From: Clostridia bacterium
GTDB taxonomy: Bacteria; Bacillota; Clostridia; UBA1381; UBA9506
Direction: 5' to 3'
Length of the DNA: 60,608 bases
Assembly: GCA_017546245.1 (NCBI GenBank)
Contig: JAFYXI010000055.1
Span: 1-60,608, forward strand
Positions 1-60,608 of this stretch are shown one piece after another. The notes under the pieces are model-generated. The model had not been told where the DNA came from and did no database searches. It saw only the letters and a program-made list of their open reading frames with translations. Made by a program: the position numbers and the translations under genes. Each line of letters opens with the position of its first letter. Position 1 is the first letter of the stretch.

Positions 1-137
1 AAATCGGTCACTCGCTTCTCTCTTCCTCCTTTTTCGTCAAAAGGCTCGTTCGGCTCATCTGTTCGGTTGCAAGCGCCCTCACAACGATTCGCTGTCACTA
101 CCACCTTTTTACGAGTTATTTTCGTATGCATCGGCAT
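1..137 (-). CDS. Possible 5' end of an ORF running off the window edge
   Basis: An open frame on the minus strand starts at ATG 137 (second ATG at 131) and is still open at base 1, giving about 45 codons beginning MPMHTKITRKK. There is no convincing ribosome site upstream and the composition is unusually rich in charged residues. I do not recognise it, and it may be non-coding. Bases 138-213 hold nothing I can name beyond a T-arm-like motif near 166-180. Confidence 0.2.
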   Translation of the reverse strand, partial: MPMHTKITRKKVVVTANRCEGACNRTDEPNEPFDEKGGREKRVTD

Positions 138-213
138 TGTCAGTGCTTTTTTTGTGCGTTTGTTTAAGGGTACTCGAACCCTGAGAGGGTTTTTGCGTTA
201 AGAAAATATGCCT

Positions 214-447
214 CTAAAAATCATGTCTAGCACCGGCATCAATATCATAATCTTCAAATATGCATACAATTTTTTCTATCGCGTCAAAATCCGAACAGGA
301 GTCATCCTGTATTACTTTTTGTATTTCGTCCAGCATCTGTATTGCAGTTGTATCTGCAATCTGCGTTGCATCAAGTTCAAAATCTTTAAGTCTGAATCTT
401 ACAATGTCTGATATACTTTTTCTTAATAACTCAAGTTTTATGTTCAT
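214..447 (-). CDS. Small hypothetical protein (77 aa)
   Basis: A 77-residue acidic, probably all-helical protein with no motif I recognise. The start at 447 is supported by a strong AGGAGGG ribosome site about six bases upstream (around 454-460). The gene lies immediately downstream of a structured leader with a terminator (464-637), so its expression is probably controlled by transcription attenuation. It sits among small accessory genes and may belong to a mobile or recently acquired segment, but nothing in the protein shows that directly. Confidence 0.6.
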   Translation of the reverse strand: MNIKLELLRKSISDIVRFRLKDFELDATQIADTTAIQMLDEIQKVIQDDSCSDFDAIEKIVCIFEDYDIDAGARHDF

Positions 448-463
448 TTTTACCCTCCTAAAT

Positions 464-499
464 TAAAAAAGTGCGCAACCCCATTACAGAGTTACGCAC
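464..499 (-). terminator. Rho-independent terminator between leader and small gene
   Basis: On the minus strand a 9-bp stem (491-499 with 471-479, one G.U pair) is followed at once by six T residues (465-470). It lies only a few bases before the ribosome site of the 77-aa gene, as expected for an attenuator or for a separate small RNA. Confidence 0.7.
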
Positions 500-637
500 A
501 AAAAACGTATTCTCTGAGTTGTAGAGTTGTCACACACTAACAATTACACATTGGCGTAGATAAAAACGCGAGAATACGTTTTTATCTAAATAGTATCGCC
601 AAAGTACAATTATCCTATTATAATGTTAGTATGTGAC
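464..637 (-). ncRNA. Structured leader or small RNA with nested stems ending in a terminator
   Basis: Read on the minus strand from about 637, three helices are nested: an outer 13-bp stem (625-637 with 529-541), a 6-bp stem (597-602 with 551-556), and a perfect 12-bp hairpin (577-588 with 557-568, 8-nt loop). Bases 570-583, covering much of the loop and one arm of that hairpin, are also perfectly complementary over 14 bp to 501-514 downstream, allowing a pseudoknot or a switch between folds. The element ends in a 9-bp stem plus T-run. Both non-Watson-Crick pairs are G.U on the minus strand and would be A.C mismatches on the plus strand, which supports minus-strand transcription. I do not recognise the RNA family. 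Confidence 0.6.
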
Positions 638-643
638 TTTACC

Positions 644-672
644 ATTATAGCACAACAAAGTCAAGAAGTAAA
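644..672 (-). promoter_or_regulatory. Promoter of the structured leader
   Basis: On the minus strand TTTACT (672-667) and a perfect TATAAT (649-644) are separated by 17 bp. The expected start of transcription, about 637-640, coincides with the first base of the outer stem of the leader RNA. Confidence 0.6.
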
Positions 673-703
673 TGCTTTACTGTAAATTTTATTAATTCGC
701 AAC

Positions 704-739
704 AAAAAAGCCTTAAACGAAAATCATCGTTTAAGGCTT
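704..739 (-). terminator. Terminator after the four-helix-bundle gene
   Basis: A 13-bp perfect hairpin (arms 709-721 and 727-739, short loop) is followed on the minus strand by a T-run. It lies four bases downstream of the stop codon at 744. Confidence 0.85.
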
Positions 740-743
740 AATG

Positions 744-1094
744 TTATTTAGCTTTAACTGTTTTTAGTGATGAAATCAACATCCTGCGAATAGTGCCACA
801 TTCATTTTGTGTTTTCTTGTATTTTTCTTCTTCGATACAACCTGTTTCATATAGTAATTCTAACCAATACTCTGTTTCGTAGCATTCTTTTTGCGAAATT
901 TCAAGTTTGGATATAAAATCGTTCTTGCTTTGTGCATATTGTGCTTCGTGTAGATTTGCACCAATTGAAGTCGCTGAACGAAGCAGTTGATTTACCAAAA
1001 CCGCTTCTTTATGATTTGATTTAACCTCTCTACATAAGAAAACAATATCTTTAGCAAATCGTTTTGCTTTATCTCTTAAAACACTATCCGCCAT
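744..1094 (-). CDS. Four-helix-bundle protein, S23/bIVS family
   Basis: A 116-residue protein of the family found as the S23 ORF inside intervening sequences of bacterial 23S rRNA genes and as a free-standing gene elsewhere. Visible family signatures are the central RSATSIGANLHEA segment and the downstream helix with DFISKLEISQKE and ETEYWL. The molecular role of the family is not settled; RNA or nucleic-acid binding is often suggested. I chose ATG 1094 because AGAGGTGAT lies just upstream; an ATG at 1142 would add 16 residues but has no ribosome site and overlaps the hairpin array. It has its own terminator (704-739). The adjacent hairpin array (1141-1303) is probably linked to it. Confidence 0.85.
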   Translation of the reverse strand: MADSVLRDKAKRFAKDIVFLCREVKSNHKEAVLVNQLLRSATSIGANLHEAQYAQSKNDFISKLEISQKECYETEYWLELLYETGCIEEEKYKKTQNECGTIRRMLISSLKTVKAK

Positions 1095-1140
1095 TGTTAT
1101 CACCTCTGCAATAATTATACTGTAATATTGCTCTTTTTTC

Positions 1141-1303
1141 AAGTGATATTCTGTACTTTCGTACAGAGTGATATTTTTGATAAATCAAAAGTGTTATTAA
1201 AACCTTTGGTTTTAGTGGTATTTTATTCACCTAAAAGCTGCCGAAGGCAATACCACTGCGAAGCAATATCACTTGCTATGCAAATATCACTCGCCGATAG
1301 GCG
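1141..1303. repeat. Array of short hairpins with inverted spacer repeats (array 1)
   Basis: Small perfect hairpins alternate with a 9-base spacer. In the left half the spacer reads AGTGATATT (1142-1150, 1167-1175; variants at 1190-1198 and 1214-1222). In the right half it is inverted, AATATCACT (1265-1273, 1283-1291; variant 1249-1257). Hairpins are at 1151-1166, 1176-1189, 1199-1213, 1239-1249, 1258-1264, 1274-1282 and 1292-1303. Left and right spacers can pair, giving one large branched fold. The variant AGTGGTATT (1214) is matched by AATACCACT (1249), a compensatory change. Two more arrays of this design occur at 59197-59254 and 60503-60608. Confidence 0.75.
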
Positions 1304-1311
1304 AATAAAAC

Positions 1312-1340
1312 TGCCGAGTATCCTAAAAAAACACTCGGCA
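1312..1340. repeat. Inverted repeat next to array 1
   Basis: Eight-base arms TGCCGAGT (1312-1319) and ACTCGGCA (1333-1340) enclose a 13-nt loop containing an A-run. It lies between the hairpin array and the end of the SGNH hydrolase gene and may help terminate transcription, but no T-run follows the stem on either strand. Confidence 0.4.
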
Positions 1341-1371
1341 TATTACAGGTGCTGTTATTACTTTATCTGAC

Positions 1372-1998
1372 TTACTTATTCAACTCATTAAATCCCTCAA
1401 GCCATTTACGTGCGATAAGCTCGTGGCCTGCTGCGCTGGGATGTACACCCTCCCAGGTCCAATAAGGTTCGGGCTGTTTTGCTGCCATTTCGTCAAATTT
1501 TTCCTGAAGAGGTACAAATACAAGATTATGCTTTTCGGCTATTCTTTTTGCTGCCTGCGCTCTTTTTGCAGTTTCTGTTTTGAAAAACTCCCAGTTTTCT
1601 TCGGTTGCCGTACCTTTTAATACAAACGGCTCTAATATCATAATTTTTACATCGGGCAGTTCTTCTTTAATTTCTTCAATAAGCATATTATAAATTTTTT
1701 CAAATTTGTCTGCTGCTACTCCATTCTGTCTGGAAACCTCATGCCAAACATCGTTTACACCGATTAAAAAGCTTATGTAATCGGGCTTTAAATTAATTAT
1801 ATCAATTTTAATTCTTGCATATAAATCGGTTATTCTGTTGCCCGAAATTCCTCTGTTTAAAAACTTGTATTCTCCCGGAAAATCATAACCAAGCTGAGCG
1901 GATACTCTTGTTGCATATCCTGTTCCGTTGTGCAGGTCATTATCCTTTGTTCTGTAACAATCTGTTATTGAATCACCCTGAAATAATATTGTTTTCAT
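1372..1998 (-). CDS. SGNH/GDSL-family hydrolase (lysophospholipase L1-like esterase)
   Basis: A 208-aa cytoplasmic esterase without signal peptide. The four SGNH blocks are visible: GDSIT (residues 8-12, nucleophile Ser10), the Gly block GISGN (50-54), GVND (80-83, Asn82) and the C-terminal EGVHP with His186. The acid three residues before the catalytic His is Glu rather than the usual Asp. Family members deacylate acetylated sugars, lipids or cell-wall components; the substrate cannot be read from the sequence. AGGAGAG lies at good spacing before the ATG at 1998. The gene is divergent from nagA, which makes an amino-sugar or acetyl-sugar role plausible. Confidence 0.85.
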   Translation of the reverse strand: MKTILFQGDSITDCYRTKDNDLHNGTGYATRVSAQLGYDFPGEYKFLNRGISGNRITDLYARIKIDIINLKPDYISFLIGVNDVWHEVSRQNGVAADKFEKIYNMLIEEIKEELPDVKIMILEPFVLKGTATEENWEFFKTETAKRAQAAKRIAEKHNLVFVPLQEKFDEMAAKQPEPYWTWEGVHPSAAGHELIARKWLEGFNELNK

Positions 1999-2081
1999 TT
2001 TGCTCTCTCCTCATTCGATTAGTCTTTACGGTAATTATACATTTTTATATACCAAAAGTCAACCTTATATTCTCTTTATTA

Positions 2082-2111
2082 TTGACACGGCATAATTAAA
2101 AGTTGTATAAT
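2082..2111 (+). promoter_or_regulatory. Promoter of nagA
   Basis: Perfect TTGACA (2082-2087) and TATAAT (2106-2111) are separated by 18 bp, 37 bases before the start codon. The first 12 bases, TTGACACGGCAT, are identical to the promoter of the SorC regulator at 6898-6870. Confidence 0.8.
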
Positions 2112-2147
2112 ATTAACGATAATAAAAAAATGTAAGAGGTGTACCTT

Positions 2148-3308
2148 ATGACAACAGTAATTAAAAACGGAAAACTGATTTCGGACAATAAAATCGAAGA
2201 AAATCTGAATTTATATTTTAAAGATGGTAAAATTACTGCCATCACTAAAGAAAATTTGCCATATGATACCGAAATTGATGCAAAAGGCGCTTATGTTTCG
2301 CCGGGATTTATTGATATTCACGTTCACGGCGGTGCAGGCTTTGAGTTTGTTGACGGAACAGAAGAGGCAATAAAAGAAGCGGCAAACATTCACGCAAAGC
2401 ACGGAACAACAACAATTTATCCTACAATTTCGGCTTACGATAACAAAAAAACAGTTATTGCTTTAGATGCGCTTAAAAAGTATAAAGACGATGCAGATGT
2501 TCTTCCTAATATATATGGCGCTCATTTAGAAGGACCTTATTTTTCTCCGAAGCAGACAGGAGCGCAAGACCCATCATACATACGCACCCCCGACCCTGAC
2601 GAATACGAAAAGCTGTTTGCCGACTACGGCGATGTTATAAAGCGCTGGAGTTATGCTCCTGAACTTAGCGGTGCTGATGAGTTTTTAAACTTTTTAAATG
2701 AAAAAGGCATTGTTGCCGCAGCAGGACACACCGACGCTGAATACGACCATATAAAAAAGGCATATGATAACGGAATGAAGCTTATAACTCACCTTTATTC
2801 CTGTACATCGACCATCACACGAAAAAGCGGGTTTCGTATTTTGGGAGTTATTGAAACCTCGTATCTTTATGACGATATTGATGTTGAAACAATAGCTGAC
2901 GGTTGCCACCTGCCCCCGAATCTTTTAAAGCTTATTTATAAGATTAAAACCGATGAGCATATGTGTCTTGTAACCGATGCAATTCGTCACGGCGGAATGA
3001 GCGATATTGAAAACGTTACCTGCGAAAACGGAAACATGCCGTATAAAATTGAAGATGGTGTTGCAAAGCTTGTTGACGGCTCTGCTTTTGCAGGAAGTAT
3101 TGCTACTACCGATATTTTAGTTCGCACTTGCACCAAACGCGCAGGAATAGCATTAGAATCTGCAGTTAAAATGATAACCGAAGTACCTGCACGTATTATG
3201 AAGCTTGATACAAAAGGCTCGCTCAAAGTCGGATATGATGCTGACATCGTAATATTTGATGATGATATTAATGTAATAAAAACAATTGTGAATGACAAAA
3301 TTATATAA
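2148..3308 (+). CDS. nagA: N-acetylglucosamine-6-phosphate deacetylase
   Basis: A 386-aa metal-dependent amidohydrolase that removes acetate from GlcNAc-6-phosphate, yielding glucosamine-6-phosphate. Family marks in order are HVHGG near residue 58, HLEGPYF near 127, AAGHTDA near 190, the substrate-pocket THLYS segment near 210, and VTDAI with the catalytic Asp near 275. The length is normal. The ATG at 2148 is preceded by AAGAGGTG at six bases; a GTG nine bases earlier overlaps that ribosome site and is unlikely. The gene is monocistronic: its own consensus promoter upstream, a strong terminator at 3330. No nagB is nearby. Confidence 0.95.
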   Translation: MTTVIKNGKLISDNKIEENLNLYFKDGKITAITKENLPYDTEIDAKGAYVSPGFIDIHVHGGAGFEFVDGTEEAIKEAANIHAKHGTTTIYPTISAYDNKKTVIALDALKKYKDDADVLPNIYGAHLEGPYFSPKQTGAQDPSYIRTPDPDEYEKLFADYGDVIKRWSYAPELSGADEFLNFLNEKGIVAAAGHTDAEYDHIKKAYDNGMKLITHLYSCTSTITRKSGFRILGVIETSYLYDDIDVETIADGCHLPPNLLKLIYKIKTDEHMCLVTDAIRHGGMSDIENVTCENGNMPYKIEDGVAKLVDGSAFAGSIATTDILVRTCTKRAGIALESAVKMITEVPARIMKLDTKGSLKVGYDADIVIFDDDINVIKTIVNDKII

Positions 3309-3329
3309 TAAATATCCACCCGCGTATTG

Positions 3330-3374
3330 ATATGCACCCCAAAAGTGTCTAACTTTTGGGGTGCATATTTTTAT
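3330..3374 (+). terminator. Strong terminator after nagA
   Basis: Arms of 16 bp (3330-3345 and 3353-3368) with a 7-nt loop are followed by T residues. Confidence 0.9.
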
Positions 3375-3427
3375 GAGTAAAACAGAAAGAAATATCAAAA
3401 GTATAGTGCAGAATTCAAATTATGTGT

Positions 3428-3516
3428 TATAATGAATATTTTTGCTATATCCTTCGGATATAAAATAGGATCACTTGCGTAATACCCTAAAGGGCACGCG
3501 AGGAAGGCTTTTTTAT
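3428..3516 (+). ncRNA. Candidate small RNA between nagA and a small gene
   Basis: A TATAAT (3428-3433) without a clear -35 precedes a 7-bp hairpin (3446-3452 with 3456-3462) and then a terminator-like stem: 3474-3480 with 3496-3502, containing an inner CCC/GGG stem (3485-3494), with T-rich 3509-3514 after it. The one wobble in the larger stem is U.G on the plus strand, so the plus strand is the likelier transcript. No coding frame here has a ribosome site. Not matched to any RNA family I know. Confidence 0.35.
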
Positions 3517-3601
3517 TTCTCTAAATTTCGACAATCTTACTATAAAGACTGTATAATCTGGATGCCTGTTTTTTTCAGGTGTAGTTTGTACCAAGTTAAA
3601 G

Positions 3602-3787
3602 CTAAAAATTATTTGTCTGTTTTTTCTGTTTCCACAAAGGAACATATTTACCTTTTGTATAATCATCCCAATGTTTATAAAAATACTCTCTTTCGATATC
3701 ATATTCTTCGGGTTGCATATCATCACGCCAAAAAGGCACCTCTTTCAATGTTCCGGTCGCCCAATCGTTTTTATTTGAATTACTCAT
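3602..3787 (-). CDS. Small hypothetical protein (61 aa)
   Basis: A charged, aromatic-rich 61-residue protein of unknown function (segments WATGTLKEVPFW and KHWDDYTKGKYVPLW). The start at 3787 is supported by GAAAGGAAG about nine bases upstream; an upstream in-frame extension to 3820 is unlikely. It lies 80 bases downstream of the phosphoesterase gene, on the same strand, and may be the last gene of that transcript. Near-identical 17-base sequences (3523-3539 and 3811-3827) flank it. Confidence 0.45.
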   Translation of the reverse strand: MSNSNKNDWATGTLKEVPFWRDDMQPEEYDIEREYFYKHWDDYTKGKYVPLWKQKKQTNNF

Positions 3788-3867
3788 AAGGTGTTTCTTC
3801 CTTTCATCAAATTTCAACAATCTTTATATGATTTTATCAAATTAAGGATAAAAATTTTTAACATCTG

Positions 3868-4968
3868 TTAAGTTATATGCTTTTCAAGAATTTCGCCTGT
3901 TGATTTTGTAAATGTTACCTCTATTTTATCATTTTCAAAGCTAAATCCTGCGCCCTTAAACCAGGTTTCGTCGGTATTACGCAAGTGATTTGCCAACGGC
4001 TGCGAACCGATAACAACCTTACAAGGCTGACCGAAAGCATCCTCTTGTCCACCAACTTCAAATATCGCAAGCTTATGAAGATGTCCGCAAATCATTACAT
4101 CAGGTTTAATATTATCTTTAATTAATTTCGCCCACTCGGCATATGTATCCTCTTCAATGTTAAAAGGCTCATTCATTTTTTTGGTAAACGGATGGTGCGA
4201 AATTATAAGCTTATGCTTTACACCCCCGGCAGCATATTCTTTTTCTGCATTTTCTATCACAGATTTTATAAATTCGGTCTGGCGCTTTCTGAACGCGTGA
4301 CAGCTTACAGTATAACCGTACTCATTGCTTGTATCAAGCTTGTCTTCACCGCAATCTAAAATAAGTCCCCATATATTGCCAAGTCTGAAAGTATAATATG
4401 TTGCCCCGTTGTTATTCGGTGTCCACTCAGCAAAATGCTCGGCACAAACTCCTCGCATATCGTGATTACCACGAGCAAAAACAACAGGAATTTTGCCTTC
4501 TGTCAGTTTTTCAATTATTTCGTACACCGTAAATATGTTTTCAACATCACCGCTGTGATTCGGAATATCTCCGTTTAAAATAAGAAAATCTATATCGCCA
4601 TATGCTTTAGCCGCACTTACAGGCAGGTCAACCATGCTGTGCGCATCTGAAATATGATACGCACGCACTTTTTCTCCTTCTACCGGTTTAAACTCATAGT
4701 CAAAAAACTGCGCATCTTCTGTTTCAGTAAAATACGGTTTTCGTTCAATAATTTTTCTTACGCATATTGTATATTTACGCGCTTTGTCAAGCTCACATTT
4801 GGGAACTATCATACGATGCACATCAACATCTGAACGCATAATGCCGTTATCTTCGTCGTAATATTCTTCGTCACCTACTTTTGCCCACATTAAAACAGGA
4901 CAACTTACTGGAACCATAATATGATAATTTTCGCCTGCTGCAAATACTGCCGGTGTTGTTTTAAGCAT
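3868..4968 (-). CDS. Calcineurin-like metallophosphoesterase
   Basis: A 366-aa cytoplasmic metallophosphoesterase. After a roughly 110-residue beta-rich N-terminal region come the five metal-binding blocks: HISDAH, NGDIPN, RGNHD, ISHHPF and CGHLHK. These place a two-metal centre for phosphoester hydrolysis. AAGGAGAAAAC precedes the ATG. It follows the PfkB kinase gene with a 15-base gap and is the third gene of the SorC-headed minus-strand operon. It might hydrolyse a phosphorylated sugar or a phosphodiester made or accumulated in that pathway; the substrate is not identifiable. A related phosphoesterase occurs at 28502. Confidence 0.85.
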   Translation of the reverse strand: MLKTTPAVFAAGENYHIMVPVSCPVLMWAKVGDEEYYDEDNGIMRSDVDVHRMIVPKCELDKARKYTICVRKIIERKPYFTETEDAQFFDYEFKPVEGEKVRAYHISDAHSMVDLPVSAAKAYGDIDFLILNGDIPNHSGDVENIFTVYEIIEKLTEGKIPVVFARGNHDMRGVCAEHFAEWTPNNNGATYYTFRLGNIWGLILDCGEDKLDTSNEYGYTVSCHAFRKRQTEFIKSVIENAEKEYAAGGVKHKLIISHHPFTKKMNEPFNIEEDTYAEWAKLIKDNIKPDVMICGHLHKLAIFEVGGQEDAFGQPCKVVIGSQPLANHLRNTDETWFKGAGFSFENDKIEVTFTKSTGEILEKHIT

Positions 4969-4983
4969 TTTGTTTTCTCCTTT

Positions 4984-5901
4984 TTATATCTGTTTAACTT
5001 TTATTTTTTCTTTGTAAACATCAACCATATCAAGCGGACCTATGCCGTCATGTTCTGCAACATTTGCGCCAGTTGCAGAGGCAAATTTCAATGATTCTTC
5101 GATGCTTAATTTTTCAGCAAATCTGCTCTTTATAAACGCCGCCAAAAAGCTGTCGCCTGCACAGATTGTGCTTTTCAGCTTTACAGGATACGGCTCACAA
5201 CAGTAAAAGCTGTCTCCGTTATAAAAATATGAACCCTTTGCTCCCATCGTGATAAGCACATTCTGAGCACCCATATCATAAAGCATTTTAAGCACATCTT
5301 TAGCCACTTTATCATCTGTAATTTTAATTCCGAAAATATCTTCTATTTCATCATCATTTGGCTTTATTAAAAGTGGTCTGTACTTTAGCAGTTCCTTTAA
5401 TTTTTTTGAGCTTATATCAATAACAAACTGCGCTTTTTTATCTATCACAGTTTTAATTATTCTGTCGTAATAGTCATCAGATGCTCCCCTTGCCATACTG
5501 CCGCTTATAACTAAAATATCAAGGTCAGAAAGCGATGCTATTGTATCTAAAAGCTCCTGCTGATTTTTTTCTGTTATCGCAGGTCCTTCATTTACCATAT
5601 TGTATTCTCCGTTTTGGTCAACTAAAAATACATTTATTCGCGTTTCTCCATCTATTCGGGTAGGTATGGTTTTGGCAACCTTTTTTTCGCATTCTTTTAT
5701 GATGTATTCGCCGGTAAATCCGCCAAAAAAGCCCAAAACTCCTGTTGCTACATTAAAACGCTCTAAAACAAGCGAAACGTTTACACCCTTGCCGTTACCT
5801 GACAAAGCCGCATTTTTTGTGCGTGTTACAGTATCCATTTTAAGTTGTTCGGTCGTTATGTGCATATCAACCGCCGGATTCGTTGTTAATGTGTATATCA
5901 T
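4984..5901 (-). CDS. PfkB-family sugar-phosphate kinase (1-phosphofructokinase/tagatose-6-phosphate kinase type)
   Basis: A 305-aa ribokinase-fold kinase of the FruK/LacC branch. It begins MIYTLTTNPAVD, has the substrate-binding GNGKGVNVS loop near residue 36, and the catalytic CAGDS (normally GAGDS) near 252. This branch phosphorylates fructose-1-phosphate or tagatose-6-phosphate at the other end to a bisphosphate. Together with the divergent class II aldolase (6976) it forms a kinase-aldolase pair that splits a ketose phosphate into two trioses. AAGAGGTAGC precedes the ATG; the regulator gene ends ten bases upstream. Which ketose is used cannot be decided from sequence. Confidence 0.85.
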   Translation of the reverse strand: MIYTLTTNPAVDMHITTEQLKMDTVTRTKNAALSGNGKGVNVSLVLERFNVATGVLGFFGGFTGEYIIKECEKKVAKTIPTRIDGETRINVFLVDQNGEYNMVNEGPAITEKNQQELLDTIASLSDLDILVISGSMARGASDDYYDRIIKTVIDKKAQFVIDISSKKLKELLKYRPLLIKPNDDEIEDIFGIKITDDKVAKDVLKMLYDMGAQNVLITMGAKGSYFYNGDSFYCCEPYPVKLKSTICAGDSFLAAFIKSRFAEKLSIEESLKFASATGANVAEHDGIGPLDMVDVYKEKIKVKQI

Positions 5902-5911
5902 ATGCTACCTC

Positions 5912-6835
5912 TTAAAAATTGTTGTATAATAATCTTTTTGCAGTATATTCATCAGTAATCAAAGTGTCTATAATCTGCGTGCGCAACGCTCCGATTATCG
6001 CTTCTGTTTTATTTTCTCCGCACGCAATTGCTATTGTTTGCTTGGCATTTTTTAAATTATCCTTTGAGGCACACAAAGTATTTTCATACACCTCTACAAC
6101 CTTTCCGTTTCCATCAAAAAAATGTGCCGAAATATCACCTATTGCAGACATACATTTTTCATTATAGCCAAAGATTTTTCCAAACACCTGAATTATTTCG
6201 CTGTTTCCTATTCCTACAACTGCGATGTCAATATCGTTCCATAAATCATAAAGCTTTTTATAGTAAGAGGTCTTTTTGAAAAGCTTGCAATCATCAATAT
6301 TATCAGGCTTATAAGGAAACCATGCATACTTTACCTTAGCACCAATTTTATCTGCAAAGCTTCTTGCCAATTCATTTGACAAAAAATATGCCTGTTCCTG
6401 ATCGGTTGCTCCAAAAAGCGGAAAAACAACATTATCAGGTGTATTAATACTGTCAAATTCATTAATAAAAGCCTGAATGGTACGCCCCCACGAAATTGCA
6501 ATTTTTTTATTGCCGTTTTCTATAAGCGACTTTATATACGCCGCTGCTCTTTTTACCGTCATCAAGCGGCAAAGAGATTCATCATCTGTGCTTACGCCGC
6601 ATACAACGGCATTTTTAACATTGAATTTGTCGCAAATTGCCTGTTCAAAATCTTTACATGTAATTTCAGGATTATTAATTTTAATTTCGACTATATTTTC
6701 TTTTATCGCGTCATTTAACAGCTTCGAAACAGTCTGACGCGATAAATTCATAATTTGCGCAATCTCGTGCTGAGTGTGTTTTTTCTCATAATACAGTAAC
6801 GCCGCTTCTTGCATTTGCTTTTTCTGAAATTCCAT
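5912..6835 (-). CDS. SorC/DeoR-type sugar-phosphate-sensing transcription regulator
   Basis: A 307-aa SorC-family regulator: an N-terminal helix-turn-helix (about residues 20-45, HEIAQIMNLSRQTVSKLL) followed by the sugar-binding domain with ISWGRTI near 108 and the AVVGIGN segment near 210. These proteins sense phosphorylated sugars and bind palindromic operators. The start has AAAGGTGATT upstream. It heads the kinase-phosphoesterase transcript and is divergent from the aldolase-dehydrogenase transcript. The perfect palindrome at 6901-6931 is its likely operator, so it probably represses both arms until a sugar phosphate appears. Confidence 0.88.
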   Translation of the reverse strand: MEFQKKQMQEAALLYYEKKHTQHEIAQIMNLSRQTVSKLLNDAIKENIVEIKINNPEITCKDFEQAICDKFNVKNAVVCGVSTDDESLCRLMTVKRAAAYIKSLIENGNKKIAISWGRTIQAFINEFDSINTPDNVVFPLFGATDQEQAYFLSNELARSFADKIGAKVKYAWFPYKPDNIDDCKLFKKTSYYKKLYDLWNDIDIAVVGIGNSEIIQVFGKIFGYNEKCMSAIGDISAHFFDGNGKVVEVYENTLCASKDNLKNAKQTIAIACGENKTEAIIGALRTQIIDTLITDEYTAKRLLYNNF

Positions 6836-6869
6836 ACCGAATCACCTTTTACATTTAATTTACCAGTTT

Positions 6870-6898
6870 ATTATATCAATTATTAAATGCCGTGTCAA
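6870..6898 (-). promoter_or_regulatory. Promoter of the SorC-headed operon
   Basis: On the minus strand TTGACA (6898-6893) and TATAAT (6875-6870) with 17-bp spacing, 35 bases before the regulator start. The -35 box lies three bases from the operator palindrome. Confidence 0.8.
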
Positions 6899-6900
6899 TC

Positions 6901-6931
6901 GTTTAACATTTGTATTTGACAAATGTTAAAC
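6901..6931. promoter_or_regulatory. Perfect palindromic operator of the SorC regulator
   Basis: Arms GTTTAACATTTG (6901-6912) and CAAATGTTAAAC (6920-6931) are exact reverse complements separated by 7 bp. The palindrome covers the -35 box of the aldolase promoter and abuts the -35 box of the divergent promoter, so one bound regulator could shut off both. Confidence 0.85.
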
Positions 6932-6944
6932 AGCATGTTATAAT
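6916..6944 (+). promoter_or_regulatory. Promoter of the aldolase-dehydrogenase operon
   Basis: TTGACA (6916-6921) and TATAAT (6939-6944) with 17-bp spacing; the -35 box lies inside the operator palindrome. Confidence 0.85.
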
Positions 6945-6975
6945 TAGATAAAAATTTTTAAAAGGAGAGATAAAT

Positions 6976-7845
6976 ATGTTAGTAACCATGAAAGAAATGC
7001 TTGCAGATGCAAAGAAAAACCATTATGCAATTCCGGCATTTGACATAAGCAACTACGAAATGATGAAAGCAGTTTTAGAAACCTGCGAAGAAGAAAAATC
7101 CCCTGCCCTTTTAATGACTTTAGGAGTAGACACCCAAGGACGAAATCTTCAGCTTCTTTCTTCTATGATGAGGGCAGCCTCTGACTTTTTTTCAATACCG
7201 ATATGTCTTCACATGGACCACGCGACCGACATTGATTTTATTAAATTCGGTTGCGACAACGGATACAGCTCTGTTATGTACGACGGTTCGGTGCTTTCTT
7301 TTGAAGAAAATGCAAAAAACACCGCAATTGTAACAGAATATGCCCATAAAAGAGGAATCAGCGTTGAAGCGGAATTAGGCCATGTAGGCAATGCCAATGT
7401 AGGCAGTATAAGCGAAACAGGGATAGATGCAGACCCCGGCGAAAGCCTTACTGTTCCTGAAGAGGTTGCAAAATTTATAGAAATCACAGACGTTGATGCT
7501 CTTGCAGTAGCAATAGGCACATCACACGGCGTATATCAGAAAACACCTGAGCTAAGAATAGACAGACTTGATGAGATAACAGCTGTTTGCGACAGACCGC
7601 TTGTTCTTCACGGCGGCAGCGGAACTCCTTATGACCAGATTCAAAACGCAATCCATCACGGTATCACAAAAATAAACATTTATTCAGATGTTCTCTATGC
7701 TCTTAATCAGGGACTTAAAAATTACTTAAATACTATGACTAATCCATCAACATGGCCATTTTTGGTATATGAAGATGCAATTAAAATGATGAAAGAAGTA
7801 GTACGCGAAAAGCTTAGAACATTCGGCAGCGCAGGAAGGATATAA
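6976..7845 (+). CDS. Class II ketose-bisphosphate aldolase (FbaA/GatY/KbaY family)
   Basis: A 289-aa zinc-dependent aldolase. Visible marks are HMDHA (residues 79-83, a zinc-ligand His and the catalytic Asp), SVMYDGS near 100, VEAELGHVG near 131, IGTSHGVY near 178, HGGSG near 210 and KINIYSD near 232. It splits a ketose bisphosphate, or a related ketose 1-phosphate, into dihydroxyacetone phosphate and an aldehyde. AAGGAGAG precedes the ATG. It is co-transcribed with the dehydrogenase nine bases downstream and controlled by the palindromic operator. Its natural partner is the PfkB kinase of the divergent arm. Confidence 0.92.
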   Translation: MLVTMKEMLADAKKNHYAIPAFDISNYEMMKAVLETCEEEKSPALLMTLGVDTQGRNLQLLSSMMRAASDFFSIPICLHMDHATDIDFIKFGCDNGYSSVMYDGSVLSFEENAKNTAIVTEYAHKRGISVEAELGHVGNANVGSISETGIDADPGESLTVPEEVAKFIEITDVDALAVAIGTSHGVYQKTPELRIDRLDEITAVCDRPLVLHGGSGTPYDQIQNAIHHGITKINIYSDVLYALNQGLKNYLNTMTNPSTWPFLVYEDAIKMMKEVVREKLRTFGSAGRI

Positions 7846-7854
7846 GGTGATAAT

Positions 7855-9093
7855 ATGAAAACAAAAGCAGCACGTCTTTACGGAGAAAATGATGTAAGAC
7901 TTGAAGAGTTTGAACTGCGCCCAATAACATCGGGCGAAATTTTAATTAAAATTATTTCGGACAGTATTTGTATGTCAACATACAAAACCATCATTCAGGG
8001 AGCAAAGCATTTAAGAGTTCCCGAAAACGTAGCCGAGCACCCCATTATTATAGGGCACGAGTTTTGCGCAGAAGTGGTTGAAGTCGGCGACAAATGGAAG
8101 GATAAGTTCGAAATCGGTGACAAGGTTGTTATGCCGCCTGTTCTTGCTTATCTGGGCGGTCCCGAAACGGTAGGATATTCTTTTGAAGAAATAGGCGGAG
8201 TTTCTACATATTCTATTGTTTACGAGCATATACTCGACAACAATTTTCTTATAAAGCTTAAAAGCGACTCTTATTTTAACGGTTCGCTTATTGAGCCTGC
8301 ATCCTGCGTTATTCGCGGATATAAGGCAAGCTTTCATTTAGATGAAAACTACGAACATATTACAGGTATTAAAGAAGGCGGAAAGGTTGCAATTCTTGCC
8401 GGATGCGGTCCTATGGGGCTTGTGGCAATAGATATTGCGTTGCACGGAAACGTTAAGCCATCTATGGTTGTGGTTACCGACCTCGATGAATCAAGATTAA
8501 ATCGTGCAGCATCTATTTTTTCCGCACAAAAGGCAGCCGAAGATGGAATTGAGTTAGTATTTGCAGCCACCTCTGATAAAGACGAGCTTATGAAAATTTC
8601 AGGCGGCACAGGCTTTGATGATGTATTTGTATATGCTCCCGTACCTGCGGTAGTAGAGCTAGGCGATGCTATTTTAGGTTTTGACGGTTCGCTTAACTTT
8701 TTTGCTGGACCTTTAGATAAAAAGTTTAGTGCTAACTTTAATTTTTATAACGTTCACTACGCTCAGCATCACGTTACGGGTACAAGCGGAAGCACACCTG
8801 AAGATATGAGAGATATTGTTGAACTTATCGGCGAAAACCGTCTTGACCCGTCTGTTATGATAACACACATCGGCGGCATTGATGCGGCAATTGAAGCAAC
8901 AGCAAATCTTCCTAAGCTTACCGGCGGTAAAAAGCTTATATACACACATATAAATCTGCCGCTTACTGCACTTGATGACTTTGAAAGATTAAGCGAAACG
9001 GATGAAAGATTTAAAGTTTTAGACAAGCTTGTAAAAGAAAACAACGGACTGTGGAATGCAGAGGCAGAAAAGTATTTATTAGACAATTTTTAA
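7855..9093 (+). CDS. Zinc-type medium-chain dehydrogenase, SorE-like
   Basis: A 412-aa medium-chain dehydrogenase with the catalytic zinc Cys in SICMSTYK near residue 39, GHEF near 63, EPASC near 142, and a Rossmann loop AGCGPMG near 182. The four-Cys structural zinc lobe of classical alcohol dehydrogenases is absent. Length and context (SorC regulator, sugar-phosphate enzymes) resemble L-sorbose-1-phosphate reductase (SorE), which interconverts ketose and alditol phosphates. AAGGTGATAAT precedes the ATG, and the stop of the aldolase lies within the ribosome-site region, so translation is probably coupled. The exact substrate is an inference. Confidence 0.8.
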   Translation: MKTKAARLYGENDVRLEEFELRPITSGEILIKIISDSICMSTYKTIIQGAKHLRVPENVAEHPIIIGHEFCAEVVEVGDKWKDKFEIGDKVVMPPVLAYLGGPETVGYSFEEIGGVSTYSIVYEHILDNNFLIKLKSDSYFNGSLIEPASCVIRGYKASFHLDENYEHITGIKEGGKVAILAGCGPMGLVAIDIALHGNVKPSMVVVTDLDESRLNRAASIFSAQKAAEDGIELVFAATSDKDELMKISGGTGFDDVFVYAPVPAVVELGDAILGFDGSLNFFAGPLDKKFSANFNFYNVHYAQHHVTGTSGSTPEDMRDIVELIGENRLDPSVMITHIGGIDAAIEATANLPKLTGGKKLIYTHINLPLTALDDFERLSETDERFKVLDKLVKENNGLWNAEAEKYLLDNF

Positions 9094-9104
9094 TAATATA
9101 AAAC

Positions 9105-9132
9105 AAAGACCTCGGAAAATTCCGAGGTCTTT
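9105..9132. terminator. Bidirectional terminator between convergent operons
   Basis: A 12-bp perfect stem (9105-9116 with 9121-9132) has A/T tails on both sides. It serves the dehydrogenase gene from the left and rpsI from the right. Confidence 0.88.
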
Positions 9133-9154
9133 GAATATAGATAATAAATTCTGA

Positions 9155-9550
9155 TTAACGTTTTGAGAACTGCGGAGCACGACGAGCAGCTTTTAAGCCG
9201 TACTTCTTTCTTTCCTTCATTCTCGGGTCACGAGTGAGGTAACCGGCCTTTTTAAGAATTGCACGATAAGCATCTGAATCAGCTTCTAAAAGAGCTCTTG
9301 CGATACCGTGACGGATAGCACCTGCCTGACCTGTGAAGCCACCGCCAACAACAGATACGATAACATCGTATTTGCCTTCTGTTTTAGTAGCTACGAGCGG
9401 CTGTTTAACGATAACTTTTAAGGTTTCAAGACCAAAGTAATCGTCCATAGTTCTTTTGTTTATAGTGATGTCACCTTTACCCGGCACTAAGCGGACTCTG
9501 GCAACAGACTGTTTTCTTCTTCCTGTTCCGTAGAAAAATTCACTTGCCAT
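9155..9550 (-). CDS. rpsI: Small ribosomal subunit protein uS9
   Basis: A 131-aa S9 protein with the family start [16 protein letters not shown], the [19 protein letters not shown] block and the basic C-terminus ending QFSKR that reaches into the ribosomal P site. I chose ATG 9550, which lies nine bases after AAGGAGG; a TTG two codons upstream is too close to that site. It follows rplM with a 14-base gap, the standard rplM-rpsI operon. Confidence 0.98.
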
Positions 9551-9564
9551 CTTCAAAAACCTCC

Positions 9565-10002
9565 TTATTTAATCTCTAAAGTCCAGGCTTCCGGCTTCTG
9601 AGCAGCGTTGTTGTGCTCTGCGCCTGCATATACGCGAAGTCTGGTCAGTGATTTTGCGCCAACGGTGTTGTGCGGCAGCATACCTTTAACTGCCTTCATC
9701 ATTGCAAATTCCGGTTTTTCAGCCATAAGCTTGTTGTACTTAACTTCTTTAAGACCGCCAACATAACCGGTGTGTCTGTAATAAATTTTCTGATCGAGTT
9801 TTTTACCTGTCAGAACTGCTTTAGCAGCATTAATGATGATAACATGATCACCACAGTCGCAATGCGGAGTGAATTCCGGCTTGTGCTTTCCTCTTAAAAT
9901 GGCAGCAGCCTGCGCTGCAACTCTACCCAACGGTTTACCGTCAGCATCTATGATATACCATTTTCTGTCCAATTCATGGGCTTTCGCCATAAATGTACTC
10001 AT
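9565..10002 (-). CDS. rplM: Large ribosomal subunit protein uL13
   Basis: A 145-aa L13 protein ([20 protein letters not shown] start, [41 protein letters not shown] and GMLPHN blocks). A strong TAGGAGG lies before the ATG. First gene of the rplM-rpsI operon, transcribed from the promoter at 10097-10125, leaving a 5' leader of about 88 nt. In Firmicutes this leader position often carries an L13-binding autoregulatory RNA, but I could not verify such a structure here. Confidence 0.98.
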
Positions 10003-10096
10003 AAATCTTACCTCCTGTAATATTTAACACTTATTTATTAACCGATTTTCCGAAATATAAGGCATAAAAAATAATACCTCTTCGGCAACAAGAGAT

Positions 10097-10125
10097 ATTA
10101 TAAAACACTTATCAAATTTTGTCAA
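10097..10125 (-). promoter_or_regulatory. Promoter of rplM-rpsI
   Basis: On the minus strand TTGACA (10125-10120), 17-bp spacer, TATAAT (10102-10097): a perfect vegetative consensus, as expected for a ribosomal-protein operon. Confidence 0.88.
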
Positions 10126-10216
10126 GTACTTTTTTCACATTTTTTAAAATAACTTTTTCGAAGTCTTAAATGCTCGTTTTTTCTTCATTTTTCTCCCGAA
10201 TGCTCGAAACTCATTT

Positions 10217-10876
10217 TCATTTTTTGCACAAATTATATATATCATCATTAATATTTTCTATGCTTCTGACTGAATTTTCGCTCACACAGGATAAAATATT
10301 CCAGTTACAGATTTTTGCAATCTCCATTGCGTTTTCATAAGAACGGATTAAATAGTCTTTATTACTTTCGTGAATATCCTTTTCTTTTTCGCCTGTAATC
10401 TTGTTTGCGCGGTCTTTCATAAGCATTTGAGCATACTTTGGCGGCATATCCAAAAATACAACCACATCAGGGACAGGCAATTCCATTTTATCGTATTCAA
10501 GGTCAGAAAGCCAGCTGATAAAGCCTGATTTATCCCCCTTGATTTTAGATGCCTGATGCACTAAATTGCTCGTTACATAACGGTCAGCAATAATTGTACC
10601 GCCATTTTTATAAAACTCTCCCCATTTGCGCTTAAAGCTTGCGTAGCGGTCAATGGCATAAAAAACTGATGCAGCATACGCATTAACATCGTTGGGATTA
10701 CTACCCAAATCACCTGCCAAATAACGCTTTATAGGAACACAAAAATCGCTTTCATAATCAGGGAACGAAATAAGCTTAACGTTTTCGCCCTCTTTAACCA
10801 ATCTTTCATACAAAAGCTTTGCCTGTGTCTGCTTGCCACTCGAATCTACGCCCTCTATGACAATAAGTCTGCCCAT
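10217..10876 (-). CDS. tmk: Thymidylate kinase
   Basis: A 219-aa dTMP kinase producing dTDP. It has the P-loop GVDSSGKQTQ (residues 9-18), the DRY motif near 97 and the substrate-binding arginines around it. It overlaps the thyX stop codon by one base (TAATG), so the two steps that make dTDP from dUMP are translationally coupled. The ribosome site GGCGGTG lies inside the thyX 3' end. Confidence 0.95.
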   Translation of the reverse strand: MGRLIVIEGVDSSGKQTQAKLLYERLVKEGENVKLISFPDYESDFCVPIKRYLAGDLGSNPNDVNAYAASVFYAIDRYASFKRKWGEFYKNGGTIIADRYVTSNLVHQASKIKGDKSGFISWLSDLEYDKMELPVPDVVVFLDMPPKYAQMLMKDRANKITGEKEKDIHESNKDYLIRSYENAMEIAKICNWNILSCVSENSVRSIENINDDIYNLCKK

Positions 10877-11643
10877 TAATTTTCACCGCCTAAATATTTA
10901 TCACGCATTTCTTTAGTTTTGCCGCAACACATTTTGCCCTCGGGGCACGGACCTTTAAGACAAGCCGGTCCTGCATATTTAAACAATGTAGGTGCTACCT
11001 CTTTAACCAATTCAAGCATCTTATCTGCAAGCTCGCGAATTTCCCACTGAGCTCTTGAACAGCATCTTAAACGGAAGAAATTCATAAGACTGCGTGCGTT
11101 CATTGTCATAACCATTTTGGTTTCGCAGGCATTAGGCAATACAAAACGTGCATCTTCTATTGCCTTTTTTTCAGCACTTGTTTTTGCTTTTTTCTCGCTC
11201 ATACCCTCATCTAAGAAAGTTTTTAAGTGCTTTTCCATCAGGATTTCGACCAATTCATCATATACCTTCTGGTCTGCCTGCATAGTTTCGATAAACTTTT
11301 CTCTTGCTTCGGGAACTGCCTCGATTTCGGGCGGAAGCACATATGTAAACTGACCCTCGCGCACATATCTTTGAGATTTTACCGAAAAGCTTGCTATTCT
11401 GTGTCGGGTTATCTGTGCCAAAAGTGCACGGCTTACACCCTCAATCGCAAACGTAAATGATGAATGCTCTATCGGACTTTCGTGACCCAAATCTGTTAAA
11501 AGGGTTAAAAAGCGTTCGGTTGCGTCCTTATCAAGACCGTCTAATATGTCATCTACCCCTGCGCTTGAATAACAAAGTTTAGCAGCAGCCGAAATAACCT
11601 TTTCCGGCTCGCCTGTGTGTTGAATCAGTTTTACATTTATCAT
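10876..11643 (-). CDS. thyX: Flavin-dependent thymidylate synthase
   Basis: A 255-aa ThyX enzyme, making dTMP from dUMP with FAD, NADPH and methylene-tetrahydrofolate. The diagnostic motif [13 protein letters not shown] is at about residues 80-92. The C-terminal tail has several cysteines ([15 protein letters not shown]), which many clostridial ThyX proteins share. I chose ATG 11643 after GGGAGTG; a GTG nine bases upstream overlaps that site. Followed by tmk with a one-base overlap. No thyA is in the window. Confidence 0.96.
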
Positions 11644-11682
11644 ACTACTCACTCCCGGTATTTTTTATCCGATTACAGACAA

Positions 11683-11714
11683 ACGCCCGAAGCTGCTCAC
11701 GCTGCCCCGGGCGT
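11683..11714 (-). terminator. Likely terminator after ribF
   Basis: GC-rich 7-bp stem (11683-11689 with 11708-11714) with a further inner pairing, followed on the minus strand by TTTGT. The T-run is weak, so termination may be partial and thyX-tmk could receive read-through. Confidence 0.5.
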
Positions 11715-11730
11715 GTTGTTACATAAATTA

Positions 11731-12651
11731 TTATTTTTCTTCCAGACGTGTTTCTACATCTTTTTCAAGCTGTGATTTTAACGAATCCAAGCCGTCAAAA
11801 TGCTCTGTATCACGAATTTTTGTCAAAAATTCAACCTCTAAGGTCTGACCGTACAAATCACCCTCAAAACCAATAATATAGGTTTCTATACGAACCGGCT
11901 CGCCCTCTGACACAGTAAGTGCCGCACCGACATTGGTTATAGACGGATAGCGTTTGCCGCCTGCTAGGGTGTTTGTTCCGTAAACACCGTTTTTAGGAAG
12001 CAGCAACGCCTTATCGGGTATCATATTCGCCGTTGGAAAACCAAGTGTTCTTCCTAACATTTTATCTTTAACAACCACATTTGAAATTTTAAACGGATGA
12101 CCTAAAAGCTCGTTTGCTTTTTCTATTTCACCCTCGGCAATAAGCTCTCTTACCTTCGAGCTTGAGCAAACGAAATCTCCAAAATAAAGCGGCTCAATCA
12201 TATAAACTGCAAATCCGTATTCCTGACCAAGTTCCCTCAGCAGTTTTACGTCACCTGCCGAATCCTTGCCGTAGTGATTATGACGACCAACCACAGCAAT
12301 TTTCATATTGAGCTTATTAACCAAAATATCACGTACAAAATCTTGCGGAGATAAATCCTTAACCGAAGCGAAATCTTCAAAGAACAAAGTGTCTGCCTCG
12401 CAGTTTGCAAGCAATTCCTGCTTATAAGTGTTGTCTGCGATAAGCGGTAAGGTATACTCGCCCTTAATCACGTTAATCGGATGCTTTTCAAAAGTGTAAA
12501 TTACAGACGGCAGGTCGTGCTCTTTTGCTACCTTTGCAAGCATATCCATAAGCTTGCGATGACCTAAATGCAGTCCGTCAAAGTTTCCGATTGCCACTGC
12601 TGTACCTTTTTGTGTGTCTACCTTAGAATAATCATGCCAAACAGTGTTCAT
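11731..12651 (-). CDS. ribF: Bifunctional riboflavin kinase/FMN adenylyltransferase
   Basis: A 306-aa enzyme making FMN and then FAD. The N-terminal adenylyltransferase has AIGNFDGLHLGH (residues 21-32) and the SSSKVRE motif near 161. The C-terminal riboflavin kinase begins near 180 with GRTLGFPTAN near 199 and contains the NGVYGT block near 220. GGGAGGTAG precedes the ATG. It follows truB directly, the usual truB-ribF pairing of Firmicutes. It supplies FAD, the cofactor of the neighbouring ThyX. Confidence 0.97.
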   Translation of the reverse strand: MNTVWHDYSKVDTQKGTAVAIGNFDGLHLGHRKLMDMLAKVAKEHDLPSVIYTFEKHPINVIKGEYTLPLIADNTYKQELLANCEADTLFFEDFASVKDLSPQDFVRDILVNKLNMKIAVVGRHNHYGKDSAGDVKLLRELGQEYGFAVYMIEPLYFGDFVCSSSKVRELIAEGEIEKANELLGHPFKISNVVVKDKMLGRTLGFPTANMIPDKALLLPKNGVYGTNTLAGGKRYPSITNVGAALTVSEGEPVRIETYIIGFEGDLYGQTLEVEFLTKIRDTEHFDGLDSLKSQLEKDVETRLEEK

Positions 12652-12695
12652 TTCGTTCTACCTCCCTATTAAATTTATTTATGATATGGTTTTTG

Positions 12696-13604
12696 CTAAC
12701 AATTGAAAAAAGTTTTTTCAAGCTTTAGTACCAGACTGCCCGAATCATCACGAATAACAGACGATAAGCACAACAAGCCGTTCGAATCGTAAAATCTGAA
12801 AACGTCGTTTTCTTTTGCTGTACCAATGCCTAACTGATTGGTTCTTAAACGCAAGCCGTTTCTTATTTTTTTTGCATTTTCTTCAGATACCAATACTTTA
12901 GGATAAGCACCGAGCGCCGCATCAATAGAGATTAAAAGATTTTCAGCCTCGCCCTTTTCAAAACTTTCTGAAATTTCTTCAAGAGAATGTGCCATATCGA
13001 TTGTAAAGGCTCCGCTTTTTGTTCTTAAAAGCTCTGACATAACCGCTCCGCAACCGAGCCTTTTACCTAAATCGTGACACAACGAACGAATATATGTACC
13101 CTTCGAGCAACAGACTTCTAAAGAAAAGCTGCTATTTTTTAAGTCAAAATCGAAACACGAAATTTTGCTTATTTCTATCTCTCTTGCAGGACGTTCAACT
13201 TCAATTCCCTCTCTTGCAAGCTGATAGAGCTTTTTGCCGTCTATTTTAATAGCGGAATACATAGGCGGAATCTGCATCTGTACCCCTAAAAATTCATCTG
13301 CTGTTTTTTTAATATCTTCTTCGGTAACATTTACTGTATTTTCTTCTTTAACTGCTCCCGAAATGTCATAGGTGTCGGTTACCAAGCCAAGCTTAACACG
13401 TGCAACATACGATTTTTCTTCAGATGTTAAAATATCAGAAAGCTTTGTTGCTCTGCCGATTAAAACAGGAAGAACACCCTCTGCATCGGGGTCTAAAGTT
13501 CCTGTATGCCCCACCTGACGGGTTTTAAAAATTCTTCGCACACGAGCCACAACATCGTGCGATGTCATGCCCTTTGACTTGTTTACAACTAAAATACCCT
13601 GCAC
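12696..13604 (-). CDS. truB: tRNA pseudouridine-55 synthase
   Basis: A 302-aa TruB: GILVVNKSKGMTSHDVV start, then GHTGTLDPDAEGVLP with the catalytic Asp (about residue 38), the YSAIKIDGKKLY block and GTYIRSLCHDLG. It modifies U55 in the T-loop of tRNA. I place the start at GTG 13604, five bases after AGAGGTG; the ATG at 13622 lies before that ribosome site and would add six non-conserved residues. Confidence 0.95.
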   Translation of the reverse strand: MQGILVVNKSKGMTSHDVVARVRRIFKTRQVGHTGTLDPDAEGVLPVLIGRATKLSDILTSEEKSYVARVKLGLVTDTYDISGAVKEENTVNVTEEDIKKTADEFLGVQMQIPPMYSAIKIDGKKLYQLAREGIEVERPAREIEISKISCFDFDLKNSSFSLEVCCSKGTYIRSLCHDLGKRLGCGAVMSELLRTKSGAFTIDMAHSLEEISESFEKGEAENLLISIDAALGAYPKVLVSEENAKKIRNGLRLRTNQLGIGTAKENDVFRFYDSNGLLCLSSVIRDDSGSLVLKLEKTFFNC

Positions 13605-13663
13605 CTGAACACCTCTATTCATATTTAGTATATCATATATTTTTAAGAAAGAAAAGAGGAATA

Positions 13664-14392
13664 TTAATTTTTTCTTCTAAATATAGTAACTTTTTCTTTC
13701 CATGTGTTATTAACCCTGTAAGAGTCCCTTATTTTCTGTACCGTTTTGTTTAAAATTTCGCTGCTTAAGCTGCATCTTTCAAGATATAAATGCGTAATTT
13801 GCGGAAATTTTGTATAGCATTCTGCCAAAAGCCAGGCATGCGCCATTTGTACATAATAATGCTCACAGATAGTTTTTTCTGCTAAACTTAAAACTTCGCT
13901 CACATATTCTTCATCTGTATAGCAGGCTTTTAAAAAAACCAGTCCTGCCCTTTTTATCCAGGGATTTTCCGCTTCTAAAAAGCTGATGATGTCCGTCAAA
14001 AATTCTTTTTTATATTTTTTGATCTGTTTTAAACCACCGCAAAAATAGTCACATATCGCCCAGTTATCTATTAAAGAAAGGTATTCATTTACAAGCTGCG
14101 AAAACTCTTCAAAGTTAACCTCTGCAAGACCTATGACCGCACCTTTTAACACAGTTTCTTCAAAGGTACTGTCTTTGCAGAATTTAATATATTCACGCCA
14201 GTTGCCTTTCGAAATATATTTTGCAATCTTGCGCAGTTTCGGCATTCTTACACCAAGTATATTTTTGCAGTCAGGAATAAGTCTTTCGCTGAACTGGCGG
14301 TATTCGTCTTCTGCCTCTTTACTAAGATACTTAACCAAACGGCTGTATTCCTTTTCGCTCCAGTTATCTAAAATAAAACTTTCAGCTTTCAT
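13664..14392 (-). CDS. AlkD-like DNA alkylation repair protein
   Basis: A 242-aa all-helical protein built of HEAT-like repeats, of the AlkD glycosylase family. Recognisable parts are GVRMPKLRKIAK near residue 47, the DNWAICDYF segment near 108 with the expected catalytic-cleft Trp and Asp, NPWIKRAGLVF near 142 and YYVQMAHAWLLAE near 179. AlkD removes bulky or cationic alkylpurines without base flipping. AAGGTGGAGC precedes the ATG. It follows the oxidoreductase gene by 22 bases, but a functional link is not evident. Confidence 0.9.
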   Translation of the reverse strand: MKAESFILDNWSEKEYSRLVKYLSKEAEDEYRQFSERLIPDCKNILGVRMPKLRKIAKYISKGNWREYIKFCKDSTFEETVLKGAVIGLAEVNFEEFSQLVNEYLSLIDNWAICDYFCGGLKQIKKYKKEFLTDIISFLEAENPWIKRAGLVFLKACYTDEEYVSEVLSLAEKTICEHYYVQMAHAWLLAECYTKFPQITHLYLERCSLSSEILNKTVQKIRDSYRVNNTWKEKVTIFRRKN

Positions 14393-14414
14393 TGCTCCAC
14401 CTTTAATTTGTTAA

Positions 14415-15599
14415 TTATTGTTCTGCAAAATTCATTAATGATTTTGATAAATCTTTATAAGCGTCTATTGCGCTTTCAAACAATCCCTCTGCATATAAAA
14501 ACTCGCCTTCTTCACGCAAGAGATCTTGTTTTATATTATATATTTCGTAATTTTTCTGAATTTTATTTATTAAATATGTATGCTGCGCCGCAGCCATAAG
14601 CCCACACACTCCGTCATCTGTGCGCCCCTCTGCTGCCGCTTTTGACGCAATATACATTTTTTGGGTTGCATTTGCCATAGGATTGCCGTAGACTTTTTTA
14701 GTGCCGTCGTTCATTATTGCCACAACATCGCCCCATTCGCTATAATCTTCGGGCAATAAGCTAAGTTCTGTATTTAGTTTTGTTGATGAATAATATACCG
14801 TTCCTTTTTCAAATCTGTATTCAAAAATAGGCTCTACTGCACGATTTACAGGATGCGCCGCTATAAAGCACGCTTTAGCTCCGCACGGCATATCAAACTC
14901 AATTTTTGAAACGTCAAAGTTTTCTATTTCGTTTGCACGCAAAAGCTCGGCTTTTACATTCTCAGCCTCTGCTGCACAGCCGCAATCGCCCATTATATAC
15001 TGCATATTAAACAGATAATGAGCTGCCGAATTGTTGGCAACACTATCATACACCAATGCTCCGTTTGCAGCACAAATCTTGCCTGCCCAGCCAACTCCGC
15101 GACCAAAATAGTTGCGGTCACGCGGTCTTAATACAAGAGTTTTCATCTCGACAGCCTTTCCGAATTTACCGTCTTTAATATCTTGCTTTAATCCGTTTAT
15201 TGCATCGCTGTATGACCATTGATATCCTATATAAACAAACTTATTCGCTTTTTCTTTAGCTTTTTTTATAACCTCAATATCTGCCTCATCAGCACAAAGC
15301 GGTTTTTCGCAAATTACGTTTGAGCCGTTTTCTAAGGCAGTTAAAATATGCGGTGTATGTAAGAAAATAGGAGTAGAAATAACTGCAAGCTCCGCAGTAT
15401 TTTCGCTATAAAAGCTATCCATATCCGAATAAATTTTAACCCCCATTTTATTTAAGTCCTCTAAATACTGGCAACCTGACGGAAACGGGTCTACTGCACC
15501 GACTAACTCCATTTCGTTGCACTTATTATCTACAAATTCCTTTACAAAATTATGTCCGTAGCCTCCAATTCCTACAAGTACAACTTTAGTTCCTGCCAT
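14415..15599 (-). CDS. Gfo/Idh/MocA-family oxidoreductase
   Basis: A 394-aa NAD(P)-dependent sugar dehydrogenase family member: Rossmann motif VGIGGYGHN (residues 9-17), GAVDPF near 34 and the family signature VCEKPLCADE near 95. The C-terminal half is the substrate domain. It has an extended tail after about 345 that looks helical. GAGGAGA precedes the ATG. Substrate unknown; it is not next to a sugar transport cluster. A second, unrelated family member lies at 27379. Confidence 0.85.
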   Translation of the reverse strand: MAGTKVVLVGIGGYGHNFVKEFVDNKCNEMELVGAVDPFPSGCQYLEDLNKMGVKIYSDMDSFYSENTAELAVISTPIFLHTPHILTALENGSNVICEKPLCADEADIEVIKKAKEKANKFVYIGYQWSYSDAINGLKQDIKDGKFGKAVEMKTLVLRPRDRNYFGRGVGWAGKICAANGALVYDSVANNSAAHYLFNMQYIMGDCGCAAEAENVKAELLRANEIENFDVSKIEFDMPCGAKACFIAAHPVNRAVEPIFEYRFEKGTVYYSSTKLNTELSLLPEDYSEWGDVVAIMNDGTKKVYGNPMANATQKMYIASKAAAEGRTDDGVCGLMAAAQHTYLINKIQKNYEIYNIKQDLLREEGEFLYAEGLFESAIDAYKDLSKSLMNFAEQ

Positions 15600-15801
15600 A
15601 ATAAAAATCTCCTCTCAAGTTTAAAATTTAACTGCTAAAATTATATATTATTTTAAAAATATAGTCAATCTGCAAAATCTTATTAAGCACTCAAAATCTT
15701 TGTTTTGCCGCTCAACTCCACCTTATGCGCGTGATTTTGAGGTATTAACATTAAAATTTTCTTAACCCGCTTCAACTAACGCTTTGTTTTCTGTATACAA
15801 A

Positions 15802-15830
15802 AAGAACTGTCTTGCAATAAGACAGTTCTT
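15802..15830 (-). terminator. Terminator after the NhaC-type antiporter
   Basis: A 12-bp perfect stem (15802-15813 with 15819-15830, 5-nt loop) with T-runs on both sides. The rest of 15600-15842 shows nothing I can identify. Confidence 0.85.
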
Positions 15831-15842
15831 TTAATTTTAAAA

Positions 15843-17465
15843 TTATGCCGGCATTTTATCTTTAGTTACATATTTGATAACAAAGAGTACTGCTAAAAGT
15901 AATACAACGGCTATTGCCAAAAGTGCAATTGCGTTCTGAATAAATGCTGCAATCAGATATACCACAAATGAAACGAGCGCAACAGTTATTGCATACGGAA
16001 GCTGTGTTGATACGTGGTTAATGTGATTCGACTGGCTTCCTGCCGATGACATAATGGTTGTATCAGAAATCGGTGAGCAGTGGTCACCGCAAACTGCTCC
16101 GGCCAAGCATGCCGAAACACCGATAATCAACAATTCACTTGTCGGGTCAAATATTGCTGTAACAATCGGAATTAAAATACCGAATGTACCCCACGATGTT
16201 CCTGTTGCAAAGGCAAGCACGCAAGCTACTAAGAAAATGATAGCCGGTAAGAAGTTAGCCAATCCTGCAGCAGCAGAATCCATAAGCATTTCAACAAACT
16301 CTGCAGCACCTAAAAGACCGGTCATATTCTTAAGCGCAGTTGCAAATGTAAGAATTAATATTGCAGGAACCATTGCAATAAATCCCTTAGGTACACATTC
16401 CATAGCTTCTTTAAAGGTTACAACTCTTCTTGCTACAAGATAAATAATTGTAACAACGAGCGCAATCAATGCACCCCAAGGCAGACCAACAGTTGCATCG
16501 GTGTTACCGAATGCTGTGATAAAGTCATCCCCTGCAAAGAATCCGCCAACATAAAGAAGACCAAGAATTGAGAATATAACCAAAACAACAACCGGTAAGA
16601 TAAGGTCGATTACTCTACCCTTCGGGTTTTCTGCGCCAACTACATCATTATCTTCTGTTCTTCCGCTTGTGAACAAATCGCCTTTCGTCATTGCATTATA
16701 TTCATGAAGCTTCATAGGACCGAAGTCAAACTTCATAACAGCAATTGCCACAACAAAAACAAGCATCAAAAGCGAATAGAAGTTATACGGAATAGCACGA
16801 ACAAAAAGCTCGATTCCTGAAAATCCTGTTCCTTCGGTAAATTCAGAAACAGCAGCTGCCCATGATGAAACAGGAGCTATCATACAAACCGGTGCAGCGG
16901 TAGCATCAATAATAAATGCTAATTTCGCACGCGAAATTTTATGTCTGTCTGTTACCGGACGCATAACACTGCCAACGGTTAAGCAGTTAAAGTAATCATC
17001 AATAAAAATTAAAACACCAAGAATAAATGTTGCAATAGTAGCACCAACGCGTGACTTAATGTGAACCTCTGCCCAACGACCGAATGCAGCAGAGCCGCCT
17101 GCTTTATTAACCAACGCAACAATAATACCCAAAATTACTAAAAATACAAAAATTCCGGCTGTGCCTGCTGTTGCTGCGATAATACCTTCGTTAACCACAT
17201 TATCGAGCGCACCTACCGGATTCCAGTCAGATGCTAAAAATCCACCTAACAGAATACCTACAAACAATGAAGAATAAACCTCTTTTGTTATCAGCGCAAG
17301 ACCGATAGCAACAATCGGCGGAACCAATGCCCAGAAAGTCGCATAAAACTTGCTGACAACCTCTTCACCATCTTCACCTGTTGCAAATACAACAAGCGAG
17401 GTTGCAAACATTAAAACCAATGCTGCAATAATAGTGAAAATCGTTTTTTTGTTAAACTTTTTCAT
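15843..17465 (-). CDS. Na+/H+ antiporter of the NhaC family
   Basis: A 540-aa polytopic membrane protein (about 12 hydrophobic segments). The family core is visible: IFIDDYFNCLTVGSVMRP with the paired acidic residues, and DATAAPVCMIAPVSSWAA, mirrored in the second half by FATGTSWGTFG and GDHCSPISDTT. Members exchange sodium for protons or take up organic substrates with sodium. AAGGAGGATTATAAA precedes ATG 17465; an ATG seven codons upstream lies before that ribosome site. It has its own terminator. Confidence 0.9.
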   Translation of the reverse strand: MKKFNKKTIFTIIAALVLMFATSLVVFATGEDGEEVVSKFYATFWALVPPIVAIGLALITKEVYSSLFVGILLGGFLASDWNPVGALDNVVNEGIIAATAGTAGIFVFLVILGIIVALVNKAGGSAAFGRWAEVHIKSRVGATIATFILGVLIFIDDYFNCLTVGSVMRPVTDRHKISRAKLAFIIDATAAPVCMIAPVSSWAAAVSEFTEGTGFSGIELFVRAIPYNFYSLLMLVFVVAIAVMKFDFGPMKLHEYNAMTKGDLFTSGRTEDNDVVGAENPKGRVIDLILPVVVLVIFSILGLLYVGGFFAGDDFITAFGNTDATVGLPWGALIALVVTIIYLVARRVVTFKEAMECVPKGFIAMVPAILILTFATALKNMTGLLGAAEFVEMLMDSAAAGLANFLPAIIFLVACVLAFATGTSWGTFGILIPIVTAIFDPTSELLIIGVSACLAGAVCGDHCSPISDTTIMSSAGSQSNHINHVSTQLPYAITVALVSFVVYLIAAFIQNAIALLAIAVVLLLAVLFVIKYVTKDKMPA

Positions 17466-17549
17466 TTTATAATCCTCCTTATGCAATTATAGATTTATGT
17501 TAGCATAATTTACAATAAATGTCAACAAAATTCGACAAACGGCAAGCTG

Positions 17550-18461
17550 TCAGCTTCTCTTTTTTTCAGGCAACTGAACAAATATAATTGCCACAAACAT
17601 AAGCACGCAGCCCGAAAGTTCACGAAGGTTTAATGCGCCGCCTGTAAGCTGCCATCCGCAAGCTACCAATATTACTGTGGTGAGTGTAGAAAATACAGAT
17701 TCCAGGCTCATCAGAATTGACGCAGAAGTCGGGTCGGTATATTTTTGCCCCACAATCTGCAAAGTATAGGCAACGCCGCAAGACATAATTCCCGCATAAC
17801 CGATAGATGCCCAGCAATTAAGAACCGGCGCAAGCTGCAAATCTTCAAATATGAATACATAAATCATATCTATCGCACCGCAAACAAAAAACTGCAGACA
17901 CGAAAGCTTTACACCATCAACTTTTGGGGAAAAATAGTCGATTGTTAAGATATGACCCACAAACGCAAAGGCACTTATCAATACAATAACATCGCCCTTA
18001 TTGATTGTAAGCTTTGAGTCTATGCACATTAAATACATTCCTATAACCGCTGTCACAACAGCTACCCAAATTGCAGCACGCGGCTTTTTACCGGTAAAAA
18101 CACCTATTATAGGTATTATAACCATATAAAGCGCAGTTATAAATCCTGCCTTTCCCGGACTTGTAAAGACCATTCCATAAGTTTGCAGCGTGCTGGCTAT
18201 ACAAAGAAAAATGCCGCAAACAACACCGGCAACAATAAGGTTCTTATCTATTTTCGCAACCGCAGCTCCTCTTTTTTTCTTACCCATATCAAGAATAAAT
18301 ATAACCGGAAGCAAAACGACCGCACCCAAAAGACATCTTATGCCGTTAAAACTGGTTGCAGATATTAACTCTACTCCTTTGCTCTGTGCTATAAACGAAG
18401 CTCCCCATACAATTGCCGCTAAAAGCAGCATACTGTTTCCCTTTAATTTCTGATTTTTCAT
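17550..18461 (-). CDS. EamA/DMT-superfamily transporter
   Basis: A 303-aa protein with about ten transmembrane segments in two EamA repeats (first begins LLLAAIVWGASFIAQS near residue 12, second near 155). DMT proteins export metabolites or amino acids; substrate unknown. A basic linker KKKRGA lies near residue 63. A GGGG-containing ribosome site precedes the ATG. 63 bases separate it from the antiporter start downstream, so the two may be co-transcribed. Confidence 0.85.
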   Translation of the reverse strand: MKNQKLKGNSMLLLAAIVWGASFIAQSKGVELISATSFNGIRCLLGAVVLLPVIFILDMGKKKRGAAVAKIDKNLIVAGVVCGIFLCIASTLQTYGMVFTSPGKAGFITALYMVIIPIIGVFTGKKPRAAIWVAVVTAVIGMYLMCIDSKLTINKGDVIVLISAFAFVGHILTIDYFSPKVDGVKLSCLQFFVCGAIDMIYVFIFEDLQLAPVLNCWASIGYAGIMSCGVAYTLQIVGQKYTDPTSASILMSLESVFSTLTTVILVACGWQLTGGALNLRELSGCVLMFVAIIFVQLPEKKRS

Positions 18462-18621
18462 TCTTCATACCCCATATATAAAAATAACGCTTTAATTATA
18501 CATTTTTCCAGTTTAATTGTCAATAAACAGTACATTTTTAATATTAATGCAATTTTATGCACACAATTTTAAATATTAAATATAATGTAATAGATATAAA
18601 TTTATCGAAAGGAAGATTATT

Positions 18622-18786
18622 TTGGATAAAATGAACGAAATGACATTGTTCACACGCGTAGGATACGCATTTGTACCCATCCAGCAAATGAACGAGCTGT
18701 ATTCACCGCAAGACGGCTTAAAAGCAGGCACTATCTTTCCGGAGCTTAATATTCCGCCATCGGAATATTCACCCGGTGCTAATTGA
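18622..18786 (+). CDS. cotJA: Spore coat-associated protein CotJA
   Basis: A 54-residue protein starting at TTG 18622, seven bases after AAAGGAAG; an in-frame ATG at 18631 is a less likely start. It has the CotJA pattern: YAFVPIQQMNELYSPQDG followed by GTIFPELNIP. In Bacillus, CotJA and CotJC interact and are laid down in the inner spore coat. First gene of cotJABC, followed 11 bases later by cotJB. Expression in the mother cell under sigma-E is expected; an AT-rich region around 18570-18600 could hold that promoter, but I cannot define it firmly. Confidence 0.9.
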   Translation: MDKMNEMTLFTRVGYAFVPIQQMNELYSPQDGLKAGTIFPELNIPPSEYSPGAN

Positions 18787-18797
18787 GGAGGAGCAAA

Positions 18798-19040
18798 ATG
18801 AACAGAAACCAATTGCTTAAACAAATTATGGAGTACGATTTTGTACTTTACGAGCTTCAGCTTTATTTAGACACTCATCCAAACGACATGCGTGCACTCA
18901 AAATGTTCAAACAGGTTAGCGATACCGTATGCGGTTTAAGAAAAGAATTTGAGGAAAAATTCGGACCGATTATCGCTCGCAATAACGAATCATCAACCAC
19001 ATGGCAATGGCTTGAATCGCCATGGCCGTGGGAAAATTAA
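18798..19040 (+). CDS. cotJB: Spore coat protein CotJB
   Basis: An 80-aa CotJB: LLKQIMEYDFVLYELQLYLD near the start and the C-terminal WLESPWPWEN, typical of the family. GAGGAGGAGC precedes ATG 18798. Middle gene of the operon; ribosome sites and spacing fit a single transcript. Confidence 0.93.
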   Translation: MNRNQLLKQIMEYDFVLYELQLYLDTHPNDMRALKMFKQVSDTVCGLRKEFEEKFGPIIARNNESSTTWQWLESPWPWEN

Positions 19041-19056
19041 GGAGGAATTTATAAGT

Positions 19057-19647
19057 ATGTGGCAATACGAAAAAAAACTGCAATTTCCTATTAACATCAA
19101 AACTCCAAACCCTAAGCTCGCCAGTTTTATAATTAGTCAGTATGGTGGACCAGACGGCGAATTAGCCGCATCTATGCGCTATCTTTCTCAACGTTTTGCT
19201 ATGAAAGATAATGTAACAAAAGGGTTACTGACTGATATTGGCACAGAAGAACTTGCGCATCTCGAGATGGTAGGAACTATTGTTCACCAATTGACAAAAA
19301 ATGCTACCACAACGCAAATTGAAAACAGCCCTATGGCAGCATATTACATTGACCACGGAAGAGGTGTTTATCCTGCTGCAGCATCCGGTGTACCATTTAA
19401 CGCAATGACTTTGGCATCTAAAAGCGACCCTATTACCAATCTTGTTGAAGATATGGCAGCAGAACAAAAAGCACGAACAGTTTACGAAAACATTTTACGC
19501 GTGTCTGATGACCCTGATGTAAATAACGTTATTAAATATTTGCGCCAGCGTGAAATCGTGCATTTCCAACGTTTCGGTGAAGCACTGGACACCATTCAGC
19601 GCAAAATGTGCGAGAAAAAGACTATTGTTCCTGGGGTTAAGTTTTAA
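19057..19647 (+). CDS. cotJC: Spore coat manganese-catalase-like protein CotJC
   Basis: A 196-aa ferritin-like protein of the manganese catalase family. The expected metal ligands are all visible: Glu in GGPDGELAAS near 37, Glu and His in GTEELAHLEM near 65-71, Glu in DMAAEQKAR near 135 and His in REIVHFQRF near 168. It may detoxify peroxide during coat assembly. TAAGGAGG precedes ATG 19057. A decayed copy of its 3' end lies at 52168-52248. Confidence 0.95.
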   Translation: MWQYEKKLQFPINIKTPNPKLASFIISQYGGPDGELAASMRYLSQRFAMKDNVTKGLLTDIGTEELAHLEMVGTIVHQLTKNATTTQIENSPMAAYYIDHGRGVYPAAASGVPFNAMTLASKSDPITNLVEDMAAEQKARTVYENILRVSDDPDVNNVIKYLRQREIVHFQRFGEALDTIQRKMCEKKTIVPGVKF

Positions 19648-19659
19648 AGTTAAATTAAA

Positions 19660-19684
19660 AGGGGACTTACGTTAGTAAGTCCTC
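19660..19684 (+). terminator. Terminator after cotJC
   Basis: An 11-bp stem (19660-19670 with 19674/5-19684, one G.U pair on the plus strand) followed by an AT-rich tail. It separates cotJABC from the convergent isomerase gene. Confidence 0.7.
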
Positions 19685-19718
19685 TTAAATACTTTATTTA
19701 CTTTTATGTTTAATGTAT

Positions 19719-20291
19719 TTACTCAGGTTTTGTTTCAAGCTTAAGCGGATAGTCACCTAATTTGTTAACCTTAAAGTTATTCTTTTTATATTCTACATAA
19801 TCAAACTCTTCAAGTTCATCAATTGCGAGTTTATGGAATTCATAGAAGTTTTTCCACCATTCATATCCGCTGCCAAGCTCTGCGTTAAGATAAGCATCTG
19901 CTATATCACATCCCATTGCAGGAGCAACATAAAATGCGCCCATAGCAAGAACATTAACCCCGTTTCCGGTAATAGCACGAAGTGCTGCAGGAACACTTTC
20001 AACAACACCTGCGTGAACGTGCGGACATTTACTTGCAGCAATATGAATACCCATACCCGTACCGCAGAAAAGCAACGCTCTTTCAAATTCGCCCTCAGAA
20101 ATCATAGAACCTACACGAAGACCTACTCTATGAAACATAAGGTCGGTATCGTTAGGATCAGAATCTGCCTTAACACCCATATCTGTAATTTCCCAGCCTT
20201 TTTTACGAAGATGTTCGCAAACTGCTTCTTTTAGCGGATAACCTGCAAAATCTGCACCTACAACTAATTTTTTATCTTTTATCATTTTCAT
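19719..20291 (-). CDS. RpiB/LacAB-family sugar-phosphate isomerase
   Basis: A 190-aa aldose-ketose isomerase of the RpiB/LacA/LacB family with GADFAGYPLKEA near residue 12, and FCGTGMGIHIAAS near 75 with the active-site Cys and the phosphate-binding GTGMG loop. It carries about 40 residues of extra C-terminal sequence compared with ribose-5-phosphate isomerase B, as in isomerases acting on other pentose or tetrose phosphates. AAGGAGG precedes the ATG, which overlaps the stop of the upstream SGNH gene (ATGA). Confidence 0.85.
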   Translation of the reverse strand: MKMIKDKKLVVGADFAGYPLKEAVCEHLRKKGWEITDMGVKADSDPNDTDLMFHRVGLRVGSMISEGEFERALLFCGTGMGIHIAASKCPHVHAGVVESVPAALRAITGNGVNVLAMGAFYVAPAMGCDIADAYLNAELGSGYEWWKNFYEFHKLAIDELEEFDYVEYKKNNFKVNKLGDYPLKLETKPE

Positions 20292-21019
20292 AAAATTTCC
20301 TCCTTAAATATTTGTTTTAAAAGCATTATTGCAAAAAGCCAATGCATTTTTTCTGTAGGATGATTAATTCTGTTTGACAAAAGCCTTGTCACATCTACAT
20401 CATTATCTTTTAATGCTTTCCACGTTTTATAGCAATCACATACGGGTATATTTTCTTTTTGGCAAAGCTCTTTTGCCTTTTCTATAAAAGCTTCCAGAGA
20501 ATTATCTGCCTTTTCAATCATATTTTTGTAAACATCTCGTGTATATTCATCAGTTATCTCGTCGCTTACTTTATCTGCCATAAGGTTTGGTGTCATAAAA
20601 ATAATTTCGCTACCACCGGATTTTAACTTTTTAAATATTTCTTTAAGGTCAGAAATATAGCCTTTAAGCCTCTCAATTCCGCAACAACTGTCATTTAACC
20701 CAAAGCATACAACCGTCAAATCAGGCTTATATGCACATACATCCCTCTCTATTCTTTGTAATCCCTGCTGAGCATTATTACCGCTTATTCCAGCATAAAT
20801 CATATTTATCGGCACACTCGGATAAAGAAGCTGTATCAAATCGCGAAGCTTGGTGTGGTATCCTTCTTCTACACGAAATTCTGTCTGAAAACTTTCTTTG
20901 CCTGTTTTATAAAGTTCAAAACAGCCTTGCGTTACGCTGTCACCCAAAAAGGCAATTGTAACGGCAGGGCTACCCTGAATGTCATTTTGCTTTTTCTTTA
21001 TTTTTTCAAGAATTTTCAT
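20288..21019 (-). CDS. SGNH/GDSL-family hydrolase
   Basis: A 243-aa esterase-fold protein: FLGDSVTQG near residue 25 with the nucleophile Ser, AGISGNNAQQG near 78 (Gly block), FGLNDSC near 107 (Asn block), and NRINHPTEKMHW near the C-terminus, in which the His is preceded by R-I-N rather than D-x-x. Both ends are translationally coupled through ATGA overlaps, upstream to the broken glycyl-radical-type gene and downstream to the isomerase. Probably removes an acyl group from a sugar substrate of this operon. Confidence 0.8.
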   Translation of the reverse strand: MKILEKIKKKQNDIQGSPAVTIAFLGDSVTQGCFELYKTGKESFQTEFRVEEGYHTKLRDLIQLLYPSVPINMIYAGISGNNAQQGLQRIERDVCAYKPDLTVVCFGLNDSCCGIERLKGYISDLKEIFKKLKSGGSEIIFMTPNLMADKVSDEITDEYTRDVYKNMIEKADNSLEAFIEKAKELCQKENIPVCDCYKTWKALKDNDVDVTRLLSNRINHPTEKMHWLFAIMLLKQIFKEEIL

Positions 21020-22610
21020 TTTAAGCACCGCCTAAGTTTTTGTTTTACAAATGCATAGCTGTATGTTGTAAACTGTATTGACGACGGCAAAAATTTACCG
21101 CCCAGGTACGGTCTTTCTTCTTCAAAAATATCACAAATGTCCTCTGTAAGCCTTGCCGCCATACAATTAGCTTCATCAGAATCTGTTCCGTGACGCAGAA
21201 TATCAGGATAATTCAAAAAGGTTTCGCCTTCATCCATAGCTTTAAGGAATGCTGCTCCATCTAATTTTTTGTCTGTAAATATTATTTTTTTAATAACCGA
21301 CAACGAATCTATTACATTTATAATTCCTGCTATGTTAATAACACTCCAGTAATAACGTGCGCCACCATTATTAAAGTCCAGTTCTTTATCAATGCAATCA
21401 TCCGTAAGCAATGTACGCATTGGCTGAGGCTTAGTTTGGGAGCGCACTTTTTGAGAGCGGCTTACCGCCTTTAGTACAGTTCTTATTTCATCGCTGCTAA
21501 ATATAATAAAATTTTTATAAAAATCTTCAAAAGTGTATGAGTTTAGTAATTCTGAGTGCATAAATCTTTCAAAAATCAAAGCAAGGTTTATTCCTGCATC
21601 TAATGAACCAACATTGCTTATTCCTGCAAGCATTGTTTCCGTACAACCTCCACCGCAAAAACGCAATAAATCTTTTTGAGGAATTTCGGGGAAAGTTTTA
21701 GCCAAAGATGACTGATACAATTCTTCGTTATAAAAACTCAGTGAGCCACCGCCGGCTTTAACAGAATCTATTGCTGCATCCCATATTTCTTGCGGCATAT
21801 CCTCTGTTACTCTAAGCTCTAAGCTCGGTCTTCTGATGCCCTTGCAAGCTTTAATACATTGCAATGTTAAAGGATTATAATCCGGACCTATCGCACCAGA
21901 CCAGCCATCGTTTGCGTCTACGTTCTTAAAAAAACATCTTATAACGTCTGTCAAATCTTCACCTTTATAAAAGTCTATTAAGTCAGCATCCAATCTTCCA
22001 AGATTATCGCAGCTATCCATATAATATATAAAATTCCAGCATACCAGCGCCTCGTACAGAGTTTCTGCCGGCGAGAAAGGAACTTTCTGCAAAGCTTTAT
22101 ATAAAGCACTTTGACATTAATTCTTTTTTATCATATCAAGCGACCGTGTATGATAATTGCGTATTCCGCAAATAACATCTAACAATCCGTTACGAATATC
22201 ATCATCGGCTACTTTTCGACACGTTTTTGATAGGAATCTAATCCCTCAGTAGCGATTCTTCTAAAATTCGGCATCGAATGGGTATACATATTGCCACCTA
22301 TGGCATGTTCTACCGGTGGGAAAAAATTGTATCTAGCAAAAAGCTCCCGTGCTGCACCAGCCGCTATTTCATCCTTTTCACATAATTTTTTATAAGTAAA
22401 TTCAACCGTATATGAATAATTGTGCCCGATGTACGATTCTTTTATTAATTTTCCACACGGATATAAAGGTTCTCCGTTATATTCTGGCAGTGTTATATTT
22501 TCTAAATATCTTCTGAGGTCTCTTGAATAACGAACGAACAATGAAGCATCAGGTTCTTCAAATAAACCCGCTCCGTAAAACTCGCCAATATTTTCAAATT
22601 TTTTTTGCAT
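21016..22610 (-). pseudogene. Broken pyruvate-formate-lyase-like glycyl radical enzyme gene
   Basis: Two frames together cover most of a PFL-like enzyme: 22610-22209 (ending EGLDSYQKRVEK) and 22092-21016 (RFCGGGCTETMLAG with the active-site Cys region, GGARYYWSVINIAG). Between them the missing stretch is readable as VADDDIRNGLLDV... if one A is added back to the A-run at 22213-22216; that frame then meets an in-frame TAA at 22119-22117 and continues into the second frame. The C-terminal glycyl-radical domain (about 100 residues with RVSGY) is also absent: the gene ends where that domain should begin, overlapping the next start by ATGA. Two lesions plus a truncation make it inactive unless the base calls are wrong. 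Confidence 0.85.
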
Positions 22611-22729
22611 AATATCACCTCATCTTTTATTATACTTGCATTGTACAAATAATTTTGATATAATTATAGTAACAATCAATCAAAATATTAGTAAAATCGT
22701 ATCAAATTTAATGATGGGGGGGGCTTTTT

Positions 22730-23626
22730 ATGCAAACTCAACCATTAACCTTGCACGAACAAACTGCACATTGGGCGCAATCTGTTTTTTTTAAAGGAAA
22801 TGAAAATGAATATATAAAATTATTTGTATATAACGATTACTCTATTGGGTATCACACCCACAGTTTTTATGAACTTAATATTGTTGTAGAAGGCGAAGGC
22901 TATCATTATATCGAAGAAATGCAATGTCCGGCACAAACCGGCAGTGTTTTTTTGATACCGCCATATGTTAAGCACGGTTATATGAACACAAATAATCTTT
23001 GTGTATATCATATGCTGATTCACAGAGATTTTTTAGACAACTGTTTTAGTGATTTTAAGCAAACAGAAGGCTTTTACCTTTTGTTTGAAATTGAACCTCA
23101 TCTGCGTGCCAGCTACACAAAAAATATGTTTTTAACCTTAAACCCAAGTGAGCTTAACATATTAAAGCAAGATATTTCAACGCTTGAAAGTTGCAAAGGC
23201 ATAGAATACGAAAACATCTTTATCAATGCCATTGCAAAAAAAATATTATGCCACTTATGCTTACTGATGACAAAAAAACGCCTTACCGAAAATATTAAGC
23301 TGAAAAAGAATAACGAATTATTAAAAATCGTTGATTGCCTTAACTACATACACCAAAATTATGACGAAAAAATAACTTTGGAGCAATTGGCGGGTATGCT
23401 ACTTATGTCCAGAGCTACATTTATACGGCATTTTAAAAAAACATGCGGTTGTTCTCCCCACCAATATATTCAACAGTATCGCATAAAAAAAGCAACAGAA
23501 ATTATGAAAAGTGGCAATAAAACCGCAACACACATTGCGCAAGAATGTGGTTTCTATGATGTTTCGCATATGCAAAAATATCTTAAAGAAAGAAATGCCA
23601 AACCTCATATTCGCAATATGATTTAA
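22730..23626 (+). CDS. AraC-family regulator with cupin sensor
   Basis: A 298-aa regulator. The N-terminal half is a cupin-like sugar-binding domain (HTHSFYELNIVVEGEG near residue 42, FLIPPYVKHGY near 75). The C-terminal AraC DNA-binding domain has its first helix-turn-helix near 223 (LEQLAGMLLMSRATFIRHFK) and the second near 265. The last 15 residues (after KYLKE) do not match the usual G-x-x-P-x-x-Y end, so the tail may be frayed. It diverges from the broken lyase operon and probably controlled it. The ribosome site is inside a run of eight G (22716-22723), a potentially slippery tract. Confidence 0.85.
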   Translation: MQTQPLTLHEQTAHWAQSVFFKGNENEYIKLFVYNDYSIGYHTHSFYELNIVVEGEGYHYIEEMQCPAQTGSVFLIPPYVKHGYMNTNNLCVYHMLIHRDFLDNCFSDFKQTEGFYLLFEIEPHLRASYTKNMFLTLNPSELNILKQDISTLESCKGIEYENIFINAIAKKILCHLCLLMTKKRLTENIKLKKNNELLKIVDCLNYIHQNYDEKITLEQLAGMLLMSRATFIRHFKKTCGCSPHQYIQQYRIKKATEIMKSGNKTATHIAQECGFYDVSHMQKYLKERNAKPHIRNMI

Positions 23627-23716
23627 TTCACAAACTGCATAATTGTACTATCCCCCTGTTACTAAAAACAACTCCAATAGTATCAATTTATTCTTTTTGC
23701 GCTTATAAAAAATAAA

Positions 23717-23753
23717 TAGCCGTAAACCTACATTACATAAGGCTTTACGGCTA
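23717..23753. terminator. Hairpin downstream of the AraC gene
   Basis: Ten-base arms (23717-23726 with 23744-23753) plus an inner CCT/AGG pairing. It lies 90 bases after the stop codon at 23626 and probably terminates that transcript, though no strong T-run follows. Confidence 0.5.
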
Positions 23754-23859
23754 CTCATTTAATTTACTGATTTTGGCAAAGCGCTTTGTCAGGTTAACGA
23801 TGCCATAAACTCAAGAAGAGTTATGGTAAAAGGTTTTGAAGCATAAAAATCACATCAGA

Positions 23860-23887
23860 AATGCGGTTGCTTTTTTGCAACCGCATT
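23860..23887. terminator. Perfect hairpin with T6 loop
   Basis: Arms AATGCGGTTGC (23860-23870) and GCAACCGCATT (23877-23887) with a six-T loop. No T-run follows the stem, so terminator function is uncertain. Confidence 0.4.
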
Positions 23888-24011
23888 AAACGAATAAAAT
23901 AAATACAAAAATCATTATAACGAATGACCATTATGTTTATTTCAAATCTTTTTATTTTGACTATAAAATCTTCTGCGTCTCTTTATAAACTTAAAATGCA
24001 AATCTCCAAAT

Positions 24012-24824
24012 TTATTTTTTTCTGCTGTTAAAATATTGGCGAGGAGTCATACCAAAGTAATTCTTAAATGAACGAATAAGACCACTTATATCACCAAAGC
24101 CGCACCTTTCTGCAATTTCGTATTCCGTTTTTCCCTCCTGAAAAAGTGTTAAGGCTTTTTTTAATCGACACTGAACAATATAATTATTTAATGTAAAACC
24201 GGTATGTTTTTTAAACATCGTCATAAGAGTTGTTCGTCCGATATGAAGTTTCCGGGCAAGTTCCGCCGCTGTTATTTTTTCGTAATAATGTTCTTCAATA
24301 TAAACCATCGCCTGCATTATATATGAAGGCACAGTTATTGATAATGTGTTATTGGCAAATTCATCAATATAAGAAAGCAAATACAGAATAAGCAGTTTTT
24401 TTCTCATAAGATTGCTTTCGTTTTCTATTCTCGCAATTATCATTTTACAAAAGTCTTGTTGTGACGGGGAAACAGTAACAACCCTCCCGTTTTTATAAAA
24501 TAATTTTGAAAGTATGTTATACTCCAAAAGAGAATTTTCGATAAATTCTTTTGAAAACAAAAGATAGAATCTGCTGTATAACATGTCAGGATTACAGGAG
24601 ACAAAATGTGGAGTACCGGGCGGTGTGAGAATTATTCTGCTATTTAACCCCTAATCAACACAATCGGGCAAAAATATTTTTGCATTTCCCGAAATAATAA
24701 AGTTAATTTCATAGTAATTATGTTCATGGAAATCATTTATCGGTGGGTAGTAACTTTCCCTGTATTTGACATATACATTTTTCCAATTTGTATCACTATC
24801 ATAGTTGAATATTAAATCTTCCAT
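24012..24824 (-). pseudogene. AraC-family regulator interrupted by one TAG codon
   Basis: A single continuous frame of 271 codons runs from ATG 24824 (GGAGTG upstream) to the stop at 24012, broken only by TAG at codon 58 (24653-24651). Both sides read as one AraC protein: cupin-like HEHNYYEINFIISG near residue 36 before the stop, LTPPGTPHFVSC just after it, and a complete C-terminal AraC domain (LARKLHIGRTTLMTMFKK, then GFGDISGLIRSFK and the normal GMTPRQYF end). Translation could restart at ATG 24584, giving a 190-aa DNA-binding fragment. Either a recent nonsense mutation or a read-through codon. Confidence 0.85.
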
Positions 24825-24957
24825 AGAATTTCACTCCTTCATTTTATATTACCATCAGTTTGAATGATATTCAATATTTTTTTAGGAAATCAACCTCTAA
24901 ATATTTAAATTTTATAATTTTTTGAACGATTTGCAAAAAAGAGCGAACTTATTTCTC

Positions 24958-24987
24958 TTGTATTTTCATTTTAAATACAGTTATAAT
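24958..24987 (+). promoter_or_regulatory. Probable promoter of the RraA remnant and MBL gene
   Basis: TTGTAT (24958-24963), 18-bp spacer, TATAAT (24982-24987), 34 bases before the ATG at 25022. Confidence 0.55.
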
Positions 24988-25021
24988 TTTATAAAAGTTA
25001 TAAAAAGAGGAGCGATATATT

Positions 25022-25420
25022 ATGTCTGTCGGAAAACGAATTTATCTTAAAAGAAATATGCCTGATTCAGAAATTTTAGAGAAGTTTCAAAATATTCCTG
25101 CAGCTAATGTTGCCGACTGCATGGAAAGAATTTGTGCAATGAATCCAAGAATAAGACTTATTTCAAAGCCCAAAAACGAAAATGTCGTTGCACCTGCATA
25201 TACAGTTAAGGTTCGAGGCGGTGATAATCTGGCACTTCATGCTGCATTAACTTATTGCAGCGAGGCTTGTCCAAAGGCCGAGGGAGTAACAGATATAAAA
25301 ATACCCGGCGAAATAGAAAACGAAAAAGAAAGTATCGCAAAAAAGGACGGCATAGAGCTTTCGGAAGCTGTAGCACTTGAACTTGATAAATTAGCAAGGC
25401 ATTATGAAATTGATTTTTAG
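25022..25420 (+). pseudogene. RraA-family aldolase gene with a large internal deletion
   Basis: The first 75 or so residues are a normal RraA-family N-terminus (IPAANVADCMERI, then APAYTVKVRGGDNLALHAAL). After that the sequence jumps to a helical C-terminal tail (EIENEKESIAKKDG). About 100 residues that carry the ligand and metal-binding core (the GDVIVV and GPIRD regions of the family) are missing, although the frame is kept. RraA-like proteins of this kind are oxaloacetate or hydroxymethylglutarate-type aldolases. The ribosome site and promoter are intact, so a short peptide may still be made, but it should be inactive. Confidence 0.7.
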
Positions 25421-25439
25421 AAAAGTGAGGAGATTCCTT

Positions 25440-26222
25440 ATGAATTCCTTAAAAATATCCGATATCCAACCATTTAAAATGCATGGGAATATATATTTTA
25501 TTGGTTCATCAAGAGTTTCTGTACATCTTATTGATACAGAATGCGGTCTTGTTTTAATTGATACGGGATACCCCGATATGTACGATCAGATTTTATACAG
25601 CATGAAATCGCTTGGATTTAACCCTTATGATATATGTGCAATATTTCATTCTCACGGACATATAGACCATTTTGGCTGCACACTGAAGCTCAAGGAGTTA
25701 AGCGGTGCTAAAACATATATAAGCCGAATTGATAACGAAATTACAAACGGAACACTAAACTTGTCCTATGCAGATGAGATAGGACTTGAAAAAATAATAT
25801 TTAATTGTGATGTATTAGTCGAGGATGGGGATACATATACTTTTGGGAAAACATCAATCAAATGCAGACTTACACCCGGTCATACTGACGGAACTCTCTC
25901 GTTTTTTATAAATATCCCTGATAATGACGGAACTATTACTGCCGCAATGCATGGCGGAATAGGAACAAATACATTAGCCATGAATTTCTTAAATAAATAT
26001 AATCTGCCGTTTAAAAGTCGTGATATATTCAGAAAAGGGCTTCATTCACTTTACGAAGAACATGTTGATCTCGTTTTAGGAAACCACCCGTATCAAAATG
26101 ATACCGTGGGAAAACTTCAAAAAATACAATCAGGTAATTCTATTTTGGATATTGACGAATGGAAACAGCTTTTGATTTATGCCGAAGATAAGCTTGATAA
26201 ACGAATTCAAGCCGAGTCTTAA
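25440..26222 (+). CDS. Metallo-beta-lactamase-fold hydrolase
   Basis: A 260-aa MBL-fold protein with HSHGHIDHFG near residue 69 (the HxHxDH zinc site), TPGHTDGT near 145 (third His) and a later NHPYQND. It lacks a signal peptide. I chose ATG 25440 with GTGAGGAG upstream; an ATG 12 codons earlier overlaps the preceding gene. It is co-transcribed with the RraA remnant, 19 bases downstream of its stop. Family members hydrolyse lactones, thioesters or phosphodiesters; the substrate is unknown. Confidence 0.88.
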   Translation: MNSLKISDIQPFKMHGNIYFIGSSRVSVHLIDTECGLVLIDTGYPDMYDQILYSMKSLGFNPYDICAIFHSHGHIDHFGCTLKLKELSGAKTYISRIDNEITNGTLNLSYADEIGLEKIIFNCDVLVEDGDTYTFGKTSIKCRLTPGHTDGTLSFFINIPDNDGTITAAMHGGIGTNTLAMNFLNKYNLPFKSRDIFRKGLHSLYEEHVDLVLGNHPYQNDTVGKLQKIQSGNSILDIDEWKQLLIYAEDKLDKRIQAES

Positions 26223-26340
26223 GAACGGTAATTTTCATATAGAACACATAAAAATACATACCCGAATTCCGTTCTAAAGCACATAAGCCATGACTACTGA
26301 TCGCATCTGCAATATTGATTGTTGTCACACAAAACAAATT

Positions 26341-26379
26341 GGGGCTGTAGCAAAATGAAATTCATTTTGCTACAGCTCC
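26341..26379. terminator. Bidirectional hairpin between convergent genes
   Basis: Arms of about 17 bp (26342-26358 with 26362-26378, one G.U pair) and a very short loop, lying between the MBL gene and the end of the large minus-strand operon. Confidence 0.7.
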
Positions 26380-26430
26380 TTATAATTGCAGTTCATTATT
26401 ATACTACCCCAACAACCAATATAATAACGC

Positions 26431-27354
26431 TTATTCCATTTCATCAGCGGTGATAAAACGATAACCATTTTCGTTTAAAATTCTACCTAAAAGATAAAAT
26501 TTTTCACAAATATCCGGCTGATATGCATAATAGTCAGGATAAAAATACTGTTCATGTGTTCCTGTACCGATAAAGTCATTTCCTATCAGTTTACTCAGCG
26601 CATCTTCTATCTCATTTAAAGAATTTAAATTAAGATTAGGACCACCGCCAAGTTGTCTGAAACGAATGCCTGTATCTTTATCTGATATGGATTTGTTTTT
26701 AAATTTAATGGAATCGAATTCTTCTTCAGAAAGATGATTATATCCGCAAAGCGCCGCCCTTACTCTTACATCTTTTGTATTTTTGGTATAGAGCATAGAT
26801 TCCGGCTTTTTGTTTTGTCTGAGTCTTGCTGCATGACCATACGGCAAGCGATTATCATCGCCATCAAATTCCATTTTTGTGCCATAGCTGTGAGATAAAA
26901 ATTTTACTCCGCAGTCATAAAGCGCTCGGCAACCATCTTTACTCATAGGCAACCAATGAGTCATTACCGCATTTGATATGCTCTTTTCACCGGCAAATCT
27001 CTTAATTTCGCCAACAATTGCCTCATAATTCGCTTTCACATCTTCATAAGATGCGTTTATATATGGATAATCAGGAAATTCTTGCTTTGCGTGAAATGCA
27101 AAACGCAGCCAGTCTTTAGCCTCTTCAAATTCTTTTTTGTATGTATCAGGCATATCTGCCAAAGTAAATTCGTCATTTCCGTAAAAGAAGTCGGTTCTGT
27201 AAAAAAGATTTAGCTGAACTGTCATTTTATAGTCATCGTGACCTTTTTTAAGCATTTTCATAAACGAATTGTCGTAAATTGACTTTGGCTTTTCTCTTGC
27301 AATATCACGCAAAACCCAAATAACATCGTCAATAAAAAAATATGCTTTTCTCAT
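26431..27354 (-). CDS. Polysaccharide-deacetylase-like (NodB-fold) protein, last gene of the polysaccharide operon
   Basis: A 307-aa cytoplasmic protein. The N-terminus FFIDDVIWVLRDI, the central FHAKQEFPDYPY, THWLPMSKDG followed by GVKFLSHSYG, and the late GTHEQYFYPDYY resemble the layout of carbohydrate-esterase-4 (NodB-like) barrels with a metal-binding Asp and two His. The match is by pattern only and I cannot align all five CE4 motifs. It might act on a modified sugar from the imported polysaccharide. GAGGAAAAATT precedes the ATG; 24 bases separate it from the oxidoreductase gene. Confidence 0.55.
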   Translation of the reverse strand: MRKAYFFIDDVIWVLRDIAREKPKSIYDNSFMKMLKKGHDDYKMTVQLNLFYRTDFFYGNDEFTLADMPDTYKKEFEEAKDWLRFAFHAKQEFPDYPYINASYEDVKANYEAIVGEIKRFAGEKSISNAVMTHWLPMSKDGCRALYDCGVKFLSHSYGTKMEFDGDDNRLPYGHAARLRQNKKPESMLYTKNTKDVRVRAALCGYNHLSEEEFDSIKFKNKSISDKDTGIRFRQLGGGPNLNLNSLNEIEDALSKLIGNDFIGTGTHEQYFYPDYYAYQPDICEKFYLLGRILNENGYRFITADEME

Positions 27355-27378
27355 AATTTTTCCTCTTTGGCTATATTT

Positions 27379-28509
27379 TTATATTTCCGTTGTCCAGTCG
27401 TCATCCCACGGATAACGCATACGAAGAACTTCTCCGCCTCGTTTTGCCGATTCTTCTGCGTATATTCCCGGAAGTGTCATGGCTAAACCTTCTTTTAAAG
27501 AAATAGGTGCAGGTTCACCGTTTAAAAGTGCTTTAAAGAAATGGTCTAAAAGTGCATAATCCATACCTCCGTGACCTGTTGCCTTTTCGTTATCTGCATA
27601 CTCAGGAGGCATAAATTCTCCGCCGATTTCTTTAAGGTCGGTATCAAGTTCTTTCATCGAGTTATAGCGGATAACAGGCTTTCCGAATCTGTCGATTCGC
27701 TCCATATATCCTTCTGTACCAAACACACGATAATTATGGTGACCGATTTTTGCGCGGCATCTGCCGTTTCGCATAAGACGGATTACAACTCCTGAATCTG
27801 TCTGGAACTGTGCACACATCATATCATCTTTTTTAAGTGCATTTACTTCGTCTGAATGTGGTCCTGTTCCAAAACAGCTTACCTTTCTTAACTCTTCGTC
27901 TAAAACGGTTAAAAGCGGTCCTAAAGAGTGTGTGCAATAGCGAATAGGAATCAGCAGTCTGCGCCAATCTCCGTTTTCGTTTAAGTGTATGTGTTCGTCA
28001 CTCTTAGGTAAACTCCAATGTATGTATTCTGCTTCCATGCAGTATGGCTTACCAAGCAAGCCTTTTTTGTAAAAATCCTTAAGCAAAACTGTAAATTTCT
28101 GTTCATTCGGATTTGCACCGGTTGAAATTATAGCTGAAGATTCTTGCGCTGCTTTCCACAATAGTTCTGCCTCTTTTAAGTTCGCAACATTGGGAATGTC
28201 TGACAACACATTTATATTTTTTTCTAATGCCTTGGCACAAAATTCTGCGTGTATATCTGCCCCGGTTTCTACAATTACCACATCAAGATTCGCTTTTTCG
28301 AGCATTTCGTCATAGCTTTCGTAAAATTCGGTATCAGGAAAAATTTCAGAAAAGGCTGCGTCAGACAACCATTGCTTTTCGTACCAGTTTGACGGTTTTA
28401 TATCGCAAGCCGCTGCAGGCACAACATAGTCAAAGCCGTCTGCCGCCAATTTAAACATCGCTCTGCCACGATGACCCAAGCCTACTACCCCTACTCTTAT
28501 TTTATCCAT
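27379..28509 (-). CDS. Gfo/Idh/MocA-family oxidoreductase of the polysaccharide operon
   Basis: A 376-aa NAD(P)-dependent oxidoreductase with Rossmann motif VGVVGLGHRGR near residue 6. The family's EKP motif is replaced by SDIPN near residue 100, as in several polysaccharide-degradation homologues. A GGHG-type segment (ATGHGGMDYALLDHFF) near 320 is shared with oxidoreductases of glycoside utilisation loci. GGAGGCAAAC precedes ATG 28509, which overlaps the phosphoesterase stop by eight bases. Likely oxidises or isomerises the released sugar. Confidence 0.85.
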   Translation of the reverse strand: MDKIRVGVVGLGHRGRAMFKLAADGFDYVVPAAACDIKPSNWYEKQWLSDAAFSEIFPDTEFYESYDEMLEKANLDVVIVETGADIHAEFCAKALEKNINVLSDIPNVANLKEAELLWKAAQESSAIISTGANPNEQKFTVLLKDFYKKGLLGKPYCMEAEYIHWSLPKSDEHIHLNENGDWRRLLIPIRYCTHSLGPLLTVLDEELRKVSCFGTGPHSDEVNALKKDDMMCAQFQTDSGVVIRLMRNGRCRAKIGHHNYRVFGTEGYMERIDRFGKPVIRYNSMKELDTDLKEIGGEFMPPEYADNEKATGHGGMDYALLDHFFKALLNGEPAPISLKEGLAMTLPGIYAEESAKRGGEVLRMRYPWDDDWTTEI

Positions 28510-29647
28510 TGTTTGCCTCCAAAATATCTGCATCTATTGTTTTACCCTTTATAGTACAAGCATTATATGACATTTTTGCATAAAGCATATATGGCGGATA
28601 TTTAACTACTGAATGCACATGACATACATCAAAGCCACCTTCTTCGAGTGTGACCAGTGTGCCGCCAACCATTCCCGGTATGTGGCTGTCATAAACACCG
28701 GTTTTTAAACCATATATCCATCTTATTCCCTCATATCTTACGCAAGTGTTTATTTTATGGCAATGTCCGACAAATACAGCATCTACATTACTTTGCTTCA
28801 TAGCAGATATAAAGTCACCCTCAACCTGTGTAAATGGTGTTGTGTAAGAGTCCTTGCAACCAAAGTCATCATCTTTTGCCTCTACATCCACACCAATTGT
28901 ATAGGTTTTTCTGTCTTCGGTTAAATAGCCTTTTGCTATTTCCGCGTCTTTAAATGACTGCATTGGTCCGTGACACGCAACAAACCCGGGGATTGTTTTA
29001 TTCTGCGCTTTATTTGCCAAAGCCGAATTTTTCTTGATTAACTCAACCTGGTCTGCAAAAATTTTTTCTTCTCTTATAACATCTGTATGATCATGGTCAA
29101 ATTCACAGCCGTTTGAATCAACCATATGCATAATTCTTATAAGTTCGTCACCTACCGCTATACCTACCGAATAGTTGCAGTTGCCCGAAACTTCTCCTCT
29201 TTTAAACATACAGTATTTACTTTTTTCAAACTGCTCACATTGCCATGTAACACCCTTAGCCGATTCGTTATCGTGATTTCCGAACACAGGAGCCCACGGT
29301 ATTTCTAACGAATCCATAAAATTACAATACCAGCTAAGCGAAGTACCTGCATCATCAAACGAACCATAAACTATATCACCGGTTACAAATATCATATCGG
29401 GCTTTGTCTGCGCAACAAGAGAACGTATATGAGAACCTGCCGATATTTCAAAGTTTTCAGGAGCCCACGCGGTTACTTCGGGCGGTGTAAGTCTTTCAGG
29501 ATAGCGTCTTTGGGTTGCATCTATAAACTGCATATCTGTAATCTGTAAAAGTTTTATTTTAGTATTTTTTCTTGATTCATCCAGTTGCAAGACAAAATCG
29601 CAACCGTCAAAACACGATTTTTTATCGCCCTTTAATATTTTTGACAT
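28502..29647 (-). CDS. Metallophosphoesterase of the polysaccharide operon
   Basis: A 381-aa calcineurin-like phosphoesterase: LLQITDMQF near residue 33, FVTGDIVYGSFDDAG near 85, FGNHDNES near 120, ACHGPM near 222 and VGHCHK near 303 are the metal-binding blocks. No signal peptide. ATG 29647 follows GAGGAAATG; an ATG 13 codons upstream overlaps the GH88 gene. It is coupled by overlap to the oxidoreductase. Its presence suggests a phosphorylated or phosphodiester-substituted sugar, but this is inference. Confidence 0.85.
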   Translation of the reverse strand: MSKILKGDKKSCFDGCDFVLQLDESRKNTKIKLLQITDMQFIDATQRRYPERLTPPEVTAWAPENFEISAGSHIRSLVAQTKPDMIFVTGDIVYGSFDDAGTSLSWYCNFMDSLEIPWAPVFGNHDNESAKGVTWQCEQFEKSKYCMFKRGEVSGNCNYSVGIAVGDELIRIMHMVDSNGCEFDHDHTDVIREEKIFADQVELIKKNSALANKAQNKTIPGFVACHGPMQSFKDAEIAKGYLTEDRKTYTIGVDVEAKDDDFGCKDSYTTPFTQVEGDFISAMKQSNVDAVFVGHCHKINTCVRYEGIRWIYGLKTGVYDSHIPGMVGGTLVTLEEGGFDVCHVHSVVKYPPYMLYAKMSYNACTIKGKTIDADILEANNG

Positions 29648-29663
29648 AACATTTCCTCGCTTT

Positions 29664-30833
29664 CTAATTACAGTTCCACATATCAAATCCGTAATTTTTC
29701 ATTGCCATAGCCAGCATAAAATAGTAATCACCATAAATTACAAATTTATCTATTCCATTGCCTTTTTTAAGCATACCCTGAGTTGTAACATCGGTATCAA
29801 GATAGCTATCGCACAAGGATTTAAGCATTTTATCTGCCGCTTCCATAAGATGCGGTGTTGCTTTTGCTTCATTTAAAATCATAAATCCGCAGGATATTAT
29901 TGCCGCTGCTGAGCTGTCGCGGTTATAAATTTTATTTTCAGGTTTAGATTCATCCCAGGTCGGCTCAGCATCTTCACGACGCATTTTTCTCGCCGGCAAA
30001 TCCTCGGGCAGACGAAAATCCCAAACGGGTATATAGTCATCTTCAGTCAGATTTTCTAAAAACTTATCTGCTATTTTAACCGCAAGCTCGTAATATTCCT
30101 CATCTTTAGTATAAGCATACGCTGTAGCTAATCCAAATACAATCCATGCAGTACCTCTCGCCCAGTGCGAGCCGTTTGCAAAGCCGCAGCTGTTAGCTTC
30201 TTCTTTTAACGTGCCGTCAGGATTGAAAAACCACGCATGCGCAACTGAATAATCCTCTCTCACCAACGTATCTATACATGTTCTTATATGTGCTTTGGCA
30301 ACATCATAATAAATTGTATATCCGCTGTCTTTCCACGCCCAGAAAAGCAATGCCGTATTCATCATAGAATCAATAATCATACGATATTCTTTGTCAAAGC
30401 TGTCGGCATCTGACCAGGCTTCTATGTATCTTCCGTTTATGTCGAATCTTCTGACCAGTTCATCTGCCGCTTTTAATGCGGTTAACCGATGATGTACATC
30501 TCCGGTCAGCATATAAAGATGCACGCTGTAGCAAAGATATAAAAATCCTACATCATGCATGGTTGCCGCCGGAATTTTAGAAATTTTTTCTTCGTATTGG
30601 TCAAAAAAGGAGTTCGCCCATCTTAACGCCTGAAAGTCTTTTTCGGTATGAGCCGCAAGTACAGACATACCTGTAAAAAATGAAGTACACCAGCACCATC
30701 TGCTTGCAAAAGTGCCCGTTGCCTTGTATTCTTTGCCGTCAGCACCCGTAATTTCGGGCAATTCGCCCGAAATCGTGTCGCGGTACAGCTTTGCTTTTTT
30801 TAAACATATATCATACGCTTCTTTGTAATTCAT
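29664..30833 (-). CDS. GH88 unsaturated glucuronyl hydrolase
   Basis: A 389-aa (alpha/alpha)6-barrel protein of GH family 88. Family marks are TMHDVGFLY near residue 92 and IIDSMMN near 155, carrying the two catalytic aspartates, then GSHWARGTAW near 224, DSSAAAIISCG near 310 and GDYYFMLAM near 372. These enzymes remove the 4,5-unsaturated uronate that a polysaccharide lyase leaves at the non-reducing end. There is no signal peptide, so it acts in the cytoplasm after import. It fits the heparinase II/III-type lyase of this operon. AAGGAG precedes the ATG. Confidence 0.93.
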   Translation of the reverse strand: MNYKEAYDICLKKAKLYRDTISGELPEITGADGKEYKATGTFASRWCWCTSFFTGMSVLAAHTEKDFQALRWANSFFDQYEEKISKIPAATMHDVGFLYLCYSVHLYMLTGDVHHRLTALKAADELVRRFDINGRYIEAWSDADSFDKEYRMIIDSMMNTALLFWAWKDSGYTIYYDVAKAHIRTCIDTLVREDYSVAHAWFFNPDGTLKEEANSCGFANGSHWARGTAWIVFGLATAYAYTKDEEYYELAVKIADKFLENLTEDDYIPVWDFRLPEDLPARKMRREDAEPTWDESKPENKIYNRDSSAAAIISCGFMILNEAKATPHLMEAADKMLKSLCDSYLDTDVTTQGMLKKGNGIDKFVIYGDYYFMLAMAMKNYGFDMWNCN

Positions 30834-30845
30834 AACACAATCTCC

Positions 30846-32681
30846 TTAAATTGCCTTAAACTCACACGGCTTTAAGTTAACTTTAATTTCTTCGCCATTT
30901 TTGTTAACTGTCGCAATAATTTCTGAATCAAAATCGGTATTTAAAAGATAAACTTTATCTCCCTCATACACAGCAAATCGAAGTCTGTCGCTGCCATATA
31001 CCTTAATATCGCACATTCTGTGAGTTGCGGTCATAAGCTCGCGGACAACTGTTTTATACATAGGATACACCGAACCCGAGCCGGGATAATCGAGCGAAGT
31101 CAATAAAATTGTATATCCTTTGCCAAGCTTGTTTTCGATCATAGCCACTTCAGGCTTGTCGTTGTCTGCCTCGTTAAAATAATGCGAACTCAGGCAGGCT
31201 ACCTGTCCGCCTGCAAGCTCTGATTTTGCATATTTTACATAACCCGATGACAAAATCGGGTCTGCCTGCATACTGTCAACAGGATACATAATATCTGACA
31301 TAATGCTGTCACAGAACTTAAATCCGCCGTTTGACATATAGGCATTTTCTGCATCAAGAACGCAACCGAATAAATCGCTGACGTCACCACCGTTTATAAG
31401 ACTTATTTTGCCGTCGCGTGAGTTATTTGTATTAAGATGCGCAGCAGTCATTAAAAGTCTTCCGCCCTGCTTTACATACGCTTTTAAATTGTCATAAATT
31501 TCTTTTGTCATTGTGTTCCAGCCGGTGAATATAAGATAATCATACTGCATATATGCTTCAAGTGGCGAATTTGCATTAATAACATCGTACTGACCATATG
31601 CAGGCGCACCGCTTAAGTCTATGTCGCCATAGTTGCCGACGTCGTACCAGTTGCGTCTTACATTAATATCTTCCATTATTCTCCAGCTGAACTCGGGTGT
31701 AGAATATCCCCACTCAGGTTTATCGAACTGATTCCAAAGCGAGCTTCCTGCTGTCCAGCTGCTCCAGCCATCAAGATTACCCTGAATGAATGCTACCTTA
31801 GTTTTAGGACCGCCCTCAGGTCTTACGTCAGTTTCTAAAAACTCGCCAAATTCGCGCAAAACCGTTCTGTACTGCTGAGAAATTTCATTGTTGAAATCTA
31901 TATCCATGCGGTGTGAAAAAATACACAAATCTCCGCTTTCGAGCAAAAATACATTTGAGCCGCACATATATGCATAATCATAAATCATACGCAAGCGCTT
32001 GCTCTTTAGGGTGTCGTCGTTGCGTGTTCCTGCATACCATTCATGAGCTATGTATGTTACAAACATAGGAGCATTATGCGCCTTTTGAACACCACGCACC
32101 ATAGGCAGCATTATTTCGGGATTTCCGCACATTGCCTCGACCATAGGGTATGACATTTTCGATTCTGCCACATATGGCAAAAGACAGGTTGCCTCGATTA
32201 TGCTTGTTTGTGTTTTAAGCTCTTCGGGCAGTTTTACTTTATCAATAAAACTATTTACATAATTAACAAATCCGTCTTTTGCATCCTGCATATTATCAAA
32301 TTTTTCGGCTACAACGTCAGGATAGCTGAATGCTTTACAGCCAAACATACTGCCAAGCTCGGGCATAAAGCAGCCGATAAAATAATCGCCGGCAATTTCT
32401 TTCATTTTGCTTAAGGTATCCGGATTCATTCCAAAGTAACCCGAATGACCGCACGAAAATGAAAAATAAATTTTATTTTCAGTCATAAATTCGGCAAGCT
32501 CTAAAAACTTTCTGTCCATTTCTTCGCCTTTTACAGTTCCGCCATGAAAGCCCTGACTGCCGGCTGCAGAAATCGCCGCATAATTAACCTTGCTGTTTAT
32601 GCAGCGCCATTTTAATTCATCTAATACCGTATCGATATTAAAATCATACTGCCCTATTCTTATACCATGCATAATGTTCAT
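30846..32681 (-). CDS. Putative glycoside hydrolase of unassigned family (TIM barrel plus amidotransferase-like domain)
   Basis: A 611-aa cytoplasmic protein. The first 290 residues look like a barrel (SCGHSGYFGM near 75, FMPELGSMFG near 104, YIAHEWYAG near 200, FLLESGDL near 235), with candidate acidic catalytic residues in PELGS, AHEWY or LESGD. Residues about 300-550 resemble the GATase-like trimer domain seen after GH42-type barrels (YDYLIFTGWN, LKAYVKQGGRLLMTAAH, GKGYTILLTS). A short beta domain ends it. I cannot place it in a named family. GGAGGAAAAC precedes the ATG; GH88 follows 12 bases later. Confidence 0.6.
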   Translation of the reverse strand: MNIMHGIRIGQYDFNIDTVLDELKWRCINSKVNYAAISAAGSQGFHGGTVKGEEMDRKFLELAEFMTENKIYFSFSCGHSGYFGMNPDTLSKMKEIAGDYFIGCFMPELGSMFGCKAFSYPDVVAEKFDNMQDAKDGFVNYVNSFIDKVKLPEELKTQTSIIEATCLLPYVAESKMSYPMVEAMCGNPEIMLPMVRGVQKAHNAPMFVTYIAHEWYAGTRNDDTLKSKRLRMIYDYAYMCGSNVFLLESGDLCIFSHRMDIDFNNEISQQYRTVLREFGEFLETDVRPEGGPKTKVAFIQGNLDGWSSWTAGSSLWNQFDKPEWGYSTPEFSWRIMEDINVRRNWYDVGNYGDIDLSGAPAYGQYDVINANSPLEAYMQYDYLIFTGWNTMTKEIYDNLKAYVKQGGRLLMTAAHLNTNNSRDGKISLINGGDVSDLFGCVLDAENAYMSNGGFKFCDSIMSDIMYPVDSMQADPILSSGYVKYAKSELAGGQVACLSSHYFNEADNDKPEVAMIENKLGKGYTILLTSLDYPGSGSVYPMYKTVVRELMTATHRMCDIKVYGSDRLRFAVYEGDKVYLLNTDFDSEIIATVNKNGEEIKVNLKPCEFKAI

Positions 32682-32698
32682 AGTTTTCCTCCAAATAG

Positions 32699-33574
32699 TT
32701 ATTCTTTAACCGCACCAACCATAACACCTTTTACAAAATATTTTTGTATAAAAGGATATAAAACAAGCATAGGAACTGCCGATACAACTATACTTGCATA
32801 CACAACAGTTTCTTCTGAATATTTAATCATACTCATATCTACGCTGTCATTTTTTGCGGCAAGCCCCTTTAAGTCTACGATAAGCTTTTTAATTACCACC
32901 TGAAGCGGCATTAAATTATCGTCGCTTAAAATAATCATTTCCCAAAAATAGCTGTTCCATCTTGCAACCGCATAAAACAGCGAAATAGTTGCAATTGACG
33001 GAAGCGACAGCGGCAAATAAATTTTTGTAAGAATTGTCCATTGCCCTGCTCCGTCGATATCTGCCGCTTCTTCTAAGCTGCGCGGAATAGCGGTAAAGAA
33101 GTTACGCAAAAGAATAAAGTTATACGCGCTGCAGGCAGAACCTAAAATTATAGCAGCACGAGTATTTAAAAGACCTAAATCACGATAGTTTAAATACATA
33201 GGGATTGTGCCTGCGCCAAACCACATTGTAAGAACTATTGCAAAGGTAATAATTTTTTTGCCGGGCAAGACTGATTTTGATAACGGATAAGCACCTAAAA
33301 TTGTAACCGCCATTGCCACAGCAGTTCCTACTATTGTATAGAAGAACGAATTAAGATACGAAATCCATATCTGTCTGTCTGCAAATACATATTTATAAGC
33401 CTCTATATTTGCATCAATCGGAAACAGCACAACCTTACCGGTTAAAATCGCTTCACGAGAGCTGAACGAGGCGGATATTACATATACAATAGGATAAATG
33501 ATACCTAAGGTAAGCAATATCATAAACACAGTATTTACAAAATAAAATATTTTTTCACCTTTTGTCTCTCTCAT
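32699..33574 (-). CDS. Carbohydrate ABC transporter permease (MalG/YtcP type)
   Basis: A 291-aa inner-membrane permease with six predicted transmembrane segments and the EAA loop EEAADIDGAGQWTILTKIYLP near residue 166 that contacts the ATPase. It pairs with the permease just upstream and the lipoprotein at 43789 to import oligosaccharides. I start it at ATG 33574, five bases after the stop of the upstream permease; a TTG six codons earlier is an alternative that would overlap that gene. Confidence 0.93.
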   Translation of the reverse strand: MRETKGEKIFYFVNTVFMILLTLGIIYPIVYVISASFSSREAILTGKVVLFPIDANIEAYKYVFADRQIWISYLNSFFYTIVGTAVAMAVTILGAYPLSKSVLPGKKIITFAIVLTMWFGAGTIPMYLNYRDLGLLNTRAAIILGSACSAYNFILLRNFFTAIPRSLEEAADIDGAGQWTILTKIYLPLSLPSIATISLFYAVARWNSYFWEMIILSDDNLMPLQVVIKKLIVDLKGLAAKNDSVDMSMIKYSEETVVYASIVVSAVPMLVLYPFIQKYFVKGVMVGAVKE

Positions 33575-33578
33575 AATA

Positions 33579-34526
33579 TCACCATATCCCAACCTCAGTA
33601 AATTTTTTGCTCAACGTATTCGAGCCCCAAACGAGCATAAGACCTATAATAGAATTAAACAGACCTACTGCTGTTGAGTACGAATAATCGGCATCTAAAA
33701 GACCGTTTCGGTAAACGTATGTTCCGATAGTATCTGCAACCTCGTAAGTAGCCGGCTGATAAAGCAACAAAATAGTATCTGTTGCCGAGCCGAGCATATT
33801 ACCTATTCGCATAATAAGCATCGTCATTATAGTAGGCATAATACCCGGAATGGTAATGTGCCATATTTGTCTGAATTTATTAGCACCGTCAACTACTGCT
33901 GCCTCGTAAAGCTGGCTGTCGATTCCCGTTATTGCCGCCAGGTAAACAACCGAGCCATAACCCATAGACTGCCAGATGTTCATAACGGTGTAGATTGTTC
34001 TGAAATAATTAGGGTCTACCATAAGATACGGTCTTGTTCCTGTAAATTTTTCTATAAGCATAGGAATAATACCGTAAGATGGTGATAAAAGGTTAATAAC
34101 AATACCTGCAACAACAACCGTCGAAATAAAGTGCGGCATATATGACAGGGTTTGAATAACCGATTTAAGCTTTCTTTGTCTTACTTCATTTAAGAGCAGC
34201 GCAAAAATAATAGGCATAGGAAAGGAAAATACTAAAAGGCTTAAGTTAAGCAATACCGTATTTTTAAGTGTTCTGAAAAAATACGGAGTTGAAAGAAAGC
34301 GCTTAAAATTATCAAGTCCTACCCATTCACTACCGCTTATACCTTTAAAAATACTGTAATCCTGAAATGCGATTACGTTTCCGTACATTGGCTTATACTG
34401 AAAAAGCACATAATAAAGAATTAACGGAATAAGCATTATGTAAAGGCTTATATATTTTTTAAAGTTGCGGTTTTTTATAGGCGCTGCAGTTTTTTTGGCA
34501 ACACTTGTTTGCATACTCATCTTCAT
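33579..34526 (-). CDS. Carbohydrate ABC transporter permease (LplB type)
   Basis: A 315-aa permease of the LplB/YtcP-partner class: a basic N-terminus, a first membrane segment near 25, the FKGISGSEWVGLDNF periplasmic-side block typical of LplB, and the EAA loop LYEAAVVDGANKFRQIWHIT near 205. I place the start at ATG 34526 behind AGAAAGGTT; the open frame continues to 34619 without a ribosome site. The ATPase subunit is not encoded in the operon. Confidence 0.93.
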   Translation of the reverse strand: MKMSMQTSVAKKTAAPIKNRNFKKYISLYIMLIPLILYYVLFQYKPMYGNVIAFQDYSIFKGISGSEWVGLDNFKRFLSTPYFFRTLKNTVLLNLSLLVFSFPMPIIFALLLNEVRQRKLKSVIQTLSYMPHFISTVVVAGIVINLLSPSYGIIPMLIEKFTGTRPYLMVDPNYFRTIYTVMNIWQSMGYGSVVYLAAITGIDSQLYEAAVVDGANKFRQIWHITIPGIMPTIMTMLIMRIGNMLGSATDTILLLYQPATYEVADTIGTYVYRNGLLDADYSYSTAVGLFNSIIGLMLVWGSNTLSKKFTEVGIW

Positions 34527-34720
34527 AACCTTTCTGCTCTCTTTTTTATGAATTCCGTTCGGGAGCACAAACGTTTTTAGGTACAACAACAGAGCGAAGA
34601 GAATTTTTTTGCATATCAATTCGCTCCGTTGCTGTAATTTTTAATTTTCAATCAAAGTTGTGTTTATAAAATTTACAAGCTTATCTTCTCTGTTTTAATG
34701 GAAGATATATTTTTACTTAA

Positions 34721-37324
34721 TTATTCAGTAAGCGGTTTTAATGTTTCGAAGTCTTTCCATACAAAAAGCTTGTCGTTTGTGCCTACTGTATATGTTTTGT
34801 TAAATATTCCGTTTACAGGAACTGTTACATCATCAATAACAACATCTGCTAACTGATTGCCGTTATATGTAGCAGTAATAACCTTAATACCCTCTGCCTC
34901 GTCGTTTGTGTTGATAGCTTTAACTGTTGTATCCTCTTTTTCAACATCTAACGCACCGGTTCTGTTGGTGTAGTATGTAACACCTATATTATCAAGATAT
35001 ATTTCTGCAGTACTTGAATAAGAAACAGCATTTACATGCAATGTTACCTTATCTGTGGAAGATATGCTACTATCCAATGTTCCTCTTCGATATTCAACAC
35101 CATCTACATAGGTTACGTACAGTGCGTTGTCCATATCTATATCTGTCGTAATTTTATATGTTTTCTTTGCTTTAAATACAGGACTTGCATCGCCCGAAGT
35201 TCTTTCCATAATCGCTCCATAGTTAGTACTATACCATGTATCTCTCAAATGGATGTTAACTGTAGCATATAGGCTGTTAGTTCTTAAATCGCAGGTCAAA
35301 CGCAGCATTCTTGATGCAGCAGGAACACTTGTCGTTAACGGAGTATTTAATGTACCGTTAAAATCATACAATGTTGCTCCGCTAGCACTTCTTGAAAGCT
35401 TAAGCATTGTATTTTCTGCATTGTCCGGGTCTTGCATAGTAGCAGCAATCATACTTGTTCCGGAAACGTGTACCGGTGTTACATTTTGATCTTCGAAATC
35501 TTTAACGGATGAAGCATATACATCACCATATACGGTTGTGTATGTGTAAGGTCCATACACAGTAACATTACCGATAGCGTCTAAAACACTTACCTTAAGC
35601 TCATGTGATTTTCCAACATCTGCAAAAGGCATATCCCATGAATAGGGTGCAGTGCTGTCAGAATCCATTTCTACGCCGTCCACATAAAACGTTACCTTAG
35701 ATACACCTGTTGCATTTGGGATTGTCAAAAATCCTGCACTTGCGCCCCATTTTGTATTTACATCCGCCTCATCAATAACAGAAACTGTTCTGTAATTTCT
35801 GTCGTTAATCAAAATGCGTTCACCGTTTTCTATTCCGTGAATAGCATATTTGGTTGCCTGTGTTGCATTAACTGTAATTTCTGAGGTAGTAACGGTAGAA
35901 TTGTCATTTAAGGTTACAACTGCTTTAACAGTATTTGCACCTTCAGAAAGAGCTGCGTTGTCAAGCACATATTCGTTGCCTGTGTAGTTTACAGCTTCGC
36001 CTAAAAGCTCTGAGCCTTTATAAAACTCTACTTTAGAAACATTTTTGTTAAAAATTACTTTTGCTGCAAGCTTTGCGCTTGTAGAAACATTGGCATTTGC
36101 TTCGGGATATACAACAGAAGCAATAGGCTCTGCATCGGTGCAGGCATCGTCTGTTGTAGAGAAATTGTAAGATGCGCCTGCAAAACCGCCGCCTAATGCA
36201 CTTGCAAGTGCATTTGATACTTCAACAGTATAGGTTTCGTTATGTGCTAATGCGCCTTCGGCAAATAAAACATCAATATAATCTGCGCCCGCGCTTACTG
36301 TTACACCTTCGGTAACTAAAGCTTCGTCAGATTTTTTAACACTAACGGCATGCGCTGCTGTGCTTTTAGCAATTGCTCTATCGAAGTTGATGCGGTATTT
36401 TGAAAGGTTGTTACAAACCTTAGTCTGATTATTCGGAACAGATGTGCCTGTTACCACAGGAGCAGCCGGTGCAGCTTTTGCAAAATATAAGCCGCTGATA
36501 TAAAGCTCTGCATTTACATATGAATCGCCTTTTTCGCCACTTCCGCTGCAGTTATAACCATATGTATTTAAAGTAATTTTATTTAATTTTCTTCCAACAT
36601 AGTTTGCCATAGATAATTTATGTACATTCCAGCCGGCTTTAATTGCTTTGTTGTCTGCGCTTGTGTTACGAGTAAGCAATGCACCTGCATCGTCGTATGC
36701 CATAAAGTTATAATTGCCTACATCTGCTTTACTGTAAAATACCAGATATAAGTCATAATCTTTAACAATCTCTGCAGCAAGCTGATTATTTACTATATAT
36801 GTATTTTTTCCATAGCTGATGTTTTTAACGTATAATGCTTTGCTGCCATATGCTGCAAAATCATCAGTTACATTGCTGTCTTTAACAACAACCGAAGTAG
36901 AGTCCCATGCGCCTGTTTTCCACTGTTTAACATCATTGGCGCTGTCCATTTTTAAAACTTCTATTATGTCAGCTGCACTTTCAACCTTAATATTAACTGC
37001 TGCACTTTCTACAGTTGCACCGGCAGTTGTGGTTGCAACCGCTTTAACTGCATAGCTGTCTGCAGCAGGAGCATACCATATAAGCGAGCCGTTACCTTCG
37101 ATTAATGTACCGGGAAGCTTGTCACCGTTTGCGTAAAAATCAACGTTTTTTACATCTGACATTTTAGAAACATCTGCTGTGAGCACGATGTTTGCACCCT
37201 CGGTATAAACTTCGCCCTCTGCTATTGTTCCAACTGTGAGCGTCGGCTCTGCTGCCGCCGCAGGAATGATGCAAAGGCTTAATGCCAAGCATAAAATTGT
37301 TACTAATGATACCAGTTTTTTCAT
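34721..37324 (-). CDS. Secreted multi-domain Ig-like protein 1
   Basis: An 867-aa exported protein: signal peptide over residues 1-25 (ending PAAAAEP), an Ig-like domain (about 27-115), a carbohydrate-binding-like jelly-roll region (about 115-290), a Big_5-type domain beginning PVVTGTSVPNN (about 295-395), two more Ig-like repeats (about 400-610; VEFYKGSELLGE and VTFYVDGVEMDSD) and a C-terminal LamG-like region with KVTLHVNAVSYSSTAEIYLDN-type pattern. No catalytic motif is apparent. It may bind polysaccharide at the cell surface. AAGGAAGG precedes ATG 37324. It overlaps no gene and follows its paralogue with a five-base gap. Confidence 0.8.
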   Translation of the reverse strand: MKKLVSLVTILCLALSLCIIPAAAAEPTLTVGTIAEGEVYTEGANIVLTADVSKMSDVKNVDFYANGDKLPGTLIEGNGSLIWYAPAADSYAVKAVATTTAGATVESAAVNIKVESAADIIEVLKMDSANDVKQWKTGAWDSTSVVVKDSNVTDDFAAYGSKALYVKNISYGKNTYIVNNQLAAEIVKDYDLYLVFYSKADVGNYNFMAYDDAGALLTRNTSADNKAIKAGWNVHKLSMANYVGRKLNKITLNTYGYNCSGSGEKGDSYVNAELYISGLYFAKAAPAAPVVTGTSVPNNQTKVCNNLSKYRINFDRAIAKSTAAHAVSVKKSDEALVTEGVTVSAGADYIDVLFAEGALAHNETYTVEVSNALASALGGGFAGASYNFSTTDDACTDAEPIASVVYPEANANVSTSAKLAAKVIFNKNVSKVEFYKGSELLGEAVNYTGNEYVLDNAALSEGANTVKAVVTLNDNSTVTTSEITVNATQATKYAIHGIENGERILINDRNYRTVSVIDEADVNTKWGASAGFLTIPNATGVSKVTFYVDGVEMDSDSTAPYSWDMPFADVGKSHELKVSVLDAIGNVTVYGPYTYTTVYGDVYASSVKDFEDQNVTPVHVSGTSMIAATMQDPDNAENTMLKLSRSASGATLYDFNGTLNTPLTTSVPAASRMLRLTCDLRTNSLYATVNIHLRDTWYSTNYGAIMERTSGDASPVFKAKKTYKITTDIDMDNALYVTYVDGVEYRRGTLDSSISSTDKVTLHVNAVSYSSTAEIYLDNIGVTYYTNRTGALDVEKEDTTVKAINTNDEAEGIKVITATYNGNQLADVVIDDVTVPVNGIFNKTYTVGTNDKLFVWKDFETLKPLTE

Positions 37325-37329
37325 ATTTG

Positions 37330-39927
37330 TCATCCTTCCTTTATTATATATATTTCATCACTTATAGGACGCATTGTGTTCATGCTGTCTACTACAAATG
37401 CTTCAATAACGCTGTCTTCTGCCGCCGCAGGAATCGCAACCGTATGAGTTGTTTCACCTGCGCTTAAAGTTACGGGTGTTATACCAAACGGTAGAACTGC
37501 TTTCTTTCCGTTATATACTGCAACAACTATTTCGGCATCGACTGCCGCATCGGTTGAATTTATTGCCGTTACGGTAAGATTCGTTCCGTCATCTGTCATT
37601 TTAATATCTAAAGCTGCCTGCTCGGTTGTAAAATCCTTCTGATATGCCCCGGCCAAGCCCTGACCTGACAGATTTGCCACATTTGACAAAACAGTTATTG
37701 TGTATGTTTTATTACTCTTTAAAATATCGTTTATATAAACTTTACCATCCTTAACACTTACAGCAACATCTTTACCCGATGCTTTATCGGTAATTTTTAC
37801 GCTGCCGTCAAGTGTTGCGGTATCAAGACCCCCATCTATAGATACCGTCATATAGTCAACCGTGCGCGAAACGCTGTCCGTGCTCTGCTCGTCTGCACCT
37901 TTAAACAGCTTAATGTCGCCAATAACTGCGGCCTTTTTAAGCATATAAAATTCAGCAGATTTTACAGTAGTTTTAGCATTTGCTCCATTGTGCGATACAT
38001 ACATTTCAGCTTTAGACGAAAATACCGACGCCGTAAGCTTTTTGGTTTCTACAAGCTCGCCGTCTAAAAGACAGCTGATTTTTCCGTTTTCAGGGTCGGC
38101 TACCGCACTTACGATATAAGCCTTGCCTGTCTCGTATTTTTTGCTCGAGGAGGTAGTTCCGTCGTTTTTAAAGGTAAACAGGCTGACCTCGCTCGAGCCT
38201 GCCACACCGACTGTAATGTTATGCTTTGTATCGCCGGGCACTACAACAACATCTGCCTGCCAGGGCGATATGCTTAAATTACGTTTCAAGGTTCTGCCCA
38301 CTCTTGCAGTATCGTTTGCCTCTGTGGTAATAACCATTCCATCGTCGCCCGATGTGATTTTAGCTGTTTCTTTCGAAATGCTCCATTTTGCAATTGTCAG
38401 GTCATTTTTAAGAACCGCAGGAAAGCTTTTGCCCATCGACTGAACCTCTACAACCGCTTCTGCCTCGCCTGTAAGACCCATATCGTCGGTTGCAACAACC
38501 TTTACGGTATAAACACCCTCGTCAAGCGGAGTTTCGTGTGTATAGCTGAATTCTGCAAGATTTTCGGTCGCTGTGTGAATTATCTCACCGTTTAAGTAAA
38601 CATCTACACTTACAACCTCGGTGTCAATATCTGCCGTTTTGGCTGTAACTGCAATCTTGGTGTCACCCTCTACTCCACCAACCGATTTATACAAAAGGCT
38701 CTTATCAACAGGGGTTTCGAGCGTTACCGTAGGAGCTTTGTATTCCATTACTCTTATGGTAACGGCATCAGTAACTATCTCTGCTCCCTCGTTATCTACT
38801 GCCTTTGCTGTAATTTTATAATTTGTCATGGTTTCTTCTGCCGTTGTCCATACAAATGTGTAAACATCAGAATCAGAAGTGGTGCGGCTGCCTTCTATCA
38901 GTTCTCCGTCACAATAGAACTCAACATAGTCAACCGTTCCGTTTTCATCAGTAGCTACAGCCGAAAGTGTAATTTCATCTTTAGGAGTATATCTTTCACC
39001 ATCAGCAGGTGCAGTAAGCTCTGCAACCGGAGGTATGTTTTCAAACTCTCCTCTTGTTCTGAATGTCAAGGTATACGGCTCAAATTCCATACCGAATATG
39101 TCGTACACTCCTGTTCCCATAGATACAGTATAATTTGTGGCATACTCTAAATTTTCGTCAAAAACTATTGAAAGAGTATCTCCGCCGTCAGCTGTTTCTA
39201 AGTGATATGATACCTCGGGTGTAATTGTAATTTTTTCTTTATCGGGAATGCTTATTGCCTTTGCTCCAAGATTAATCTTTCCGACATCGTTTTTAACAAG
39301 CTGTGCGCCTTCTTTTACCGAGCATGTTGTAATTTTCGGTACAACAGGCAACTGGTCAGATAAAAATACACCGCTTACCCACAGCTTTGTGTCTATGTAT
39401 CCCTGGCTGTTTGATGGCATTCCGTAGCCCTCTGTACCGTATTGCACAAGCTTAAGCTCGTCATTTCGGTTCGCCTCGGCAACAGGAATCGAAATAAGCT
39501 CCCATCCGCCTTTTAAGGTTTTCTTTACACCGGTAGAAGATACCGTGCCCTTTGTTGAGCTATATGCCCATCGAATAGCTACTGCGCTGTCTCCCGGCTC
39601 GCTGTAAATCCAAATATTAATGTATGCAGCGCCATTAATGGGTACATTTAAGTCTTTAAATTTAAGATAGTTTGTTGCATCTAAGCTGCCACCATTACGA
39701 ATATCGCTGATTTTAAGCGAATATTTACCCATACGGACATAGTCGGTGGACAAATCTGCTTCGGTAGGAGTATAGTTTCCGTAATACTTATATCCTACGT
39801 TTGCCAAATCATCTGCGCTGTCAAATTTCACAACAACAATATCTGCAGCAGATACTGCCGGCACAGCAATGCTGATTGGTAAAATCAGCATTGCCAGCAT
39901 AAGAAAATATGATAAATATTTTTTCAT
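37330..39927 (-). CDS. Secreted multi-domain Ig-like protein 2
   Basis: An 865-aa exported protein with the same architecture as its downstream neighbour: signal peptide 1-28 (ending AVSAAD), a jelly-roll-like region (about 30-195), a Big_5-type domain (about 200-295, ending YTLTFRTRGEF), two Ig-like repeats (300-395 with VEFYCDGELIEG; 400-495 with VDVYLNGEIIHT), a LamG-like region (about 500-670) and further Big_5-like and C-terminal domains. No enzyme motif. The two proteins probably arose by duplication with domain shuffling. AAGGAAAAG precedes the ATG. Confidence 0.8.
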   Translation of the reverse strand: MKKYLSYFLMLAMLILPISIAVPAVSAADIVVVKFDSADDLANVGYKYYGNYTPTEADLSTDYVRMGKYSLKISDIRNGGSLDATNYLKFKDLNVPINGAAYINIWIYSEPGDSAVAIRWAYSSTKGTVSSTGVKKTLKGGWELISIPVAEANRNDELKLVQYGTEGYGMPSNSQGYIDTKLWVSGVFLSDQLPVVPKITTCSVKEGAQLVKNDVGKINLGAKAISIPDKEKITITPEVSYHLETADGGDTLSIVFDENLEYATNYTVSMGTGVYDIFGMEFEPYTLTFRTRGEFENIPPVAELTAPADGERYTPKDEITLSAVATDENGTVDYVEFYCDGELIEGSRTTSDSDVYTFVWTTAEETMTNYKITAKAVDNEGAEIVTDAVTIRVMEYKAPTVTLETPVDKSLLYKSVGGVEGDTKIAVTAKTADIDTEVVSVDVYLNGEIIHTATENLAEFSYTHETPLDEGVYTVKVVATDDMGLTGEAEAVVEVQSMGKSFPAVLKNDLTIAKWSISKETAKITSGDDGMVITTEANDTARVGRTLKRNLSISPWQADVVVVPGDTKHNITVGVAGSSEVSLFTFKNDGTTSSSKKYETGKAYIVSAVADPENGKISCLLDGELVETKKLTASVFSSKAEMYVSHNGANAKTTVKSAEFYMLKKAAVIGDIKLFKGADEQSTDSVSRTVDYMTVSIDGGLDTATLDGSVKITDKASGKDVAVSVKDGKVYINDILKSNKTYTITVLSNVANLSGQGLAGAYQKDFTTEQAALDIKMTDDGTNLTVTAINSTDAAVDAEIVVAVYNGKKAVLPFGITPVTLSAGETTHTVAIPAAAEDSVIEAFVVDSMNTMRPISDEIYIIKEG

Positions 39928-39948
39928 GGCTTTTCCTTTCTGTTTTAA

Positions 39949-42900
39949 CTATTGGGTAAATGCACAGAATTCTTTTACCGATACCCAGTTAGAACCTTTA
40001 CTGTTTCCGTAGAAGCTTACTCTTACATAGCGTGCAGGCACAGAACCCATATCAAAGCTTTCATAGTCTGTTGTCGTTCCGCTTGACGAGCCGTTAAAGC
40101 ATTCTGTAAAGTTCACGCCGTCTGTTGAATATTCGAGTTTGAAGTTCTCTTGACGTGATGCTCCGCTTACGAATGACATTTTAACCTCTTTAACAGTCTT
40201 AACCTCGCCAAAATCGACCGTAACTGCTCCACCCTGTTCATCTGTTGCAAACTTCGTTGTATCATTTGCGTCAAACAGATTTGCAGCTGCATTTTCAGGC
40301 TGCGGTTCGCTTGTAACAGTATATCCTACAATAGGAATCTGCTTGTCGTTTAAGAATTTTCTCGTATCGTTTAACGACGTTATCGAGAAGGTGTACATAC
40401 CAACGTTTTCGCCCTTTTCTGACATAATAACCGTTGTTATACCCGGAACGGTTGTGCTTTCAATTATCTCTAACTCGTACTTGTTATCTGCCGTTACTTC
40501 AATCTTTGGAATATCAGATTTTTCTGTAACAACATCTAAGTTATAGTTATAAACTCCGGGAACGAACTTGTCATACGTCACACCGTCAACCATTACACCG
40601 GAAAGCTGCGCACGTTCTGATTCAACAGGCAACCATTGCTCCATAGGTATATTTTCGGGAATTATGCTCGGTGTCGTTTCTTCACCAATAAGCGGTTTAA
40701 ATACAACCGTCATTTTAAAGTGGTCTGTGCTCGGATTGCAAATAGCAAGCTTTCTGTATCCGTCATTCGCTGTTTGAAGCGGCGGCGGATACGTTACGCC
40801 ATCTATGGTGTATTCACGCATTGGTTTTGCATCTAACACCTGGAAGGTTTCATCTCCGTCTGAAATGATAGACGCCCATATACGCTTGTTATTCTTTGAA
40901 AGAATAGCCGACCTTCCATCCTCGCTTAATTGAATGTCTGCTTTAGTAATCATTGACCACCAAAATTCCATCGGTGTTTTTGCCTTAAAATTATCCTGAA
41001 CGATAATGTGGTTTTGTACCTTGTTAAGCTGCACACCGCGTACTGCGCAATCATAATTTGCATTTGATTGGGTCAATTCCATAATTGCATATGACATTGT
41101 GTCGCCAAAAGAATGCTTCACAATCGGCGCTTGAGCTGTTTTAACCATATCAAATCTGGTTGTACCCAAGCCTGCAATTACAACATTGTGACCCTCTGCT
41201 TTGTTTCTGAAATAGTCGTGACCGCTATATGGGTGACCGGCTACTGCATCATTTTTGTTGTATGCGCCATAACCTGTTAAGTTATAATCTTCTTTAGGTA
41301 ATTCGTCTGCCCAGCGTTCTCCTAACATATCAAACTGGAATGTACCTACGTCTAAGTGACCGTGACCGTCATTGTTTCCGCCGCCGTGGAAAATTACCGA
41401 GGTATCACTTTTTTCCCATCCTGTTCGCATTGTAGCTGTGTTAAGCTTAACAAAGAAGCTGTCACCTTCAATATTTGAAAGACCGCCATCTTCTCCGTCG
41501 GTATCAAACACCCAGTTAATAACGTCAATCATAGACGAGCTGCTCATATTATTTTTTCTAAGCTCTGCTATGCTCTTATCGCCTGTATAATTTGCGTGCC
41601 ACATAAACATTCCGTGGAACGGGCTCTGCGTTGCCGCATCTCCTAAAGGATAGCCGCCGGTTGAGCCGTTTGCACTAAGAGCATAATAAATTGTGTTGTC
41701 AAGACCGGGAACCTCGCTTAAACCGAAATCATCACCAAAGGCACAATTTAAGTTAGCTAATGTGTACGGAAGAGTATCACAGGTATAAAGCCAATACGAA
41801 AGGCCTTCAGGGAATCCGCCGTCAGGTGCAAATGTTAAATATGCAGATTCTACCGAGCGAATTGCACATTCTAAAAGCTCTGCACAACGTTCGGGATATT
41901 TATCCATTAATGCAATAGCGCAGCCTATTAAACCGTTATTAATAATAAGAGGCTGGTTACCTGAGTTTGCTGCAAACGCAGTTTGTGCATTATAATAAGC
42001 ACATGCGTAAGAATATTCGTATTCGTCGAATATCATTTCGGTAATAATCTTTTCGATTGTTTCTTTCTCGGTTTCAGTCCAGTCTTCATACAACCAATCG
42101 TACATAGGTGCAATACCATTGGCACTATTACCTACGTCAAGACCCTCAATCGGATGCAAATCTGGAAAATCATTACTTATTACATTAATATTGTCTCTGA
42201 TATAGTTAATATATTTTGGGTCGTTTGTTAACTTATAAGCCAATGCACAATGCATACCTATATTGTATAACTTGCCCGAAAACGATGCTCTCTGTCCGTC
42301 GGGCAGCGTATACTGAACCAAACCGGTTTCTATTAAATTGTCGGCTTTACCAATTAAGGTTTTAATCAGGTTTGCATATTGCTCATCCTTTTCAATGCCT
42401 GCTTTAATGGCATCAAAGTCGTTTAATACTACTCGCGGATGTTTTCCTTCCGGATTGTTCTGACGATATTTTTCAAGAATTTCCTCTTTTGTAGGTCTGT
42501 CATAAACCATAAAGAGATCTATTCTTTTCATCATTTCATCTTCATATGTTCTTGAATGCGCATTCGTGACCATCGGACCAAAATCTCTGTCGAATGTTAT
42601 TTCGTCGCCAAAGTTCAGCAAATATTCCTCTCGTCTGTACTCTGCACCGAAAAAGTGTGTGAGCACATCGAGCTGCATATAAAAAGCATTCTTTTTAATC
42701 GTAGCAGGATAGAATAACTTCGACGGTTTTCCGTTCACATAATAAATATTTTCGCCATTTATTGCCTCAAGCGTTTTTCCGTCGTATTCAAGGGTCAATT
42801 TACCTAATTGTGCGTCCCACGAAACATCTGCACCAAACACCTCGGCAATACCGCGAGCCGGAGCAATAAGCTTTTCGTTCTCTTCTAAAATAGGAGCAGG

Positions 42901-43773
42901 CATTTTGTGCATTACATTGTCTTTGTAGACCTTGTTGCTGCCAATTCTGGCAAGGAACTTATTATAAATGCTACGATAAACAAATTTGTCGTAACGATAA
43001 AGTCTGCCCACTTCATACTTTTCGTCAGGATAAAGAGGACTGCTCTGCCATTTTTCAAGCTCTGCATTAAAGCTATCATCACTTAATCTTTTAGAGCTTT
43101 CATAAATTTTAATATCGTCTAAATAATACTCTGTGTCCTCTTTAGGACTTGTTATACGCCATTCGCAAAGGTTTGTAAGTGTAGGAAGAGCAACATCAGC
43201 CCCATATTTGTTATTATTAATATAGACACTTACGGTAAATTTGCTCATATTAAACACAAATTCAATTTTATACCACTTGTTCTTTGCAAAGGTTATTCCG
43301 GGTATTTCTTTTCCGTTAACCGAAAGCTTATCGGTTAATTCCATAAGCTTAAAAGCGCCGTTATTGCTATCTAAATAACGTGTATTTCTGGATTGTAATG
43401 CATCCTTGTAAATGTACATATTTTTAACAGTTGTTGTTTCTGTCAAATTAATGTTCATACTCATTACAAAGTCTTTTGTAATAGGTGCGTGATGCCATGT
43501 GTGTCTTAGGTATGCTCCATCAGCATTTCCTAAAATCTTCATCGCCTTATTCTCTGCATCGTCAGTTTTGGCTGCAGTTGCTACCGAAAAATACTGTGCA
43601 TATGATTGTTTTGGATAATAAAAGCCGTATGCATTATCCCCTATCTCTTGTGCTTCAAAATCTTTTGCAAGATATATAAGCAACGGGAAATCAGATGTTT
43701 GCGCAACTGCCGACTGCGGCAGGAATGAACAAAGCAATGTTAAAATCAACACTAAAAGTGTACATTTTTTCAT
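39949..43773 (-). CDS. Secreted heparinase II/III-family polysaccharide lyase with accessory domains
   Basis: A 1274-aa exported enzyme: signal peptide 1-24; a concanavalin-like region (about 30-230); a copper-amine-oxidase-N-like stalk domain (about 285-395, LIAPARGIAEVFGADVSWD); an (alpha/alpha) toroid from about 444 (HPRVVLNDFDAI) to 770 with NSANGIAPMYDWLYED; the heparinase II/III beta-sandwich from about 790 with HGGGNNDGHGHLD, the likely catalytic and metal region; and a C-terminal F5/8-type-C (discoidin) module from about 1150. It should cleave a uronate polysaccharide by beta-elimination outside the cell. The exact polymer is not identifiable. The GH88 enzyme downstream would finish its products. 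Confidence 0.88.
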   Translation of the reverse strand: MKKCTLLVLILTLLCSFLPQSAVAQTSDFPLLIYLAKDFEAQEIGDNAYGFYYPKQSYAQYFSVATAAKTDDAENKAMKILGNADGAYLRHTWHHAPITKDFVMSMNINLTETTTVKNMYIYKDALQSRNTRYLDSNNGAFKLMELTDKLSVNGKEIPGITFAKNKWYKIEFVFNMSKFTVSVYINNNKYGADVALPTLTNLCEWRITSPKEDTEYYLDDIKIYESSKRLSDDSFNAELEKWQSSPLYPDEKYEVGRLYRYDKFVYRSIYNKFLARIGSNKVYKDNVMHKMPAPILEENEKLIAPARGIAEVFGADVSWDAQLGKLTLEYDGKTLEAINGENIYYVNGKPSKLFYPATIKKNAFYMQLDVLTHFFGAEYRREEYLLNFGDEITFDRDFGPMVTNAHSRTYEDEMMKRIDLFMVYDRPTKEEILEKYRQNNPEGKHPRVVLNDFDAIKAGIEKDEQYANLIKTLIGKADNLIETGLVQYTLPDGQRASFSGKLYNIGMHCALAYKLTNDPKYINYIRDNINVISNDFPDLHPIEGLDVGNSANGIAPMYDWLYEDWTETEKETIEKIITEMIFDEYEYSYACAYYNAQTAFAANSGNQPLIINNGLIGCAIALMDKYPERCAELLECAIRSVESAYLTFAPDGGFPEGLSYWLYTCDTLPYTLANLNCAFGDDFGLSEVPGLDNTIYYALSANGSTGGYPLGDAATQSPFHGMFMWHANYTGDKSIAELRKNNMSSSSMIDVINWVFDTDGEDGGLSNIEGDSFFVKLNTATMRTGWEKSDTSVIFHGGGNNDGHGHLDVGTFQFDMLGERWADELPKEDYNLTGYGAYNKNDAVAGHPYSGHDYFRNKAEGHNVVIAGLGTTRFDMVKTAQAPIVKHSFGDTMSYAIMELTQSNANYDCAVRGVQLNKVQNHIIVQDNFKAKTPMEFWWSMITKADIQLSEDGRSAILSKNNKRIWASIISDGDETFQVLDAKPMREYTIDGVTYPPPLQTANDGYRKLAICNPSTDHFKMTVVFKPLIGEETTPSIIPENIPMEQWLPVESERAQLSGVMVDGVTYDKFVPGVYNYNLDVVTEKSDIPKIEVTADNKYELEIIESTTVPGITTVIMSEKGENVGMYTFSITSLNDTRKFLNDKQIPIVGYTVTSEPQPENAAANLFDANDTTKFATDEQGGAVTVDFGEVKTVKEVKMSFVSGASRQENFKLEYSTDGVNFTECFNGSSSGTTTDYESFDMGSVPARYVRVSFYGNSKGSNWVSVKEFCAFTQ

Positions 43774-43788
43774 ATTTGCTTTGCCCCT

Positions 43789-45321
43789 TTACTTGTTATA
43801 TTTTTCGTAAGCATTCTGTCTTATTTCAAGTAATCCGTTCATACCGAATTTATCAAGCTCGTTTATGTATTTATTCCACGATTCATCAGTAAATGCTACT
43901 GCACCTAAAACCCATTTTTGCAGCATTTCTGATGCATAAGTATCAATCTGTGTATCAATATTATTGCTTTCTTTAGCTTCTTCATCTGCTATAACCATTT
44001 CAAGCGGCGGAACCTGCTCTACTATATAGTCAGAGTTTTCATACATTGTCATACCGTCAACAGCAATCTGATTAATCCACTGTTTTTCGTACTCAAAATC
44101 CTGTTTAAAGCCGATATCCATCTGAATACCAAATTCGGCAAGCTCTTTTTGTACGTTTTCTTTTGCCAAAAGCTCTGCTTTAAATTGCGGCTTGCCGTCT
44201 ACCATATCATAGTGAACGCCCTCAACACCGAAGTTCATAAGGCGGTTACCGGTTTCGCTATACCAGAAATCGAGATATTTAATTGCTTCTTTTATATATT
44301 TAGAGCTTGCACTAACGCCCCATCCATATAAAGAAGATTCAGGTCTGCGGCGAAGCTCAATACCGTTCGGAGGAGCTATCGGTTTAAATTCAAATCCCGG
44401 AATACTGTCTTTTAAACGGTCATTAAATTTTGCTGTACTGCCAAACCAGTTGTTTGTTGCGCCGCCGATGTTATCGGTAAGCATTTTTTCACGAGGGTCT
44501 TTGCTTCTTGTTAAAATTTCGCGGTCAATTAAGCCTTCGTTATACCATTTGATAATGTTAGTAAGCGCTTCTTTATATTCCGGCTCGTATGGACCGTATT
44601 TGATTTTTCCGTCTGCTACATACCAGTCAGGACGTGCATTCCAAAGCGGGAAAAGCTCGTTAAGGTCTGCTCCGAAAAACGGAACTTCATCTGCCTGACC
44701 ATTGCCGTTGGGGTCTTTTTCTTTAAACGCTTTAAATACTGTATAAAGCTCTTCTGTGCTGTCAGGAATCTCTAAGCCAAGTTTTTTGAGCCAGTCTGTA
44801 CGGATAAACCAGCCTGTGCTTGCGCTTCCGCCCGGGATGTGCGGAATGTAATAAATATTTCCGTCCGATGCGGTAATTCTTTTCTTAATTGACGGATTTT
44901 CTTCAAGCATTTTTTTAATATTAGGTGCACATTCGTCAAAATATTCGTTAAGAGGTACAAATGCTCCCTCAATGCCGTACTGTGAAAAGCCCACCGGGTC
45001 ATAAGTTTCAACAATATCAGGAATATCTCCTGCTGCTAAAGCTAAGTTAAATGCCTGATTAAAATCTGTGTTACTCTTAGAAACTGTAACCCTGGCAGAA
45101 ACATTTGTAAGCTTTGCTGCTTCTGCAAAAATTTTCCACTGACCATCAGCCTCTTTAGACGACGGATAGAATACTGTAAGCTCAATCGGTTCTTTAGAAA
45201 TTAATGTTTCTGAAGAAAGGTCAACATTATTTGTAGCACTGTTTTCTTTTTTGCATCCTGCAAACTGCAACGTCATTAAAGCTATAAGTGCGAATAAGCC
45301 TATTCTTTTAAATATTTTCAT
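43789..45321 (-). CDS. Extracellular solute-binding lipoprotein (LipO/YtcQ type)
   Basis: A 510-aa sugar-binding lipoprotein: signal sequence with lipobox LQFAGC (Cys23), then a two-lobed binding domain with the family segment WLKKLGLEIPDSTEELY near residue 155 followed by a calcium-loop-like DPNGNGQADEVP. It is the receptor for the two permeases downstream. AGGAGG precedes the ATG. The long (over 500 residue) form matches the class that works with LplB-type permeases on complex oligosaccharides. Confidence 0.93.
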   Translation of the reverse strand: MKIFKRIGLFALIALMTLQFAGCKKENSATNNVDLSSETLISKEPIELTVFYPSSKEADGQWKIFAEAAKLTNVSARVTVSKSNTDFNQAFNLALAAGDIPDIVETYDPVGFSQYGIEGAFVPLNEYFDECAPNIKKMLEENPSIKKRITASDGNIYYIPHIPGGSASTGWFIRTDWLKKLGLEIPDSTEELYTVFKAFKEKDPNGNGQADEVPFFGADLNELFPLWNARPDWYVADGKIKYGPYEPEYKEALTNIIKWYNEGLIDREILTRSKDPREKMLTDNIGGATNNWFGSTAKFNDRLKDSIPGFEFKPIAPPNGIELRRRPESSLYGWGVSASSKYIKEAIKYLDFWYSETGNRLMNFGVEGVHYDMVDGKPQFKAELLAKENVQKELAEFGIQMDIGFKQDFEYEKQWINQIAVDGMTMYENSDYIVEQVPPLEMVIADEEAKESNNIDTQIDTYASEMLQKWVLGAVAFTDESWNKYINELDKFGMNGLLEIRQNAYEKYNK

Positions 45322-45361
45322 TTTGGTTTCCTCCTGTTTTATAATAAATTTTAGTTAACTG

Positions 45362-48019
45362 CTATTGATAAATTACTGCATCGCCCTGATAGTTGTTACC
45401 AAAACGAATTACTATTCTTGCATAGTTTTGATTGTCATGCAAGTAGTCCATGATTTTTGCAGGACCTTTTACCTTTCCTTCTTTTTTATTGATATCAAAG
45501 CTTAACAAACGATTATTTCGTCTGTTATAAGGAATAAAGTTAAATAAAACCTTGTTTTCTTCACCCGGAATACCGTTTTCAAATCCACCCTCATAGGTTT
45601 CTATAAAGTCTGAGCCTGCCGGTGCATTGTAAACGTGCAGGACGCGTACTGCAACTGTATCAGCTCTGCTGCTGCCGACATATTCAGGATTAACGGTATC
45701 TGTTTCAAAATCATAAATTTTCTCAAAAGCAATAATATTATCTATTGTATCGAGCGAGAATATCCCTATATCTCCCGGTGAAAGCTCAGGAAGCTTAACA
45801 TCATCATTTACAAAATAATCTACCTTTGAATTGTAATAATATCCACTAAGCTTAACTTTAGCATCGCCATCTTCATCTGCAACAGTTGAAATCTTTTCAA
45901 CTAAAAAGAAATAGTTTGATTTACTTAACTCTGCCGTAGCGGTTTTGTAATAAACCATAACCGCCGGAAGAATATCATTTGCATCTGCAACATAACTTTC
46001 GAATTTGCAGCTTGAACCATCTTTAAAAAGGGTTGTGTCGTATTTTGCTACTGTAAAATATTTATTATCATATTTATCCATATCCTCAAGCGGAACCTGG
46101 AATATCGGAACTGAATCTGAAAGCGCATAACCCGATGCATACACAGCCGAGCCGTAACCATGGTCGCGAAGGAAAGCATCGCCCATCTCGTGGTAGTTAT
46201 ATTTCATTACAAGTTTGCTTGAGCTGTCTTTTCCTGCTGTGTAAAGACGTTTTAAATTACCCTCGTCATCGGTCATATAATAAACGACCTGCGCAGTATC
46301 GGAATCTGCACCTGTATTAAGATTTGCTTTTGTCTTTTTCAAATATTCAGCAACATCTTTAACTTCGACCGGTTCATCATTAATGCGAATCTTATCTTCA
46401 AGATAGTACTCGCTGACAACACTGTCTGTTGACAGAATTTTAACCATCGAGGTTGTTGTAAGTCCTCGCGTTTCGCTTGCCGCTTTTATAAGAAAACCAA
46501 GCTTGACTGCCTCTGAACCTTTATCTGCCCATACAATAACATCATTATTTATTCCTACCGCTGCATCCTGACCGCCTTTGATATTTTTCTTCATTTTTTC
46601 GGTCATATTTCCGTGAAGGTAATACACTTTACCCTCGGCATCAGTTGCCTCATTTGCAGATACAGAAGCTACTTTAATACCCATGGGCAAACCAATCACT
46701 TTCATAACAAGCACATCACTTTTATCTGTTGTGCCAACTCCCACTATCGTGCCCTGGCTTAATGTTTCAATATCAATTTGCGAACCGTTTAAATCGCTGA
46801 CAGACATAAGCTTTTTATCGCCGTAATTTACTGAACCGTCTTTTAAATAAAGAATCTGACGTGTCGTGTCTACGAAATCTACCTGTTCATATGTATAGTC
46901 CTCAATAAATACTACGTCTGCTTCTCCGTCATCATTATTATCTATAAGAACAACATTATCTGTAAAGCTTTTAAGCTTTTCGTTCACATCAGCACTAAGC
47001 AGCGAACCATTCATAAATATATCTGCATTTGTGCTTATATCCACGCTTTCTTCATCGCCGTTTGCATCTGTACCTATTACTTCATTTTTATTAATCTCAA
47101 CTATTTGGTGCTTTGCAAATTTATATACCTCATTATCTTTACTCAACGTAAAATATACGAGAGACTTTTCTTCTCCGACTAGCTCGTAGTAATATTCTAC
47201 TTCATAGCCGGCATAAGCAAATATATCAGAATTTTCGGTATAAATTACATCTTCTCCGATTAATATTCTTTCATCTGATGGCTTAAAATAGGATTTTAAA
47301 GAAAGAATATTGTTCGAATTTACAATATCTGTTTCTTTATATATATCGTGATACTCTGTAAGTACTGTAACATCTTCTGCAAGCTTATATTCTACATATC
47401 CTCCGGCTACTGCGGTCGGCAGACAAATGTCAACATCGAGTGCATTATATAAAATTCTTATAAGCATTTGACGTGTTAAGTCTTCGCTGTACTTTGCCGA
47501 AATGCCCTCAAGCAGCCCGAGCTCGTTTGCAACATATATATATCCGCTTGGATATCCGCCTCGCGCCTGTGCTTTAAAATCATATCCGAGCGCAACAACT
47601 ACTGATTTTATAAAATGCTCAAGTAATATCTTTTCCTCAGGAGCAAACACTCCGTTTGCTGTACCGCGCATTAAACCTAAATCTACCGCTGTGCTCACAA
47701 CACCTGCATATTCATAATAATCCGGGACATCTATAAACAAATCGCTTACTGTTCCGGACACACTATTTATGTCATGCCCCAAAAGTGATACAAGCGATTT
47801 TGCTGCATCAATTCTTTTTACTGCGTTGTTGTCTTCAAAGAAAAGACCGCTGTCGCTATAAAATGAATATATACCAAGTTTGTCTAAAAACTCTGCATAC
47901 GCTTCATTTGCCGGATCTGCAAAAAGCATATTATCCTGTGCGACTGCCGTAAAAGGTGTACATATGCTAAAAAGCATTATTGCTGCAAGCAGCATTCTTA
48001 CACACTTAAACTTTTTCAT
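45362..48019 (-). CDS. Large SLH-domain surface protein of unknown function
   Basis: An 885-aa exported protein: signal peptide 1-27 (ending TAVAQD), then three diverged SLH repeats (about 35-200; VSDLFIDVPDYYEYAGVVSTA and GLMRGTANGVFAPEEKI are recognisable). The remaining 680 residues are beta-rich, with repeated short modules of the form 'TDANGDEESVDI' and 'DNNDDGEADVVFIE', and no enzyme motif I can see. SLH repeats bind secondary cell-wall polymers, fixing the protein to the cell surface. GGGAGGTAA precedes the ATG; its start lies five bases after the upstream gene. Confidence 0.8.
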   Translation of the reverse strand: MKKFKCVRMLLAAIMLFSICTPFTAVAQDNMLFADPANEAYAEFLDKLGIYSFYSDSGLFFEDNNAVKRIDAAKSLVSLLGHDINSVSGTVSDLFIDVPDYYEYAGVVSTAVDLGLMRGTANGVFAPEEKILLEHFIKSVVVALGYDFKAQARGGYPSGYIYVANELGLLEGISAKYSEDLTRQMLIRILYNALDVDICLPTAVAGGYVEYKLAEDVTVLTEYHDIYKETDIVNSNNILSLKSYFKPSDERILIGEDVIYTENSDIFAYAGYEVEYYYELVGEEKSLVYFTLSKDNEVYKFAKHQIVEINKNEVIGTDANGDEESVDISTNADIFMNGSLLSADVNEKLKSFTDNVVLIDNNDDGEADVVFIEDYTYEQVDFVDTTRQILYLKDGSVNYGDKKLMSVSDLNGSQIDIETLSQGTIVGVGTTDKSDVLVMKVIGLPMGIKVASVSANEATDAEGKVYYLHGNMTEKMKKNIKGGQDAAVGINNDVIVWADKGSEAVKLGFLIKAASETRGLTTTSMVKILSTDSVVSEYYLEDKIRINDEPVEVKDVAEYLKKTKANLNTGADSDTAQVVYYMTDDEGNLKRLYTAGKDSSSKLVMKYNYHEMGDAFLRDHGYGSAVYASGYALSDSVPIFQVPLEDMDKYDNKYFTVAKYDTTLFKDGSSCKFESYVADANDILPAVMVYYKTATAELSKSNYFFLVEKISTVADEDGDAKVKLSGYYYNSKVDYFVNDDVKLPELSPGDIGIFSLDTIDNIIAFEKIYDFETDTVNPEYVGSSRADTVAVRVLHVYNAPAGSDFIETYEGGFENGIPGEENKVLFNFIPYNRRNNRLLSFDINKKEGKVKGPAKIMDYLHDNQNYARIVIRFGNNYQGDAVIYQ

Positions 48020-48024
48020 TTAGT

Positions 48025-49635
48025 TTACCTCCCACTGCAATATTCTGATAATCTGTAAATTATAACCGCCGCCTCGGCTCTGGTAGCATTATTTTCAGGA
48101 GCAAAATTACCATCACCGGTTCCGTTTATAATACCGGCACGGGCTAAAGCTTTTACGCTTTCTGATGCGTAAGGTGCAATTTTATCTTCATCGCTGAAGC
48201 TAACATCGTCGCCTTTAATATTAAGCTCTTTAAGCTCTATTATTCTATTACAGAACACCGCCATATCCTGACGTGTAATTTTCTCATTTGCTCCGAATTC
48301 TGTTTCGGATAATCCGTTAGCTATTTTGTTTGCAACAGCTGCTGCAATATATTCATATGACCAATGACCTTTTGGAACATCTGCAAAATTTATGTCCGAA
48401 CTTCCCATAAGCGAGAATGCACCCGCAAGCATTTTAATAAATTCTGCTCTTGTTACCGTATCTGCAGGAGCAAATATTCCTTCTGCTTTTCCGTTTACCA
48501 CCGTTTTTGCCGCCAAAACAGTAATTGCAGTTTTTGCCCATTCATATTCGCCCAAATCATTAAATTGCTGAATTTGAGGAATAGGATTTGTTGTTATAAG
48601 GTTATCATTCACCTTGAAATTCGAGGTGCTGCCGCCACCTCCGCCGCCTCCGCCATTTCCGTATGTTTTCTCTCCGTCCGTCAGATCGTCATACACAGAT
48701 TCTGCTGCTTCAGCCAGCTTTTCTACGGTATCTATGTTTTCTTCAAACAGTTTCTTTTTAAAATCTTCAAACTTTTTGTCTAAATCGCTGTATTTATCTA
48801 AGTCAAGACCTAAAACATCATTGTATTCTTCGAGCAATTCGTATTTTTCATTATAGTTTGTTGCCTTAGATATTTCATTAACCACTATTGCTCCGTCTCT
48901 TGCTTTTGCATATTCGGCAATACCAAGCTCAAAACGTTTTCCGCAAAGCTTAGAAAGTACAGCTTGCTTTTCATTATCGTTGTAAAGCTCATATACTTTA
49001 TATGCTTTTGTGTCTGTTGCCGCCAATACATCTTTATTGTTCTGCTCTTCATTCAATATTTTTAAGGATGTATCTGCCTTTTCAACAGCCACTAAGAATT
49101 TTGCCACACTGTATGCAGATTTAAAATCAGCAATCGAATCATAAGTTTGTGCATCTAAAAGCTTATTTAAAAGACCGCTTGCAGATACTGTGTTATACTC
49201 AGCCAAATCTATTAAAAGCACATCAGCATCAGCAGTTATTACCGCAGATATTTCCTCTGCTCCGTTAAGTTTTGCCAATACTGCGTCAACCTCTGACTCA
49301 ACTGATTTATATATAGCTTTAGGCTGTGTAAGCTCACCGTTTTCTGAAACTACCGCTGTAACTTTTCCGTTATAATCAAGCGAAAATACAAATTCATATG
49401 TACCATCAGCTTTAGTTTCGGTCTGACGGGTGTAAATTAAATCACCTTGTTCATCAGTAACTTTTAATGTTATTATCTGACCGCCTTTTTTAACAGTCGT
49501 GCTGCCTTTAACGCACAAATCTGTTTCTCCGCCATCGTAAGATATTTCAAATCCCAATACCGGCTGCGATGACAGTAAAACCGCAGATGCCGCAATAGCA
49601 GAAAGCGCTCTTTTCATTTTTTCAAACTTTGCCAT
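48025..49635 (-). CDS. SLH-domain surface protein with polyglycine linker, first gene of the polysaccharide operon
   Basis: A 536-aa exported protein: signal peptide 1-28 (ending VLGF), a beta-sandwich-like domain (about 30-115), a helical region (about 120-320) with FIVAR-like motifs, a run of eight glycines near residue 328, and three good SLH repeats from about 365 to the C-terminus (FADVPKGHWSYEYIAAAVAN, SDEDKIAPYASESVKALA). Probably a cell-surface anchor or scaffold. AAGGAGG precedes ATG 49635. As first gene it should be the most highly expressed of the operon, divergent from the sensor-regulator at 49913. Confidence 0.85.
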   Translation of the reverse strand: MAKFEKMKRALSAIAASAVLLSSQPVLGFEISYDGGETDLCVKGSTTVKKGGQIITLKVTDEQGDLIYTRQTETKADGTYEFVFSLDYNGKVTAVVSENGELTQPKAIYKSVESEVDAVLAKLNGAEEISAVITADADVLLIDLAEYNTVSASGLLNKLLDAQTYDSIADFKSAYSVAKFLVAVEKADTSLKILNEEQNNKDVLAATDTKAYKVYELYNDNEKQAVLSKLCGKRFELGIAEYAKARDGAIVVNEISKATNYNEKYELLEEYNDVLGLDLDKYSDLDKKFEDFKKKLFEENIDTVEKLAEAAESVYDDLTDGEKTYGNGGGGGGGGSTSNFKVNDNLITTNPIPQIQQFNDLGEYEWAKTAITVLAAKTVVNGKAEGIFAPADTVTRAEFIKMLAGAFSLMGSSDINFADVPKGHWSYEYIAAAVANKIANGLSETEFGANEKITRQDMAVFCNRIIELKELNIKGDDVSFSDEDKIAPYASESVKALARAGIINGTGDGNFAPENNATRAEAAVIIYRLSEYCSGR

Positions 49636-49840
49636 AGTCTTTCCTCCTTACATTTATCGTTAATTCTATTTTAGTGGCGCTATAATAAAAATTCAATAGA
49701 CACTTTTTAACAACTGTTGACACCTTTTAACTTTTGCGCGAAATGGCGCTTTTAAGCACCTTTCATGAAAAATTTACCATCATTAAAGCTTAAAAATGTC
49801 ACTTGAAATTTTTTAAATATCTATGTTATAATAATTACAA

Positions 49841-49868
49841 TTGTTATATGCTTTACTTATGGTATAAT
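49841..49868 (+). promoter_or_regulatory. Promoter of the YesN/AraC sensor-regulator
   Basis: TTGTTA (49841-49846), 16-bp spacer, TATAAT (49863-49868), 44 bases before the TTG start. The remainder of 49636-49840 must hold the operon promoter on the other strand; I could not define it with confidence. Confidence 0.55.
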
Positions 49869-49912
49869 TCGTTAATGAAACAATCGATATTATTAATAAG
49901 GAGTTCATTATT

Positions 49913-52075
49913 TTGAAAAAAGCAAGAAATTATTATTCTAAGATTTTCTTAGGCTATATGAGTGTACTAATTACTTTGTGCATAATTATAGGCGCAGTCG
50001 TTGCGTATCAGATGTACACAGACAAAAAGAATCACGATGCGATGGTAAGAACTTATTTCGAAAATAATTATCGCGAAACTGAATCTAAAATTCAGATGTT
50101 CGAAAATATAAGCAAAGTTATGTTTGAAAATGAAGAAGTTCGTTATTTTGCAGACAACAGTTCAGATAACTTATATTACAACTATCTTAGGGTATGTAAG
50201 GATATGGATTCATATTTAGATATTCTTACTAATTTGGGTGCAACCATTAATCTGACCGATTTGAAAAGCATTTGTATAAGCCCCACAGGAACACGGTCTT
50301 TAGATGATTTTTTTGACAGTATATTTCTAAACAATGAAGACATTGCCGTTGTAAAAAATATGCAGACAGATTCTAAGCTTTTTATTGGTGACAACTCAAT
50401 ATATTTTACTTTCGTTTTTAAGCATCAATATTTATCAGGAAATGTCATTTACAGCTTTATATCAATAGACAGTAACTTTCTTTTACCTATAAGCGATGAC
50501 CGGACTTTATTTTTGTTAGCAGATAAAAGCTTTGATATAAGCAACGACAGTCCTAAACTTTCTAATGCCCTTTCCTCGCTCGATGCAAACGAAAAATGGT
50601 ATAACATTTCGGATAAAAACCTTTATATAAGAAGTTCTCAATATCTTGATGATGCGATTTATTTTTATGAAGGACTAAATAATTCTAACATTTACAGTTT
50701 TATTTTATTTGCTATTTTATGGGCAATGCTTTTACTGTCCTGCAAAAAAATTGCTGCATGGCTTGCCGATAAAATGTATACTCCCATCAATAGAATAATT
50801 GATATATTTGGTTATGTTGAACACTCTGACGACATCGAATTTTTGGATAAATCAATAAAAAAACTTATTTATAATAACCAAATGCTTGCAACACAGCTTA
50901 ACGAAAGCAAGGCAAGTATAAGAAATGGCTTTATTGTTGATTTGCTTTACGGTGTTGTGTCTGAAGATACAGCAGAACAATATATTGACGAATATAAGCT
51001 TTCGTATCTTGATACAAAGTGCTTATGCATAACCTTTGAGTGCGATTACAATGAGCTTAAAAGTAATATAAACGAATATAATAACACACACTTAATTCAA
51101 AGCAATTACATCGAAACCTTAAAGAAAGCTCTTAACGAGTCTCATAAAGGCGAATTTATAACTATCGATAAATCGAAATTTGTTTTTATAAGCTCAGAAA
51201 CCTCAAAATCAGTATTAAAAAATAAGCTGTTATCAATTCTTGAATTGTCGGAAGAATTTTATAAAATCCATCCGTTTATAGCCATAGGCAGAACTGTAGA
51301 CAGCGTTAAAGAAATAAATATTTCATTTAATGATACAGCTAAAATACTTACCAGAAAATTTAATTACATCGAAAAATCTATTACGTTTTTTGATGATTTG
51401 CGAACAGAATCAAATCTTTTTTACTATCCTATAGAGATTGAAAATGCTTTGATTGAAAACATTTTATACGGCGATGAAGAACAAGTCGATAAGATTGTAA
51501 GCGAGCTTTTGAATATAAATCTTTACGAGCTTTCGCTTGATAAAGACAATATAACAGAATTTAAATTTGCAATAACTGCAACTATAAAACGTATTGTAAA
51601 AATGATGAACAAATCTGTTACTGAGGTTTTCGGAGAAAATAATATTATATATTTAGACATAAGCCATGCAACAACAGGCGAAGAGCTTGCTAATAATATA
51701 CGCGATATTATTCATAAGCTGTGTAAATTTAAATCTGACAGTTTAAACTTAAAGCAACGCAAAATAACGTCCGATATAATGAAATATATTGAAGAAAACT
51801 ATAACCGCGATATATCGCTGACCGATATTTCAGAATATTTTTGCATATCTGCAGGACATATAAGCCGAATTTTCAAAAGAGATATTGGCATAGGCTTTAA
51901 AGAGCATTTGGATAATATAAGAATTGAAGAAGCTAAAAAACTTCTTTCAACCACCTCAATTACCATAAACCGAATTGCCGAAAAGATTGGTTATAATCAC
52001 GCACGCTCATTTATCAGAACATTTAAAAACAGAACCGGATACTCTCCTAAGGAGTACAGAGAAAAAAATATGTAG
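49913..52075 (+). CDS. Membrane-bound AraC-type sensor-regulator (YesN/YtdP-like)
   Basis: A 720-aa regulator with a transmembrane segment at about 13-33, an extracellular sensor domain (about 35-260), a second transmembrane segment at about 262-284, a cytoplasmic linker (about 290-615) and a C-terminal AraC domain (LTDISEYFCISAGHISRIFKR near 640, then RIAEKIGYNHARSFIRTFK and GYSPKEYR). This layout belongs to one-protein sensors of extracellular carbohydrate in Firmicutes. It starts with TTG, nine bases after AAGGAG. Divergent from the SLH/lyase operon, which it very probably activates. Confidence 0.9.
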   Translation: MKKARNYYSKIFLGYMSVLITLCIIIGAVVAYQMYTDKKNHDAMVRTYFENNYRETESKIQMFENISKVMFENEEVRYFADNSSDNLYYNYLRVCKDMDSYLDILTNLGATINLTDLKSICISPTGTRSLDDFFDSIFLNNEDIAVVKNMQTDSKLFIGDNSIYFTFVFKHQYLSGNVIYSFISIDSNFLLPISDDRTLFLLADKSFDISNDSPKLSNALSSLDANEKWYNISDKNLYIRSSQYLDDAIYFYEGLNNSNIYSFILFAILWAMLLLSCKKIAAWLADKMYTPINRIIDIFGYVEHSDDIEFLDKSIKKLIYNNQMLATQLNESKASIRNGFIVDLLYGVVSEDTAEQYIDEYKLSYLDTKCLCITFECDYNELKSNINEYNNTHLIQSNYIETLKKALNESHKGEFITIDKSKFVFISSETSKSVLKNKLLSILELSEEFYKIHPFIAIGRTVDSVKEINISFNDTAKILTRKFNYIEKSITFFDDLRTESNLFYYPIEIENALIENILYGDEEQVDKIVSELLNINLYELSLDKDNITEFKFAITATIKRIVKMMNKSVTEVFGENNIIYLDISHATTGEELANNIRDIIHKLCKFKSDSLNLKQRKITSDIMKYIEENYNRDISLTDISEYFCISAGHISRIFKRDIGIGFKEHLDNIRIEEAKKLLSTTSITINRIAEKIGYNHARSFIRTFKNRTGYSPKEYREKNM

Positions 52076-52167
52076 ATAATTTTTATGCTTTACAGAATTA
52101 AATTATCTGTTTAAAAGCAACAAGCCGCAAGTTCTTGCTGCAAGCATTTACAGCCACTATTTAATTC

Positions 52168-52248
52168 AATTGTTTTAGCAAAGCATCAGACACCATCCGG
52201 CGCAAAATATGTGAGAAAAAGACCATTGTTTTTGGAGTTAAGTTTTAA
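52168..52248 (+). pseudogene. Vestige of a second cotJC 3' end
   Basis: In one frame this reads KASDTIRRKICEKKTI then VFGVKF and TAA, matching the end of CotJC (EALDTIQRKMCEKKTI then VPGVKF) at 17 of 22 positions. The similarity is clear at DNA level too. Upstream of about 52165 it fades out. There is no start codon or ribosome site, so it is a remnant. Confidence 0.8.
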
Positions 52249-52257
52249 ATATTAAGC

Positions 52258-52312
52258 AAAATGAGGCTGTCTTAATAATCATTTTTAATGAATATTGAGA
52301 CAGCCTCATTTT
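52258..52312. terminator. Long hairpin between gene remnants
   Basis: Fifteen-base perfect arms (52258-52272 with 52298-52312) and a 25-nt loop. It may have terminated both the vestigial cotJC and the vestigial AraC gene that face each other here, or it now ends the sensor-regulator transcript. Confidence 0.6.
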
Positions 52313-52376
52313 AATTTGCCTGCATATTTTTAATATATTGTCTTGGTGTAATTTTAAAAACTCTTTTAAAGCACTG
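52311..52376 (-). pseudogene. C-terminal remnant of an AraC-family regulator
   Basis: On the minus strand about 20 codons read CFKRVFKITPRQYIKNMQAN followed by TAA at 52313-52311, the classic end of an AraC domain. The frame loses similarity upstream of about 52376, where an unrelated fragment begins. Confidence 0.75.
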
Positions 52377-52490
52377 TATGACCATATGGATTCGGTAAAG
52401 GCTTTGGTGTCGCTTACAGGTGCAAAAACCTTTATCGGAAAGGATGACACTCCGTTGCTTAAAGGAGAAATATTCCATTATCCTCTATGA
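52374..52490 (+). pseudogene. Fragment of a metallo-beta-lactamase-fold gene
   Basis: One plus-strand frame reads YDHMDSVKALVSLTGAKTF, then IGKDDTPLLKGEIFHYPL and TGA at 52488-52490. This matches the segment following the zinc motif (H-x-DH) of MBL-fold hydrolases; the first His position is Tyr. The gene's N- and C-terminal parts are gone. It runs into the start of the truncated phosphatase in a different frame. Confidence 0.6.
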
Positions 52491-53623
52491 TAACGGGATG
52501 TTGGCCTGAAAAGCACGGGGTTATTAATAATACTTATGATGAGATAGACAAAAAACCGCATTGGAAGTTTGAACATAAAAATGTTAAATGTAACGACCTT
52601 TTAGATGCCTGTAAGCAATCGGGCTTAAAAACCGCCTCGGTTGGCTGGCCTGTTTCGGGCAATCACCCAAGTGTTGATTACCTTGTAAACGAATGCTGGC
52701 CCGAGCCTTCGGGAGATATTGACGATTACAGAAAAGCTTACCTTAAAAGCGGAACTCCCAAATGGCTGTTTGATGAGATGGTTGAACCGATTTTAGAAAC
52801 ACGAGTTGGAAGAAAGCAGCCTGAAAGCAGTTATTTTCTTGCAAAAATAAGTACCGATATTATTCAAAAATATAAACCTGACATATTGGTTGTTCATCCG
52901 AGTGTGGTAGATAGTTTTCGGCATAAAAACGGTGTTTTTAACGATAAAATATATAATGCTCTGGATTGCTGTGACGATATTTTGGGTATGCTTATTAATG
53001 CGGCAAAAGCGGCAGGTACATTTGAACAAACAAATTTTGTAGTTACCGCAGACCACGGACATCTTAATGCAACAAGAAAAATAAACGTTAATTGTCTTTT
53101 GGCGCAGAATGGACTTATTAATATCTCAAAAAACGGACAGGTCAAAAGCTGGGATGCGTTTTGCTTTCCCATGGGTGGTATGAGTGCATATATAAAGCTG
53201 AAGGATTCATCCGATAAGGAGCTTTATAACAGAGTATATAATTTATTAACCGAAAAGTGTTCCGAAGGCTTATGGGGTTTTTCGCAGGTATTTACCCGAG
53301 AAGAATGCAAAAAAATGCATTTAGACGGAGATTTTAGTTTTGTAATAGAAACAGACGGATATACAAAATTCGGTACAGATTGGTTAGAACCGGCTGTAGT
53401 TCCTATGCCGTTTAGTATAACCGGACCCGTAAGAGGCGACCACGGCTTTCATCCTGATAAAGGACCAAGACCTCCGTTTATTGCCTGCGGTCCCGAAATT
53501 AAAAAGGGTGCAATCTTAGATAATGCCGAACTTATAGACGGTGCACCCACTTATGCAAAAATTCTTGGAATTGACCTGCCGGATGCAGACGGCAGAGCAC
53601 TGTCAGAGTTATTGACTGTTTAG
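52487..53623 (+). pseudogene. Alkaline-phosphatase-superfamily phosphodiesterase lacking its N-terminus
   Basis: A 378-codon frame of the nucleotide pyrophosphatase/phosphodiesterase type. It begins MITGCWPEKHGV, which in intact homologues lies some 60-80 residues into the protein, just after the nucleophile Thr/Ser and the first metal-binding Asp. The rest is well preserved: ADHGH near residue 191 and GDHGFHPDKGPRPPF near 320. No ribosome site precedes the ATG at a sensible distance and the upstream DNA is an MBL fragment. Probably a dead gene created by deletion, though the long intact frame suggests the loss is recent. Confidence 0.75.
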
Positions 53624-53722
53624 TCATATTGAGTGTTCTTGCTAAATATGCCTGAACAAATGCTAGTATTTTATTCGTTTTACACTTACAAATAAGCAAA
53701 GTAATAAAAGATTTTTGTATAA

Positions 53723-53765
53723 AATAATAAATATCCACCCTGACAAGTGGATATTTATTATTTTT
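53723..53765. terminator. Bidirectional terminator
   Basis: Sixteen-base perfect arms (53723-53738 with 53747-53762), 8-nt loop, followed by T residues on the plus strand and an AT-rich run on the minus strand. It separates the phosphatase remnant from the convergent lyase operon. Confidence 0.88.
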
Positions 53766-53777
53766 TAAGTTTTATAA

Positions 53778-54401
53778 TCAGTATAGCTTTGTAAATTCAA
53801 ATGTTTCATCAATGCCAAGCTTTTTTAAGGCTGCATCTTTTCTGTCTGCAATATCTTTATCCAGACGGTCAAAATAGTTGTTGCCCTCTGCATCAATATC
53901 AACGATAAACGGTCCTAAATCGTTTAATTTAAAGAACCAGGCTGCCTCTATTCTTCCTAATTCGTCGTAAAGATACACATCCTGTACTTCTATCGAATCA
54001 ATCCAGAGATTAGGACTTACAGAGCGCGGCGAAACGTGAACACATTTCTTTTTTTTCATCATTTTTGCTGTTTTTTCGCCCATAGTTGTTTTGCCGACAA
54101 TCATTTTTAAGTTCCATTCATCTACGCTTTTTGCTCCCCATTTTTCAAAGCGTATGCTTGATGTCGGCATAAACGAAACCAAACGCCACTTTCCATCCTC
54201 TTTAACTACAATAGGCCCGTTATGTATTAAAATATTTCTGTCTTTTGTGTCAAACGGTAAAACATTCTTCTCATCAAAAATGTATTTCTGAAGTCTTGAA
54301 CGACAAGTAAAGCACTCTCCGCTTATATAAACAGTATCACCCAGTTTAAGCTTTGAAACATCTTCATTGGTTAAAGGTGATGTTAAATGATATTCTGCCA
54401 T
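53778..54401 (-). CDS. Fumarate hydratase/L-tartrate dehydratase type lyase, beta subunit
   Basis: A 207-aa class I hydro-lyase beta subunit: YHLTSPLTNEDVSKLKLGD start with GDTVYISGECFTCR near residue 28, HNGPIVV near 79, and VGKTTMGEKTAKMMKK near 111. It corresponds to the C-terminal domain of class I fumarase or TtdB. ATG 54401 follows GGAGG; the open frame continues eight codons further without a ribosome site and overlaps the alpha-subunit gene. The alpha subunit ends ten bases upstream. Substrate could be fumarate/malate, tartrate or a related hydroxyacid. Confidence 0.9.
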   Translation of the reverse strand: MAEYHLTSPLTNEDVSKLKLGDTVYISGECFTCRSRLQKYIFDEKNVLPFDTKDRNILIHNGPIVVKEDGKWRLVSFMPTSSIRFEKWGAKSVDEWNLKMIVGKTTMGEKTAKMMKKKKCVHVSPRSVSPNLWIDSIEVQDVYLYDELGRIEAAWFFKLNDLGPFIVDIDAEGNNYFDRLDKDIADRKDAALKKLGIDETFEFTKLY

Positions 54402-54411
54402 ATATATCCTC

Positions 54412-55329
54412 CTATCTGTCGCCAAACCAGTTGGGACTTGTCATTTTTCTTAACGTTCCGTCTGCATCTATTCTGGCAGACGCACGGCGTGCAACCATAC
54501 AGTTTGTACTTGTTGCACAGGCAATTCCCGCAATGTGAGTATAGGCATATTCAACATTAACCGCAAGCACAGATGTGCTTCCTCCTGCGCCTAAAATGCC
54601 TATCCCCAGACTGTTTATAGCCTCGTATAAATCTTCTTCGATTTTTGCAAACATAGGGTCGGGATGCTTAGAACCGACTGTTCTTAAGCACGCTGCCTCT
54701 TTTGCTAAGTTAGCGGCTACGTTCGCTGTTCCGCCGATACCAATACCCAAAACAGACGGAGGACAAACCGCACCTGCTCTTGCTGATGCAACAAAGCTGT
54801 CAAGCACAAACTTTTCTATACCTTTTATGCCGTCTGCAAATGCAACTATTCTGTGTCTTGTGCCGCCAAAGCATTCGCTTCCGCCGCCTTTGGCTGCATA
54901 TGACATTTCTATAAAATCGCCGTCTACAAACTGATATGTAAAATCAGGAATATTCATACCGATATTATTTCCCGGGTCATAACCGGTCAGCGGATGCTTC
55001 ATAGTTGCACGCAAATATCCAAGCTCTGTTGCCCTTGCAACAGCTCTGCGTGCGGCATTTTCAAGCTCTACAAAGCCGCCCTCAAGCTCGCATTGGTTGC
55101 CTACTTTAAAATAAAATATCGGCCATCCGGTATCAACGCAAAGCGGATTTTCTCTCACCTTTGACATTTCCATGCTTTCAAGAGTTGCTTTTAATCCTTT
55201 TTGCGCATCTGGGTTTTCTTCTCGTTCTATCGCCTTTATAAACGCATCTTTTACGTCAGGAGATATTTCTGTTGCTCCCCGTTTGATGGTTTCAAAAAGA
55301 GCTTGTTCGTATATTTCTGTTTTAATCAC
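54412..55329 (-). CDS. Fumarate hydratase/L-tartrate dehydratase type lyase, alpha subunit
   Basis: A 305-aa alpha subunit with the [4Fe-4S] cysteines in PLCVDTGWP (near residue 63), RAGAVCPPSVLGIGIGG (near 188) and the third in TSTNCMVARRA (near 280). The class usually has CQDTG at the first site; here Gln is Val. KGGGSECFGG near 144 is the usual substrate loop. It starts with GTG, eight bases after AGAGGTG. It precedes the beta subunit and follows the amidohydrolase. Iron-sulphur hydro-lyases of this type are oxygen-sensitive, fitting an anaerobe. Confidence 0.92.
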   Translation of the reverse strand: MIKTEIYEQALFETIKRGATEISPDVKDAFIKAIEREENPDAQKGLKATLESMEMSKVRENPLCVDTGWPIFYFKVGNQCELEGGFVELENAARRAVARATELGYLRATMKHPLTGYDPGNNIGMNIPDFTYQFVDGDFIEMSYAAKGGGSECFGGTRHRIVAFADGIKGIEKFVLDSFVASARAGAVCPPSVLGIGIGGTANVAANLAKEAACLRTVGSKHPDPMFAKIEEDLYEAINSLGIGILGAGGSTSVLAVNVEYAYTHIAGIACATSTNCMVARRASARIDADGTLRKMTSPNWFGDR

Positions 55330-55341
55330 AAAGTTTCACCT

Positions 55342-56523
55342 CTACCTTTCGTCTGATTCTTCGACTTTTTTCATATCAATTCCGTTCATATTATCAAGCA
55401 CAAACTGCACGCAGGTATCGCTGCCGATTGCAAAAGCATCTTCATCAATTAAGAAGTCATTGTTGTGAGGAAGTGTTACACAGCCTTTTTCTTCGTTGCG
55501 TGTACCTAAGCGAATAAATACACCCGGCTTTTTGGTAAGATACTGCGAAAAATCTTCACTGCTCAACTTTTCGGGCATTTTCTGAAGACCTGCAGCTACT
55601 TTTTCGGCACTTTTTAAAGCAAGCTGCGATATGTAAGGATTATTATAAACCACATATGTTTTTAGCGAAGTATCTAAAACTGCCTCTACACCCGTTTCGC
55701 CGGCGGTATTTTTTGCGATTTCTTCAATTCGTTTAATAAGAAATTTATCCAGTTCCATATCAAAGGTACGGATTGTACCGAGCATATATGCATGGTCGGC
55801 AATTACATTCTGGGTTGTGCCTCCGTCAAGCTTGCCTATTGAGCATACATACTTGCTGAACGGGTTTATCTCTCTTGCAAGCATATACTGAATATTGTTA
55901 TATGTTCTTATTGCCGCCGCAAGCGCATCTTTTCCTGTTTGCGGAAGAGTTGCGTGTGCCGTTGCCCCGTAAAAATCCATGCGAAAGTTTCGGCTTGATG
56001 CCATAGAAGCTCCTGAGCACACTCCAATTTTGCCGCTGTCTAACCAGTTTTCTATATGCATACCGATTATTACATCAATTTCATCCATAACTCCGCCTTT
56101 TACCAGTTCTTCTGCTCCGCTTCTTATCCCCTCTTCACTAGGCTGAAAAACAAGCATAACTCTGCACGAAAGCTTATCTTCCATTTCTTTTAATGCTTTT
56201 GCCGTTCCCAAAAGCATTGCTGTGTGTGCATCGTGACCACAAGCGTGCATCTGTCCGTCAATTTTAGATTTAAACGGTAAATCGGTCTTTTCCTGAATTA
56301 AAAGTGCATCCATATCGGCACGGATACCGATTGTAAAATGTTTTTTATCAGGATTTATAATACCTACCACACTTGACTCACCGTATTTTTCGGTGTATTC
56401 AATGCCCAGGCTTTCAAGCTCTCTTTTTACTACAGCAATGGTTTTCGGTAATTCAAAACCTATTTCAGGATATGCGTGTATTTCGTGTCTTAATGAAACT
56501 ATATAGTCTTTATCTGCATACAT
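55342..56523 (-). CDS. M20-family amidohydrolase
   Basis: A 393-aa zinc-dependent amidohydrolase of the M20D/aminoacylase type: LRHEIHAYPEIGFE near residue 10, GIRADMDALLIQE near 70, MHACGHDAHTAML near 94 with metal-binding Cys and His, FQPSEEG near 129 and HATLPQTGKDA near 191. It hydrolyses N-acyl amino acids or related amides. ATG 56523 follows AAGGAGTG; a GTG three codons upstream is less likely. It is in one transcript with the AtuA/DUF4387 pair and the lyase, so its substrate may be an N-acylated or amide form of the same compound. Confidence 0.9.
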   Translation of the reverse strand: MYADKDYIVSLRHEIHAYPEIGFELPKTIAVVKRELESLGIEYTEKYGESSVVGIINPDKKHFTIGIRADMDALLIQEKTDLPFKSKIDGQMHACGHDAHTAMLLGTAKALKEMEDKLSCRVMLVFQPSEEGIRSGAEELVKGGVMDEIDVIIGMHIENWLDSGKIGVCSGASMASSRNFRMDFYGATAHATLPQTGKDALAAAIRTYNNIQYMLAREINPFSKYVCSIGKLDGGTTQNVIADHAYMLGTIRTFDMELDKFLIKRIEEIAKNTAGETGVEAVLDTSLKTYVVYNNPYISQLALKSAEKVAAGLQKMPEKLSSEDFSQYLTKKPGVFIRLGTRNEEKGCVTLPHNNDFLIDEDAFAIGSDTCVQFVLDNMNGIDMKKVEESDER

Positions 56524-56538
56524 AAATATCACTCCTTA

Positions 56539-56841
56539 CTATATTTCGATATTTGCAAGCGGCACATGCTGCTGACATCCGTATATATCGCTGTCGGCAA
56601 GACTGCCGCTTATATTTTTTCTCGGAAAAGTTATTTTTATCGAATTTACAACTCCATAAGAAATAACATCAATCTTGTCTTCCAAAACATCATAAGCTTT
56701 TGCGATGTCTGCCTTTTTTAGCCTTTTTTCGACATATTCCATATCGTCTTTAGAATTAAAAATTAAGTCAAAGGTTATAAAAAGAGGTCCTGCATTTTTG
56801 CTTCTTAAAATTTTTGTATAATCAATTAACTTTTTCATCAT
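56539..56841 (-). CDS. DUF4387-family protein (AtuA-associated small subunit)
   Basis: A 100-aa ferredoxin-fold-like protein beginning LIDYTKILRSKNAGPLFITFD with FNSKDDMEYVE next and a conserved end ADSDIYGCQQHVPL. DUF4387 genes are regularly found beside, or fused to, AtuA-like proteins. The start codon overlaps the AtuA stop (TAATG) with GGAGG upstream, so the two are coupled and probably form one complex. Its biochemical role is not known. Confidence 0.85.
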   Translation of the reverse strand: MMKKLIDYTKILRSKNAGPLFITFDLIFNSKDDMEYVEKRLKKADIAKAYDVLEDKIDVISYGVVNSIKITFPRKNISGSLADSDIYGCQQHVPLANIEI

Positions 56842-58154
56842 TAAACCTCCTCAACAGTTATTTTCGCCGTTTCAATCAGAGAATCAACCTTTGCAAGATG
56901 GAATACCGAAAATTCGTAAACAGGCCCTACATGAATATCTGACGGCGAAAACGGAAATGCAAGATTTCCTGCTGTGGATTTTCTGCCCTCATAATCGCAA
57001 TGAAGCATACGGCTTCTGACCAATGCACAAACTGTATCAGCTATTTCCTGCGTTTTGCCAACAATATCTATAATTATTCCGAGAGAGCTTTCCTCTCCGC
57101 CGTTTAATTTAAAGTGAATCTCGTAGCTGTTTGCAGGGAGTGTTTTTTTGGTGTTTTCTTTTACAAAATCTGTAACTGTTTTTGTTATTTTATCAATGTT
57201 TTTAATTGTTTCGCTGTCATAAACAGTTGCAGGACAAATGGTTCTGTAACCCGAACACTTTACGCCCTCAAGCTTTAATGTTTTTTCCTCAGCATCGTGA
57301 AAAACCGAGCCGCTTACTCTTACTGTGCGTTCATCAACCTGCTTAAATTCAGAATTTGTTAAATCGCAAACACCGTCAGGTTCGTATATCAAATACGGAT
57401 TTGATTGCTCGTAAAGCGTATGTGCCGCCACTCTGTCAACTGTGCATCTGCGAATCGGATTTGCAGGACGAAGTTCAAAGTAGTCGTCATATATGTACGC
57501 CTGCATTACATCAGCAGCTGCAACCGGTTCAGAGCACATTGCACCGCACTCCATAATTTTTGCCATATGAAATGCAAGACCGGGATTATATCCGCTGTAG
57601 ATACAGGGCGCTGCATAAATTGCGGTATCACATGCACGGCCGCAAATAATTACATCAACATTTTTTTTTAGCAACTCGATAATAGGTGCAATACCTATCT
57701 GACTTACAATGCGGACACTTTCTTCTATACTTTTTCTTTCAGCCGGAAATTCGCTGCTCATATCTGAAAGCTTTCCGTCATCAAATTTTTCAAGCACATA
57801 GCCGGTATCTACATCACTTAATACAGTTCCTAATTTAAAGCTTAAATTTTGCTCTTTCGCAACCTCTAATAATATTTCTTTAAGCCATTTGACGTGAACA
57901 CTACTTCCTGCTCCGCCTGCCGTTCCTATTATGAAAGGAGCTTTGTGCTCAAGAGCTTTGGGAAGAGCAAGGGCAATATCCCTTTTAACTGCGCCTCTGT
58001 CTGTAAAAGATTTTCCACTACCGAGATAATACGGTCCCGGGTCGGTTGAACCGGCATCTACACCAAGATAATCAACCTTCTCTGAAAAAGCAATTTCTAA
58101 CGCTTCCTCGCTGTAGCCATAACCTAAAAGTCCGTTTAACGCAACGATTTTCAC
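56841..58154 (-). CDS. AtuA-like protein (DUF1446, acyclic-terpene-utilisation family)
   Basis: A 437-aa protein: VALNGLLGYGY start, VDYLGVDAGSTDPGPYYLG near residue 27, FIIGTAGGAGSSVHVKW near 74, VIICGRACDTAIYAAP near 166, and MECGAMCSEPVAA near 200. The family is named after AtuA of Pseudomonas but is widespread in organisms that do not use terpenes, where its reaction is unclear. I place the start at GTG 58154 behind GGAGG; a TTG three codons earlier abuts that site. First gene of the operon, divergent from the AraC regulator at 58293. Confidence 0.88.
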   Translation of the reverse strand: MKIVALNGLLGYGYSEEALEIAFSEKVDYLGVDAGSTDPGPYYLGSGKSFTDRGAVKRDIALALPKALEHKAPFIIGTAGGAGSSVHVKWLKEILLEVAKEQNLSFKLGTVLSDVDTGYVLEKFDDGKLSDMSSEFPAERKSIEESVRIVSQIGIAPIIELLKKNVDVIICGRACDTAIYAAPCIYSGYNPGLAFHMAKIMECGAMCSEPVAAADVMQAYIYDDYFELRPANPIRRCTVDRVAAHTLYEQSNPYLIYEPDGVCDLTNSEFKQVDERTVRVSGSVFHDAEEKTLKLEGVKCSGYRTICPATVYDSETIKNIDKITKTVTDFVKENTKKTLPANSYEIHFKLNGGEESSLGIIIDIVGKTQEIADTVCALVRSRMLHCDYEGRKSTAGNLAFPFSPSDIHVGPVYEFSVFHLAKVDSLIETAKITVEEV

Positions 58155-58292
58155 AACTATCAATCCTCCAATATATTTACAAAAACTTTTTAATTAATTA
58201 TAACATTCTGTTTATCCAGTTTTATTGCATTATGTCAACAAAATATTGCATTTTAGTCAAAATTGTGATAATATTTTTTCGAGGTGGTATTA

Positions 58293-59141
58293 TTGGATTA
58301 CAAAAATTTTGTACTTGAATATTACAAAAACGCATCAAACGGCATTCATATTCAAGAGGTACATAACTCTGTTGAAGCTAAAAAACTGCATTCTCACGAA
58401 TATTTTCAGATATATTATATAAAAAAAGGCTCGCTTACCCACCACATAAACGACAGTAAAGCAAAGCTTGTAGTGGGCGATATGTTTATTGTGCCGCCCG
58501 GCATAAAGCACAAAATATCCGATGACGAGGATGCCGCATTTTACTCGCTGTCATTTTTGCCCGATGCGGTTACATCACATACGCACGATTCTTTGGCATC
58601 AAGCTTTTTAAATAATCAGCTGACACAAAATAATATACGCCTTAAAATTTCGCTTTCTTCTGAAGAAGCTTTAAGAGTAGAAAATATAATCAGTCAGATT
58701 TACAAAGAATTTGAAAGCAAAAAAATAGGCTATGGCGAAATCGTCAAAGCCTATATTTTAGTTCTTATTTCAATTTTTGCAAGATTATACTACGAGAGTG
58801 TTCCTGCTGCTATTAAAATTGAAGATAATAAAGATTTTATACTTCGCTGTATAGAATATATAGATAATCATTACTATCAGGACATAAATCTTGAAAGCAT
58901 AGTAAGACTTTCTGCAATGTCTAAAACAAAATTCTGCAAGGTTTTTTCTGAAACAACCGGATGTTCTTTTAATACCTATTTAAATCAGCAGCGTATAAGA
59001 AAAGCAACCGAATACATAAAAAACGGATATAAAATAACTGCCATATACGGTCTTTGCGGTTATAACGATTTTTCAACCTTTTATCGTAACTTTGTTAAAA
59101 TAACAGGTCTGTCGCCTACAAAATACCTTAAAGAACTGTAA
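58293..59141 (+). CDS. AraC-family regulator of the AtuA/lyase cluster
   Basis: A 282-aa regulator starting at TTG 58293, five bases after GAGGTGG; a GTG three codons upstream is inside that site. N-terminal cupin-like domain (HSHEYFQIYYIKKGSLTHH near residue 32, FIVPPGIKHKIS near 65), C-terminal AraC domain (LESIVRLSAMSKTKFCKVFS near 205, the second helix-turn-helix near 245 and the GLSPTKYL end). Divergent from the AtuA-headed operon with a 138-base shared control region. Confidence 0.88.
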   Translation: MDYKNFVLEYYKNASNGIHIQEVHNSVEAKKLHSHEYFQIYYIKKGSLTHHINDSKAKLVVGDMFIVPPGIKHKISDDEDAAFYSLSFLPDAVTSHTHDSLASSFLNNQLTQNNIRLKISLSSEEALRVENIISQIYKEFESKKIGYGEIVKAYILVLISIFARLYYESVPAAIKIEDNKDFILRCIEYIDNHYYQDINLESIVRLSAMSKTKFCKVFSETTGCSFNTYLNQQRIRKATEYIKNGYKITAIYGLCGYNDFSTFYRNFVKITGLSPTKYLKEL

Positions 59142-59196
59142 AACAGATTTATTATTAAGATAATATAAAGTAAATCCTTTATCACACACAGCAGGC

Positions 59197-59254
59197 AATT
59201 TCATCTGCGAAGCAAATTTCATCCACAAAGTGGATTTATTCCGTCATATGACGG
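59197..59254. repeat. Short hairpin array with AATTTCAT spacers (array 2)
   Basis: Spacers AATTTCAT at 59197-59204 and 59215-59222 alternate with small hairpins at 59206-59214, 59223-59233 and a perfect 14-bp palindrome at 59241-59254. It looks like the right half of the design seen in array 1 and is nearly identical in part to array 3 (CATCTGCGAAGCA). Confidence 0.65.
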
Positions 59255-59307
59255 ATCTTCCGGAAAAAAGCACTTACTCTCGTAAGTGCTTTTTTCCGGA
59301 AGATCCG
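59252..59307. terminator. 26-bp perfect palindromic hairpin
   Basis: Arms 59252-59277 and 59282-59307 are exact reverse complements with a 4-nt loop. Each arm has a six-A or six-T run. It lies 20 bases beyond the DUF2085 stop and could terminate transcription from both sides, but it is far longer and more perfect than an ordinary terminator. Confidence 0.75.
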
Positions 59308-59328
59308 AATGGTTTGGATGCATTAACT

Positions 59329-59694
59329 TTAACAGCATTTTAAATTCTGTAAAACTATCGTCACCCACCATACTGTAAACATATGTATACTTATAAACAA
59401 ATAAACTATCCCAACTCCTCCAAGAATCCCTGTTATTAATCTTCTAAAATTATTGCTTTCTTTTTTGAATTTTAATTGTATGCCTCCATCTACAAACATG
59501 GGAACCATACATATCAATATCCATAAATAGTTGTCACATCGTGTGATACATGCCATAATTATTCCTAAAAAATAGCCAATTAAAATGCCAGTACATCTTG
59601 CGCATAGAGGAAATTGTTTTCCTTTAAAATGGAAAGACCTTTCCGGCTTTTGATGGCACATAAAAGCAATAGCAAGAAACTTTTCAAATTTCAT
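59329..59694 (-). CDS. DUF2085 membrane protein
   Basis: A 121-aa protein with the DUF2085 signature MCHQKPERSF near residue 13 and PLCARCTGILIGYFLG near 29 (conserved His and Cys pairs), then three further hydrophobic segments. The family is found in many Firmicutes and its function is unknown; the Cys/His pattern suggests metal or redox chemistry at the membrane. It begins six bases after the zinc-ribbon gene and is co-transcribed with it. Confidence 0.88.
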   Translation of the reverse strand: MKFEKFLAIAFMCHQKPERSFHFKGKQFPLCARCTGILIGYFLGIIMACITRCDNYLWILICMVPMFVDGGIQLKFKKESNNFRRLITGILGGVGIVYLFISIHMFTVWWVTIVLQNLKCC

Positions 59695-59700
59695 TTAAAA

Positions 59701-60006
59701 TTAAAAACCACTCATTCCAATAGCTGCACCAAGAATAACCGCATAAATTATATAGAAAATTACTGATATAATTACACTTACTAAAGCACCCTTACCAGCA
59801 GACTTAGCCTTTAGTGGTGTGTTTTCTTTCCATACCAAATAAAGAATTAAACCCACGATTGGAATACAAAAACCTAACAAAGCCCATCCAAAACTACTAG
59901 AATCAGCTTGATTTTGCAATGCTTTATTATCCTGCGAGCAACCACAACCAGGGCAAATTACTGCATCATCCATAATTTCCTTTCCACACTTTAAACAATA
60001 CTTCAT
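59701..60006 (-). CDS. Zinc-ribbon membrane protein
   Basis: A 101-aa protein: N-terminal zinc ribbon (KYCLKCGKEIMDDAVICPGCG, two CxxC pairs, here given in two parts: YCLKCG and ICPGCG), a short polar linker and two transmembrane segments (about 38-57 and 72-96) around a lysine-rich loop. ATG 60006 follows GAGGTG at six bases. Such proteins are common and functionally undefined; co-transcription with DUF2085 is the only clue. Confidence 0.85.
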   Translation of the reverse strand: MKYCLKCGKEIMDDAVICPGCGCSQDNKALQNQADSSSFGWALLGFCIPIVGLILYLVWKENTPLKAKSAGKGALVSVIISVIFYIIYAVILGAAIGMSGF

Positions 60007-60126
60007 TTTAATCACCTCAAAAATAAAAATTTTGTCGACATTTGTCAGTAGTATTTTATCCTACTTTATGCTATTTGTCAATACTAAATGCGATTCTAGT
60101 ATATAATTATTTTAGAGGTGACAGAT

Positions 60127-60285
60127 ATGAAACCATTAAAAGAAAAAATAAGCATAACAATTGACAGTGATATTCTTGAAAAATTGCGTGTGTTTGCCGA
60201 AAATGACGATCGTTCTTTATCTCAATATATAAATATTATTTTAAAAGAACATATAAACAAAACTATGCCGAAATCTAATTCATAA
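60127..60285 (+). CDS. Small ribbon-helix-helix (Arc/MetJ-type) protein
   Basis: A 52-aa protein with the RHH pattern: strand KISITIDSDILEKLRVFA, then a helix-turn-helix NDDRSLSQYINIILKEHI. These are DNA-binding autoregulators, often antitoxins or plasmid/mobile-element regulators. AGAGGTGA precedes the ATG at good spacing. No toxin gene follows before the terminator at 60303, so it stands alone. It is divergent from the zinc-ribbon gene. Confidence 0.8.
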   Translation: MKPLKEKISITIDSDILEKLRVFAENDDRSLSQYINIILKEHINKTMPKSNS

Positions 60286-60302
60286 TTATATAATCGAGAG
60301 AT

Positions 60303-60343
60303 ATAAAACCAGCTTTACTCAATTGTGGCAAAGCTAGTTTTAT
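60303..60343. terminator. Terminator after the RHH gene
   Basis: Fourteen-base arms (60303-60316 with 60330-60343, one imperfect pair), 18 bases after the stop codon. Bases 60344-60500 show nothing else I can identify. Confidence 0.65.
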
Positions 60344-60502
60344 GTATAATGATTATTCTCTGACTGTCGTTGGTTCAAGTCTGGTTCAAAACCGCTTGGC
60401 ATCTTACCTTTTGTTTCAAAACTGATTTTTAGCAAAAAAACAAAATTATTAATTATTCATCAGCGAGCGACTTCACGTACATAATAGATGCAAAAAGTTT
60501 TT

Positions 60503-60608
60503 AATGAAATCGTTCGTTTCACTCACGATGAAATCAAAGTTTTACAACTTTGATGAAATTAAATCCGTCTTTTATTCGCCGCAGGCGATTTCATCTGCGA
60601 AGCAGATT
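60503..60608. repeat. Hairpin array with inverted spacers, cut by the window end (array 3)
   Basis: Left-half spacers ATGAAAT (60504-60510, 60528-60534, 60553-60559) alternate with hairpins (60509-60529 region with 5-bp stem, and a 7-bp stem 60535-60552). After a centre at 60561-60576, right-half spacer ATTTCAT (60588-60594) alternates with hairpins 60577-60587 and 60595-60605. Same mirror design as array 1 with a different spacer word. It continues past the window. Confidence 0.7.

Follow-up and report, generated by a model that had tools for sequence, protein, structure and literature searches.

Gene content and boundaries of the locus

The window analysed here, the whole 60,608-nt stretch from a gut Clostridia bacterium, holds 13 co-directional ORFs on the minus strand (26431-49635), spaced by about -30 to +101 bp, and a divergent gene for an AraC-type sensor-regulator (Table 1). 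Its contig (C30) belongs to a genome of 2.03 Mb that is 96.7% complete. All of these ORFs, including the regulator gene, lie where the initial annotation of the sequence had placed them, and the identities it had proposed for the oxidoreductase, the phosphoesterase, the GH88 hydrolase and the two Ig-like proteins are borne out by family matches. The LplB-type importer it had recognised consists, according to Pfam, of a solute-binding (SBP) lipoprotein and two BPD permeases.

Table 1. Features of the locus, with coordinates in the window and the basis of each assignment
Feature	Coordinates	Strand	Basis
Terminator-like 18-pair hairpin between convergent genes	26341..26379	.	Sequence
Uncharacterised family P0003	26431..27354	-	8 copies in this genome
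Gfo/Idh/MocA oxidoreductase	27379..28533	-	PF01408 3e-12
Calcineurin-like metallophosphoesterase	28502..29686	-	PF00149 2e-10
GH88 unsaturated glucuronyl hydrolase (UGL)-like enzyme, cytosolic	29664..30833	-	PF07470; phmmer 1vd5 1e-35
Cytosolic putative glycosidase, GH42M/GLMA-like second domain, otherwise unclassified	30846..32681	-	Weak PF22369 7e-4
ABC importer permease, YtcP-type	32699..33592	-	PF00528 2.5e-13; 62-68% homologs in G016
ABC importer permease, LplB-type	33579..34619	-	PF00528 7e-18; 57-68% homologs in G016
Secreted Ig-like (Big_7/Big_5) protein 2	34721..37333	-	Pfam; syntenic homologs G016:C16 and G016:C34, 28-31%
Secreted Ig-like (Big_7/Big_5) protein 1	37330..39927	-	Pfam; syntenic homolog in G016:C16, 33%
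Secreted PL35-like polysaccharide lyase with CuAO_N1 and CBM32 modules	39949..43773	-	phmmer to PL35 structures; catalytic residues
Solute-binding lipoprotein of importer	43789..45321	-	PF01547 7e-19; LQFAGC lipobox
SLH-pair platform subunit (putative) P0009, degenerate N-terminal SLH and ~700 aa of no known family	45362..48019	-	Pfam SLH 3e-5
SLH anchor subunit P0010, 3 C-terminal SLH repeats	48025..49635	-	Pfam SLH 1.3e-36, 3 stretches
Divergent intergenic control region, 277 bp	49636..49912	.	Coordinates
AraC-type sensor-regulator, 720 aa, TM-extracellular-TM-HTH_18	49913..52075	+	Pfam HTH_18 4e-21, C-terminal

Two hydrophobic segments can be read from the sequence of the regulator, at residues ~10-36 and 258-285. 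Around the divergent control region, both strands of 49500-50050 together contain six sigma-70-like matches against 2.7 expected by shuffling, which is weak evidence. At the other end, the hairpin at 26341-26379 likely marks the end of the operon. Carbohydrate-active enzymes, a glycan transporter and a regulator, the components by which Gram-positive polysaccharide utilisation loci (PULs) are recognised, all lie in one locus. The locus is an ordinary kind of system in this respect, but its surface module is unusual and recurs elsewhere; a search of the searchable papers found no earlier description of this gene set.

The arrangement is conserved in relatives. In a second species (G002, the nearest relative in the sample) the lyase gene and the genes below it keep their order, spread over two contigs, with identities of 77-96% for complete or nearly complete genes (lyase, 86%; lower genes, 82-96%). 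The upper half of the locus has three further copies in a genome of the same family (G016, contigs C16, C34 and C32). The copy on C16 is the full ordered module of sensor, SLH anchor, SLH partner, SBP, lyase, two Ig-like proteins and two permeases, at 30-62% identity, with the ortholog of the AraC sensor (30%) upstream; on C34 the block recurs but no sensor homolog was recognised, and contig C32 ends after the first Ig-like protein. Synteny in G002 and G016 rules out a chance arrangement of genes. The gene that follows the module encodes HSP33 on C34 and a DUF5107 protein on C16. Since the intracellular half varies between copies, the upper module is the evolutionary unit, with cytosolic enzymes attached to it.

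The lyase and the cytosolic enzymes

The lyase is closest to the solved PL35 lyases (phmmer, 3e-37 for 8khw, 4e-37 for 8khv and 5e-30 for a third), while other PL families gave 0.006 at best (PL15), with 0.04 for 8r75/8r6z, entries titled 'Heparinase'. These PL35 matches make the earlier label of a five-domain heparinase II/III lyase right at the level of the fold, but the Pfam model Hepar_II_III_C remains below significance (E = 0.41) and only three of the five domains are supported by family matches, namely CuAO_N1 (residues 292-379), a PL35-like core (~440-1000) and CBM32/F5_F8 (1155-1269). With PL35 residues numbered as in the structure paper (PMC12088678), the core aligns over ~530 aa with GAGase II (8KHV), GAGase VII (8KHW) and the chondroitinase 9O3Q. 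The catalytic triad Asn192, Tyr246 and His401 is kept as N606, Y660 and H804, and the Mn ligands His403, Asp405 and His457 as H806, D808 and H862. The enzyme differs from these lyases in the exchange of Asp421 for E824, in its additional CuAO_N1, CBM32 and N-terminal regions, and in the absence of three basic substrate contacts (Arg88, Arg94 and His136, replaced by Q494, G500 and E543).

In a quick tree, whose references comprised only two PL35 lyases and none from other PL families, the window lyase falls with its ortholog and all three copies from G016 into a single clade (support 100), close to both PL35 references but set apart from them by a long stem of 1.07. The lyase is PL35-like and, judged by its residues, catalytically intact; its clade, deep and separate in this tree, and the missing Arg/His contacts mean that uronate-polymer specificity, let alone a particular polymer, is not transferable to it from PL35. 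The initial annotation had held that its reading would be refuted by a lyase from a family of known specificity together with an earlier description of the gene set. Half of this applies: PL35, of very broad specificity, is nearest, but the clade appears distinct, and the searchable papers yielded no such description. This clade represents new sequence space near a family noted for ultrabroad glycosaminoglycan (GAG) cleavage.

The cytosolic GH88 enzyme passes the curated Pfam cut-off (28.4 against 26.6 bits) and resembles the UGLs of Bacillus (1VD5) and streptococci (2ZZR) in length and overall alignment. Its D94 and D155 align with the catalytic Asp pair of the Bacillus enzyme, D88 and D149; compared with that enzyme, its C-terminal loop is shorter. 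Family assignments and catalytic residues support the earlier view that lyase, GH88, LplB-type importer and surface proteins serve the utilisation of a uronic-acid polymer.

Two enzymes, encoded at 30846 and 26431, had been left without a clear family and still lack one after profile and PDB comparison; single-sequence AlphaFold models reached a pLDDT of 38 and 35, respectively. A profile search with the former reached the beta-galactosidase 5gsl at 0.0045. Its homologs in three genomes from other families (39-40% identity) keep the acidic residues E108 and E248 invariant, and in a further genome (G358) a distant, larger relative adjoins an SLH pair and two PL35-like lyases. The family of 26431 has no match in Pfam or the PDB; D9-D10, H88, H133, H174, H207 and H267 are invariant in it. 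One copy adjoins a GH29 fucosidase gene, and another shares its locus with genes for GH88, DUF4838 and glucuronoyl-esterase-like proteins. A NodB-type deacetylase was considered for this family and rejected, since the resemblance is confined to motifs and the probability came to 0.6% when three NodB proteins were compared with it by profile.

A recurrent SLH gene pair

Of the two SLH proteins that had been annotated at the head of the locus, the anchor carries three strong repeats, whereas its partner, a protein of ~900 aa, retains a single weak, degenerate one. Apart from SLH, family searches with both gave a single weak FlgD_ig match, and nothing that ties the partner to glycan binding. The pair is indeed present at the head, but it is a lineage-wide repeated module and not special to this locus. 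With a profile of the partner (P0009), relatives turn up in all 61 genomes of the order sample; across the class sample, at E <= 1e-40, 102 of 391 genomes have them, as do 58 of 222 genera. Eight loci in this genome alone (C30, C15, C6, C22, C5, C64, C70 and C10) have a P0009-type gene immediately next to a C-terminal-SLH gene, and LplB/YtcP-type permeases lie in the same gene run at six of them (C30, C15, C22, C64, C10 and C70); on C64, a pectate lyase and a GDSL esterase are among the neighbours. Among 20 strong loci hand-picked from other genera, the partner gene is adjacent in 18, fused in one (1438 aa, G022:C37) and absent in one. The best matches in other families are paired in 15 of 24 cases, and the gap from anchor to partner is usually within about 30 bp.

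Pairing goes along with fewer detectable SLH repeats in the P0009-type protein. Paired proteins mostly have zero or one detectable repeat and solitary ones two. In a hand tally from two tables, made with a home-made SLH model, no more than one repeat was counted in 40 of the 44 paired proteins, against four of 20 solitary ones (Fisher 3e-8, not a true probability because the rows are related). The Pfam SLH model points in the same direction for ten such proteins, with values of 3e-13 to 7e-22 for five solitary and 4e-4 to 4e-14 for five paired ones. On the simplest view, wall binding would be supplied by the anchor gene to a partner whose own SLH region has decayed, and the fusion protein supports the two acting together.

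We propose that the SLH pair forms a surface platform specific to each locus and analogous in function to SusC/SusD, which the lineage has put to use at one glycan locus after another; the complex might bind glycans. Only tentatively, and with the odds somewhat against it, do we extend this to many families of Clostridia, in which the pair, a 3xSLH wall anchor with a large partner docked to it, would serve glycan capture in general, as the Gram-positive equivalent of SusC/SusD, and would mark glycan loci that are mostly unannotated. The analogy concerns function and not membership, as neither a TonB-dependent barrel nor a SusD fold was found in the window pair. Bacteroidota PULs are located through their SusC/D pair, and to our knowledge Gram-positive glycan loci have no equivalent marker. 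If the SLH pair is such a platform, searches for it would reveal glycan loci throughout a large section of the gut Clostridia that is mostly uncultured, and it would be a defined complex to test. The SLH-anchored surface enzymes of Firmicutes share with it the non-covalent wall anchoring via three SLH repeats, but in the present case a gene of its own encodes the anchor, beside that of a degenerate-SLH partner, an arrangement repeated locus by locus. A literature search for SLH pairs at clostridial glycan loci, with subscription journals mostly outside its scope, found nothing relevant, which is weak evidence. The description of the system as surface-anchored stands for the SLH pair; for the lyase and the Ig-like proteins, which have no SLH repeat of their own, anchoring is what we infer.

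Substrate and proposed mechanism

A genome-wide search found no credible sulphatase, the only PF00884 match above cut-off being a 511-aa membrane protein that we take to be LtaS-like. A sulphatase-dependent GAG is rejected on this ground, and the substrate is probably an unsulphated uronic-acid polysaccharide. The missing sulphatase had also been read as evidence against a hyaluronan locus. This was wrong: hyaluronan is itself unsulphated, so that the lack of a sulphatase does not exclude it. PL35 enzymes, moreover, prefer non-, 6-O- and N-sulphated domains (PMC11262172).

With a probability of about 0.62, we consider the locus to be an inducible Gram-positive operon for an unsulphated polysaccharide containing uronic acid, which would be cut outside the cell, imported and digested inside. 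The polymer would be sensed by the membrane AraC regulator and held at the surface by the SLH pair, in which the anchor would attach to the wall and its partner serve as platform; the two Ig-like proteins and the lyase's CBM32 would assist. The PL35-like lyase could then act by beta-elimination through Tyr660 and His804, with Asn606 as neutraliser. Oligosaccharides released in this way would carry a 4,5-unsaturated uronate at their non-reducing end and enter through the SBP/LplB/YtcP importer. Inside, GH88 would strip the unsaturated uronate, KduI, encoded elsewhere in the genome, could pass it on, and the rest may be processed by the products of 30846, 26431, 28502 and 27379. The analysis establishes the gene content, the synteny, the catalytic residues and the conservation of the pair, whereas the class of polymer, the roles at the surface and the sequence of steps are inferred. 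Several points count against this reading: the long-stemmed clade of the lyase and its missing Arg/His contacts, the intracellular half, which does not accompany the core at G016:C34, and family searches that give 45362 no tie to glycan binding.

The nature of the polymer is where the alternatives differ. An operon for hyaluronan, unsulphated chondroitin or heparosan, of host or bacterial-capsule origin, would combine a functional PL35 GAGase and UGL with NagA for the amino sugar. A NagA gene does lie on the same contig (2139-3308), GAG-type UGLs are the best match of GH88, one G016 copy has an adjoining GH20 gene, and PL35, the nearest characterised family, is active on non-, 6-O- and N-sulphated HA/CS/HS (PMC11262172). 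The replaced basic contacts, the separate deep clade of the lyase and an operon without GH20 or any hexosamine-specific gene speak against this reading, which we regard as possible but doubtful. A hexosamine-free uronan from plant cell walls or bacterial exopolysaccharide (glucuronan-, gellan- or gum-type) would suit a herbivore gut, and the nearest named genome does come from goat caecum. The GH42-like 30846 suggests a neutral-sugar glycosidase, and the GH88 paralogue on C64 adjoins glucuronoyl-esterase-like and DUF4838 genes; yet the operon has no lyase of known plant-polymer specificity and the GH88 match is to GAG-type UGLs. Such a substrate, too, seems on the unlikely side.

Much less probable is an operon that remodels the surface or S-layer, with the secondary wall polysaccharide of the cell itself, and not a nutrient, as its target. 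Two SLH proteins are present, P0009 proteins occur throughout the order and their solitary copies look like housekeeping genes, but the ABC importer, the AraC sensor and the cytosolic GH88 point to catabolism, and the operon, unlike the universal P0009 family, is sporadic.

As a probable catabolic operon for an unsulphated uronan, the locus invites comparison with the GAG PULs of Bacteroidota (SusC/D type), including the PL35-bearing PUL of Roseihalotalea (PMC13027841). Both unite a surface pair, a lyase and an importer in one locus; the window locus differs in being Gram-positive, in having an ABC instead of a TonB importer and an SLH pair in place of SusC/D, and in carrying neither PL8 nor PL38. 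Elsewhere in the window, the gene at 52487 encodes a PF01663 phosphodiesterase-like protein with a weak sulphatase match.

Lyase paralogues

Beyond the window, its genome (G000) holds a second lyase locus with two PL35-like paralogues, L003 and L004, in which sequence comparison places Val at the catalytic His401 (RVVDMDAG), the catalytic Asn and Tyr being retained. With this substitution, the two proteins may possibly use another mechanism or have a role in binding. PL35-like matches number at least 10 in G025 and 8 in G027, two related genomes, where they are spread over several contigs and constitute an unusually large expansion.

Features in the window and at related loci (C, contig of G000)
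Feature	Location	Strand	Content
Phosphodiesterase-like gene (type I)	window 52487-53623	+	PF01663 5e-26; weak sulphatase match
LacAB/RpiB-like isomerase	window 19719-20291
Second isomerase copy	C47:65179		90% identity
Second lyase locus	C15:47188-55510		L003, L004
C64 locus	C64:5472-15528		two glucuronoyl-esterase-like proteins, DUF4838, GH31, GH88, 26431-type protein
26431-type copies	window 26431-27354; C2, C70, C21, C67, C64, C34
SLH anchor-platform fusion	L168:7219-11535		SLH at 378-671; platform region

The family of the last operon gene

The 26431-type proteins form an uncharacterised family of about 307 aa, with 8 copies in G000, some adjoined by glycosidases. The family matched nothing in Pfam or PDB; its Asp-Asp and His residues are invariant. 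The substrate of the C64 locus is perhaps glucuronoxylan-like material.

Anchor fusion and neighbouring genes

At L168 the SLH anchor type and the platform subunit type (P0009) are joined in a single 1438-aa protein. In the window, the phosphodiesterase-like gene directly follows the sensor gene. Both isomerase copies neighbour a GDSL-lipase-type gene, these two being 42% identical.
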